Assembly (NCBI GenBank): GCA_024362935.1
Contig: JANCRA010000168.1
Span: forward strand, 496,001-560,000
Length of the DNA stretch: 64,000 nucleotides
Direction: 5' to 3'
Source: Setophaga petechia
Lineage: Eukaryota; Chordata; Aves; Passeriformes; Parulidae
Translations under genes and position numbers: made by a program
Notes under the pieces: generated by a model
Databases searched by the model: none
What the model was told of the DNA's origin: nothing
What the model saw: only the letters and a program-made list of their open reading frames with translations
Part shown: piece after piece, positions 1-64,000 of the stretch
Numbering within the stretch: position 1 is the first letter of the stretch
How the letters are laid out: each line of letters opens with the position of its first letter

Positions 1-90
1 GCCACCACCACCCCCTGATGTCCCCCCGAGGGGCCTTTTCCGCTCAGCCTTGGACTTCTTCATTCTCCAAACATCCCCACAAAAAATCCC
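1..90 (-). repeat. Inverted copy of the zinc-finger locus 5' segment
   Basis: The reverse complement of this stretch matches about 5657-5736 closely, including the blocks GGAGAATG, AAGTCCAAGGCTGAGCGG and AAAGGCCCCTCGGGGGGACAT. At 5657-5736 the same block lies just upstream of the plus-strand zinc-finger pseudogene. I infer that the window begins in the 5' part of a related locus transcribed leftward. No zinc-finger coding sequence of that locus is visible here. Confidence 0.7.
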
Positions 91-117
91 CCCAAATCCC
101 CTCCAAATCCCCCCAGA

Positions 118-365
118 TTCACCGGGGCCGTCCTGGATCAGGGGGCACTGGCCGGTGGAACAGGAGTCATTTCAGGGGGCCCTCGGAGCTTTTTGGGAGG
201 GGGCACCATGGGAGACCCCCAAAAACCGGGGGTGGGAGAGGAACCCCTGCTGTGCCCCCTCCCCCGAAACCCCCAGACCCCGGTTCAGGGTGGGCCTGGG
301 ACCCCTCAGGACCCCCAAATCTCCCCCGGGACCCCTCCAGGAACGCCAAACCCCCCAGAGTTCCC
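118..365. repeat. Left arm of an inverted repeat (partner 1640-1871)
   Basis: Reverse-complement similarity to 1640-1871: both carry CCCTGATCCAGGACGG, the AACAGGAGTCA/TGGCTCCTGTT region, GGCACCATGGGAGACCCCC and the CCCAGACCCCGGTTCAGGGTGGG block. The arms are diverged, with small indels. The centre of the pair falls near position 1000, inside the CCAAT-containing core. I take it as the upstream parts of two head-to-head paralogous loci. Confidence 0.7.
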
Positions 366-880
366 CCAGGTTTGGCCCAGAACCACCCTGGACCCTAAAA
401 ACCTCTCCAGGACTCTCAGACCTCCCCCACTTCTCCCCAAAGTTCACCCCAGACCCACCTGAGACCCCCCCTGAAATCCATCAGACTGACTCAAATCCCC
501 CTCAGACCCGTCAATCCCCCCCCAAACCCTATGAAATCCCCTCAGACTTCACCAAATTCCCCAAACCCACCTCAGAACCCCCCAGATCCACTCACAACTC
601 CACAGTTTCTCTCACAATCCCCCAAAATCCCCTCAGACCCTCCCAATTCCCCTTAGATCCCCACTAAATCCACCTGAGAACACTCCAGATCCTCTCAAGC
701 TTCCCCCAAGGCTCCCTAGAGCCCCCTCAGACCCACCAAAGCCCCCTCAGACCCCCTCATTCCCCCCAAACCCACCGCACACCCCCGTGTTTCCCATCTA
801 TGCCCCCAAAAATCCCCAATTTCCTTTCAGACCCGCTCCAAACCGCCCCCCAGTTTTTCTCCCGGCTCCATCTCAGCTCC
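366..880. repeat. C-rich degenerate minisatellite
   Basis: Irregular tandem copies of motifs like CCCCTCAGACCC and ATCCCC. The plus strand is very rich in C and poor in G. Long open frames here are compositional artefacts dominated by Pro, Thr and Ser. No gene seen. Confidence 0.65.
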
Positions 881-1120
881 TCCTCAGCCGCTCTCCCTTC
901 ACAACCTCCCACCTCCGGCGCGTGCGCGGGCTCCCAGTCAATAGCGGTGTGCCCCGCCCTGAACCAACCAATCACGACGTGGCTTCCCTCACCAACGCCC
1001 GCCTCCCCCACGCTGCCCCAGCCAATCAGAGGCGAGCCAGAAGTGGCGCCCCCTTCCCCGCCGCCGCCAGGACCCGCCGGGCTCAGGACAGGAGCGGGAG
1101 GGGCCTGAGAGGGGATCGGG
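880..1120. promoter_or_regulatory. CpG-rich CCAAT-box core, possible bidirectional promoter
   Basis: Unlike its flanks, this segment has balanced composition with several CpGs (for example GGCGCGTGCGCGGG near 917) and two CCAAT boxes, at 968-972 and 1022-1026, both followed by CA. It lies at the centre of the inverted arrangement of 1-365 against 1640-1871 and 5657-5736. CCAAT-rich GC promoters are common for vertebrate housekeeping and zinc-finger genes. Its role as a shared promoter of two divergent zinc-finger loci is inference; no transcript start can be read from sequence. Confidence 0.45.
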
Positions 1121-1639
1121 GGGAGCAGGGGAGGGTCCGGGGGGGTCTGGGGGAGCTTTGGGGAGGGTCCGGGGGTTTGGGAGGATCTGGAGGGTCTGGA
1201 GAGGGGTCCTGGGGCATTGTGGGGGGGACCTGGGGGATGCAGATTGGTAGTAAGAGGGGTCTCGGGGGGGAGGTCGTGGGAGGGCCTGGGGGGGTTTTGG
1301 GGAGGGGTCGTAGGAAGGTCTTGAGAGGGTCTGGGGGTGTTGGGGTGGTCCTGGGGGAGTTTGGGGAGGGCTCTGGGGGGTCCTGAGGGTGTCCTGGGAG
1401 GGTTTTGGAGGTTTTGGGAGGGGCTTTGGGGGGTCTGGAAGGGTTTGGGGAGGGGGTCTGGGGGAGTTTGGGGGTTTTGGGGAGAGGTACTGGTGGGATC
1501 TGGGGGGGTGTGGAGGCTGGGGGAGCCTGAGTGGAGTTTGGAGAGGGGTCTGGAAGGTCCTGGCAGGGTCCTGGGTGGGGTCTTGGGAAGGGTCTGGGGG
1601 AGTCTCAGGGGACATCCTGGGCTGGGCCCGACTGGGGTC
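1120..1639. repeat. G-rich degenerate minisatellite
   Basis: Irregular repeats of GGGTCTGGGGG and GGTTTTGGGGAG-like units. Many runs of three to seven Gs make this strand highly G-quadruplex-prone. Open frames here are Gly/Trp-rich shadows. No gene. Confidence 0.65.
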
Positions 1640-1871
1640 TGGGGGCTCTCTGGAGGGTCCTGGGGGAGATTTGGGGGTTCCGGGGTGTCCCAAGCCCACC
1701 CTGAACCGGGGTCTGGGGGTTTCCGGGGGAGGGGGCACAGCAGGGGTTCCTCCCCTCCCCCCTCATTTTTAGGGGGTCTCCCATGGTGCCCCCTCCCCAA
1801 AAAGCTCCAAGGGCCCCCTGAAGTGGCTCCTGTTCCACCAGGCGGTGCCCCCTGATCCAGGACGGCCCCAC
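1640..1871. repeat. Right arm of inverted repeat (partner 118-365)
   Basis: Matches the reverse complement of 118-365, ending with the CCCCCTGATCCAGGACGG block at about 1847-1864. It lies between the G-rich minisatellite and the T/G-rich tract. Confidence 0.7.
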
Positions 1872-1889
1872 TGAGTCTGGGGGCGTTTG

Positions 1890-2280
1890 GAGGGATTTTG
1901 GGGCCTTTTTCGGGGATTTTGGGAGGGTTTTTTGGGATTTGGAGGTCGCTTTTTTGAGCCTTTGCAGATTTTGTTTTTTAGGAGGGAGGTTTTGGGTTTT
2001 GGGGGGGACTATTGGGTTTTGGGGTGGGTTATGGATTTGGAGGATTTTGGATTTTGAGGGAGTTTATTGGGTTTTGCAGGGGGTTTGGTTTCTTGGGGGG
2101 GGGGATTTATTGAAAATTTTGGGAGGTTTTTTTATTTTGGTGGGTTCCACTGGGATTTTGTGGGATTCTCTGGGGTTTTGGAGGATCTTATTGTAATTTT
2201 TAGAGGATTTTGGTGGTTTTAGTGGAATTTTAGGGGGCCTTGGGTGGTCTGGGGGGGCTTTGGAATTGTCCCCGGGTGTG
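1890..2280. repeat. T/G-rich simple-repeat-like tract
   Basis: Degenerate GGATTTTGGGG and GGGTTTTGG repeats. No coding signal beyond Phe/Gly/Trp-rich shadows. Confidence 0.6.
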
Positions 2281-2289
2281 GGGAAGGGC

Positions 2290-2960
2290 TGAGAGACACC
2301 AAAATCTCCTTAAAACCCCTGAAAGTCCCAAAAATTCCACAAAAATCCCAATTAAATCTCACAAAATTAAAACACCCTAGAATCCCAATAAAAGTCCACA
2401 AAATCTCTTGAAATCCCAACAGCCCCCCCCCCATAATCCTAATTTAGCCCCACAAATCCCCCAAAGATGTCCCCAAAACCACATGAAGCCCCACAAAATC
2501 CCATCCAAGACCCAAAGAAATCCTGGCAACACCGAAAAAAACCCAGAAAACACCTCCAAATCCCACAAAAATCCCCAAAAAACCCCAAAATTTTCCTTTA
2601 AAAAACCTAGACCTTTAAAGAATCCCACTAAATGCCTCCACAAATCCAATAACGCCACCACAAATCCCCCAGAAATTCCAATAAATCCCTCAAAAATTTA
2701 AGAGAATCTCGACAAATCCCCACAAAATCCCAGCAATCCCCCCCATAATTCAAAAAAAACCCCAAAATATTTCAGAAAAGCCCCAATCACACCCAAAAAA
2801 TATCCTCAAAGTGCCATAAAACCCCCTAAACCCAAACCCAACAATATCCATAAAATCCTCCAAATTTCCCCAACTGCCCCCAAACCCAATCATTCTCTCC
2901 AAAACCCCAATAATCGCCCCTGAGCTCCCAACAAACTCCCCCAGCCCCAAAAGCCCCAAA
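2290..2960. repeat. A/C-rich simple-repeat-like tract
   Basis: Degenerate CCCCAAAATCCC and CAAATCCC repeats, in composition the complement of the preceding T/G-rich tract, so strand asymmetry flips at about 2285. No gene. Confidence 0.6.
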
Positions 2961-3130
2961 TGTCCCAGCCCTGCCCAGCCCTCCCTGGTCCCTCCCAGTC
3001 CTGCCCAGGCCCATCCCTGGAGTGAGCCCAGAGCCCATCCCGGGCTGGGCCTCAGCCTCGGTCCCTCGGGGGCATTTTGGGCCAGCCTGGGCAGGTTTAG
3101 GGTGGGCTCCGATCCCTGGCAGGCATTCCC
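2961..3130. other. GC-rich spacer, nothing recognised
   Basis: CCCAGCCCTGCCCAG-like sequence between two repeat tracts. No gene, splice pattern or known element seen. Confidence 0.5.
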
Positions 3131-3480
3131 AGCCTTGCAGGGGGGATTTTAGGCCCCTTTGGCTTAATATAAGCAGAATGTGGTGGGTTGGAGGGGGAAT
3201 TTTAGATGGATGGATTTTAGGCTCCTTCGGGAGATTTTAAGGCAAAGCAGGTACTTTCAGGGTGGATTTGAAGCCCATTTTGGAGATTTAAGGCTAATTT
3301 TAGGCCATTTTGAGGGAGGCGTAAACCAGTTTGGGCAATTTTAGGCCCCTTTAGTTGGATTTTAGGCTCCTTTGGATAATTTTAATCCTATTTGTCTGAT
3401 TTTAGGCCAAATCTGCTGGATTTCAGCTGTATTTGAAATGCCTTTGGGTGATTTTAAACCAAACCGGGCCCTTTTAGGAC
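3131..3480. repeat. TTTTAGGC-type minisatellite
   Basis: The core ATTTTAGGC(C/T)CCTTT recurs about every 25-40 bases between 3145 and 3475 (for example around 3145, 3210, 3340, 3360 and 3400), with substitutions and variable spacing. No gene. Confidence 0.65.
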
Positions 3481-3596
3481 CGTGCGTCCCCTTGGCCCTG
3501 CCCCTTTCCCCTCACAGTTCCCGCCCTTTCCCCGCCCCCTTTCCCCTCACGGTTCGGCCTTCGGGAGCGGGGGAGGAGGAGGAAGGAGGCTGCAGT

Positions 3597-5648
3597 TTGC
3601 TCCCAGCACGGTCCCAGTTGCTCCCAGTTCCTGCCGCTTTCATCCTGTGTGTTCCCAGTTCTCCCAGTTGCCCTGAACATTCTCGCAGTCATTGCCAGGC
3701 ACTCCCAGTTCCCTCAGCATGGTTCACCTGCCCCCAGTTTTATCCCATTACTCCCAGTTTCTCTGATTATGTCCCCAGTTGGCTCCTAGCATGGGCCTGG
3801 TAGCTCCCAGTAACCACCAGTAAGGGTCCAATCACACCCATTCTGCTCCCAGTATGATTGTAGCCACTCCCAGTGTGATCCCAGTCACTCCTAGTATGAG
3901 GCCAGTGGCCCCCAGTGTGATCCCAGTTGCTCCCTGTCAATGCCAGCATGACCCCAGGAGCCTCCAGTGTGATCCCAGTGACTGTCTGTCTTTCCCAGTT
4001 TATCCCAGCCACCCCCAGCATGCTCCCAGTCACTCCCACTTCCCCCCAGTAGCTTTCAGCATGATTCCAGTTGCTGACAGGCGCTCCCAGTCAATCCCAG
4101 TATGATTCCAAGCACCCTCAGTGTGATCCCAGTCTCACCCACCCTGGACCCTGCTGCTCTCACTGTGATTCAAGTTTGATCCCATTTGCCCCCAACAGAG
4201 TTCCAGCTGTTCCCAGTTCCTACCATTATGATCCCAATTAACCTGAGATTAGTCCCAGTCATGCCCAGTTGCCCCAAGCATGGTCTGAGTTGTCCCCAGC
4301 AAGATCCCAGCTGTTCCCAGTGTGGTTCCAGTCCCCCAGTATAGTTACAGACATTCCCAGTATATCCCAGTTGCCCCAGTAAAGTTCTAGTTACCTCAGA
4401 ATGATCCCAGTCTCTCCCAGTAACTCCCAGTTGCCCCAGTTATAGACTCAGCCCTCTCAACTGGAACCGTGATCCCAGTTGCTTCCAGCTGATCCCAGTT
4501 GCTTCCAATATATCCCCATTTTCCTCCCAACATGGGCCCAGCAGCTCCCAGTAAGCCCCAGTCAGGCTCCATTCACACCCAGTATAATCCCAGTATGAGT
4601 GTAGCCACTCCCAGTATGATCCCATTCACTTGCAGTCTAATCCCAGTTGCTCCCAGTCACTCCCAGTCTGATGCCAGTGCCCCCAGTGTGATCCCAATTG
4701 CTCCCACCATGGGCCCTGCTGTTCCCAGTGTGCTTCCATCACTCCCCTGTGGTTACAGACACTCCCAGTATGGTCCCAGTTGTACCCAGTTGCCCCTGCT
4801 CTAGTCCCAGTCACTCCCCAGATGATCCCAGTCCCTCTCAGCATGGTCCCACTCACTCCCAGTTGCTTCCAGTGTAGTCCCAGTTCTCCCCAGCATGGTC
4901 CCAGTTGTTCCCAGTGTGGTTCCAGTCCCCCCAGTATGGTTCCAGACACTCCCAGTATATCCCAGTTGCCCCCAGCATGTCTGTAGTCATTTCCAGGCAC
5001 TGCCAGTGGCCCCAGTAAGGTGTCAGCTCTCCCAGTATGATCTCCCAGTCACGCCCAGAATATCCCAGTTGCCTCCAGCATATATCCAGTCCTTCCAAGT
5101 TCCTCCAGCTTGCTTGCAGCATCATCACAGTTTCTCTCACTTGCTCCCAGTAGCCCAAAGTGTGATCCCAGTCTCTCCCTTTCAACCCCAATATGATCCC
5201 AGTAAGCTCCAGTTTGATCCCAGTCACATGACAGCCCTCCCAGTGTGGTCCCAGTATAATCCCAGTTGCCTCCAGTCTCTCCCAGTATGATCCCAGCTGC
5301 CTCCAGCATGGTTCCAGTTGCTTCCTAGATCAGCCCAGTCAGTCCCAGTATGATGCCATTTGCTGCCAGTGTGCTCCCAGTTGCTCACAGTCAGGCCCAG
5401 TGTGGGGGATGATGTGCAGGGTGTGTTCCCAGTCACTCTCAGACACTCCCAGTATTAGTCCAGTCCCTCCCAGTATGATCCAAATCTGAGCCCAGTGTGC
5501 TCCCAGTCCCTGCCAGTATGAACCAGTTGTGCTCCACATGGTTCCAGTTGCTCTCTTTCACCCTCATTTTTTCAGTCCCTCCCAGTATGTGCCAGTGTAG
5601 CCCAGGTCTCTCCAGCATGTTCCCAGTCACTCCCAGTCACTCCCAGTT
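3597..5648. repeat. CCCAGT minisatellite, about 2 kb
   Basis: Well over a hundred copies of the hexamer CCCAGT, or the one-mismatch forms CCCAGC and TCCAGT, spaced about 10-20 bases apart with fillers such as TGATC, TTGCT and CACT (a CTCCCAGTATGATCCCAGT style). The period is irregular. There are no spacer/repeat properties of a CRISPR array. Long frames rich in Pro/Val/Ser on one strand and Trp/Gly on the other are artefacts. It ends just before the zinc-finger 5' segment. Confidence 0.85.
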
Positions 5649-5656
5649 GGGTTTTT

Positions 5657-6299
5657 GGGGGGATTTTTGGAGAATGTAGAAGTCCAAGGCTGAGCGGAAA
5701 AGGCCCCTCGGGGGGACATCGGGGGGGTGGCGGTGGCGGCTGCCGGCAGAGGCAGCCTGGAGGAGCAGAGCCCTGTGTCCCCCAGGACCCCAAAGTGGAG
5801 AGCCCGGAAAGGGGGGAGCGCCGCCATTGGTGGGAGCCTCAAGAGCCTGGAGAGGGGCAGGGGGGACTCCTTGGAGCCGCTGCAGCCCCGAGCAGAGAAT
5901 GAGGGGAGAAGGGAGCCCGGGAGCCCAAAGAGCCCCGGCATCCCGAAATGGGGAGAGCCAAGAGGGGGGAGCTTTTGGCATTGCTGGGACTGCCAGCAGC
6001 CTGGGCAGGGCGGGCACCGAGGAGAAGGGGGACCCCTAATCCAAGCGTGACTCCAGCAGCTGGGACAGGAGGGAACCCCCAAGCACCAAAGGGGAGGGAC
6101 CAGGGACAGGGAACTCCTGGGAGGCTTTTTCAGGGCTGAATCTTGGTGTTTGAGAGGTTTTTCTAGAGCCGAGGTGGCCGGTGACTTGTAGAGATGGATT
6201 TGGGCAGAGGGACGTTCAAACTCAACGTGCTCATCCCTTGTTTTCCCCAAACCAGGATTTCCAATTCCCAACCCCTGGAAGGCTGCGACGAAGAGGAAG
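5657..6299 (+). other. 5' region of the zinc-finger pseudogene
   Basis: It starts with the block shared in inverted form with 1-90, then runs through purine-rich GC sequence. It probably includes 5' UTR and an upstream intron of the zinc-finger locus. An inverted CCAAT box (ATTGG) lies near 5825. The long minus-strand frame across 5627-7042 is antisense to the zinc fingers and is rejected. Confidence 0.45.
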
Positions 6300-7308
<1,009 letters not shown>

Positions 7309-7767
7309 GGGAAGCCCTGCGAGTGCCCTGAGTGCCGGAAGAGCTTCATGCGCTGCTCCAGCTCTATCCCCCACTGGAGGAGGTACTTTGGGCACAGCCC
7401 TGGTGACCCACATTCCCTGTGATCCATGTTGGGAACACACCTGGCTGCTTCTCCTTTTTGTTTGACCCTAATTTTTTTTCTATTCTCCATCTCTCTGTAT
7501 GCCAAAAGCCAATAGGGATGGGTCTGTCACTTCTAAACCACTCAAATCCTACTGAAAATAACTGAATTTTAACACAAAAGGGCTCATTCCCACCTCAAAT
7601 TTCTTGTTCCCTCTTCAAAAAAACTCAGTCCCAGGCCAAACTCACTCAATGCCACAGCCACCACGATGAGATGGGGTTGGGAGAAGATTGGTAGAAGTGG
7701 GATCCCAATTTGGAGCAATGGGATGGGGATTGTGTGGGGCTGGCTGGGTAGGATGTATTTGATAGGA

Positions 7768-7773
7768 AATAAA
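7768..7773 (+). promoter_or_regulatory. AATAAA polyadenylation signal downstream of the zinc-finger pseudogene
   Basis: Canonical AATAAA about 460 bases after the last stop and in the same direction. It probably ended the ancestral transcript. 7309-7767 is otherwise unremarkable 3' UTR-like sequence. Confidence 0.5.
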
Positions 7774-7935
7774 ACTTTCAGAGTTACTTCTTCCTGTCCC
7801 GTTCATTTTCACTCAGTTCTATTTGCAAAGTGCCACCTTCTCAGCTGATTAAATTCCTATAAAAGTCCCATTTTTTTAAATCGTCTAGCCTCTAAGAATT
7901 CAAAAACCAATATCCAAATAAAACCATTCACACAT

Positions 7936-7982
7936 AATTAAACTTTTTACATTTTCACAGGAGAGTGAACGCGTTTTTCACA
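7936..7982 (-). repeat. Copy A of an inverted LTR-end-like repeat
   Basis: The reverse complement begins TGTGAAAAACGCGTTCACT and matches 8242-8287 with about four mismatches over 46 bases. TG...CA termini and the TTTAAT region suggest the end of an endogenous-retrovirus LTR. Only this terminal piece is recognisable. Confidence 0.55.
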
Positions 7983-8241
7983 GGCAGCTCCACAGAAACT
8001 GGAAAACGTGGGGGTTCCCAGGAGGGGGCCCCACTGATCCAGGGCATCGAGGCGCTGCCTGCAATTGTCCATCACCGCCCATAAGGAGCCTCCAGGGCTT
8101 TGCCCTCCATGAGCTGCAGCAGATGTGTTGGGAAAGGTGACAGGAGCCCGTGGAATAGTCCTTGTTGCAGGCAGATTAGCCACTTGCAGCTCTTCAAAAC
8201 TCCCTCCCATGAAAAACAAAAAAATTTACACCGTTCCTAAA
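7983..8241. other. Spacer between inverted LTR-end copies
   Basis: 260 bases with an open frame on the minus strand of about 90 codons that I do not recognise. It could be a retroviral fragment or unrelated sequence. Confidence 0.3.
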
Positions 8242-8700
8242 TGTGAAAAACACGTTCACTGTCCTTTGAAAATGTACAAAGTTTAATAAAGGACAATGGG
8301 AGACCAGGACCATGGAGCAAAGGTTATCACGGCCGGGTGCATCTTGGCACTCAGCCAGGAGCACCCTGTTACTTTTAGGGATCCCCCTGAAATACCTTTC
8401 CCCTTATATCAGTCTGTTGCATATTCATAGACCCTCATGCACAGTAAACTTTTCCCCCAAACTAGCTTAAATGTTCCAAGAACTGTTTAGCATGGCTCTT
8501 CCTTGGATCTGCCTTTTCAGACCATGAAGATTGCTTGGTTGTGGTTTTAGTCCATTGTTATCACCTCCAGTTTTTGGGCTTTGGTCCACTCTGACTCTGA
8601 GAACTTTAGGTTTTGGGATTTTTAGTTTTTTGTGGATGGAAACAAGATGGAGAGCACAGGTATCATCCTGGGTTTCTTCTTCATGCTTTTTCTTTTTTTT
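8242..8700 (+). mobile_element. Probable ERV LTR fragment (copy B end at 8242)
   Basis: Starts TGTGAAAAACACG and has TTTAATAAAGG about 40 bases in. It continues through AT-rich, LTR-like sequence with no coding potential. The right boundary and target duplication could not be found, and orientation is uncertain because the same terminus could be the 3' end of a minus-strand LTR. Called from terminal structure and its inverted partner at 7936-7982. Confidence 0.4.
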
Positions 8701-9300
8701 TCTTTATGGATTTGAGTGGCTTTTTTTAATTGGGCCGAAATTCTGCGTTCCAGGCTCTTCGGGATCAGTTATTGGGTTAAAAGGGAAAATAATCTAGGTG
8801 TCAGTTCTGAATTGGATAGTTTAGTCTTAAAAGACCTTGGAACAAGAGATTGTTGGCCATTTTGTGCCTTCTAATGAAAAGCTGCTGAACTCCCTGAATG
8901 AGACTGTTTTCCTGATAAGAAATAATAAACACTTGAGTCTGAACCTGAATTACTGTCTCAAGCGCCTTCAGTCCAGAGCCAGTGAAACCAACAACTGGTA
9001 CCCCACAGCTTGAGGCAGTGCCAAGGCAGAACTCGTACATGCTTTTTTCTCCTGGTGATTTTTAAACCCCGTGTAGACTCTGATAGCAAACCCATGCTGA
9101 AAGAAAAGATAGACCTTGGCATCCTGGAGCACTTTCTGGGTGGGTGTTTGAATCTGCTTTTCCAGGCCTGGGGCTGAGCAGGGTGAGGCCGAGGCCTGGG
9201 GCCCTCCAGCTGGCGCCGGGGAGCCCCCGGGGCAGCGGCGAGGGGCGGCCCTGAGGGGCGGCACAGGGGGCATTTCCCCCGAGCGGGCGGGCGAGCGGCG
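8701..9300. other. Unidentified stretch
   Basis: AT-rich to 9150, then GC-rich with CpGs (about 9200-9300). AATAAA occurs near 8925. Two minus-strand open frames (8801-9040 and 8968-9354) have no domain I recognise. No element or gene can be supported. Confidence 0.3.
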
Positions 9301-9329
9301 GGGTAAAAGAGGCATTAGGGAGAATAGCT

Positions 9330-9787
9330 CAGATGCCGGTAGGATCAAAAGCATTCTTGGTAGCTGCTATCAAACAGCTGGGGTTAAGGTTACAGGAGCA
9401 GGCAAGGGTTTCCCAAGCGCAGGTATTAGCGCCTCTTGCACCTCTCCGGGCTCCTACGGCAATGGCCAGCACCCCTGCGGAACGTTTAGGATCTGGAGCT
9501 CGATGCTGATGAAATCACGCTGATGACTCCGCACCCACGAAAAACATCCTGACTAGGTTAAAGGACCTATTGTTATACAAGGTCAAGCGATGGATGCACT
9601 GCTTTTAAGGAGATCATCTGCCTCTATACTTGGATTATTTGTTTTACCTGGAGTTATTAATGTGGATTCCTCTATACTTGGATTATTTGTTTTACCTGGA
9701 GTTATTATTGTGGATTTTACCGGGAAAATTATGGTTATGGTATACACTCCCTTTCCACCACTTCAAATTAACAAGGAGCTACGTTGA
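9330..9787 (+). pseudogene. Endogenous retrovirus pro/dUTPase-like fragment, broken
   Basis: From about 9555 the plus strand encodes a stretch with conserved features of retroviral dUTPase: KGPIVIQGQAMDALLL, then RRSSAS, then the LPGVI..D..GKI segment, ending VYTPFPP before a stop at 9785-9787. Betaretrovirus-like elements carry a dUTPase domain next to protease, which makes this an internal ERV fragment. It is defective: a TAG interrupts it near 9559, a 48-bp duplication sits in the core, upstream sequence is frameshifted, and no adjoining protease or polymerase is seen. The 9330-9550 part is probably the upstream portion of the same element but matches less clearly. Confidence 0.65.
9621..9716 (+). 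repeat. 48-bp tandem duplication
   Basis: Two copies, 9621-9668 and 9669-9716, with only a few mismatches. Each starts CCTCTATACTTGGATTATTT. The length is a multiple of three, so the dUTPase-like frame carries the same 16 residues (SILGLFVLPGVI core) twice. Confidence 0.9.
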
Positions 9788-10049
9788 TGAACCATATGGT
9801 GTCGCGTCTCCCTTCTCCGACAGCGGGGAAAGGCGCCCTGGGCACAAGGGCGGGCACAAGGGCCCCGGCTCTCTGCAGCGCGGGCGGCCCAGCGCCAATC
9901 GCTGCTCCCGGAGCCGCTGCCAGGGCCGTGTCTCCTCCCCGCCGCTGACCCTGCACCTGCAGTGCTGCCTCCGGCTCTGCCGGGCTTCCCAGCACGCACG
10001 GCAAGGACGTGGGCACGCTGCAGCAGGTGCCCAGCAGGGACATCCAGAT
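9788..10049. other. GC-rich stretch, nothing recognised
   Basis: High-GC sequence with several CpGs and one CCAAT (near 9895) between the ERV fragment and the CR1 tail. No gene model could be supported; overlapping frames on both strands are compositional. Confidence 0.35.
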
Positions 10050-10470
10050 GGCGCCAGGGCTGCAGCTCCTCTCCTGCAAGGAAAGGCTGACACAGCTCGG
10101 CTTCTTCAGCCTGGAAAAGAGACCGAGGCTCGATCCAGCTGTGGTCTTCCAGTGCCTGAGGGCAACCCACAAGAAAGCTGGACAGGGACTTTGTTCGAGG
10201 GCAGGCAGGGACAGGACAAGGGAAAATGAATCCAAATGGAGAGAGATGAGGTTTAGGTAAGGGATTCAGAAAAAAGACTCTCCTGGAACATGCTGCCCAG
10301 AGAAGGTGTGCATGTCCCATCCCTGACAGTGTTCAAGGCCAGGCTGCATGGAGCACTAGACAAGCCAGTCTAGCGCAAGGGGTCCCCAGCCACAGCAGGG
10401 GGGTTGCAGCCATGGGGTTTTTCAGATCCCATCCAAGCCAAACCATGCCACAACTCCATGATTCTGGGAT
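10050..10470 (+). mobile_element. CR1 LINE 3' fragment
   Basis: Sequence follows the well-known avian CR1 3' end: GGGCTGCAGCTCCTCTCCTG, TTCAGCCTGGAAAAGAGA, GTGGTCTTCCAGTGCCTGA, AAGAAAGCTGGACAGGGACT, TGCCCAGAGAAGG, CCATCCCTGACAGTGTTCAA, the GGCAGGGGGGTTG-like block, and a diverged TCCATGATTCTGGGA terminus near 10455-10470. It is a 5'-truncated, old copy with no coding capacity. CR1 is the dominant LINE of birds and reptiles. Confidence 0.85.
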
Positions 10471-10888
10471 AGTTCCCCTCCTCATCCTCTGGCAGAAAAA
10501 GAAACTTGGCCCCAAGTTGCACACTGCAGATCATGTCTTTTGGCAGCCTGCAACTGTGTCAACAGAGGATGAAAAGAGATTACATTACTGACAAAATTTC
10601 CCTTTCCTACTTGAAAATTAAATGTTCTGCTCCTGTCCACTCTAGCAAAATTGTCAGAAGAGGCAATTTTTCCTCCATGAAATGCTTTGTCTCACGCAAA
10701 GAAGAAAGAAGCCACAAGCCAACACTCTTCTTTACTGCTACATGGTTTTCTTTAGTTAATCCTCTAATAGGAATGACTTTGGGGGTGTGATTTGTTTGTT
10801 TCTCTCTGTCGTTCCTTGGGGCAGGCAGCGGCTCCTCTGTTGGGTTCGCGGGGACAATGGAGGAATGGCCGCGAGCTCTGGCGCCTCC
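10471..10888. other. Spacer upstream of the PIM-like pseudogene
   Basis: AT-balanced unique-looking sequence to about 10790, then GC-rich leader. No gene or element recognised. Confidence 0.35.

Positions 10889-10924
<36 letters not shown>
10889..10924. repeat. (GCA)12 trinucleotide repeat
   Basis: Twelve uninterrupted GCA units. Depending on frame they would read as poly-Ala, poly-Ser or poly-Gln. They lie in GC-rich sequence ahead of the PIM-like P-loop region, possibly in its ancestral 5' exon. I could not establish a start codon. Confidence 0.9.
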
Positions 10925-11488
10925 CTTCTCTCGATCGGTTTTCTGCTCGACTTTTCACTCGCTCCACATCCCATTCTCCCTCTCACACTGACTCTACTCC
11001 TGTCCCGTCCCATCCCATCCCGTCCGTGTTCCGCCTCTCCCAGCCCGGCTGATGCCGCGTCCTGCATGGCGCCCCTCGGTGGGGCCGCCCCGTTCCCGCC
11101 CCTGCCTGGCCCGCCGTGGTTCCACCTGGGCCGGGCTCTCTCCGTCCTGGCTGTGGTGCCGCTGGAAGAGCCGCTCGCTCTGGTGCTGGCAGAGCAGCGT
11201 GGTGTTTTGACTGTGCCCGGTACGGACTCTGGCCAGGCCCCGGCCCAGGCCCCAGCCCCGAACGAAGCCCCTGCCACGGTTCCGCTTGCAGCCGCCCCGC
11301 TGGGGCCCAGCTCCTGCCCCGTGGCCAACAGCGTGGCCGGCAGCTTCCCCGCTCCAAGCTTCGCTGCTCGCCAGCTCGGCCACCGGCCCCAAGCCGACGC
11401 AGCCCAGGATGGCCCAGCAAGCAGCAGCGCGTTGGGCAGGCTGGTGCCCCGGGCAGAAGAGCGGGAGCGCGGTGCCGCCCACATGGGC

Positions 11489-13776
11489 AGAGAAGCCTCC
11501 CCTGGAGCAGCTCTACCGGGAGAACCCATGCTGGTCAGCAGCAGCTGCGGCAGCATTTACTCCAGGACCCAGCTCGCCGATGGCGCCCCGGGAAGAGACG
11601 GGGCTGGCTCAGAGGGCGGCAGCAGACGATGAGCTGACCTTGCCGCCAGCCTTGGCTCGCAGGCGGCCATCAAGCGAGTGTCCCGGGAGCGCATCTCGCA
11701 GTGTGGTGGGGTGTGAGCGGGCCCAGCAGGAGGAGCTGGTGGGGCATGCCAGGCGGGGCTGAGGCGAGGCCCGGCAGGGTGGCAGCCGGAACGCTGCGAG
11801 GGCAGCGAACATGGAGTGAGCGGGGGTCGCGCAGCGCCCCGGGCCGGGTCATGGCAAGCCGCGGCAGGGCTGGGCAGGGGCTGCCCGAGGCGCAGAGCAG
11901 CATCGGCCCCGCTGACGGCATCGCGGTCCCCCGCAGCGCAAGGGCGCCCTTGTGCCCCTGGAGCTGGGGCTGCTGTGGAAGGTGTCGCGGCCTGGCTTCC
12001 GCAGCGTCATGCGGCTCCTGGACTGGTTCGATGTGCCCGAGGGCTTCGCGCTGCTCATGGAGCATCTGCAGCGCTGTCAGGACCTCTGGTAATTCCTGCA
12101 CGAGCGGCGGTTCCTGACAGAGCCCGTGGCGGGGGCTGTTCCGCCAGGTGCTGGAGGCCGTGCGGTGCTGCAGCAGCTGCGGCGTCCTGCACTGCCACAT
12201 CAAGGCCGAGAACGTCCTCGTCGACCTGGCCACAGGCAAGGCGAAGCTCATCAACTTCGGGTGCGGCACCATCCTCCGTGTAGTATATGGTAGAGATAAT
12301 TCATGCTATTTATGTATAAAATATTGTAAAGTCCAAGCTATGTCTTTGACCACCTCAGGTGGGAGCAGAGTCTTATTTTTATTCAATTAGTTTCCAGAAA
12401 ACGTTAAGATAATATCAAGTCTGTTAACGAATGAATGAAACCTTCCCAGGCTGTGATCACAGACTTCCCTGGAATGTCTGGGCCACTCAAGAGTGATCTG
12501 CACCTGGGAGATTGCATCTACCACGCTCAAGCACCAGCGCTTCACCAGCAGCACCTCTGCTACAGGTGAATACGGACTCTTCCAAAGTGTTCAGACAACC
12601 ATCTAGACACCTGGACTTACTTTTGTCTATCCCTGCACATGTATGGTCCCAGTTCTACATGTGAAGGGACACAAAGGAACATTCGGTCATTTCTGCCTCA
12701 GGCAGAATAAACTGTATATAAGCTCACTGCATGAAGCAGGTGGGGTGAACCACTGGGGAGACCCTGACACTTTGTTGGTCAGATCCAGGTTCACCCAGCG
12801 CCAATCCCGGGGTTGACGCCGTGGCAGTGATAGTTTTTTTCTATATTGAAATTCTATTTTGTTGACGATCTAATAAATCTTTGCTAAAATTTTCTTATAA
12901 ATTTGTCTTCCGATTTGATCATTTATAACACTCCAGGACACGTTCTACACTCAGATGTCAGGTAAGCCCAAAAGCCAGGGCCCAGCCAGGCAGCAGAGGT
13001 TCCCCCTTGGCTGGCAGAGTGGAAAGAGGGAGGGAAGGAAGGAGGGGGAATCCTTCTTCAGCCAGTTGCTTTTTGGCAGGGCAGGGGCTGGCTGTTGTGG
13101 AATGGGAGCTGGCTGGGAGGGAGGGAAGGAGGGAGCAGCATGGGCCTGATGAGCTGTGCCCGTGTCCCATAGGAATGCTGGAGTACAGCCCACTGGAGTG
13201 GATCCTCTTTGGCTGCTACCATGGCCAGCCAGCCACCATCTGGTCCCTGGGCATCCTGCTCTATGAGCTGGTCTGTGGGCACCTGCCTTTCCACACCAAT
13301 GAGGACATTGTCCAGGGCCAGCTCTTCTTTCCACCCCGGGTGTCTCAAGGTGGGGATGGTGCCTTCAAGGCACGAGGGGAAGAACAGGGTTGGGAGGGGC
13401 AGCTGGCACATAAGCATCCTGCTCTTGCAGCTGGTGAAGAGGAGCATCTCCTGGGCTTAGCTTGAGGAGGTGGGACCTGTGCCTCTGTGCTGGTGTCCTC
13501 CACAAGAGAGGATCGATAGGAAGCTTTTGGGTGCAGCTCTGAGCACTCCTGGTGTGGCCTGGGCACTCTGGAATGTGGGAGAGCATGGACAGGAGCCTTG
13601 TCCTGCTGAGCGGCGGTTTCTGGTTTCTCTCGGCAGAGTGCCAGCACCTTATCAGGTGGTGTTTATGCATGGACCCCACAGACAGGCCATCACTGGAGGA
13701 GCTTTTTGAGCATTCTTGGCTGCAGGAGTCCTGCCTGGCCCAGGAGACAGCAGAGATGCATCCCTGTGCACAGTAG
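11489..13776 (+). pseudogene. PIM-like serine/threonine kinase pseudogene split by a solo LTR
   Basis: Exon remnants in PIM order. 11489-11590: N-lobe glycine-loop region (PPLEQLYRE, then SCGSIYSRTQLADGAP). 11663-11706: AIKRVSRERIS with the ATP-site Lys. 11937-12278 plus 12935-12961: RLLDWFDVPEGFALLMEH, the catalytic loop, [11 protein letters not shown], then DTFYTQMSG. 13173-13349: EYSPLEWILFGCYHG and WSLGILLYELVCGHLPF. 13637-13776: [20 protein letters not shown] to a stop. Later donors and acceptors are canonical. Defects: TAA at 12090-12092, an apparent two-base deletion near 12129, catalytic-loop HRD replaced by HCH, DFG replaced by NFG, decayed glycine loop and an LTR inside the kinase exon. 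PIM kinases are constitutively active cytosolic kinases, expanded in songbirds. This copy cannot encode an active enzyme. 10925-11488 may be its old 5' exon but is not clearly alignable. Confidence 0.85.
12279..12930 (+). mobile_element. Solo ERV LTR inserted in the PIM-like kinase exon
   Basis: It starts TGTAGTATATGG and ends TTTATAACA, giving TG...CA termini over 652 bases. It is flanked by CTCCG (12274-12278) and CTCCA (12931-12935), a 4-5 base target duplication, and removing it restores kinase codons across the join. TATATAA at 12715-12721 and AATAAA at 12872-12877 have the expected order for a plus-strand LTR. No internal retroviral genes remain, so it is a solo LTR formed by recombination. 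Its sequence differs from the LTR in the array units. Confidence 0.85.
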
Positions 13777-13957
13777 GATCCAGGAGCCCAGCAAGGTGCA
13801 GCGTCACATGTCTCGTGGCGCTGGAAGAAAACCCCGGAGTGTTTCCCTGCGGCCGCAGTGCGGAGGAGAGAGCGCAGCTGAGGAGATGCTTCCGCTGGTC
13901 CCCGTGAGCTGTGGAGGGAGCAGCTCCGTGCTGCCCGTCCTGTTGGAGAAGTGGTGG
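13777..13957. other. Spacer between two PIM-like remnants
   Basis: Probably 3' UTR and flank of the first PIM-like pseudogene. No further feature seen. Confidence 0.35.
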
Positions 13958-14870
13958 CCGTGTGGTGAAGGTGCCAGACTGGGACAGGGGAAACATCCCC
14001 CCGCAGCTCAATGGCATCGTGATGTCCCCGCAAGCCAAGGCACAGCTGGTGTGTTCTTCTGGAGCACGACGTGGAGCTGGGAACACCATCCTGGAGCTGG
14101 CGGCTGGCGGGGCAGAGCCCATTGGCTTTGGCTGCGGCCCCTGCCTGGAGGACACGCTCTGCGCCCCGATGGAATCAAGATGAGTCCCCAGCCGGCACAG
14201 GGCCGGGGGGATGCTGGTGCTTCCAGGCACGGCAGGGCTCGGCCTGGCCACACGCTGGAGGTTCCCCACTCGGCGGCGCTGGGGAATGTTAATTTTTCCG
14301 CCGGCTGCCGAGCTGCTTTTTGGTGGGACAAGGGACGGATGTTGTGGAAGGGGAGCCGGCTCCTGGCCTTGCTGACAGCTTCGGCCAGCCAGCCTGGCAC
14401 GGGTTGAGGTGGGGGCTGCCAGCCTGACAAAAGCATCCATCCATGTGGATGGGGGGCGGTAGAGGGAGACGGTTTCTGAAGCTGTGCTCCAGCTGGTCTG
14501 CTCTGCAGGCCCTTGAGGAAGGGGTGCGTTTATGGGCAAAAAAGGTGGGGATTTTCCCCACCCCTGGACAGGTTAAATTCTCACATAGAGTGGTCAAACC
14601 CTCTTAAGGCCTGTGAAACGGTGACAGGCTTTGCGCTTTTTCTTGTTTCCAGGTCTTGTTTTGAATTGACTTTCATGCAATTGTTCTTTGTTTTTCCCAG
14701 GAGGATTACACCTGGTGCCCGGACCGGACGGGGAAGCGACTGCAGCATCTGTGGAGCGCGTCCAGTGCCAGCGCTACCCCAGGGACCACGGTCTGCAGGG
14801 ACAGCCCCTTCCAGAAGGACAAGGACCTGGTGTGGGATCAGCTCGTCTCCTGGCAGCAGCTCTCCAGAGG
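13958..14870 (+). pseudogene. Second, highly decayed PIM-like kinase remnant
   Basis: 14090-14180 reads ELAAGGAEPIGFGCG then LEDTLCAPM, aligning with the [15 protein letters not shown] / DTFYTQM segment of the first copy; the DFG Asp is Gly here. The following intron-like sequence shares the GCTTTTTGG...GTTGTGGAA...GGGAGC blocks with the intron at 13060-13110. After an acceptor-like TTTTTCCCAG at about 14690-14700, 14701-14870 ends with VCRDSPFQKDKDLV, matching the PIM segment before the FF(R/P)..VS motif. The part from 13958 (VPDW...) is a weaker match. No intact frame. The array begins about 90 bases beyond its last recognisable codon. Confidence 0.6.
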
Positions 14871-15043
14871 TGGGCACCCGGCTCCACAGCTCAGCTGGCA
14901 GAAGGGCTCCGGGCAGGCAGCAGCGGGCACACAGGCATCCCACTCTTGCAGCCCCCATTTAGAATGGGGCTTCTGGGGGCAAGCTGGAGGAATCTGGGCA
15001 TGTCCAGCCTTTCTCCTCCTTCTTCTTGGCCTCCATCTTCTTC

Positions 15044-15330
15044 TGTGATGCTGGCACTTTTAGATTGGTTTAGAGTAGAAGCTCACTGTCTAACATAGAT
15101 GATAGGTATTGGAAAGTAATTGTAAATATTGTACACGTAGTTGTTTTTAGTATAAAAGATAACACCGCCCCAGGGCAGGCAGAGTGCCTTAGACTGTCTT
15201 GCTAAGCAGACCTTGGCAGGACAGGAGAAAGAATTTTATAGACGCGATACAATAAACAACCTTGAGATGCAGAAATCAAGAGCTCTGGCTCCTTCTTTGA
15301 CCGCCGGGCTGGGAAAAGAGACTTTCTAAC
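15044..15330 (+). mobile_element. ERV LTR in unit 1
   Basis: LTR-like segment starting TGTGATGCTGGCACTTTTAG. TATAAAA at 15151-15157, AATAAA at 15251-15256, then the R/U5-like stretch with GGCTCCTTCTTTG and GGGCTGGGAAAAGAGAC. It resembles songbird ERVK-type LTRs as I recall them. No internal genes lie beside it. Terminal CA and target duplication are not clear, so edges are approximate. It has the same orientation as the MROH-like gene about 1.4 kb downstream. Confidence 0.7.
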
Positions 15331-16739
15331 TTCTCTCGTGGTCACTCTGACCAGCTAGAGACCCCAAGAGCATGAGTCCGTAAGACAAAATATTGAAGAA
15401 TTGGCTCCAAAACATAAATATCCTTGTTGGCCGTGTCTTCTTGGCCAATAAATCCTTCAAAGCTCTTGTAACTACAAGTCTTGTGGCCCTGTGAACCATG
15501 CGGTGGAGATGTGAGCCAAACTCACCCTTCCTGTCTATGTGGAGGAGAAGAAAAAGCAATGGCATCATCTAAAAAACTCAGAGGTCCGCTCTCTAGCTCG
15601 TTCCAACTCCTTCAACTCCCTCCAAGTGTCATTTAGCTACAAATAGATGACAAGGACTCTTAGTGCTGGCTCTTTGACTCCAGAGCAGCTGCTTTAGAAT
15701 CTTTCATATAAGCCTGTCTAGTTGTGTGCCAGAAATGTATCATTTTAAGAAACGTTCCCAACTGACTTGAATGGAGGGAGGCTCGTTTGAAGGGTGCTTG
15801 AGGAGAAAGGCTCCTGGAAGAGATCTGGGCTTTGGCCTAGCTGTGTCCCCTGCTGATTGTGAAGTGTGCCATCAGCTGCAGGGCTTTGTGGGCTAAAAAC
15901 ATCATCGAGTCACTTGGACTTGCTCTTTTTTGCCTATAGAAGCTGGACCCACTTTCAGGGCAAATTTGGAGACCTCATCCATGGGTGGACGGACCACCTA
16001 GGACTTTCCAACTGCTGGGAATGGTTTTCTAGGTCTCTGGTGTAAAAGGGGCTGCCCAGCAACTGTGGATCTGTAAGATGGTAATTGCCTTGGTTTGAAA
16101 AGAGAGATGTCTGCTCAGGAAAGCAGAAGCCTTGTCTGAAATGGAAAATGTAAATCCCCTCCCTTCAAATGATTCTCATGTAGAAATTCAAATGCTCTCG
16201 GGGTAAGATATGGGGATAGGACTGAGCCCGCAGAGCCAGGCGGTGTTTGCTGATGGTCTGAGCCCTTCCTAAAGATCCTGTCAGGCTGGCTTAGACACCT
16301 GGGGCCAGGGATTCCTTCCAGCCTGGGCCACTCTGGCTGGGCTGGGGGCGGCCCCAGGGCAGGAGGCAGTGTGTGCAAGGGCCCTGGATGTCACGCTGCA
16401 GCACGGTCAGCGTGCCATGGAACGGAACCCGGTGTCCAAGGCCCCTTTGTGACACGTGGGAAATAGAAGCTTGCCCGGGTGCTGGCAACACGCAAGGGGG
16501 CACAACGGGACAGAGTGGTGCCGTGAGGAGCCCCCGCACAGTGCACTCGCTCCCGTCTGACCCGGAGCTTCTCTGTGCCATTGTTCCTGCAGCTGAGCTC
16601 GAGGCCTGAGCACAGCACTCGGTGACCCGTGGCCTTCCCAGGCTTCTCTTCTTCAGCTGCCCTCAAGGGCAGAGAGTGGCACTTGGTGCCCCAGAGCTTT
16701 CCCAAGGCATCTCCCCTGCAAGTAGCTCCAGGCACAGAC

Positions 16740-19700
16740 ATGGAGCAGAGACCCCCGAGAGTGCCCAAGCTGGCCTGGGTGCAGGAGGAGGAGGAGGAGG
16801 AGGAAGAAGGCCCTGCAGCTGCCCCGGCACAGGAGACTGATGAGGTGGTGCCATTCCATCCACCGCAAGAGGGTGAGTGGCAGAGCTGGGCCGCAGGGCT
16901 GGAGCCTGCAGCCAACTTGGCCCCATGCCTTGCCACGCCATGCCATGCCATGCCATGCCATGCCATGCCCTGGGGAAATACCCACGGACAGGATGGAAGT
17001 GGGGCCGGGCAGACACCCCGCAGGGGCCGTGCTCCGGGGCTCTCCCTGCCTGGGCAGCGCAGGGCTGGCCTGTGTTCTCCGGCCTCTGCCGCAGCCCCTC
17101 AGCTCTGGCTGCACTCGCTCTTTGCCAGATGCAGCCCTGGAGCGCACACAAGAGCAGGAGTCCAGCCGTGGCCGCTTCCGCAGCACAGCACAGGTACCTG
17201 CAGCCACCCCCACCTGGGCTGGGCCTGCTGTCCCTGCTCAGCCCGGCACCGTGTGTGCAGCACTCCATGCAACATCCCCGGCTTCCTGCCCTTCTCCTAC
17301 AGCTCGTTTGCGACTTCATCAGGAGCATTCGGCAGGAAGAGACCAGCACCATGGGCACTGGGCTCAGAGCTCACTCCGAGCTCCTCCATCATGAGACCAG
17401 TGCCGCCCTGCTGGATTTGCTCCTGGAGAAGGGTGTTGCCAGGCCACAACAAGTGAGCAGCCTGGGGCCGGGCTTCAATTTCCCCATGAGTCCTGTGGCT
17501 TCCCCAGCCACGCCTGCTGGTCCCTGGGAGCCTCTGAGGCCATGGCAGCGCACTGGCAAGGGAAGCACTTCTCTGGGGACCCTGGGGACATTGCTCCCTC
17601 TGGCAGCTTTCCAAGTCTCCCCGTGCCTTCTCCAGGTGCCCGCCATGGTGAGGTTCATCCATCAATGGCTCACGGCCGATGATTCTGCCGAGCACAGGCT
17701 GGACAAGGCCCTGCTGAATCTCACCAGAGCACAGCCGGGTGACGCAGTCGTGACGCTCCTGCGTGTGGCCCCGTCCTGTGACAGGTATGGGACCCACGTG
17801 CCCAGAGGGCTCACGCCTCCCCAGCCCGTCAGCCTGACCACCTGGCCCAGGTGTGTGACCAACAGAGAGTTCCAGGGCCCTCTGGCTGCTGCCTTCCCCA
17901 GCCCTGGCACGTCAGCCCCCCAGCCTGCTGCCATGCTCCCTTGCCGCCCCTCAGGGCTCTCTCCTCACAGGGCTGGGCTGCCTGGCTGCTGCTGGCAAGG
18001 GCCAGTGGGCAGAGGCAGCGCCGGCAGTCAGCCCGGGCCCCCAGGGATGCCCAGGCCACAGTGCCGTGTCTGAGACCCCCCTGAGACATAGCTCTAACCC
18101 CGCAGAGCTGCCATCGCCATGTGGAAGACCATCATGTGCTCGTCCAGGACTGCGGAGCCGGCGCTGCTGATCCTCCTGGATGTGCTGGGGAGCTGGCCAG
18201 AGCACAGCACATGCACCTCCGATGGGGACAAAACGGGTGTCTTTGGCCTGGCTGTGAGTTTCTGCAAGTGGCCTTTGCTGGTCCCAAGGCCGCCTCCCAG
18301 CAGCTCTCCATCCTCCTTCCCCCACTGCCTCTCCCTGCCTCAGGTGCTGGCCTGAAACCTGGCCCAGTAGCAGCTCCAGGCCCACCAGGCCCTGTGCTCC
18401 CCCGGCCAAGGTCTCTGCGGGCCTCTCCCTGCCACGCTCGGGCCCTGCCACACGGACACCTGGGCACTGAGCGCTGTCTCGAGGGGCTTTGTCCTTTGCA
18501 GGCAACTGTGGTGATGTGGAAGATCCTTCAGGAGCCCCATGTCCTACGTGCAGTGAGGCCGTATTTCCCCCGCCTATTTGTGCATCTGCTCTTCCAAGTG
18601 TTCTTCAGCACAGAAGAGACGCCAGAGGAGTTCGAAACCTTCTGGAAGGAATGCCTGGAAGAGCATGGCCTTACCACCAGCCCCAACAGGTGCTCCATGC
18701 CACTCCCCATGTCCCTGCCACGTGGCATGCAAAGGAGCCAGTGCTGCAGTGTGACCTGGGCTTTGCTGCGCACACAGGTTTGCATTGCAGACCCTGAAGT
18801 CCCTGCTCTGCCAAAAGCAGTACAAGGATGTGGTGGTGTCAGTGGAACGCAAGCGTGGCTGGGACACGCTGCTCTGTGCTGACACCCGCCACTACGCCGC
18901 GGGTCTGCTGGCCAGGTGAGACTCCCTTTCTCCCCCTTGCTCCCAGCATTTGTGCCCTGTGCCCGGGCTGTCCCACACAGTCCCTGTGGCCCTGGGACAC
19001 AGGGCCTTATCACTGAGGGACGGCCAAGCAGACTGGAAAAGGCTGGGAGGGGAGAGAGCACAGCAGAAGACACCTCCCAAAGGGCCCAGGTCCCCTTGCA
19101 GGATGGTGGTGAAAGACCACCAGGCTCTGTGAGCCTGTCCTTGGAGAGGTTTGCTCAGGTTCCTGGTCCCTTTTCCGGCCTCCTAGGGAGATGCGCCGTG
19201 CTTGTCTTCGGTTGTGTTCCAGTATTGCACTCCACCTCCTCCGGCTGCTCAGCACACAGGAGCCACACTGGGATCTGCCCGCCCTGGCGTTCCTTGTGGA
19301 GGTGAGCCGGGTGTCCAGCGCTGCCTGGCTGAGCTGCCTCCCAGCTCTCTGCCCTCTCGTCGCCGCAGCCGCCTGGGACGGTGCCTGCGCCCTGTGCGGC
19401 TGCTGCTGCTGCTGCTGCTGCCTGGGCCCGGCCCTGTGCGGCTCCGGGCTCCTGCCGGCCGGCTCCCCCGTCACAGCCCCCTCCTGTGCCTTTCAGGTCC
19501 TCGAGTGCCTGGATTCCAGTGAATGTGGTGACAGTGTTGTGCAGGTCTCTTCAAGGTACCTGCAGAGCGAGTGCAGGGAGAGGCGTCGCCTGGCGCTCAG
19601 GGCCCTTCTCGAGCTCATTGGTGATCCCTCAATGGTGAGAAGGGGGCGGTGGCTGAAGCTGCGCTGGGAACGCAGTCACTTGGTCTTGCCTGGGCTTCGG

Positions 19701-21821
19701 GCGCTGGGGCAGCTGCTTCCAGCTCTCCTGCTTCCTGCTTCAGCTGCCCAAGTGCTTCGGGACAGGCCTTTGGCCTCTGGGCCCTGCAGCAGCAGGGTGG
19801 CGTTTCACAGACTTGTGTTCCGCACAGGCCGAAAGAATGTGGAGCCTGACCAAAAGCCTCATGGACCTACTGTGGGACAACGATGCAGAGATAGTTGGGA
19901 TGACACTCATCACACTCAGCTTTATATTCCTGCACAAACACATGCTGATGTCAACCCCCATTGCCCTGCAGCTGGCTGAGGCGCTCCTGCAACTCTTTGA
20001 CCACGTAAGGCTCTGTGCCCCCAGCCACAGCCACTGGGTGCTGCCTGGAAACTGTGTGCCCTGTGCATTTCCAGCCTGTGCCCAGGTGGGCCTGGAGGAG
20101 CCAATGCTGAGGTATTTTTTCCTTTTTTTTCATCTAGGATAATAGCCAGGTACGGCTGCTCTCCATAAAACTCTTCCGAGACATGATGGAGTACTTGGAA
20201 GACAGAGAAAAACCTTTGGAAAGCCCTGTGCAACAGAGCCTGCTTCCATTCTTCTTGCACTGCAATGACGAGAATCAGCGTGTGGCAGAGGTGAGGACTT
20301 GTGGGCTGCTGCTGTCCCCCTGGCAGGGGGCTCGGCTGCCTCCTGCCCTGTGCCTGCTGCACTGCAGCCACCTCCAGGCCTTGGCAAGGGGACGCGGGTC
20401 CCGTGCCCTGGGCTGTGGGGCCATCTCCACGTCTCTGCTGCTCTCCAGGCTTCTCAGGAAACGCTGCTTTGTGCGGTCAAGTTCCTGAAGAGGAGGGATC
20501 TCAAAAAGCTGGTGAAGGAGCAGAAATTGTGGAAGTTCAGCAAGCACCTGGTAAGGAGGAGCGAGAAGCCCCAGCCTCAGGCTGGAAAAGGCCCCTGAGA
20601 GCGGTGCTAAAGTGTGCGGGGCTGGCAGCTGTGCCCCTGCCCGCTGCTGCTGCAGCCAGAGGCCGCGGGGGCTCTTCTCCAGGCTCCCGTGGGCCCGAGC
20701 CGGGTGCCCATGGAGCCCGGCCCGGCGGGGCTGCGGGGCGGCACCGCGGCTCCCCGGGCAGCAGCCGGCCCGCTGCCCCCTCCCCTCGGGAGCCCTTGGC
20801 CAGCGGCTGCTGGCCGCGCCTCAGGGCTGTGCGGCAGGGGAGGCCGGGGCTGGGCGCAGGCAGCGCCCGGCCCAGGGGCTGAGCCCGGGCCAACCCTTCC
20901 CTCCTGCCGCTCTCCGCAGCTGGCAGAGGACAGGAGCCGAGCGGCCGAGCACCTGCGCCAGGCCCTGCGCTACCTGGAGAGCCCACAGGAGCCCCTGCGA
21001 GAGGCGGCCATCACGTTCATGGGTGAGCCACGAGCCCCAGCTCCCTCCTCGGCCCGCCGCAGCTCGGCCCCGGCCCCGCCTGCTGCCCCGGCAGCGCCAG
21101 CCGGGCCCGGCGCCGTGGAGCCCCGCCTGGCCTGGCCATTGCTGCTGCCGCCCTCTGGCAGCCGCGTCCTGGGCCGGCAGCGTGCGGCAAGGGCCGGGCT
21201 GAGCCCTGCCGGGCCAGCAGCCTGTGTGGCCACAGCGCCGGCAGCGCCGCTGGCAGGGAGCTGTGCCGCTGGGGCCGTGACAGGCTCTGTGTTCACAGGG
21301 ATGGCCGGGCGGCACCTGACGGGGCAGCGGCAAGAGCTGCAGCTGATCTGCGCTGGTGAGCGAGGGCAGCGGACTGACAGCGCGGGCTGACAGCGCGGGG
21401 AGAGCTGCAAGCCCTGCCCCGGCTGCGAAGGGCTCTGCTCCCGGGGACAGAGCACACTGAGCTTTCCGGGCCATTGGTGGCCAGCAGCTTCGGGCTGATC
21501 CCCTTGCTCCCTGCTCCCTCCTGGCCATGGCAAGAACCGGCTGGGATGACCCCGGCAGGGGGCTCTCCTCGGCTCCCCACAGATCCGGCTCTGACCGTGG
21601 CTCTGTTCCTCTCTCTTGCAGCCCTTGAAGACAAAACAAATGACATCAGCCTCGCCGTCGGAAGCCTGGCAATTCAAACACTGTGCATCCTCAAGTCAGG
21701 AGAGCGGGCTCCCATCTCCAGGTTCCAGTGGCTCCAAAATCACCTGCGCAGGGCATGGAAGACACGGCCTCGTCTCTCACGGCTCGGCTGCCTGCCCTGT
21801 CGGAGCTCCGTGGAGAGCTGA
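16740..21821 (+). CDS. Maestro heat-like repeat (MROH) family protein, copy 1, 15 exons
   Basis: Coding exons: 16740-16872, 17129-17193, 17303-17452, 17636-17784, 18106-18253, 18502-18689, 18778-18915, 19187-19301, 19497-19634, 19828-20004, 20138-20290, 20449-20550, 20920-21022, 21299-21355, 21622-21821. All introns are GT/AG and the frame is open for 671 residues. The ATG has G at -3 and +4, and an in-frame TGA lies upstream at 16623. An acidic N-terminus (eight Glu at 16-23) is followed by helical, Leu-rich HEAT-like repeats, for example [12 protein letters not shown] (117 on), [16 protein letters not shown] (near 225-240), [12 protein letters not shown] (278-289) and [17 protein letters not shown] (near 468-484). 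There is no signal peptide or membrane segment. HEAT repeats make scaffold solenoids; the biochemical role of this family is poorly known. Variant residues: Arg62, Ala319, Thr584. Upstream noncoding exons are possible but unproven. Confidence 0.85.
16951..16970. repeat. Variable ATGCC pentanucleotide repeat in intron 1 (unit 1 copy)
   Basis: A run of ATGCC after ACGCC around 16940-16970. Copy number by unit is 6, 5, 5, 6, 8, 8. The other copies lie near 24980, 33052, 41117, 49168 and 57229. Confidence 0.9.
19399..19420. repeat. Variable CTG trinucleotide repeat in intron 8 (unit 1 copy)
   Basis: Run of CTG inside the intron between exons 8 and 9. Copy number by unit is 7, 9, 9, 7, 7, 7. It is intronic in the spliced model, so the poly-Leu, poly-Cys and poly-Gln frames across it are not expected to be translated. 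Confidence 0.9.
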
Positions 21822-23084
21822 AGCCAGAAGCTCTTTTTGCTGGGGCTACCTAAGTCTGGAGGGATTTTCTTTAACATCAAGAACGTTCTTTTCCGTTTTT
21901 GGTTTTCTTTTAAGATGTAAATATAAACCTTGTTATATACACAGATTCCCAGGATCGATGTTTTGCTGCCCAGAGTCCACAGGGCATAGGGGAGGAGGTG
22001 CTGCTTATGCCCAGCCAGCTGCCCAGGCGTGCAGTGGGCAAAGGGGAAATGGCCGGAAGCCCCTTGGTCTGTGGTGGTTCAGCTGAAGCCTTTGTGCTGC
22101 CCATAGAGCGGCTGGGCAGGGGCCGGAGCTGCGAGGATCCCTGCCAGAGCGGTGGCTGGAGATGGCCACAAGCCCTGTGCCAGGCAGGAAGCGCCATCTG
22201 TGTCCTCCTGCCCGTGTGCTGCTGGCTGCCTTGCTGAGGGCTCCCAGGTGCCCCTGGATGGGGCTGCTCTGGAGCTGCTGTGGGGCTGCGGCGCTGCTGC
22301 CAGGCAGCTTGGCCGGGCTGGGGCAGAGCCTGAGGGGCTGGGGCGCTGGCAAGCCCTGAGCAATGGGCTCAAAGAGGCCACAAGCAGCCCCGTGGCAACC
22401 GCCTTGTTCCTGCCAGAGTTGACTTGCAAGAGGGATCCTGGGCACTCTGCAACAGCATCAGTGTTGTCGGAAACCCAAATGCAGGGAAATCTCAGACCTT
22501 TGGTCTTGTCCACAAAGCTCAGAATTGAACACAGGATTTGTTCTGACACCTTGGAAAGGGCTTCCAAACTTAGGTGGTAGAAGCGAGAATGCGGATTTCA
22601 AGTTGATAGCAGAGACACGGGGAGGAAAGTTGAAGTGGAGGAAAAGTTTAGAGTTTTAGAGTTCAAGATCTAGAAGAAAATTGAAGTAGTTGCAATGGTA
22701 AACAAGAAGTTGAGGATGCAGTGCTGTAGGTTTGTGTGTCATGACTGGCTAAGGAAGCTTACAGCTTACACTGCAGCATGCTGTGGGAACCCAGGAAATT
22801 CCTCTGGCTGCCTTCCAGGACTCGAGACCCTTTAAGAGGGCTCAGAGGCCTTGGCACAGAGCCCAAGACCCCCGTGCCTTTGATTTAGCCCTTGGAAAAA
22901 AACAATTACCAACCTCGTATGAAGAATGACAAGCCACAAAAGTTTAAATAGAATAACAGTGAATTTATCACAGAGTGGAAAAACAGATTTTTGGGGTTTT
23001 TAGAATGGGGCTTCTGGGGGCAAGCTGGAGGAATCTGGGCATGTCCAGCCTTTCTCCTCCTTCTTCTTGGCCTCCATCTTCTTC

Positions 23085-23371
23085 TGTGATGCTGGCACTT
23101 TTAGATTGGTTTAGAGTAGAAGCTCACTGTCTAACATAGATGATAGGTATTGGAAAGTAATTGTAAATATTGTACACGTAGTTGTTTTTAGTATAAAAGA
23201 TAACACCGCCCCAGGGCAGGCAGAGTGCCTTAGACTGTCTTGCTAAGCAGACCTTGGCAGGACAGGAGAAAGAATTTTATAGACGCGATACAATAAACAA
23301 CCTTGAGATGCAGAAATCAAGAGCTCTGGCTCCTTCTTTGACCGCCGGGCTGGGAAAAGAGACTTTCTAAC
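23085..23371 (+). mobile_element. ERV LTR in unit 2
   Basis: Same LTR as at 15044-15330. TATAAAA at 23192 and AATAAA at 23292. This AATAAA is the first canonical signal downstream of the copy 1 stop codon. Confidence 0.7.
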
Positions 23372-24780
23372 TTCTCTCGTGGTCACTCTGACCAGCTAGA
23401 GACCCCAAGAGCATGAGTCCGTAAGACAAAATATTGAAGAATTGGCTCCAAAACATAAATATCCTTGTTGGCCGTGTCTTCTTGGCCAATAAATCCTTCA
23501 AAGCTCTTGTAACTACAAGTCTTGTGGCCCTGTGAACCATGCGGTGGAGATGTGAGCCAAACTCACCCTTCCTGTCTATGTGGAGGAGAAGAAAAAGCAA
23601 TGGCATCATCTAAAAAACTCAGAGGTCCGCTCTCTAGCTCGTTCCAACTCCTTCAACTCCCTCCAAGTGTCATTTAGCTACAAATAGATGACAAGGACTC
23701 TTAGTGCTGGCTCTTTGACTCCAGAGCAGCTGCTTTAGAATCTTTCATATAAGCCTGTCTAGTTGTGTGCCAGAAATGTATCATTTTAAGAAACGTTCCC
23801 AACTGACTTGAATGGAGGGAGGCTCGTTTGAAGGGTGCTTGAGGAGAAAGGCTCCTGGAAGAGATCTGGGCTTTGGCCTAGCTGTGTCCCCTGCTGATTG
23901 TGAAGTGTGCCATCAGCTGCAGGGCTTTGTGGGCTAAAAACATCATCGAGTCACTTGGACTTGCTCTTTTTTGCCTATAGAAGCTGGACCCACTTTCAGG
24001 GCAAATTTGGAGACCTCATCCATGGGTGGACGGACCACCTAGGACTTTCCAACTGCTGGGAATGGTTTTCTAGGTCTCTGGTGTAAAAGGGGCTGCCCAG
24101 CAACTGTGGATCTGTAAGATGGTAATTGCCTTGGTTTGAAAAGAGAGATGTCTGCTCAGGAAAGCAGAAGCCTTGTCTGAAATGGAAAATGTAAATCCCC
24201 TCCCTTCAAATGATTCTCATGTAGAAATTCAAATGCTCTCGGGGTAAGATATGGGGATAGGACTGAGCCCGCAGAGCCAGGCGGTGTTTGCTGATGGTCT
24301 GAGCCCTTCCTAAAGATCCTGTCAGGCTGGCTTAGACACCTGAGGCCAGGGATTCCTTCCAGCCTGGGCCACTCTGGCTGGGCTGGGGGCGGCCCCAGGG
24401 CAGGAGGCAGTGTGTGCAAGGGCCCTGGATGTCACGCTGCAGCACGGTCAGCGTGCCATGGAACGGAACCCGGTGTCCAAGGCCCCTTTGTGACACGTGG
24501 GAAATAGAAGCTTGCCCGGGTGCTGGCAACACGCAAGGGGGCACAACGGGACAGAGTGGTGCCGTGAGGAGCCCCCGCACAGTGCACTCGCTCCCGTCTG
24601 ACCCGGAGCTTCTCTGTGCCATTGTTCCTGCAGCTGAGCTCGAGGCCTGAGCACAGCACTCGGTGACCCGTGGCCTTCCCAGGCTTCTCTTCTTCAGCTG
24701 CCCTCAAGGGCAGAGAGTGGCACTTGGTGCCCCAGAGCTTTCCCAAGGCATCTCCCCTGCAAGTAGCTCCAGGCACAGAC

Positions 24781-27700
24781 ATGGAGCAGAGACCCCCGAG
24801 AGTGCCCAAGCTGGCCTGGGTGCAGGAGGAGGAGGAGGAGGAGGAAGAAGGCCCTGCAGCTGCCCCGGCACAGGAGACTGATGAGGTGGTGCCATTCCAT
24901 CCACCGCAAGAGGGTGAGTGGCAGAGCTGGGCCGCAGGGCTGGAGCCTGCAGCCAACTTGGCCCCATGCCTTGCCACGCCATGCCATGCCATGCCATGCC
25001 ATGCCCTGGGGAAATACCCACGGACAGGATGGAAGTGGGGCCGGGCAGACACCCCGCAGGGGCCGTGCTCCATCCCCCTGGGGCATCCCGGGGCTCTCCC
25101 TGCCTGGGCAGCGCAGGGCTGGCCTGTGTTCTCCGGCCTCTGCCGCAGCCCCTCAGCTCTGGCTGCACTCGCTCTTTGCCAGATGCAGCCCTGGAGCGCA
25201 CACAAGAGCAGGAGTCCAGCCGTGGCCGCTTCCACAGCACAGCACAGGTACCTGCAGCCACCCCCACCTGGGCTGGGCCTGCTGTCCCTGCTCAGCCCGG
25301 CACCGTGTGTGCAGCACTCCATGCAACATCCCCGGCTTCCTGCCCTTCTCCTACAGCTCGTTTGCGACTTCATCAGGAGCATTCGGCAGGAAGAGACCAG
25401 CACCATGGGCACTGGGCTCAGAGCTCACTCCGAGCTCCTCCATCATGAGACCAGTGCCGCCCTGCTGGATTTGCTCCTGGAGAAGGGTGTTGCCAGGCCA
25501 CAACAAGTGAGCAGCCTGGGGCCGGGCTTCAATTTCCCCATGAGTCCTGTGGCTTCCCCAGCCACGCCTGCTGGTCCCTGGGAGCCTCTGAGGCCATGGC
25601 AGCGCACTGGCAAGGGAAGCACTTCTCTGGGGACCCTGGGGACATTGCTCCCTCTGGCAGCTTTCCAAGTCTCCCCGTGCCTTCTCCAGGTGCCCGCCAT
25701 GGTGAGGTTCATCCATCAATGGCTCACGGCCGATGATTCTGCCGAGCACAGGCTGGACAAGGCCCTGCTGAATCTCACCAGAGCACAGCCGGGTGACGCA
25801 GTCGTGACGCTCCTGCGTGTGGCCCCGTCCTGTGACAGGTATGGGACCCACGTGCCCAGAGGGCTCACGCCTCCCCAGCCCGTCAGCCTGACCACCTGGC
25901 CCAGGTGTGTGACCAACAGAGAGTTCCAGGGCCCTCTGGCTGCTGCCTTCCCCAGCCCTGGCACGTCAGCCCCCCAGCCTGCTGCCATGCTCCCTTGCCG
26001 CCCCTCAGGGCTCTCTCCTCACAGGGCTGGGCTGCCTGGCTGCTGCTGGCAAGGGCCAGTGGGCAGAGGCAGCGCCGGCAGTCAGCCCGGGCCCCCAGGG
26101 ATGCCCAGGCCACAGTGCCGTGTCTGAGACCCCCCTGAGACATAGCTCTAACCCCGCAGAGCTGCCATCGCCATGTGGAAGACCATCATGTGCTCGTCCA
26201 GGACTGCGGAGCCGGCGCTGCTGATCCTCCTGGATGTGCTGGGGAGCTGGCCAGAGCACAGCACATGCACCTCCGATGGGGACAAAACGGGTGTCTTTGG
26301 CCTGGCTGTGAGTTTCTGCAAGTGGCCTTTGCTGGTCCCAAGGCCGCCTCCCAGCAGCTCTCCATCCTCCTTCCCCCACTGCCTCTCCCTGCCTCAGGTG
26401 CTGGCCTGAAACCTGGCCCAGTAGCAGCTCCAGGCCCACCAGGCCCTGTGCTCCCCCGGCCAAGGTCTCTGCGGGCCTCTCCCTGCCACGCTCGGGCCCT
26501 GCCACACGGACACCTGGGCACTGAGCGCTGTCTCGAGGGGCTTTGTCCTTTGCAGGCAACTGTGGTGATGTGGAAGATCCTTCAGGAGCCCCATGTCCTA
26601 CGTGCAGTGAGGCCGTATTTCCCCCGCCTATTTGTGCATCTGCTCTTCCAAGTGTTCTTCAGCACAGAAGAGACGCCAGAGGAGTTCGAAACCTTCTGGA
26701 AGGAATGCCTGGAAGAGCATGGCCTTACCACCAGCCCCAACAGGTGCTCCATGCCACTCCCCATGTCCCTGCCACGTGGCATGCAAAGGAGCCAGTGCTG
26801 CAGTGTGACCTGGGCTTTGCTGCGCACACAGGTTTGCATTGCAGACCCTGAAGTCCCTGCTCTGCCAAAAGCAGTACAAGGATGTGGTGGTGTCAGTGGA
26901 ACGCAAGCGTGGCTGGGACACGCTGCTCTGTGCTGACACCCGCCACTACGCCGCGGGTCTGCTGGCCAGGTGAGACTCCCTTTCTCCCCCTTGCTCCCAG
27001 CATTTGTGCCCTGTGCCCGGGCTGTCCCACACAGTCCCTGTGGCCCTGGGACACAGGGCCTTATCACTGAGGGACGGCCAAGCAGACTGGAAAAGGCTGG
27101 GAGGGGAGAGAGCACAGCAGAAGACACCTCCCAAAGGGCCCAGGTCCCCTTGCAGGATGGTGGTGAAAGACCACCAGGCTCTGTGAGCCTGTCCTTGGAG
27201 AGGTTTGCTCAGGTTCCTGGTCCCTTTTCCGGCCTCCTAGGGAGATGCGCCGTGCTTGTCTTCGGTTGTGTTCCAGTATTGCACTCCACCTCCTCCGGCT
27301 GCTCAGCACACAGGAGCCACACTGGGATCTGCCCGCCCTGGCGTTCCTTGTGGAGGTGAGCCGGGTGTCCAGCGCTGCCTGGCTGAGCTGCCTCCCAGCT
27401 CTCTGCCCTCTCGTCGCCGCAGCCGCCTGGGACGGTGCCTGCGCCCTGTGCGGCTGCTGCTGCTGCTGCTGCTGCTGCTGCCTGGGCCCGGCCCTGTGCG
27501 GCTCCGGGCTCCTGCCGGCCGGCTCCCCCGTCACAGCCCCCTCCTGTGCCTTTCAGGTCCTCGAGTGCCTGGATTCCAGTGAATGTGGTGACAGTGTTGT
27601 GCAGGTCTCTTCAAGGTACCTGCAGAGCGAGTGCAGGGAGAGGCGTCGCCTGGCGCTCAGGGCCCTTCTCGAGCTCATTGGTGATCCCTCAATGGTGAGA

Positions 27701-29881
27701 AGGGGGCGGTGGCTGAAGCTGCGCTGGGAACGCAGTCACTTGGTCTTGCCTGGGCTTCGGGCGCTGGGGCAGCTGCTTCCAGCTCTCCTGCTTCCTGCTT
27801 CAGCTGCCCAAGTGCTTCGGGACAGGCCTTTGGCCTCTGGGCCCTGCAGCAGCAGGGTGGCGTTTCACAGACTTGTGTTCCGCACAGGCCGAAAGAATGT
27901 GGAGCCTGACCAAAAGCCTCATGGACCTACTGTGGGACAACGATGCAGAGATAGTTGGGATGACACTCATCACACTCAGCTTTATATTCCTGCACAAACA
28001 CATGCTGATGTCAACCCCCATTGCCCTGCAGCTGGCTGAGGCGCTCCTGCAACTCTTTGACCACGTAAGGCTCTGTGCCCCCAGCCACAGCCACTGGGTG
28101 CTGCCTGGAAACTGTGTGCCCTGTGCATTTCCAGCCTGTGCCCAGGTGGGCCTGGAGGAGCCAATGCTGAGGTATTTTTTCCTTTTTTTTCATCTAGGAT
28201 AATAGCCAGGTACGGCTGCTCTCCATAAAACTCTTCCGAGACATGATGGAGTACTTGGAAGACAGAGAAAAACCTTTGGAAAGCCCTGTGCAACAGAGCC
28301 TGCTTCCATTCTTCTTGCACTGCAATGACGAGAATCAGCGTGTGGCAGAGGTGAGGACTTGTGGGCTGCTGCTGTCCCCCTGGCAGGGGGCTCGGCTGCC
28401 TCCTGCCCTGTGCCTGCTGCACTGCAGCCACCTCCAGGCCTTGGCAAGGGGACGCGGGTCCCGTGCCCTGGGCTGTGGGGCCATCTCCACGTCTCTGCTG
28501 CTCTCCAGGCTTCTCAGGAAACGCTGCTTTGTGCGGTCAAGTTCCTGAAGAGGAGGGATCTCAAAAAGCTGGTGAAGGAGCAGAAATTGTGGAAGTTCAG
28601 CAAGCACCTGGTAAGGAGGAGCGAGAAGCCCCAGCCTCAGGCTGGAAAAGGCCCCTGAGAGCGGTGCTAAAGTGTGCGGGGCTGGCAGCTGTGCCCCTGC
28701 CCGCTGCTGCTGCAGCCAGAGGCCGCGGGGGCTCTTCTCCAGGCTCCCGTGGGCCCGAGCCGGGTGCCCATGGAGCCCGGCCCGGCGGGGCTGCGGGGCG
28801 GCACCGCGGCTCCCCGGGCAGCAGCCGGCCCGCTGCCCCCTCCCCTCGGGAGCCCTTGGCCAGCGGCTGCTGGCCGCGCCTCAGGGCTGTGCGGCAGGGG
28901 AGGCCGGGGCTGGGCGCAGGCAGCGCCCGGCCCAGGGGCTGAGCCCGGGCCAACCCTTCCCTCCTGCCGCTCTCCGCAGCTGGCAGAGGACAGGAGCCGA
29001 GCGGCCGAGCACCTGCGCCAGGCCCTGCGCTACCTGGAGAGCCCACAGGAGCCCCTGCGAGAGGCGGCCATCAGGTTCATGGGTGAGCCACGAGCCCGAG
29101 CTCCCTCCTCGGCCCGCCGCAGCTCGGCCCCGGCCCCGCCTGCTGCCCCGGCAGCGCCAGCCGGGCCCGGCGCCGTGGAGCCCCGCCTGGCCTGGCCATT
29201 GCTGCTGCCGCCCTCTGGCAGCCGCGTCCTGGGCCGGCAGCGTGCGGCAAGGGCCGGGCTGAGCCCTGCCGGGCCAGCAGCCTGTGTGGCCACAGCGCCG
29301 GCAGCGCCGCTGGCAGGGAGCTGTGCCGCTGGGGCCGTGACAGGCTCTGTGTTCACAGGGATGGCCGGGCGGCACCTGACGGGGCAGCGGCAAGAGCTGC
29401 AGCTGATCTGCGCTGGTGAGCGAGGGCAGCGGACTGACAGCGCGGGCTGACAGCGCGGGGAGAGCTGCAAGCCCTGCCCCGGCTGCGAAGGGCTCTGCTC
29501 CCGGGGACAGAGCACACTGAGCTTTCCGGGCCATTGGTGGCCAGCAGCTTCGGGCTGATCCCCTTGCTCCCTGCTCCCTCCTGGCCATGGCAAGAACCGG
29601 CTGGGATGACCCCGGCAGGGGGCTCTCCTCGGCTCCCCACAGATCCGGCTCTGACCGTGGCTCTGTTCCTCTCTCTTGCAGCCCTTGAAGACAAAACAAA
29701 TGACATCAGCCTCGCCGTCGGAAGCCTGGCAATTCAAACACTGTGCATCCTCAAGTCAGGAGAGCGGGCTCCCATCTCCAGGTTCCAGTGGCTCCAAAAT
29801 CACCTGCGCAGGGCATGGAAGACACGGCCTCGTCTCTCACGGCTCGGCTGCCTGCCCTGTCGGAGCTCCGTGGAGAGCTGA
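24781..29881 (+). CDS. MROH family protein, copy 2, 15 exons
   Basis: Exons: 24781-24913, 25183-25247, 25357-25506, 25690-25838, 26160-26307, 26556-26743, 26832-26969, 27241-27355, 27557-27694, 27888-28064, 28198-28350, 28509-28610, 28980-29082, 29359-29415, 29682-29881. Encodes 671 residues with no stop or frameshift. Differs from copy 1 at Arg62His (exon 2) and Thr584Arg (exon 13). All splice sites are retained. Confidence 0.85.
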
Positions 29882-31154
29882 AGCCAGAAGCTCTTTTTGC
29901 TGGGGCCACCTAAGTCTGGAGGGATTTTCTTTAACATCAAGAACGTTCTTTTCCGTTTTTGGTTTTCTTTTACGATGTAAATATAGACCTTGTTATATAC
30001 ACAGATTCCCAGGATCGATGTTTTGCTGCCCAGAGTCCACAGGGCATAGGGGAGGAGGGGGAAAAGGGTGCTGCTTATGCCCAGCCAGCTGCCCAGGCGT
30101 GCAGTGGGCAAAGGGGAAATGGCCGGAAGCCCCTTGGTCTGTGGTGGTTCAGCTGAAGCCTTTGTGCTGCCCATAGAGCGGCTGGGCAGGGGCCGGAGCT
30201 GCGAGGATCCCTGCCAGAGCGGTGGCTGGAGATGGCCACAAGCCCTGTGCCAGGCAGGAAGCGCCATCTGTGTCCTCCTGCCCGTGTGCTGCTGGCTGCC
30301 TTGCTGAGGGCTCCCAGGTGCCCCTGGATGGGGCTGCTCTGGAGCTGCTGTGGGGCTGCGGCGCTGCTGCCAGGCAGCTTGGCCGGGCTGGGGCAGAGCC
30401 TGAGGGGCTGGGGCGCTGGCAAGCCCTGAGCAATGGGCTCAAAGAGGCCACAAGCAGCCCCGTGGCAACCGCCTTGTTCCTGCCAGAGTTGACTTGCAAG
30501 AGGGATCCTGGGCACTCTGCAACAGCATCAGTGTTGTCGGAAACCCAAATGCAGGGAAATCTCAGACCTTTGGTCTTGTCCACAAAGCTCAGAATTGAAC
30601 ACAGGATTTGTTCTGACACCTTGGAAAGGGCTTCCAAACTTAGGTGGTAGAAGCGAGAATGCGGATTTCAAGTTGATAGCAGAGACACGGGGAGGAAAGT
30701 TGAAGTGGAGGAAAAGTTTAGAGTTTTAGAGTTCAAGATCTAGAAGAAAATTGAAGTAGTTGCAATGGTAAACAAGAAGTTGAGGATGCAGTGCTGTAGG
30801 TTTGTGTGTCATGACTGGCTAAGGAAGCTTACAGCTTACACTGCAGCATGCTGTGGGAACCCAGGAAATTCCTCTGGCTGCCTTCCAGGACTCGAGACCC
30901 TTTAAGAGGGCTCAGAGGCCTTGGCACAGAGCCCAAGACCCCCGTGCCTTTGATTTAGCCCTTGGAAAAAAACAATTACCAACCTCGTATGAAGAATGAC
31001 AAGCCACAAAAGTTTAAATAGAATAACAGTGAATTTATCACAGAGTGGAAAAACAGATTTTTGGGGTTTTTAGAATGGGGCTTCTGGGGGCAAGCTGGAG
31101 GAATCTGGGCATGTCCAGCCTTTCTCCTCCTCCTTCTTGGCCTCCATCTTCTTC

Positions 31155-31441
31155 TGTGATGCTGGCACTTTTAGATTGGTTTAGAGTAGAAGCTCACTGT
31201 CTAACATAGATGATAGGTATTGGAAAGTAATTGTAAATATTGTACACGTAGTTGTTTTTAGTATAAAAGATAACACCGCCCCAGGGCAGGCAGAGTGCCT
31301 TAGACTGTCTTGCTAAGCAGACCTTGGCAGGACAGGAGAAAGAATTTTATAGACGCGATACAATAAACAACCTTGAGATGCAGAAATCAAGAGCTCTGGC
31401 TCCTTCTTTGACCGCCGGGCTGGGAAAAGAGACTTTCTAAC
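31155..31441 (+). mobile_element. ERV LTR in unit 3
   Basis: TATAAAA at 31262, AATAAA at 31362. Same boundaries and orientation as in the other units. Confidence 0.7.
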
Positions 31442-32850
31442 TTCTCTCGTGGTCACTCTGACCAGCTAGAGACCCCAAGAGCATGAGTCCGTAAGACAAA
31501 ATATTGAAGAATTGGCTCCAAAACATAAATATCCTTGTTGGCCGTGTCTTCTTGGCCAATAAATCCTTCAAAGCTCTTGTAACTACAAGTCTTGTGGCCC
31601 TGTGAACCATGCGGTGGAGATGTGAGCCAAACTCACCCTTCCTGTCTATGTGGAGGAGAAGAAAAAGCAATGGCATCATCTAAAAAACTCAGAGGTCCGC
31701 TCTCTAGCTCGTTCCAACTCCTTCAACTCCCTCCAAGTGTCATTTAGCTACAAATAGATGACAAGGACTCTTAGTGCTGGCTCTTTGACTCCAGAGCAGC
31801 TGCTTTAGAATCTTTCATATAAGCCTGTCTAGTTGTGTGCCAGAAATGTATCATTTTAAGAAACGTTCCCAACTGACTTGAATGGAGGGAGGCTCGTTTG
31901 AAGGGTGCTTGAGGAGAAAGGCTCCTGGAAGAGATCTGGGCTTTGGCCTAGCTGTGTCCCCTGCTGATTGTGAAGTGTGCCATCAGCTGCAGGGCTTTGT
32001 GGGCTAAAAACATCATCGAGTCACTTGGACTTGCTCTTTTTTGCCTATAGAAGCTGGACCCACTTTCAGGGCAAATTTGGAGACCTCATCCATGGGTGGA
32101 CGGACCACCTAGGACTTTCCAACTGCTGGGAATGGTTTTCTAGGTCTCTGGTGTAAAAGGGGCTGCCCAGCAACTGTGGATCTGTAAGATGGTAATTGCC
32201 TTGGTTTGAAAAGAGAGATGTCTGCTCAGGAAAGCAGAAGCCTTGTCTGAAATGGAAAATGTAAATCCCCTCCCTTCAAATGATTCTCATGTAGAAATTC
32301 AAATGCTCTCGGGGTAAGATATGGGGATAGGACTGAGCCCGCAGAGCCAGGCGGTGTTTGCTGATGGTCTGAGCCCTTCCTAAAGATCCTGTCAGGCTGG
32401 CTTAGACACCTGGGGCCAGGGATTCCTTCCAGCCTGGGCCACTCTGGCTGGGCTGGGGGCGGCCCCAGGGCAGGAGGCAGTGTGTGCAAGGGCCCTGGAT
32501 GTCACGCTGCAGCACGGTCAGCGTGCCATGGAACGGAACCCGGTGTCCAAGGCCCCTTTGTGACACGTGGGAAATAGAAGCTTGCCCGGGTGCTGGCAAC
32601 ACGCAAGGGGGCACAACGGGACAGAGTGGTGCCGTGAGGAGCCCCCGCACAGTGCACTCGCTCCCGTCTGACCCGGAGCTTCTCTGTGCCATTGTTCCTG
32701 CAGCTGAGCTCGAGGCCTGAGCACAGCACTCGGTGACCCGTGGCCTTCCCAGGCTTCTCTTCTTCAGCTGCCCTCAAGGGCAGAGAGTGGCACTTGGTGC
32801 CCCAGAGCTTTCCCAAGGCATCTCCCCTGCAAGTAGCTCCAGGCACAGAC

Positions 32851-35800
32851 ATGGAGCAGAGACCCCCGAGAGTGCCCAAGCTGGCCTGGGTGCAGGAGGA
32901 GGAGGAGGAGGAGGAAGAAGGCCCTGCAGCTGCCCCGGCACAGGAGACTGATGAGGTGGTGCCATTCCATCCACCGCAAGAGGGTGAGTGGCAGAGCTGG
33001 GCCGCAGGGCTGGAGCCTGCAGCCAACTTGGCCCCATGCCTTGCCACGCCATGCCATGCCATGCCATGCCATGCCCTGGGGAAATACCCACGGACAGGAT
33101 GGAAGTGGGGCCGGGCAGACACCCCGCAGGGGCCGTGCTCCATCCCCCTGGGGCATCCCGGGGCTCTCCCTGCCTGGGCAGCGCAGGGCTGGCCTGTGTT
33201 CTCCGGCCTCTGCCGCAGCCCCTCAGCTCTGGCTGCACTCGCTCTTTGCCAGATGCAGCCCTGGAGCGCACACAAGAGCAGGAGTCCAGCCGTGGCCGCT
33301 TCCACAGCACAGCACAGGTACCTGCAGCCACCCCCACCTGGGCTGGGCCTGCTGTCCCTGCTCAGCCCGGCACCGTGTGTGCAGCACTCCATGCAACATC
33401 CCCGGCTTCCTGCCCTTCTCCTACAGCTCGTTTGCGACTTCATCAGGAGCATTCGGCAGGAAGAGACCAGCACCATGGGCACTGGGCTCAGAGCTCACTC
33501 CGAGCTCCTCCATCATGAGACCAGTGCCGCCCTGCTGGATTTGCTCCTGGAGAAGGGTGTTGCCAGGCCACAACAAGTGAGCAGCCTGGGGCCGGGCTTC
33601 AATTTCCCCATGAGTCCTGTGGCTTCCCCAGCCACGCCTGCTGGTCCCTGGGAGCCTCTGAGGCCATGGCAGCGCACTGGCAAGGGAAGCACTTCTCTGG
33701 GGACCCTGGGGACATTGCTCCCTCTGGCAGCTTTCCAAGTCTCCCCGTGCCTTCTCCAGGTGCCCGCCATGGTGAGGTTCATCCATCAATGGCTCACGGC
33801 CGATGATTCTGCCGAGCACAGGCTGGACAAGGCCCTGCTGAATCTCACCAGAGCACAGCCGGGTGACGCAGTCGTGACGCTCCTGCGTGTGGCCCCGTCC
33901 TGTGACAGGTATGGGACCCACCTGCCCAGAGGGCTCACGCCTCCCCAGCCCGTCAGCCTGACCACCTGGCCCAGGTGTGTGACCAACAGAGAGTTCCAGG
34001 GCCCTCTGGCTGCTGCCTTCCCCAGCCCTGGCACGTCAGCCCCCCAGCCTGCTGCCATGCTCCCTTGCCGCCCCTCAGGGCTCTCTCCTCACAGGGCTGG
34101 GCTGCCTGGCTGCTGCTGGCAAGGGCCAGTGGGCAGAGGCAGCGCCGGCAGTCAGCCCGGGCCCCCAGGGATGCCCAGGCCACAGTGCCGTGTCTGAGAC
34201 CCCCCTGAGACATAGCTCTAACCCCGCAGAGCTGCCATCGCCATGTGGAAGACCATCATGTGCTCGTCCAGGACTGCGGAGCCGGCGCTGCTGATCCTCC
34301 TGGATGTGCTGGGGAGCTGGCCAGAGCACAGCACATGCACCTCCGATGGGGACAAAACGGGTGTCTTTGGCCTGGCTGTGAGTTTCTGCAAGTGGCCTTT
34401 GCTGGTCCCAAGGCCGCCTCCCAGCAGCTCTCCATCCTCCTTCCCCCACTGCCTCTCCCTGCCTCAGGTGCTGGCCTGAAACCTGGCCCAGTAGCAGCTC
34501 CAGGCCCACCAGGCCCTGTGCTCCCCCGGCCAAGGTCTCTGCGGGCCTCTCCCTGCCACGCTCGGGCCCTGCCACACGGACACCTGGGCACTGAGCGCTG
34601 TCTCGAGGGGCTTTGTCCTTTGCAGGCAACTGTGGTGATGTGGAAGATCCTTCAGGAGCCCCATGTCCTACGTGCAGTGAGGCCGTATTTCCCCCGCCTA
34701 TTTGTGCATCTGCTCTTCCAAGTGTTCTTCAGCACAGAAGAGACGCCAGAGGAGTTCGAAACCTTCTGGAAGGAATGCCTGGAAGAGCATGGCCTTACCA
34801 CCAGCCCCAACAGGTGCTCCATGCCACTCCCCATGTCCCTGCCACGTGGCATGCAAAGGAGCCAGTGCTGCAGTGTGACCTGGGCTTTGCTGCGCACACA
34901 GGTTTGCATTGCAGACCCTGAAGTCCCTGCTCTGCCAAAAGCAGTACAAGGATGTGGTGGTGTCAGTGGAACGCAAGCGTGGCTGGGACACGCTGCTCTG
35001 TGCTGACACCCGCCACTACGCCGTGGGTCTGCTGGCCAGGTGAGACTCCCTTTCTCCCCCTTGCTCCCAGCATTTGTGCCCTGTGCCCGGGCTGTCCCAC
35101 ACAGTCCCTGTGGCCCTGGGACACAGGGCCTTATCACTGAGGGACGGCCAAGCAGACTGGAAAAGGCTGGGAGGGGAGAGAGCACAGCAGAAGACACCTC
35201 CCAAAGGGCCCAGGTCCCCTTGCAGGATGGTGGTGAAAGACCACCAGGCTCTGTGAGCCTGTCCTTGGAGAGGTTTGCTCAGGTTCCTGGTCCCTTTTCC
35301 GGCCTCCTAGGGAGATGCGCCGTGCTTGTCTTCGGTTGTGTTCCAGTATTGCACTCCACCTCCTCCGGCTGCTCAGCACACAGGAGCCACACTGGGATCT
35401 GCCCGCCCTGGCGTTCCTTGTGGAGGTGAGCCGGGTGTCCAGCGCTGCCTGGCTGAGCTGCCTCCCAGCTCTCTGCCCTCTCGTCGCCGCAGCCGCCTGG
35501 GACGGTGCCTGCGCCCTGTGCGGCTGCTGCTGCTGCTGCTGCTGCTGCTGCCTGGGCCCGGCCCTGTGCGGCTCCGGGCTCCTGCCGGCCGGCTCCCCCG
35601 TCACAGCCCCCTCCTGTGCCTTTCAGGTCCTCGAGTGCCTGGATTCCAGTGAATGTGGTGACAGTGTTGTGCAGGTCTCTTCAAGGTACCTGCAGAGCGA
35701 GTGCAGGGAGAGGCGTCGCCTGGCGCTCAGGGCCCTTCTCGAGCTCATTGGTGATCCCTCAATGGTGAGAAGGGGGCGGTGGCTGAAGCTGCGCTGGGAA

Positions 35801-37951
35801 CGCAGTCACTTGGTCTTGCCTGGGCTTCGGGCGCTGGGGCAGCTGCTTCCAGCTCTCCTGCTTCCTGCTTCAGCTGCCCAAGTGCTTCGGGACAGGCCTT
35901 TGGCCTCTGGGCCCTGCAGCAGCAGGGTGGCGTTTCACAGACTTGTGTTCCGCACAGGCCGAAAGAATGTGGAGCCTGACCAAAAGCCTCATGGACCTAC
36001 TGTGGGACAACGATGCAGAGATAGTTGGGATGACACTCATCACACTCAGCTTTATATTCCTGCACAAACACATGCTGATGTCAACCCCCATTGCCCTGCA
36101 GCTGGCTGAGGCGCTCCTGCAACTCTTTGACCACGTAAGGCTCTGTGCCCCCAGCCACAGCCACTGGGTGCTGCCTGGAAACTGTGTGCCCTGTGCATTT
36201 CCAGCCTGTGCCCAGGTGGGCCTGGAGGAGCCAATGCTGAGGTATTTTTTCCTTTTTTTTCATCTAGGATAATAGCCAGGTACGGCTGCTCTCCATAAAA
36301 CTCTTCCGAGACATGATGGAGTACTTGGAAGACAGAGAAAAACCTTTGGAAAGCCCTGTGCAACAGAGCCTGCTTCCATTCTTCTTGCACTGCAATGACG
36401 AGAATCAGCGTGTGGCAGAGGTGAGGACTTGTGGGCTGCTGCTGTCCCCCTGGCAGGGGGCTCGGCTGCCTCCTGCCCTGTGCCTGCTGCACTGCAGCCA
36501 CCTCCAGGCCTTGGCAAGGGGACGCGGGTCCCGTGCCCTGGGCTGTGGGGCCATCTCCACGTCTCTGCTGCTCTCCAGGCTTCTCAGGAAACGCTGCTTT
36601 GTGCGGTCAAGTTCCTGAAGAGGAGGGATCTCAAAAAGCTGGTGAAGGAGCAGAAATTGTGGAAGTTCAGCAAGCACCTGGTAAGGAGGAGCGAGAAGCC
36701 CCAGCCTCAGGCTGGAAAAGGCCCCTGAGAGCGGTGCTAAAGTGTGCGGGGCTGGCAGCTGTGCCCCTGCCCGCTGCTGCTGCAGCCAGAGGCCGCGGGG
36801 GCTCTTCTCCAGGCTCCCGTGGGCCCGAGCCGGGTGCCCATGGAGCCCGGCCCGGCGGGGCTGCGGGGCGGCACCGCGGCTCCCCGGGCAGCAGCCGGCC
36901 CGCTGCCCCCTCCCCTCGGGAGCCCTTGGCCAGCGGCTGCTGGCCGCGCCTCAGGGCTGTGCGGCAGGGGAGGCCGGGGCTGGGCGCAGGCAGCGCCCGG
37001 CCCAGGGGCTGAGCCCGGGCCAACCCTTCCCTCCTGCCGCTCTCCGCAGCTGGCAGAGGACAGGAGCCGAGCGGCCGAGCACCTGCGCCAGGCCCTGCGC
37101 TACCTGGAGAGCCCACAGGAGCCCCTGCGAGAGGCGGCCATCAGGTTCATGGGTGAGCCACGAGCCCGAGCTCCCTCCTCGGCCCGCCGCAGCTCGGCCC
37201 CGGCCCCGCCTGCTGCCCCGGCAGCGCCAGCCGGGCCCGGCGCCGTGGAGCCCCGCCTGGCCTGGCCATTGCTGCTGCCGCCCTCTGGCAGCCGCGTCCT
37301 GGGCCGGCAGCGTGCGGCAAGGGCCGGGCTGAGCCCTGCCGGGCCAGCAGCCCGTGTGGCCACAGCGCCGGCAGCGCCGCTGGCAGGGAGCTGTGCCGCT
37401 GGGGCCGTGACAGGCTCTGTGTTCACAGGGATGGCCGGGCGGCACCTGACGGGGCAGCGGCAAGAGCTGCAGCTGATCTGCGCTGGTGAGCGAGGGCAGC
37501 GGACTGACAGCGCGGGCTGACAGCGCGGGGAGAGCTGCAAGCCCTGCCCCGGCTGCGAAGGGCTCTGCTCCCGGGGACAGAGCACACTGAGCTTTCCGGG
37601 CCATTGGTGGCCAGCAGCTTCGGGCTGATCCCCTTGCTCCCTGCTCCCTCCTGGCCATGGCAAGAACCGGCTGGGATGACCCCGGCAGGGGGCTCTCCTC
37701 GGCTCCCCACAGATCCGGCTCTGACCGTGGCTCTGTTCCTCTCTCTTGCAGCCCTTGAAGACAAAACAAATGACATCAGCCTCGCCGTCGGAAGCCTGGC
37801 AATTCAAACACTGTGCATCCTCAAGTCAGGAGAGCGGGCTCCCATCTCCAGGTTCCAGTGGCTCCAAAATCACCTGCGCAGGGCATGGAAGACACGGCCT
37901 CGTCTCTCACGGCTCGGCTGCCTGCCCTGTCGGAGCTCCGTGGAGAGCTGA
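32851..37951 (+). CDS. MROH family protein, copy 3, 15 exons
   Basis: Exons: 32851-32983, 33253-33317, 33427-33576, 33760-33908, 34230-34377, 34626-34813, 34902-35039, 35311-35425, 35627-35764, 35958-36134, 36268-36420, 36579-36680, 37050-37152, 37429-37485, 37752-37951. 671 residues, open. Carries His62, Arg584 and a private Ala319Val (HYAVG for HYAAG) in exon 7. Confidence 0.85.
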
Positions 37952-39224
37952 AGCCAGAAGCTCTTTTTGCTGGGGCCACCTAAGTCTGGAGGGATTTTCT
38001 TTAACATCAAGAACGTTCTTTTCCGTTTTTGGTTTTCTTTTACGATGTAAATATAGACCTTGTTATATACACAGATTCCCAGGATCGATGTTTTGCTGCC
38101 CAGAGTCCACAGGGCATAGGGGAGGAGGGGGAAAAGGGTGCTGCTTATGCCCAGCCAGCTGCCCAGGCGTGCAGTGGGCAAAGGGGAAATGGCCGGAAGC
38201 CCCTTGGTCTGTGGTGGTTCAGCTGAAGCCTTTGTGCTGCCCATAGAGCGGCTGGGCAGGGGCCGGAGCTGCGAGGATCCCTGCCAGAGCGGTGGCTGGA
38301 GATGGCCACAAGCCCTGTGCCAGGCAGGAAGCGCCATCTGTGTCCTCCTGCCCGTGTGCTGCTGGCTGCCTTGCTGAGGGCTCCCAGGTGCCCCTGGATG
38401 GGGCTGCTCTGGAGCTGCTGTGGGGCTGCGGCGCTGCTGCCAGGCAGCTTGGCCGGGCTGGGGCAGAGCCTGAGGGGCTGGGGCGCTGGCAAGCCCTGAG
38501 CAATGGGCTCAAAGAGGCCACAAGCAGCCCCGTGGCAACCGCCTTGTTCCTGCCAGAGTTGACTTGCAAGAGGGATCCTGGGCACTCTGCAACAGCATCA
38601 GTGTTGTCGGAAACCCAAATGCAGGGAAATCTCAGACCTTTGGTCTTGTCCACAAAGCTCAGAATTGAACACAGGATTTGTTCTGACACCTTGGAAAGGG
38701 CTTCCAAACTTAGGTGGTAGAAGCGAGAATGCGGATTTCAAGTTGATAGCAGAGACACGGGGAGGAAAGTTGAAGTGGAGGAAAAGTTTAGAGTTTTAGA
38801 GTTCAAGATCTAGAAGAAAATTGAAGTAGTTGCAATGGTAAACAAGAAGTTGAGGATGCAGTGCTGTAGGTTTGTGTGTCATGACTGGCTAAGGAAGCTT
38901 ACAGCTTACACTGCAGCATGCTGTGGGAACCCAGGAAATTCCTCTGGCTGCCTTCCAGGACTCGAGACCCTTTAAGAGGGCTCAGAGGCCTTGGCACAGA
39001 GCCCAAGACCCCCGTGCCTTTGATTTAGCCCTTGGAAAAAAACAATTACCAACCTCGTATGAAGAATGACAAGCCACAAAAGTTTAAATAGAATAACAGT
39101 GAATTTATCACAGAGTGGAAAAACAGATTTTTGGGGTTTTTAGAATGGGGCTTCTGGGGGCAAGCTGGAGGAATCTGGGCATGTCCAGCCTTTCTCCTCC
39201 TTCTTCTTGGCCTCCATCTTCTTC

Positions 39225-39511
39225 TGTGATGCTGGCACTTTTAGATTGGTTTAGAGTAGAAGCTCACTGTCTAACATAGATGATAGGTATTGGAAAGTAA
39301 TTGTAAATATTGTACACGTAGTTGTTTTTAGTATAAAAGATAACACCGCCCCAGGGCAGGCAGAGTGCCTTAGACTGTCTTGCTAAGCAGACCTTGGCAG
39401 GACAGGAGAAAGAATTTTATAGACGCGATACAATAAACAACCTTGAGATGCAGAAATCAAGAGCTCTGGCTCCTTCTTTGACCGCCGGGCTGGGAAAAGA
39501 GACTTTCTAAC
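39225..39511 (+). mobile_element. ERV LTR in unit 4
   Basis: TATAAAA at 39332, AATAAA at 39432. Same structure as in the other units. Confidence 0.7.
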
Positions 39512-40920
39512 TTCTCTCGTGGTCACTCTGACCAGCTAGAGACCCCAAGAGCATGAGTCCGTAAGACAAAATATTGAAGAATTGGCTCCAAAACATAAAT
39601 ATCCTTGTTGGCCGTGTCTTCTTGGCCAATAAATCCTTCAAAGCTCTTGTAACTACAAGTCTTGTGGCCCTGTGAACCATGCGGTGGAGATGTGAGCCAA
39701 ACTCACCCTTCCTGTCTATGTGGAGGAGAAGAAAAAGCAATGGCATCATCTAAAAAACTCAGAGGTCCGCTCTCTAGCTCGTTCCAACTCCTTCAACTCC
39801 CTCCAAGTGTCATTTAGCTACAAATAGATGACAAGGACTCTTAGTGCTGGCTCTTTGACTCCAGAGCAGCTGCTTTAGAATCTTTCATATAAGCCTGTCT
39901 AGTTGTGTGCCAGAAATGTATCATTTTAAGAAACGTTCCCAACTGACTTGAATGGAGGGAGGCTCGTTTGAAGGGTGCTTGAGGAGAAAGGCTCCTGGAA
40001 GAGATCTGGGCTTTGGCCTAGCTGTGTCCCCTGCTGATTGTGAAGTGTGCCATCAGCTGCAGGGCTTTGTGGGCTAAAAACATCATCGAGTCACTTGGAC
40101 TTGCTCTTTTTTGCCTATAGAAGCTGGACCCACTTTCAGGGCAAATTTGGAGACCTCATCCATGGGTGGACGGACCACCTAGGACTTTCCAACTGCTGGG
40201 AATGGTTTTCTAGGTCTCTGGTGTAAAAGGGGCTGCCCAGCAACTGTGGATCTGTAAGATGGTAATTGCCTTGGTTTGAAAAGAGAGATGTCTGCTCAGG
40301 AAAGCAGAAGCCTTGTCTGAAATGGAAAATGTAAATCCCCTCCCTTCAAATGATTCTCATGTAGAAATTCAAATGCTCTCGGGGTAAGATATGGGGATAG
40401 GACTGAGCCCGCAGAGCCAGGCGGTGTTTGCTGATGGTCTGAGCCCTTCCTAAAGATCCTGTCAGGCTGGCTTAGACACCTGGGGCCAGGGATTCCTTCC
40501 AGCCTGGGCCACTCTGGCTGGGCTGGGGGCGGCCCCAGGGCAGGAGGCAGTGTGTGCAAGGGCCCTGGATGTCACGCTGCAGCACGGTCAGCGTGCCATG
40601 GAACGGAACCCGGTGTCCAAGGCCCCTTTGTGACACGTGGGAAATAGAAGCTTGCCCGGGTGCTGGCAACACGCAAGGGGGCACAACGGGACAGAGTGGT
40701 GCCGTGAGGAGCCCCCGCACAGTGCACTCGCTCCCGTCTGACCCGGAGCTTCTCTGTGCCATTGTTCCTGCAGCTGAGCTCGAGGCCTGAGCACAGCACT
40801 CGGTGACCCGTGGCCTTCCCAGGCTTCTCTTCTTCAGCTGCCCTCAAGGGCAGAGAGTGGCACTTGGTGCCCCAGAGCTTTCCCAAGGCATCTCCCCTGC
40901 AAGTAGCTCCAGGCACAGAC

Positions 40921-43900
40921 ATGGAGCAGAGACCCCCGAGAGTGCCCAAGCTGGCCTGGGTGCAGGAGGAGGAGGAGGAGGAAGAAGGCCCTGCAGCTGC
41001 CCCGGCACAGGAGACTGATGAGGTGGTGCCATTCCATCCACCGCAAGAGGGTGAGTGGCAGAGCTGGGCCGCAGGGCTGGAGCCTGCAGCCAACTTGGCC
41101 TCATGCCTTGCCACGCCATGCCATGCCATGCCATGCCATGCCATGCCCTGGGGAAATACCCACGGACAGGATGGAAGTGGGGCCGGGCAGACACCCCGCA
41201 GGGGCCGTGCTCCGGGGCTCTCCCTGCCTGGGCAGCGCAGGGCTGGCCTGTGTTCTCCGGCCTCTGCCGCAGCCCCTCAGCTCTGGCTGCACTCGCTCTT
41301 TGCCAGATGCAGCCCTGGAGCGCACACAAGAGCAGGAGTCCAGCCGTGGCCGCTTCCGCAGCACAGCACAGGTACCTGCAGCCACCCCCACCTGGGCTGG
41401 GCCTGCTGTCCCTGCTCAGCCCGGCACCGTGTGTGCAGCACTCCATGCAACATCCCCGGCTTCCTGCCCTTCTCCTACAGCTCGTTTGCGACTTCATCAG
41501 GAGCATTCGGCAGGAAGAGACCAGCACCATGGGCACTGGGCTCAGAGCTCACTCCGAGCTCCTCCATCATGAGACCAGTGCCGCCCTGCTGGATTTGCTC
41601 CTGGAGAAGGGTGTTGCCAGGCCACAACAAGTGAGCAGCCTGGGGCCGGGCTTCAATTTCCCCATGAGTCCTGTGGCTTCCCCAGCCACGCCTGCTGGTC
41701 CCTGGGAGCCTCTGAGGCCATGGCAGCGCACTGGCAAGGGAAGCACTTCTCTGGGGACCCTGGGGACATTGCTCCCTCTGGCAGCTTTCCAAGTCTCCCC
41801 GTGCCTTCTCCAGGTGCCCGCCATGGTGAGGTTCATCCATCAATGGCTCACGGCCGATGATTCTGCCGAGCACAGGCTGGACAAGGCCCTGCTGAATCTC
41901 ACCAGAGCACAGCCGGGTGACGCAGTCGTGACGCTCCTGCGTGTGGCCCCGTCCTGTGACAGGTATGGGACCCACCTGCCCAGAGGGCTCACGCCTCCCC
42001 AGCCCGTCAGCCTGACCACCTGGCCCAGGTGTGTGACCAACAGAGAGTTCCAGGGCCCTCTGGCTGCTGCCTTCCCCAGCCCTGGCACGTCAGCCCCCCA
42101 GCCTGCTGCCATGCTCCCTTGCCGCCCCTCAGGGCTCTCTCCTCACAGGGCTGGGCTGCCTGGCTGCTGCTGGCAAGGGCCAGTGGGCAGAGGCAGCGCC
42201 GGCAGTCAGCCCGGGCCCCCAGGGATGCCCAGGCCACAGTGCCGTGTCTGAGACCCCCCTGAGACATAGCTCTAACCCCGCAGAGCTGCCATCGCCATGT
42301 GGAAGACCATCATGTGCTCGTCCAGGACTGCGGAGCCGGCGCTGCTGATCCTCCTGGATGTGCTGGGGAGCTGGCCAGAGCACAGCACATGCACCTCCGA
42401 TGGGGACAAAACGGGTGTCTTTGGCCTGGCTGTGAGTTTCTGCAAGTGGCCTTTGCTGGTCCCAAGGCCGCCTCCCAGCAGCTCTCCATCCTCCTTCCCC
42501 CACTGCCTCTCCCTGCCTCAGGTGCTGGCCTGAAACCTGGCCCAGTAGCAGCTCCAGGCCCACCAGGCCCTGTGCTCCCCCGGCCAAGGTCTCTGCGGGC
42601 CTCTCCCTGCCACGCTCGGGCCCTGCCACACGGACACCTGGGCACTGAGCGCTGTCTCGAGGGGCTTTGTCCTTTGCAGGCAACTGTGGTGATGTGGAAG
42701 ATCCTTCAGGAGCCCCATGTCCTACGTGCAGTGAGGCCGTATTTCCCCCGCCTATTTGTGCATCTGCTCTTCCAAGTGTTCTTCAGCACAGAAGAGACGC
42801 CAGAGGAGTTCGAAACCTTCTGGAAGGAATGCCTGGAAGAGCATGGCCTTACCACCAGCCCCAACAGGTGCTCCATGCCACTCCCCATGTCCCTGCCACG
42901 TGGCATGCAAAGGAGCCAGTGCTGCAGTGTGACCTGGGCTTTGCTGCGCACACAGGTTTGCATTGCAGACCCTGAAGTCCCTGCTCTGCCAAAAGCAGTA
43001 CAAGGATGTGGTGGTGTCAGTGGAACGCAAGCGTGGCTGGGACACGCTGCTCTGTGCTGACACCCGCCACTACGCCGCGGGTCTGCTGGCCAGGTGAGAC
43101 TCCCTTTCTCCCCCTTGCTCCCAGCATTTGTGCCCTGTGCCCGGGCTGTCCCACACAGTCCCTGTGGCCCTGGGACACAGGGCCTTATCACTGAGGGACG
43201 GCCAAGCAGACTGGAAAAGGCTGGGAGGGGAGAGAGCACAGCAGAAGACACCTCCCAAAGGGCCCAGGTCCCCTTGCAGGATGGTGGTGAAAGACCACCA
43301 GGCTCTGTGAGCCTGTCCTTGGAGAGGTTTGCTCAGGTTCCTGGTCCCTTTTCCGGCCTCCTAGGGAGATGCGCCGTGCTTGTCTTCGGTTGTGTTCCAG
43401 TATTGCACTCCACCTCCTCCGGCTGCTCAGCACACAGGAGCCACACTGGGATCTGCCCGCCCTGGCGTTCCTTGTGGAGGTGAGCCGGGTGTCCAGCGCT
43501 GCCTGGCTGAGCTGCCTCCCAGCTCTCTGCCCTCTCGTCGCCGCAGCCGCCTGGGACGGTGCCTGCGCCCTGTGCGGCTGCTGCTGCTGCTGCTGCTGCC
43601 TGGGCCCGGCCCTGTGCGGCTCCGGGCTCCTGCCGGCCGGCTCCCCCGTCACAGCCCCCTCCTGTGCCTTTCAGGTCCTCGAGTGCCTGGATTCCAGTGA
43701 ATGTGGTGACAGTGTTGTGCAGGTCTCTTCAAGGTACCTGCAGAGCGAGTGCAGGGAGAGGCGTCGCCTGGCGCTCAGGGCCCTTCTCGAGCTCATTGGT
43801 GATCCCTCAATGGTGAGAAGGGGGCGGTGGCTGAAGCTGCGCTGGGAACGCAGTCACTTGGTCTTGCCTGGGCTTCGGGCGCTGGGGCAGCTGCTTCCAG

Positions 43901-45999
43901 CTCTCCTGCTTCCTGCTTCAGCTGCCCAAGTGCTTCGGGACAGGCCTTTGGCCTCTGGGCCCTGCAGCAGCAGGGTGGCGTTTCACAGACTTGTGTTCCG
44001 CACAGGCCGAAAGAATGTGGAGCCTGACCAAAAGCCTCATGGACCTACTGTGGGACAACGATGCAGAGATAGTTGGGATGACACTCATCACACTCAGCTT
44101 TATATTCCTGCACAAACACATGCTGATGTCAACCCCCATTGCCCTGCAGCTGGCTGAGGCGCTCCTGCAACTCTTTGACCACGTAAGGCTCTGTGCCCCC
44201 AGCCACAGCCACTGGGTGCTGCCTGGAAACTGTGTGCCCTGTGCATTTCCAGCCTGTGCCCAGGTGGGCCTGGAGGAGCCAATGCTGAGGTATTTTTTCC
44301 TTTTTTTTCATCTAGGATAATAGCCAGGTACGGCTGCTCTCCATAAAACTCTTCCGAGACATGATGGAGTACTTGGAAGACAGAGAAAAACCTTTGGAAA
44401 GCCCTGTGCAACAGAGCCTGCTTCCATTCTTCTTGCACTGCAATGACGAGAATCAGCGTGTGGCAGAGGTGAGGACTTGTGGGCTGCTGCTGTCCCCCTG
44501 GCAGGGGGCTCGGCTGCCTCCTGCCCTGTGCCTGCTGCACTGCAGCCACCTCCAGGCCTTGGCAAGGGGACGCGGGTCCCGTGCCCTGGGCTGTGGGGCC
44601 ATCTCCACGTCTCTGCTGCTCTCCAGGCTTCTCAGGAAACGCTGCTTTGTGCGGTCAAGTTCCTGAAGAGGAGGGATCTCAAAAAGCTGGTGAAGGAGCA
44701 GAAATTGTGGAAGTTCAGCAAGCACCTGGTAAGGAGGAGCGAGAAGCCCCAGCCTCAGGCTGGAAAAGGCCCCTGAGAGCGGTGCTAAAGTGTGCGGGGC
44801 TGGCAGCTGTGCCCCTGCCCGCTGCTGCTGCAGCCAGAGGCCGCGGGGGCTCTTCTCCAGGCTCCCGTGGGCCCGAGCCGGGTGCCCATGGAGCCCGGCC
44901 CGGCGGGGCTGCGGGGCGGCACCGCGGCTCCCCGGGCAGCAGCCGGCCCGCTGCCCCCTCCCCTCGGGAGCCCTTGGCCAGCGGCTGCTGGCCGCGCCTC
45001 AGGGCTGTGCGGCAGGGGAGGCCGGGGCTGGGCGCAGGCAGCGCCCGGCCCAGGGGCTGAGCCCGGGCCAACCCTTCCCTCCTGCCGCTCTCCGCAGCTG
45101 GCAGAGGACAGGAGCCGAGCGGCCGAGCACCTGCGCCAGGCCCTGCGCTACCTGGAGAGCCCACAGGAGCCCCTGCGAGAGGCGGCCATCAGGTTCATGG
45201 GTGAGCCACGAGCCCGAGCTCCCTCCTCGGCCCGCCGCAGCTCGGCCCCGGCCCCGCCTGCTGCCCCGGCAGCGCCAGCCGGGCCCGGCGCCGTGGAGCC
45301 CCGCCTGGCCTGGCCATTGCTGCTGCCGCCCTCTGGCAGCCGCGTCCTGGGCCGGCAGCGTGCGGCAAGGGCCGGGCTGAGCCCTGCCGGGCCAGCAGCC
45401 CGTGTGGCCACAGCGCCGGCAGCGCCGCTGGCAGGGAGCTGTGCCGCTGGGGCCGTGACAGGCTCTGTGTTCACAGGGATGGCCGGGCGGCACCTGACGG
45501 GGCAGCGGCAAGAGCTGCAGCTGATCTGCGCTGGTGAGCGAGGGCAGCGGACTGACAGCGCGGGCTGACAGCGCGGGGAGAGCTGCAAGCCCTGCCCCGG
45601 CTGCGAAGGGCTCTGCTCCCGGGGACAGAGCACACTGAGCTTTCCGGGCCATTGGTGGCCAGCAGCTTCGGGCTGATCCCCTTGCTCCCTGCTCCCTCCT
45701 GGCCATGGCAAGAACCGGCTGGGATGACCCCGGCAGGGGGCTCTCCTCGGCTCCCCACAGATCCGGCTCTGACCGTGGCTCTGTTCCTCTCTCTTGCAGC
45801 CCTTGAAGACAAAACAAATGACATCAGCCTCGCCGTCGGAAGCCTGGCAATTCAAACACTGTGCATCCTCAAGTCAGGAGAGCGGGCTCCCATCTCCAGG
45901 TTCCAGTGGCTCCAAAATCACCTGCGCAGGGCATGGAAGACACGGCCTCGTCTCTCACGGCTCGGCTGCCTGCCCTGTCGGAGCTCCGTGGAGAGCTGA
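40921..45999 (+). CDS. MROH family protein, copy 4, 15 exons
   Basis: Exons: 40921-41050, 41307-41371, 41481-41630, 41814-41962, 42284-42431, 42680-42867, 42956-43093, 43365-43479, 43675-43812, 44006-44182, 44316-44468, 44627-44728, 45098-45200, 45477-45533, 45800-45999. 670 residues, because the acidic run has seven Glu instead of eight. Otherwise carries the Arg62-type residue, Ala319-type residue and Arg584-type residue (each one position lower here). Confidence 0.85.
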
Positions 46000-47272
46000 A
46001 GCCAGAAGCTCTTTTTGCTGGGGCCACCTAAGTCTGGAGGGATTTTCTTTAACATCAAGAACGTTCTTTTCCGTTTTTGGTTTTCTTTTACGATGTAAAT
46101 ATAGACCTTGTTATATACACAGATTCCCAGGATCGATGTTTTGCTGCCCAGAGTCCACAGGGCATAGGGGAGGAGGGGGAAAAGGGTGCTGCTTATGCCC
46201 AGCCAGCTGCCCAGGCGTGCAGTGGGCAAAGGGGAAATGGCCGGAAGCCCCTTGGTCTGTGGTGGTTCAGCTGAAGCCTTTGTGCTGCCCATAGAGCGGC
46301 TGGGCAGGGGCCGGAGCTGCGAGGATCCCTGCCAGAGCGGTGGCTGGAGATGGCCACAAGCCCTGTGCCAGGCAGGAAGCGCCATCTGTGTCCTCCTGCC
46401 CGTGTGCTGCTGGCTGCCTTGCTGAGGGCTCCCAGGTGCCCCTGGATGGGGCTGCTCTGGAGCTGCTGTGGGGCTGCGGCGCTGCTGCCAGGCAGCTTGG
46501 CCGGGCTGGGGCAGAGCCTGAGGGGCTGGGGCGCTGGCAAGCCCTGAGCAATGGGCTCAAAGAGGCCACAAGCAGCCCCGTGGCAACCGCCTTGTTCCTG
46601 CCAGAGTTGACTTGCAAGAGGGATCCTGGGCACTCTGCAACAGCATCAGTGTTGTCGGAAACCCAAATGCAGGGAAATCTCAGACCTTTGGTCTTGTCCA
46701 CAAAGCTCAGAATTGAACACAGGATTTGTTCTGACACCTTGGAAAGGGCTTCCAAACTTAGGTGGTAGAAGCGAGAATGCGGATTTCAAGTTGATAGCAG
46801 AGACACGGGGAGGAAAGTTGAAGTGGAGGAAAAGTTTAGAGTTTTAGAGTTCAAGATCTAGAAGAAAATTGAAGTAGTTGCAATGGTAAACAAGAAGTTG
46901 AGGATGCAGTGCTGTAGGTTTGTGTGTCATGACTGGCTAAGGAAGCTTACAGCTTACACTGCAGCATGCTGTGGGAACCCAGGAAATTCCTCTGGCTGCC
47001 TTCCAGGACTCGAGACCCTTTAAGAGGGCTCAGAGGCCTTGGCACAGAGCCCAAGACCCCCGTGCCTTTGATTTAGCCCTTGGAAAAAAACAATTACCAA
47101 CCTCGTATGAAGAATGACAAGCCACAAAAGTTTAAATAGAATAACAGTGAATTTATCACAGAGTGGAAAAACAGATTTTTGGGGTTTTTAGAATGGGGCT
47201 TCTGGGGGCAAGCTGGAGGAATCTGGGCATGTCCAGCCTTTCTCCTCCTTCTTCTTGGCCTCCATCTTCTTC

Positions 47273-47559
47273 TGTGATGCTGGCACTTTTAGATTGGTTT
47301 AGAGTAGAAGCTCACTGTCTAACATAGATGATAGGTATTGGAAAGTAATTGTAAATATTGTACACGTAGTTGTTTTTAGTATAAAAGATAACACCGCCCC
47401 AGGGCAGGCAGAGTGCCTTAGACTGTCTTGCTAAGCAGACCTTGGCAGGACAGGAGAAAGAATTTTATAGACGCGATACAATAAACAACCTTGAGATGCA
47501 GAAATCAAGAGCTCTGGCTCCTTCTTTGACCGCCGGGCTGGGAAAAGAGACTTTCTAAC
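47273..47559 (+). mobile_element. ERV LTR in unit 5
   Basis: TATAAAA at 47380, AATAAA at 47480. Same structure as in the other units. Confidence 0.7.
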
Positions 47560-48968
47560 TTCTCTCGTGGTCACTCTGACCAGCTAGAGACCCCAAGAGC
47601 ATGAGTCCGTAAGACAAAATATTGAAGAATTGGCTCCAAAACATAAATATCCTTGTTGGCCGTGTCTTCTTGGCCAATAAATCCTTCAAAGCTCTTGTAA
47701 CTACAAGTCTTGTGGCCCTGTGAACCATGCGGTGGAGATGTGAGCCAAACTCACCCTTCCTGTCTATGTGGAGGAGAAGAAAAAGCAATGGCATCATCTA
47801 AAAAACTCAGAGGTCCGCTCTCTAGCTCGTTCCAACTCCTTCAACTCCCTCCAAGTGTCATTTAGCTACAAATAGATGACAAGGACTCTTAGTGCTGGCT
47901 CTTTGACTCCAGAGCAGCTGCTTTAGAATCTTTCATATAAGCCTGTCTAGTTGTGTGCCAGAAATGTATCATTTTAAGAAACGTTCCCAACTGACTTGAA
48001 TGGAGGGAGGCTCGTTTGAAGGGTGCTTGAGGAGAAAGGCTCCTGGAAGAGATCTGGGCTTTGGCCTAGCTGTGTCCCCTGCTGATTGTGAAGTGTGCCA
48101 TCAGCTGCAGGGCTTTGTGGGCTAAAAACATCATCGAGTCACTTGGACTTGCTCTTTTTTGCCTATAGAAGCTGGACCCACTTTCAGGGCAAATTTGGAG
48201 ACCTCATCCATGGGTGGACGGACCACCTAGGACTTTCCAACTGCTGGGAATGGTTTTCTAGGTCTCTGGTGTAAAAGGGGCTGCCCAGCAACTGTGGATC
48301 TGTAAGATGGTAATTGCCTTGGTTTGAAAAGAGAGATGTCTGCTCAGGAAAGCAGAAGCCTTGTCTGAAATGGAAAATGTAAATCCCCTCCCTTCAAATG
48401 ATTCTCATGTAGAAATTCAAATGCTCTCGGGGTAAGATATGGGGATAGGACTGAGCCCGCAGAGCCAGGCGGTGTTTGCTGATGGTCTGAGCCCTTCCTA
48501 AAGATCCTGTCAGGCTGGCTTAGACACCTGGGGCCAGGGATTCCTTCCAGCCTGGGCCACTCTGGCTGGGCTGGGGGCGGCCCCAGGGCAGGAGGCAGTG
48601 TGTGCAAGGGCCCTGGATGTCACGCTGCAGCACGGTCAGCGTGCCATGGAACGGAACCCGGTGTCCAAGGCCCCTTTGTGACACGTGGGAAATAGAAGCT
48701 TGCCCGGGTGCTGGCAACACGCTAGGGGGCACAACGGGACAGAGTGGTGCCGTGAGGAGCCCCCGCACAGTGCACTCGCTCCCGTCTGACCCGGAGCTTC
48801 TCTGTGCCATTGTTCCTGCAGCTGAGCTCGAGGCCTGAGCACAGCACTCGGTGACCCGTGGCCTTCCCAGGCTTCTCTTCTTCAGCTGCCCTCAAGGGCA
48901 GAGAGTGGCACTTGGTGCCCCAGAGCTTTCCCAAGGCATCTCCCCTGCAAGTAGCTCCAGGCACAGAC

Positions 48969-51900
48969 ATGGAGCAGAGACCCCCGAGAGTGCCCAAGCT
49001 GGCCTGGGTGCAGGAGGAGGAGGAGGAGGAGGAAGAAGGCCCTGCAGCTGCCCCGGCACAGGAGACTGATGAGGTGGTGCCATTCCATCCACCGCAAGAG
49101 GGTGAGTGGCAGAGCTGGGCCGCAGGGCTGGAGCCTGCAGCCAACTTGGCCCCATGCCTTGCCACGCCATGCCATGCCATGCCATGCCATGCCATGCCAT
49201 GCCATGCCCTGGGGAAATACCCACGGACAGGATGGAAGTGGGGCCGGGCAGACACCCCGCAGGGGCCGTGCTCCGGGGCTCTCCCTGCCTGGGCAGCGCA
49301 GGGCTGGCCTGTGTTCTCCGGCCTCTGCCGCAGCCCCTCAGCTCTGGCTGCACTCGCTCTTTGCCAGATGCAGCCCTGGAGCGCACACAAGAGCAGGAGT
49401 CCAGCCGTGGCCGCTTCCGCAGCACAGCACAGGTACCTGCAGCCACCCCCACCTGGGCTGGGCCTGCTGTCCCTGCTCAGCCCGGCACCGTGTGTGCAGC
49501 ACTCCATGCAACATCCCCGGCTTCCTGCCCTTCTCCTACAGCTCGTTTGCGACTTCATCAGGAGCATTCGGCAGGAAGAGACCAGCACCATGGGCACTGG
49601 GCTCAGAGCTCACTCCGAGCTCCTCCATCATGAGACCAGTGCCGCCCTGCTGGATTTGCTCCTGGAGAAGGGTGTTGCCAGGCCACAACAAGTGAGCAGC
49701 CTGGGGCCGGGCTTCAATTTCCCCATGAGTCCTGTGGCTTCCCCAGCCACGCCTGCTGGTCCCTGGGAGCCTCTGAGGCCATGGCAGCGCACTGGCAAGG
49801 GAAGCACTTCTCTGGGGACCCTGGGGACATTGCTCCCTCTGGCAGCTTTCCAAGTCTCCCCGTGCCTTCTCCAGGTGCCCGCCATGGTGAGGTTCATCCA
49901 TCAATGGCTCACGGCCGATGATTCTGCCGAGCACAGGCTGGACAAGGCCCTGCTGAATCTCACCAGAGCACAGCCGGGTGACGCAGTCGTGACGCTCCTG
50001 CGTGTGGCCCCGTCCTGTGACAGGTATGGGACCCACCTGCCCAGAGGGCTCACGCCTCCCCAGCCCGTCAGCCTGACCACCTGGCCCAGGTGTGTGACCA
50101 ACAGAGAGTTCCAGGGCCCTCTGGCTGCTGCCTTCCCCAGCCCTGGCACGTCAGCCCCCCAGCCTGCTGCCATGCTCCCTTGCCGCCCCTCAGGGCTCTC
50201 TCCTCACAGGGCTGGGCTGCCTGGCTGCTGCTGGCAAGGGCCAGTGGGCAGAGGCAGCGCCGGCAGTCAGCCCGGGCCCCCAGGGATGCCCAGGCCACAG
50301 TGCCGTGTCTGAGACCCCCCTGAGACATAGCTCTAACCCCGCAGAGCTGCCATCGCCATGTGGAAGACCATCATGTGCTCGTCCAGGACTGCGGAGCCGG
50401 CGCTGCTGATCCTCCTGGATGTGCTGGGGAGCTGGCCAGAGCACAGCACATGCACCTCCGATGGGGACAAAACGGGTGTCTTTGGCCTGGCTGTGAGTTT
50501 CTGCAAGTGGCCTTTGCTGGTCCCAAGGCCGCCTCCCAGCAGCTCTCCATCCTCCTTCCCCCACTGCCTCTCCCTGCCTCAGGTGCTGGCCTGAAACCTG
50601 GCCCAGTAGCAGCTCCAGGCCCACCAGGCCCTGTGCTCCCCCGGCCAAGGTCTCTGCGGGCCTCTCCCTGCCACGCTCGGGCCCTGCCACACGGACACCT
50701 GGGCACTGAGCGCTGTCTCGAGGGGCTTTGTCCTTTGCAGGCAACTGTGGTGATGTGGAAGATCCTTCAGGAGCCCCATGTCCTACGTGCAGTGAGGCCG
50801 TATTTCCCCCGCCTATTTGTGCATCTGCTCTTCCAAGTGTTCTTCAGCACAGAAGAGACGCCAGAGGAGTTCGAAACCTTCTGGAAGGAATGCCTGGAAG
50901 AGCATGGCCTTACCACCAGCCCCAACAGGTGCTCCATGCCACTCCCCATGTCCCTGCCACGTGGCATGCAAAGGAGCCAGTGCTGCAGTGTGACCTGGGC
51001 TTTGCTGCGCACACAGGTTTGCATTGCAGACCCTGAAGTCCCTGCTCTGCCAAAAGCAGTACAAGGATGTGGTGGTGTCAGTGGAACGCAAGCGTGGCTG
51101 GGACACGCTGCTCTGTGCTGACACCCGCCACTACGCCGCGGGTCTGCTGGCCAGGTGAGACTCCCTTTCTCCCCCTTGCTCCCAGCATTTGTGCCCTGTG
51201 CCCGGGCTGTCCCACACAGTCCCTGTGGCCCTGGGACACAGGGCCTTATCACTGAGGGACGGCCAAGCAGACTGGAAAAGGCTGGGAGGGGAGAGAGCAC
51301 AGCAGAAGACACCTCCCAAAGGGCCCAGGTCCCCTTGCAGGATGGTGGTGAAAGACCACCAGGCTCTGTGAGCCTGTCCTTGGAGAGGTTTGCTCAGGTT
51401 CCTGGTCCCTTTTCCGGCCTCCTAGGGAGATGCGCCGTGCTTGTCTTCGGTTGTGTTCCAGTATTGCACTCCACCTCCTCCGGCTGCTCAGCACACAGGA
51501 GCCACACTGGGATCTGCCCGCCCTGGCGTTCCTTGTGGAGGTGAGCCGGGTGTCCAGCGCTGCCTGGCTGAGCTGCCTCCCAGCTCTCTGCCCTCTCGTC
51601 GCCGCAGCCGCCTGGGACGGTGCCTGCGCCCTGTGCGGCTGCTGCTGCTGCTGCTGCTGCCTGGGCCCGGCCCTGTGCGGCTCCGGGCTCCTGCCGGCCG
51701 GCTCCCCCGTCACAGCCCCCTCCTGTGCCTTTCAGGTCCTCGAGTGCCTGGATTCCAGTGAATGTGGTGACAGTGTTGTGCAGGTCTCTTCAAGGTACCT
51801 GCAGAGCGAGTGCAGGGAGAGGCGTCGCCTGGCGCTCAGGGCCCTTCTCGAGCTCATTGGTGATCCCTCAATGGTGAGAAGGGGGCGGTGGCTGAAGCTG

Positions 51901-54060
51901 CGCTGGGAACGCAGTCACTTGGTCTTGCCTGGGCTTCGGGCGCTGGGGCAGCTGCTTCCAGCTCTCCTGCTTCCTGCTTCAGCTGCCCAAGTGCTTCGGG
52001 ACAGGCCTTTGGCCTCTGGGCCCTGCAGCAGCAGGGTGGCGTTTCACAGACTTGTGTTCCGCACAGGCCGAAAGAATGTGGAGCCTGACCAAAAGCCTCA
52101 TGGACCTACTGTGGGACAACGATGCAGAGATAGTTGGGATGACACTCATCACACTCAGCTTTATATTCCTGCACAAACACATGCTGATGTCAACCCCCAT
52201 TGCCCTGCAGCTGGCTGAGGCGCTCCTGCAACTCTTTGACCACGTAAGGCTCTGTGCCCCCAGCCACAGCCACTGGGTGCTGCCTGGAAACTGTGTGCCC
52301 TGTGCATTTCCAGCCTGTGCCCAGGTGGGCCTGGAGGAGCCAATGCTGAGGTATTTTTTCCTTTTTTTTCATCTAGGATAATAGCCAGGTACGGCTGCTC
52401 TCCATAAAACTCTTCCGAGACATGATGGAGTACTTGGAAGACAGAGAAAAACCTTTGGAAAGCCCTGTGCAACAGAGCCTGCTTCCATTCTTCTTGCACT
52501 GCAATGACGAGAATCAGCGTGTGGCAGAGGTGAGGACTTGTGGGCTGCTGCTGTCCCCCTGGCAGGGGGCTCGGCTGCCTCCTGCCCTGTGCCTGCTGCA
52601 CTGCAGCCACCTCCAGGCCTTGGCAAGGGGACGCGGGTCCCGTGCCCTGGGCTGTGGGGCCATCTCCACGTCTCTGCTGCTCTCCAGGCTTCTCAGGAAA
52701 CGCTGCTTTGTGCGGTCAAGTTCCTGAAGAGGAGGGATCTCAAAAAGCTGGTGAAGGAGCAGAAATTGTGGAAGTTCAGCAAGCACCTGGTAAGGAGGAG
52801 CGAGAAGCCCCAGCCTCAGGCTGGAAAAGGCCCCTGAGAGCGGTGCTAAAGTGTGCGGGGCTGGCAGCTGTGCCCCTGCCCGCTGCTGCTGCAGCCAGAG
52901 GCCGCGGGGGCTCTTCTCCAGGCTCCCGTGGGCCCGAGCCGGGTGCCCATGGAGCCCGGCCCGGCGGGGCTGCGGGGCGGCACCGCGGCTCCCCGGGCAG
53001 CAGCCGGCCCGCTGCCCCCTCCCCTCGGGAGCCCTTGGCCAGCGGCTGCTGGCCGCGCCTCAGGGCTGTGCGGCAGGGGAGGCCGGGGCTGGGCGCAGGC
53101 AGCGCCCGGCCCAGGGGCTGAGCCCGGGCCAACCCTTCCCTCCTGCCGCTCTCCGCAGCTGGCAGAGGACAGGAGCCGAGCGGCCGAGCACCTGCGCCAG
53201 GCCCTGCGCTACCTGGAGAGCCCACAGGAGCCCCTGCGAGAGGCGGCCATCAGGTTCATGGGTGAGCCACGAGCCCGAGCTCCCTCCTCGGCCCGCCGCA
53301 GCTCGGCCCCGGCCCCGCCTGCTGCCCCGGCAGCGCCAGCCGGGCCCGGCGCCGTGGAGCCCCGCCTGGCCTGGCCATTGCTGCTGCCGCCCTCTGGCAG
53401 CCGCGTCCTGGGCCGGCAGCGTGCGGCAAGGGCCGGGCTGAGCCCTGCCGGGCCAGCAGCCCGTGTGGCCACAGCGCCGGCAGCGCCGCTGGCAGGGAGC
53501 TGTGCCGCTGGGGCCGTGACAGGCTCTGTGTTCACAGGGATGGCCGGGCGGCACCTGACGGGGCAGCGGCAAGAGCTGCAGCTGATCTGCGCTGGTGAGC
53601 GAGGGCAGCGGACTGACAGCGCGGGCTGACAGCGCGGGGAGAGCTGCAAGCCCTGCCCCGGCTGCGAAGGGCTCTGCTCCCGGGGACAGAGCACACTGAG
53701 CTTTCCGGGCCATTGGTGGCCAGCAGCTTCGGGCTGATCCCCTTGCTCCCTGCTCCCTCCTGGCCATGGCAAGAACCGGCTGGGATGACCCCGGCAGGGG
53801 GCTCTCCTCGGCTCCCCACAGATCCGGCTCTGACCGTGGCTCTGTTCCTCTCTCTTGCAGCCCTTGAAGACAAAACAAATGACATCAGCCTCGCCGTCGG
53901 AAGCCTGGCAATTCAAACACTGTGCATCCTCAAGTCAGGAGAGCGGGCTCCCATCTCCAGGTTCCAGTGGCTCCAAAATCACCTGCGCAGGGCATGGAAG
54001 ACACGGCCTCGTCTCTCACGGCTCGGCTGCCTGCCCTGTCGGAGCTCCGTGGAGAGCTGA
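48969..54060 (+). CDS. MROH family protein, copy 5, 15 exons
   Basis: Exons: 48969-49101, 49368-49432, 49542-49691, 49875-50023, 50345-50492, 50741-50928, 51017-51154, 51426-51540, 51736-51873, 52067-52243, 52377-52529, 52688-52789, 53159-53261, 53538-53594, 53861-54060. 671 residues, open. Arg62, Ala319, Arg584. Confidence 0.85.
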
Positions 54061-55333
54061 AGCCAGAAGCTCTTTTTGCTGGGGCCACCTAAGTCTGGAG
54101 GGATTTTCTTTAACATCAAGAACGTTCTTTTCCGTTTTTGGTTTTCTTTTACGATGTAAATATAGACCTTGTTATATACACAGATTCCCAGGATCGATGT
54201 TTTGCTGCCCAGAGTCCACAGGGCATAGGGGAGGAGGGGGAAAAGGGTGCTGCTTATGCCCAGCCAGCTGCCCAGGCGTGCAGTGGGCAAAGGGGAAATG
54301 GCCGGAAGCCCCTTGGTCTGTGGTGGTTCAGCTGAAGCCTTTGTGCTGCCCATAGAGCGGCTGGGCAGGGGCCGGAGCTGCGAGGATCCCTGCCAGAGCG
54401 GTGGCTGGAGATGGCCACAAGCCCTGTGCCAGGCAGGAAGCGCCATCTGTGTCCTCCTGCCCGTGTGCTGCTGGCTGCCTTGCTGAGGGCTCCCAGGTGC
54501 CCCTGGATGGGGCTGCTCTGGAGCTGCTGTGGGGCTGCGGCGCTGCTGCCAGGCAGCTTGGCCGGGCTGGGGCAGAGCCTGAGGGGCTGGGGCGCTGGCA
54601 AGCCCTGAGCAATGGGCTCAAAGAGGCCACAAGCAGCCCCGTGGCAACCGCCTTGTTCCTGCCAGAGTTGACTTGCAAGAGGGATCCTGGGCACTCTGCA
54701 ACAGCATCAGTGTTGTCGGAAACCCAAATGCAGGGAAATCTCAGACCTTTGGTCTTGTCCACAAAGCTCAGAATTGAACACAGGATTTGTTCTGACACCT
54801 TGGAAAGGGCTTCCAAACTTAGGTGGTAGAAGCGAGAATGCGGATTTCAAGTTGATAGCAGAGACACGGGGAGGAAAGTTGAAGTGGAGGAAAAGTTTAG
54901 AGTTTTAGAGTTCAAGATCTAGAAGAAAATTGAAGTAGTTGCAATGGTAAACAAGAAGTTGAGGATGCAGTGCTGTAGGTTTGTGTGTCATGACTGGCTA
55001 AGGAAGCTTACAGCTTACACTGCAGCATGCTGTGGGAACCCAGGAAATTCCTCTGGCTGCCTTCCAGGACTCGAGACCCTTTAAGAGGGCTCAGAGGCCT
55101 TGGCACAGAGCCCAAGACCCCCGTGCCTTTGATTTAGCCCTTGGAAAAAAACAATTACCAACCTCGTATGAAGAATGACAAGCCACAAAAGTTTAAATAG
55201 AATAACAGTGAATTTATCACAGAGTGGAAAAACAGATTTTTGGGGTTTTTAGAATGGGGCTTCTGGGGGCAAGCTGGAGGAATCTGGGCATGTCCAGCCT
55301 TTCTCCTCCTTCTTCTTGGCCTCCATCTTCTTC

Positions 55334-55620
55334 TGTGATGCTGGCACTTTTAGATTGGTTTAGAGTAGAAGCTCACTGTCTAACATAGATGATAGGTATT
55401 GGAAAGTAATTGTAAATATTGTACACGTAGTTGTTTTTAGTATAAAAGATAACACCGCCCCAGGGCAGGCAGAGTGCCTTAGACTGTCTTGCTAAGCAGA
55501 CCTTGGCAGGACAGGAGAAAGAATTTTATAGACGCGATACAATAAACAACCTTGAGATGCAGAAATCAAGAGCTCTGGCTCCTTCTTTGACCGCCGGGCT
55601 GGGAAAAGAGACTTTCTAAC
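55334..55620 (+). mobile_element. ERV LTR in unit 6
   Basis: TATAAAA at 55441, AATAAA at 55541. Same structure as in the other units. Confidence 0.7.
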
Positions 55621-57029
55621 TTCTCTCGTGGTCACTCTGACCAGCTAGAGACCCCAAGAGCATGAGTCCGTAAGACAAAATATTGAAGAATTGGCTCCAA
55701 AACATAAATATCCTTGTTGGCCGTGTCTTCTTGGCCAATAAATCCTTCAAAGCTCTTGTAACTACAAGTCTTGTGGCCCTGTGAACCATGCGGTGGAGAT
55801 GTGAGCCAAACTCACCCTTCCTGTCTATGTGGAGGAGAAGAAAAAGCAATGGCATCATCTAAAAAACTCAGAGGTCCGCTCTCTAGCTCGTTCCAACTCC
55901 TTCAACTCCCTCCAAGTGTCATTTAGCTACAAATAGATGACAAGGACTCTTAGTGCTGGCTCTTTGACTCCAGAGCAGCTGCTTTAGAATCTTTCATATA
56001 AGCCTGTCTAGTTGTGTGCCAGAAATGTATCATTTTAAGAAACGTTCCCAACTGACTTGAATGGAGGGAGGCTCATTTGAAGGGTGCTTGAGGAGAAAGG
56101 CTCCTGGAAGAGATCTGGGCTTTGGCCTAGCTGTGTCCCCTGCTGATTGTGAAGTGTGCCATCAGCTGCAGGGCTTTGTGGGCTAAAAACATCATCGAGT
56201 CACTTGGACTTGCTCTTTTTTGCCTATAGAAGCTGGACCCACTTTCAGGGCAAATTTGGAGACCTCATCCATGGGTGGACGGACCACCTAGGACTTTCCA
56301 ACTGCTGGGAATGGTTTTCTAGGTCTCTGGTGTAAAAGGGGCTGCCCAGCAACTGTGGATCTGTAAGATGGTAATTGCCTTGGTTTGAAAAGAGAGATGT
56401 CTGCTCAGGAAAGCAGAAGCCTTGTCTGAAATGGAAAATGTAAATCCCCTCCCTTCAAATGATTCTCATGTAGAAATTCAAATGCTCTCGGGGTAAGATA
56501 TGGGGATAGGACTGAGCCCGCAGAGCCAGGCGGTGTTTGCTGATGGTCTGAGCCCTTCCTAAAGATCCTGTCAGGCTGGCTTAGACACCTGGGGCCAGGG
56601 ATTCCTTCCAGCCTGGGCCACTCTGGCTGGGCTGGGGGCGGCCCCAGGGCAGGAGGCAGTGTGTGCAAGGGCCCTGGATGTCACGCTGCAGCACGGTCAG
56701 CGTGCCATGGAACGGAACCCGGTGTCCAAGGCCCCTTTGTGACACGTGGGAAATAGAAGCTTGCCCGGGTGCTGGCAACACGCTAGGGGGCACAACGGGA
56801 CAGAGTGGTGCCGTGAGGAGCCCCCGCACAGTGCACTCGCTCCCGTCTGACCCGGAGCTTCTCTGTGCCATTGTTCCTGCAGCTGAGCTCGAGGCCTGAG
56901 CACAGCACTCGGTGACCCGTGGCCTTCCCAGGCTTCTCTTCTTCAGCTGCCCTCAAGGGCAGAGAGTGGCACTTGGTGCCCCAGAGCTTTCCCAAGGCAT
57001 CTCCCCTGCAAGTAGCTCCAGGCACAGAC

Positions 57030-60000
57030 ATGGAGCAGAGACCCCCGAGAGTGCCCAAGCTGGCCTGGGTGCAGGAGGAGGAGGAGGAGGAGGAAGAAGG
57101 CCCTGCAGCTGCCCCGGCACAGGAGACTGATGAGGTGGTGCCATTCCATCCACCGCAAGAGGGTGAGTGGCAGAGCTGGGCCGCAGGGCTGGAGCCTGCA
57201 GCCAACTTGGCCCCATGCCTTGCCACGCCATGCCATGCCATGCCATGCCATGCCATGCCATGCCATGCCCTGGGGAAATACCCACGGACAGGATGGAAGT
57301 GGGGCCGGGCAGACACCCCGCAGGGGCCGTGCTCCGGGGCTCTCCCTGCCTGGGCAGCGCAGGGCTGGCCTGTGTTCTCCGGCCTCTGCCGCAGCCCCTC
57401 AGCTCTGGCTGCACTCGCTCTTTGCCAGATGCAGCCCTGGAGCGCACACAAGAGCAGGAGTCCAGCCGTGGCCGCTTCCGCAGCACAGCACAGGTACCTG
57501 CAGCCACCCCCACCTGGGCTGGGCCTGCTGTCCCTGCTCAGCCCGGCACCGTGTGTGCAGCACTCCATGCAACATCCCCGGCTTCCTGCCCTTCTCCTAC
57601 AGCTCGTTTGCGACTTCATCAGGAGCATTCGGCAGGAAGAGACCAGCACCATGGGCACTGGGCTCAGAGCTCACTCCGAGCTCCTCCATCATGAGACCAG
57701 TGCCGCCCTGCTGGATTTGCTCCTGGAGAAGGGTGTTGCCAGGCCACAACAAGTGAGCAGCCTGGGGCCGGGCTTCAATTTCCCCATGAGTCCTGTGGCT
57801 TCCCCAGCCACGCCTGCTGGTCCCTGGGAGCCTCTGAGGCCATGGCAGCGCACTGGCAAGGGAAGCACTTCTCTGGGGACCCTGGGGACATTGCTCCCTC
57901 TGGCAGCTTTCCAAGTCTCCCCGTGCCTTCTCCAGGTGCCCGCCATGGTGAGGTTCATCCATCAATGGCTCACGGCCGATGATTCTGCCGAGCACAGGCT
58001 GGACAAGGCCCTGCTGAATCTCACCAGAGCACAGCCGGGTGACGCAGTCGTGACGCTCCTGCGTGTGGCCCCGTCCTGTGACAGGTATGGGACCCACCTG
58101 CCCAGAGGGCTCACGCCTCCCCAGCCCGTCAGCCTGACCACCTGGCCCAGGTGTGTGACCAACAGAGAGTTCCAGGGCCCTCTGGCTGCTGCCTTCCCCA
58201 GCCCTGGCACGTCAGCCCCCCAGCCTGCTGCCATGCTCCCTTGCCGCCCCTCAGGGCTCTCTCCTCACAGGGCTGGGCTGCCTGGCTGCTGCTGGCAAGG
58301 GCCAGTGGGCAGAGGCAGCGCCGGCAGTCAGCCCGGGCCCCCAGGGATGCCCAGGCCACAGTGCCGTGTCTGAGACCCCCCTGAGACATAGCTCTAACCC
58401 CGCAGAGCTGCCATCGCCATGTGGAAGACCATCATGTGCTCGTCCAGGACTGCGGAGCCGGCGCTGCTGATCCTCCTGGATGTGCTGGGGAGCTGGCCAG
58501 AGCACAGCACATGCACCTCCGATGGGGACAAAACGGGTGTCTTTGGCCTGGCTGTGAGTTTCTGCAAGTGGCCTTTGCTGGTCCCAAGGCCGCCTCCCAG
58601 CAGCTCTCCATCCTCCTTCCCCCACTGCCTCTCCCTGCCTCAGGTGCTGGCCTGAAACCTGGCCCAGTAGCAGCTCCAGGCCCACCAGGCCCTGTGCTCC
58701 CCCGGCCAAGGTCTCTGCGGGCCTCTCCCTGCCACGCTCGGGCCCTGCCACACGGACACCTGGGCACTGAGCGCTGTCTCGAGGGGCTTTGTCCTTTGCA
58801 GGCAACTGTGGTGATGTGGAAGATCCTTCAGGAGCCCCATGTCCTACGTGCAGTGAGGCCGTATTTCCCCCGCCTATTTGTGCATCTGCTCTTCCAAGTG
58901 TTCTTCAGCACAGAAGAGACGCCAGAGGAGTTCGAAACCTTCTGGAAGGAATGCCTGGAAGAGCATGGCCTTACCACCAGCCCCAACAGGTGCTCCATGC
59001 CACTCCCCATGTCCCTGCCACGTGGCATGCAAAGGAGCCAGTGCTGCAGTGTGACCTGGGCTTTGCTGCGCACACAGGTTTGCATTGCAGACCCTGAAGT
59101 CCCTGCTCTGCCAAAAGCAGTACAAGGATGTGGTGGTGTCAGTGGAACGCAAGCGTGGCTGGGACACGCTGCTCTGTGCTGACACCCGCCACTACGCCGC
59201 GGGTCTGCTGGCCAGGTGAGACTCCCTTTCTCCCCCTTGCTCCCAGCATTTGTGCCCTGTGCCCGGGCTGTCCCACACAGTCCCTGTGGCCCTGGGACAC
59301 AGGGCCTTATCACTGAGGGACGGCCAAGCAGACTGGAAAAGGCTGGGAGGGGAGAGAGCACAGCAGAAGACACCTCCCAAAGGGCCCAGGTCCCCTTGCA
59401 GGATGGTGGTGAAAGACCACCAGGCTCTGTGAGCCTGTCCTTGGAGAGGTTTGCTCAGGTTCCTGGTCCCTTTTCCGGCCTCCTAGGGAGATGCGCCGTG
59501 CTTGTCTTCGGTTGTGTTCCAGTATTGCACTCCACCTCCTCCGGCTGCTCAGCACACAGGAGCCACACTGGGATCTGCCCGCCCTGGCGTTCCTTGTGGA
59601 GGTGAGCCGGGTGTCCAGCGCTGCCTGGCTGAGCTGCCTCCCAGCTCTCTGCCCTCTCGTCGCCGCAGCCGCCTGGGACGGTGCCTGCGCCCTGTGCGGC
59701 TGCTGCTGCTGCTGCTGCTGCCTGGGCCCGGCCCTGTGCGGCTCCGGGCTCCTGCCGGCCGGCTCCCCCGTCACAGCCCCCTCCTGTGCCTTTCAGGTCC
59801 TCGAGTGCCTGGATTCCAGTGAATGTGGTGACAGTGTTGTGCAGGTCTCTTCAAGGTACCTGCAGAGCGAGTGCAGGGAGAGGCGTCGCCTGGCGCTCAG
59901 GGCCCTTCTCGAGCTCATTGGTGATCCCTCAATGGTGAGAAGGGGGCGGTGGCTGAAGCTGCGCTGGGAACGCAGTCACTTGGTCTTGCCTGGGCTTCGG

Positions 60001-62121
60001 GCGCTGGGGCAGCTGCTTCCAGCTCTCCTGCTTCCTGCTTCAGCTGCCCAAGTGCTTCGGGACAGGCCTTTGGCCTCTGGGCCCTGCAGCAGCAGGGTGG
60101 CGTTTCACAGACTTGTGTTCCGCACAGGCCGAAAGAATGTGGAGCCTGACCAAAAGCCTCATGGACCTACTGTGGGACAACGATGCAGAGATAGTTGGGA
60201 TGACACTCATCACACTCAGCTTTATATTCCTGCACAAACACATGCTGATGTCAACCCCCATTGCCCTGCAGCTGGCTGAGGCGCTCCTGCAACTCTTTGA
60301 CCACGTAAGGCTCTGTGCCCCCAGCCACAGCCACTGGGTGCTGCCTGGAAACTGTGTGCCCTGTGCATTTCCAGCCTGTGCCCAGGTGGGCCTGGAGGAG
60401 CCAATGCTGAGGTATTTTTTCCTTTTTTTTCATCTAGGATAATAGCCAGGTACGGCTGCTCTCCATAAAACTCTTCCGAGACATGATGGAGTACTTGGAA
60501 GACAGAGAAAAACCTTTGGAAAGCCCTGTGCAACAGAGCCTGCTTCCATTCTTCTTGCACTGCAATGACGAGAATCAGCGTGTGGCAGAGGTGAGGACTT
60601 GTGGGCTGCTGCTGTCCCCCTGGCAGGGGGCTCGGCTGCCTCCTGCCCTGTGCCTGCTGCACTGCAGCCACCTCCAGGCCTTGGCAAGGGGACGCGGGTC
60701 CCGTGCCCTGGGCTGTGGGGCCATCTCCACGTCTCTGCTGCTCTCCAGGCTTCTCAGGAAACGCTGCTTTGTGCGGTCAAGTTCCTGAAGAGGAGGGATC
60801 TCAAAAAGCTGGTGAAGGAGCAGAAATTGTGGAAGTTCAGCAAGCACCTGGTAAGGAGGAGCGAGAAGCCCCAGCCTCAGGCTGGAAAAGGCCCCTGAGA
60901 GCGGTGCTAAAGTGTGCGGGGCTGGCAGCTGTGCCCCTGCCCGCTGCTGCTGCAGCCAGAGGCCGCGGGGGCTCTTCTCCAGGCTCCCGTGGGCCCGAGC
61001 CGGGTGCCCATGGAGCCCGGCCCGGCGGGGCTGCGGGGCGGCACCGCGGCTCCCCGGGCAGCAGCCGGCCCGCTGCCCCCTCCCCTCGGGAGCCCTTGGC
61101 CAGCGGCTGCTGGCCGCGCCTCAGGGCTGTGCGGCAGGGGAGGCCGGGGCTGGGCGCAGGCAGCGCCCGGCCCAGGGGCTGAGCCCGGGCCAACCCTTCC
61201 CTCCTGCCGCTCTCCGCAGCTGGCAGAGGACAGGAGCCGAGCGGCCGAGCACCTGCGCCAGGCCCTGCGCTACCTGGAGAGCCCACAGGAGCCCCTGCGA
61301 GAGGCGGCCATCACGTTCATGGGTGAGCCACGAGCCCGAGCTCCCTCCTCGGCCCGCCGCAGCTCGGCCCCGGCCCCGCCTGCTGCCCCGGCAGCGCCAG
61401 CCGGGCCCGGCGCCGTGGAGCCCCGCCTGGCCTGGCCATTGCTGCTGCCGCCCTCTGGCAGCCGCGTCCTGGGCCGGCAGCGTGCGGCAAGGGCCGGGCT
61501 GAGCCCTGCCGGGCCAGCAGCCTGTGTGGCCACAGCGCCGGCAGCGCCGCTGGCAGGGAGCTGTGCCGCTGGGGCCGTGACAGGCTCTGTGTTCACAGGG
61601 ATGGCCGGGCGGCACCTGACGGGGCAGCGGCAAGAGCTGCAGCTGATCTGCGCTGGTGAGCGAGGGCAGCGGACTGACAGCGCGGGCTGACAGCGCGGGG
61701 AGAGCTGCAAGCCCTGCCCCGGCTGCGAAGGGCTCTGCTCCCGGGGACAGAGCACACTGAGCTTTCCGGGCCATTGGTGGCCAGCAGCTTCGGGCTGATC
61801 CCCTTGCTCCCTGCTCCCTCCTGGCCATGGCAAGAACCGGCTGGGATGACCCCGGCAGGGGGCTCTCCTCGGCTCCCCACAGATCCGGCTCTGACCGTGG
61901 CTCTGTTCCTCTCTCTTGCAGCCCTTGAAGACAAAACAAATGACATCAGCCTCGCCGTCGGAAGCCTGGCAATTCAAACACTGTGCATCCTCAAGTCAGG
62001 AGAGCGGGCTCCCATCTCCAGGTTCCAGTGGCTCCAAAATCACCTGCGCAGGGCATGGAAGACACGGCCTCGTCTCTCACGGCTCGGCTGCCTGCCCTGT
62101 CGGAGCTCCGTGGAGAGCTGA
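57030..62121 (+). CDS. MROH family protein, copy 6, 15 exons
   Basis: Exons: 57030-57162, 57429-57493, 57603-57752, 57936-58084, 58406-58553, 58802-58989, 59078-59215, 59487-59601, 59797-59934, 60128-60304, 60438-60590, 60749-60850, 61220-61322, 61599-61655, 61922-62121. 671 residues, open. Arg62, Ala319, Thr584. By my reading its predicted protein is identical to that of copy 1 at the far end of the array, while its immediate neighbour copy 5 differs at residue 584. Confidence 0.85.
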
Positions 62122-63311
62122 AGCCAGAAGCTCTTTTTGCTGGGGCCACCTAAGTCTGGAGGGATTTTCTTTAACATCAAGAACGTTCTTTTCCGTTTTT
62201 GGTTTTCTTTTACGATGTAAATATAGACCTTGTTATATACACAGATTCCCAGGATCGATGTTTTGCTGCCCAGAGTCCACAGGGCATAGGGGAGGAGGGG
62301 GAAAAGGGTGCTGCTTATGCCCAGCCAGCTGCCCAGGCGTGCAGTGGGCAAAGGGGAAATGGCCGGAAGCCCCTTGGTCTGTGGTGGTTCAGCTGAAGCC
62401 TTTGTGCTGCCCATAGAGCGGCTGGGCAGGGGCCGGAGCTGCGAGGATCCCTGCCAGAGCGGTGGCTGGAGATGGCCACAAGCCCTGTGCCAGGCAGGAA
62501 GCGCCATCTGTGTCCTCCTGCCCGTGTGCTGCTGGCTGCCTTGCTGAGGGCTCCCAGGTGCCCCTGGATGGGGCTGCTCTGGAGCTGCTGTGGGGCTGCG
62601 GCGCTGCTGCCAGGCAGCTTGGCCGGGCTGGGGCAGAGCCTGAGGGGCTGGGGCGCTGGCAAGCCCTGAGCAATGGGCTCAAAGAGGCCACAAGCAGCCC
62701 CGTGGCAACCGCCTTGTTCCTGCCAGAGTTGACTTGCAAGAGGGATCCTGGGCACTCTGCAACAGCATCAGTGTTGTCGGAAACCCAAATGCAGGGAAAT
62801 CTCAGACCTTTGGTCTTGTCCACAAAGCTCAGAATTGAACACAGGATTTGTTCTGACACCTTGGAAAGGGCTTCCAAACTTAGGTGGTAGAAGCGAGAAT
62901 GCGGATTTCAAGTTGATAGCAGAGACACGGGGAGGAAAGTTGAAGTGGAGGAAAAGTTTAGAGTTTTAGAGTTCAAGATCTAGAAGAAAATTGAAGTAGT
63001 TGCAATGGTAAACAAGAAGTTGAGGATGCAGTGCTGTAGGTTTGTGTGTCATGACTGGCTAAGGAAGCTTACAGCTTACACTGCAGCATGCTGTGGGAAC
63101 CCAGGAAATTCCTCTGGCTGCCTTCCAGGACTCGAGACCCTTTAAGAGGGCTCAGAGGCCTTGGCACAGAGCCCAAGACCCCCGTGCCTTTGATTTAGCC
63201 CTTGGAAAAAAACAATTACCAACCTCGTATGAAGAATGACAAGCCACAAAAGTTTAAATAGAATAACAGTGAATTTATCACAGAGTGGAAAAACAGATTT
63301 TTGGGGTTTTT

Positions 63312-64000
63312 AGAATGGGGCTTCTGGGGGCAAGCTGGAGGAATCTGGGCATGTCCAGCCTTTCTCCTCCTTCTTCTTGGCCTCCATCTTCTTCTGTGAT
63401 GCTGGCACTTTTAGATTGGTTTAGAGTAGAAGCTCACTGTCTAACATAGATGATAGGTATTGGAAAGTAATTGTAAATATTGTACACGTAGTTGTTTTTA
63501 GTATAAAAGATAACACCGCCCCAGGGCAGGCAGAGTGCCTTAGACTGTCTTGCTAAGCAGACCTTGGCAGGACAGGAGAAAGAATTTTATAGACGCGATA
63601 CAATAAACAACCTTGAGATGCAGAAATCAAGAGCTCTGGCTCCTTCTTTGACCGCCGGGCTGGGAAAAGAGACTTTCTAACTTCTCTCGTGGTCACTCTG
63701 ACCAGCTAGAGACCCCAAGAGCATGAGTCCGTAAGACAAAATATTGAAGAATTGGCTCCAAAACATAAATATCCTTGTTGGCCGTGTCTTCTTGGCCAAT
63801 AAATCCTTCAAAGCTCTTGTAACTACAAGTCTTGTGGCCCTGTGAACCATGCGGTGGAGATGTGAGCCAAACTCACCCTTCCTGTCTATGTGGAGGAGAA
63901 GAAAAAGCAATGGCATCATCTAAAAAACTCAGAGGTCCGCTCTCTAGCTCGTTCCAACTCCTTCAACTCCCTCCAAGTGTCATTTAGCTACAAATAGATG
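63312..64000 (+). repeat. Array unit 7, partial (689 bp, cut by window end)
   Basis: Leader, LTR and the start of the spacer of a seventh unit continue to the right edge without divergence, so the array extends beyond the window. Its gene would start about 1.1 kb past the edge. Confidence 0.95.
63395..63681 (+). mobile_element. ERV LTR in unit 7
   Basis: TATAAAA at 63502, AATAAA at 63602. Same structure as in the other units. Confidence 0.7.

Follow-up and report, generated by a model that had tools for sequence, protein, structure and literature searches.

Tandemly repeated genes that evolve in concert by unequal crossing-over are familiar from the rDNA, amylase and defensin arrays. The locus described here, a head-to-tail series of MROH (maestro HEAT-like) genes in the songbird Setophaga petechia, resembles these systems in that its units are more alike inside the array than they are to copies outside it, exchange with one another, and are most diverged at the outer unit. 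Unlike the classical arrays, it is accompanied in the same genome by a single-copy relative that has both flanking repeats, so that the state from which it likely started is open to direct inspection. Tandem arrays that unequal exchange has enlarged and homogenized are of a known kind, and it is the readable mechanism that gives this one its value. A blue tit study lists MROH1 with the genes whose isoforms differ between the germline-restricted and the other chromosomes (PMC10172847), in view of which an origin of the present locus on the germline-restricted or the W chromosome was considered as a possibility. The same article cites work on expansions of PIM1-like and PAK3-like kinases in songbirds. 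Those expansions are likewise recent, lineage-specific and multigene, and involve a gene family other than MROH. In the literature surveyed by title and start of abstract, we found no dissected MROH tandem array and no account of its mechanism. MROH can be placed among the amplified gene families of songbirds, here represented in one assembly both by the likely precursor, a lone gene with a spacer repeat (R) on each side, and by the ten-gene product, and the locus makes tests of copy-number polymorphism, dosage and the rate of unequal exchange straightforward.

The tandem array and its gene

The window analyzed is a stretch of 64,000 nt on contig JANCRA010000168.1 (C168:496001–560000) of S. 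petechia, whose genome assembly comprises 687 contigs and 1.22 Gb. Positions below are those of the window unless a contig is named. The array on C168 is a true, unusually clean and recent series of ten copies of an intact songbird MROH gene, with its copy number given by the assembly. Followed past the window along the contig, it extends over C168:510958–592153 and consists of ten complete units plus 626 bp, a count taken from one assembly. All units lie on the forward strand: U1 at 14958–22998 (8041 bp, coding span 16740–21821), U2 at 22999–31068 (8070 bp, 24781–29881), U3 at 31069–39138 (8070 bp, 32851–37951), U4 at 39139–47186 (8048 bp, 40921–45999), U5 at 47187–55247 (8061 bp, 48969–54060) and U6 at 55248–63308 (8061 bp, 57030–62121). 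The start of U7 occupies 63309–64000, and U7 to U10 (8056, 8051, 8056 and 8056 bp) with the final 626 bp lead beyond the window to C168:592153 (window equivalent 96153).

The initial annotation of the window had listed seven unit starts at spacings of 8041, 8070, 8070, 8048, 8061 and 8061 bp, six near-identical genes with open spliced frames of 670–671 codons, and an array that leaves the window. Each of these observations held: four further units, the partial seventh counted, end past the window edge, pairs among the ten full units differ by 1–11 substitutions, and the open frame is present in all ten. The total copy number, previously given as unknown, can now be stated for this assembly as ten plus a fragment.

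The spacer repeat R (837 bp) between U1 and U2 lies at 22788–23624 (forward strand) and is of the right-hand type defined below; an equivalent R spans each later unit junction, from 211 bp before it to 626 bp after it. The leftmost R (14958–15583, forward strand) is 626 bp long and lacks its first 211 bp. It abuts a left junction at 14952–14957 with about 6 unmatched bases, where 976 bp present on C137, the contig of the nearest single-copy relative, are absent from C168; the first part of the left R is among these missing bases. Outside the array, in the common left flank, kinase fragments at 11900–13800 (forward strand) match Pfam Pkinase below its cut-off (E 1.3e-6, 28.5 bits against 31.7). 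We take these fragments, which sit in the block that holds the MROH array, to be putatively PIM1-like.

Each gene has 15 exons, all introns are GT-AG, and a single open frame runs through all ten units, with 671 codons in nine of them and 670 in U4, which has one Glu codon fewer. In U1 the exons (forward strand) are located at 16740–16872, 17129–17193, 17303–17452, 17636–17784, 18106–18253, 18502–18689, 18778–18915, 19187–19301, 19497–19634, 19828–20004, 20138–20290, 20449–20550, 20920–21022, 21299–21355 and 21622–21821.

The predicted protein scored 32.5 bits for the Pfam domain PF21047 (HEAT_Maestro), whose cut-off is 27.4. When 5.8 billion proteins were searched, 510 of the 7991 scored matched at E ≤ 0.001, and the first six of the 120 matches listed covered 93–100% of the query. 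The names that these 120 carry in their source are MROH5, 6 or 7, maestro-like, uncharacterized, hypothetical or unnamed, and we take all of them to belong to passerine birds. Identity over the full length was 84% to a Coccothraustes protein (P0001) and 78% to Vidua MROH6. The array gene thus has both the PF21047 domain and full-length alignment in common with the passerine MROH6/MROH7-like family, and, judged by domain and alignment, it is a passerine MROH gene; the earlier MROH-like label was well founded, since the domain score is above cut-off and several of the full-length passerine matches are labelled MROH6 or MROH7. Some clusters among the protein matches have many members (61 in a Coccothraustes cluster, 37 in a Vidua cluster), so that amplification is also present in other passerines.

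An AlphaFold2 model of the relative P0001, used in place of the window protein, was almost wholly helical with unconfident ends (mean pLDDT 78.4, pTM 0.71). The 50 Foldseek matches listed for this model were mainly HEAT/ARM proteins, at low query-normalized TM-scores of 0.21–0.31, and a profile search of solved structures matched mainly designed and natural armadillo proteins. On the strength of this modeled fold and these matches, the product is predicted to be an alpha-solenoid of the HEAT/ARM type. It may serve as a putative binding scaffold, and its dose would rise with copy number if, as we presume, every copy in the array is transcribed.

Variation and exchange among the units

Across the ten full units the mean pairwise difference was about 5.4 substitutions in about 8.04 kb. 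There were 18 biallelic substitution sites, of which 11 were singletons; every pair of units differed, and private changes were found in six of the ten. The outer unit, U1, had four private substitutions and a 10-bp loss, and its standing as the most diverged unit is expected because end units exchange less. At unit position 3943 the outgroup base has been kept by U3 alone, and an 18-bp stretch that the five outgroup units all have was kept in U2 and U3 and is absent from U1 and from U4 to U10.

These differences bear on the possibility that an error of assembly has added units or created the array altogether. Copy number and order do rest on one assembly, and on C137, another of its contigs, the locus has a single unit. 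However, all ten units stand on one contig with no two identical, six of them with changes of their own, the left junction is absent from C137, and ten out of ten frames are intact. False duplications in assemblies usually comprise two copies, which also counts against an artefact. We therefore regard an assembly artefact as scarcely credible.

The units are mosaics of common variants. Of 21 informative site pairs, 11 were incompatible by the four-gamete test, and the difference between units rose with their separation along the array (Spearman 0.47, permutation p 0.0002). These signatures show exchange between units, i.e., recombination within the array. In phylogenetic trees the array formed a clade (support 100/99) with C137 adjoining it, apart from two pairs of other single-copy relatives, C136/C162 and C113/C46; a C137 unit differs from an array unit by 24–29 substitutions. 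Recent expansion and continuing exchange are thus supported by sequence comparison, in agreement with the initial annotation on both of its points: very recent amplification fits an array clade with about 5.4 differences inside it against 24–29 to the closest single-copy relative, and continuing homogenization fits the four-gamete failures between units.

Five substitutions fall in exons. One is silent and four change the residue (R62H, A319V, T584R and R656C), so that no constraint or selection on individual copies is visible in the recent variation. Over longer times the frame has been kept. Against L030, a more distant MROH locus with 82% DNA identity, 363 coding differences and no stop, dN/dS of the array gene was 0.69, and a simple simulation gave a probability of about 6e-6 for a frame as intact as that of L030 under random change, which makes its persistence by random change unlikely. 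Values against the five single-copy relatives (L018–L022) were 0.37–0.92, on very few changes. Six of the seven copies examined outside the array have an intact frame. The seventh, L029, was not counted as intact: its spliced sequence came out at an odd length with 20 stops, but it has a duplicated first exon, and intron had been drawn into the alignment.

Single-copy relatives and the probable origin of the array

Five relatives were read, L018 to L022 on contigs C137, C136, C162, C113 and C46, respectively. All five consist of one gene between two direct Rs of about 837 bp. The distance from R to R was 8055–8057 bp on C137 and 7992–8049 bp on the other four, i.e., about 8.0 kb, which equals the period of the array. 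Of 1307 first-look candidates for a gene probe, 40 were scored; at least 32 places matched at 94% or more, the array accounting for ten, and among these scored matches 8-kb tandem spacing was found on C168 only. A left-flank probe, for which all 37 candidates were scored, found 11 places at 96–100% identity: one each on C168, C137, C113, C46, C136, C69 and C162, two on C119 and two on C106. Among 40 R candidates scored, pairs of R 7994–8051 bp apart were present on C113, C46, C136, C69, C162 and at 0.73 Mb on C106, and a pair 14.9 kb apart was present at 0.40 Mb on C119. At the remaining places, C106:1651544 and C119:569570, a single R follows the left flank at the expected distance, and neither the gene nor another R turned up there among the 40 gene and 40 R candidates scored. 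These two sites are candidate reciprocal deletion products.

The nearest relative, on C137, has one gene and is collinear with C168:476001–627500 in the part that was read, 50 of about 80 kb. Its flanks match C168:500978–510952 on the left (99.44%) and C168:592154–602559 on the right (99.17%), and two more 10-kb stretches match as well, of which the first starts at C168:476001 and the second reaches the contig ends. The four stretches differ by 73 substitutions in 9964 aligned bases, 54 in 9974, 40 in 10,363 and 59 in 7179, in sum 226 in 37,480 (0.60%; 99.2–99.6% identity per stretch). Where the two contigs were read, the large differences are one gene against ten and the 976 bp at the left junction. 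The difference within the array, 0.067%, is about one ninth of that between the flanks of C168 and C137, and the common ancestry of the array units is therefore much younger than the split between C137 and C168.

The type of the spacers carries information on how the array grew. The left and right Rs of C137 have 27 differences in their first 211 columns and none in the next 626. All nine internal Rs of the array carry the right-hand base at each of these 27 diagnostic columns. So does the R that closes the array on the right, as its position alone would lead one to expect. Exchange between a left and a right R out of register would give a new internal R that begins as the right-hand type and ends as left-hand sequence, and the right-hand start seen in the internal Rs agrees with this prediction of unequal crossing-over. 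The left-hand end is undiagnostic against C137, which has the same last 626 bp in both of its Rs. When the majority base among the five relatives is taken as reference, 18 of 19 columns in the first part of the array R are right-type, whereas in its last part five of seven columns are left-type and two right-type, where the array equals C137, so that the latter comparison is not independent. Taken together, the spacer types point to an exchange inside the 626-bp identical tract.

Given the anatomy of the locus, its collinear relative with one gene, the right-hand type of the internal Rs, the monophyly of the array and the recombination among its units, we consider it likely that the array arose by unequal crossing-over between the flanking Rs, followed by repeated exchange and gene conversion. 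The starting point would have been a 15-exon MROH gene between two direct Rs, in a block present about 11 times in the genome. In the C168 copy of this block, misaligned Rs would have recombined (non-allelic homologous recombination, NAHR) to give R-gene-R-gene-R, presumably by meiotic or sister-chromatid crossing-over, and repeated exchanges would have raised the number to ten genes. Later unequal crossing-over and gene conversion would keep the units alike, while the outermost unit, U1, drifted most.

One feature does not fit a plain product of NAHR, namely the left junction, with its loss of 976 bp relative to C137 and its unmatched bases, and a separate deletion or end-joining step would be needed to explain it. 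A non-homologous junction of this kind would suit another route, in which an extrachromosomal circle of one R and one gene was amplified by rolling-circle or break-induced replication and all ten units were integrated at once. If the first step was replication-based or circle-mediated in this way, the spacer pattern would be identical, with the same spacer type in every unit. However, the rise of difference with separation and the mosaic units would still need exchange after amplification, and the right flank runs on just as it does in C137, which excludes an unrelated insertion site and leaves re-integration at the same R. Amplification through a circle therefore seems unlikely to us, and growth by unequal crossing-over remains the preferred account.

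That account treats R as part of the MROH locus. In a first look, the 626-bp part of R gave 4631 candidates, of which 40 were scored, and R was present, at about 91% identity, at other sites that include one on C6. An abundance of this order would suit a transposable element, e.g., a solo LTR, with the gene mobilized by it or flanked by chance insertions, as would the finding that R was not detected in the 10 kb of either L029 or L030. Against this stands the order on C143, where an MROH gene with an internal loss is followed by R (91% over 626 bp), by 5′-side MROH sequence and, further on, by the start of another MROH gene. At six further R loci, C143 included, MROH 3′-side sequence precedes R in five and 5′-side sequence follows it in six. 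The block copies on C137 and C136 are, moreover, alike well beyond R. Because R sits between MROH sequences on C143, we set the transposable-element explanation aside as highly improbable. With MROH 3′-side sequence before it and 5′-side sequence after it, on C143 and at the further loci, R is best seen as an old spacer of tandem MROH genes.

C137 as haplotype or paralogue

The initial annotation had held that long reads crossing the locus with one or two units would speak against the array. C137, in the same assembly, has one unit, and we read it as another haplotype or a paralogue and not as a contradiction. It is possible, and we put it forward tentatively, that C137 and C168 are two haplotypes of one bird, differing in gene copy number by one against ten. 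Such allelism would be favored by the collinearity and the low substitution level described above, and by contig ends that lie within about 0.4 kb of each other. Paralogues or a mosaic, on the other hand, are favored by the eleven copies of the block in the genome and by a probe at C168:400001, which found 99% copies on C46, C136 and C162, with C137 absent among the matches listed (40 of 334 candidates scored). Were C137 the other haplotype, the number of copies would still be segregating and the expansion would be unfixed and ongoing, and the starting state, the exchange signatures and the possible deletion products would all be found within one genome.

As a separate observation on the flank common to C137 and C168, it also carries a putative retroviral insertion, recognized from its reading frames.

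Copies of the spacer repeat and of the block on other contigs

Beyond the MROH array of contig JANCRA010000168.1 (C168), at least 13 copies resembling R, the ~837-bp spacer repeat between the array units, were recovered from contig C6 of the same assembly among the 40 matches listed. These copies (93%, all on the same strand) lie at 32.2-34.7 Mb, at intervals of roughly 77-478 kb and close to where C6 (38 Mb) ends, and may mark a further large MROH region. Copies of the block that carries the MROH gene between two Rs were also found at C106:1651544 and C119:569570, where the matches listed include one R but not the gene. Both are candidates for loss of the gene through the recombination that probably gave rise to the MROH array.

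A second tandem array on C168

Outside the window, C168:3487-160392 holds another tandem array, with a period of ~7.42-7.43 kb. At least 20 copies with 99-100% identity were present among the matches listed (40 of 1886 candidates scored), and their spacing leaves gaps that would fit about two further copies. With the same scoring, the probe from this array (L031) also matched contigs C137, C252, C136, C46 and C113. Two frames translated from 1 kb of the array had no match in Pfam. The lengths of C168 (627500 bp), C137 (1192500 bp) and C34 (9462500 bp) can each be divided by 2500 bp without remainder, a pattern that would fit an assembly split into bins of constant size.

Sequences flanking the MROH array

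To the left of the MROH array, the arms of a large inverted repeat (87-94%) lie within C168:492644-503946, starting before the window and reaching window position 7946. Window 6326-7279 holds a frame that encodes C2H2 zinc fingers. Translated frames at window 11900-13800 contain kinase exons, which we take to be PIM1-like. By our reading, the catalytic motifs in these frames are HCH at the HRD position and NFG at the DFG position, and the encoded protein is therefore possibly a pseudokinase.

To the right, C168:595160-618534 (stretches L014-L016) contains a satellite of ~287 bp and two elements with repeats. The satellite occurs at C168:603968-607101 and 615621-618534, with roughly 77-94% identity between stretches. 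It is interrupted by an element whose direct repeats (532 bp) are 96.6% identical. The other element, at approximately C168:595738-603974, has 394-bp repeats that are 99% identical. Reading of their frames suggests that both elements are endogenous retroviruses.
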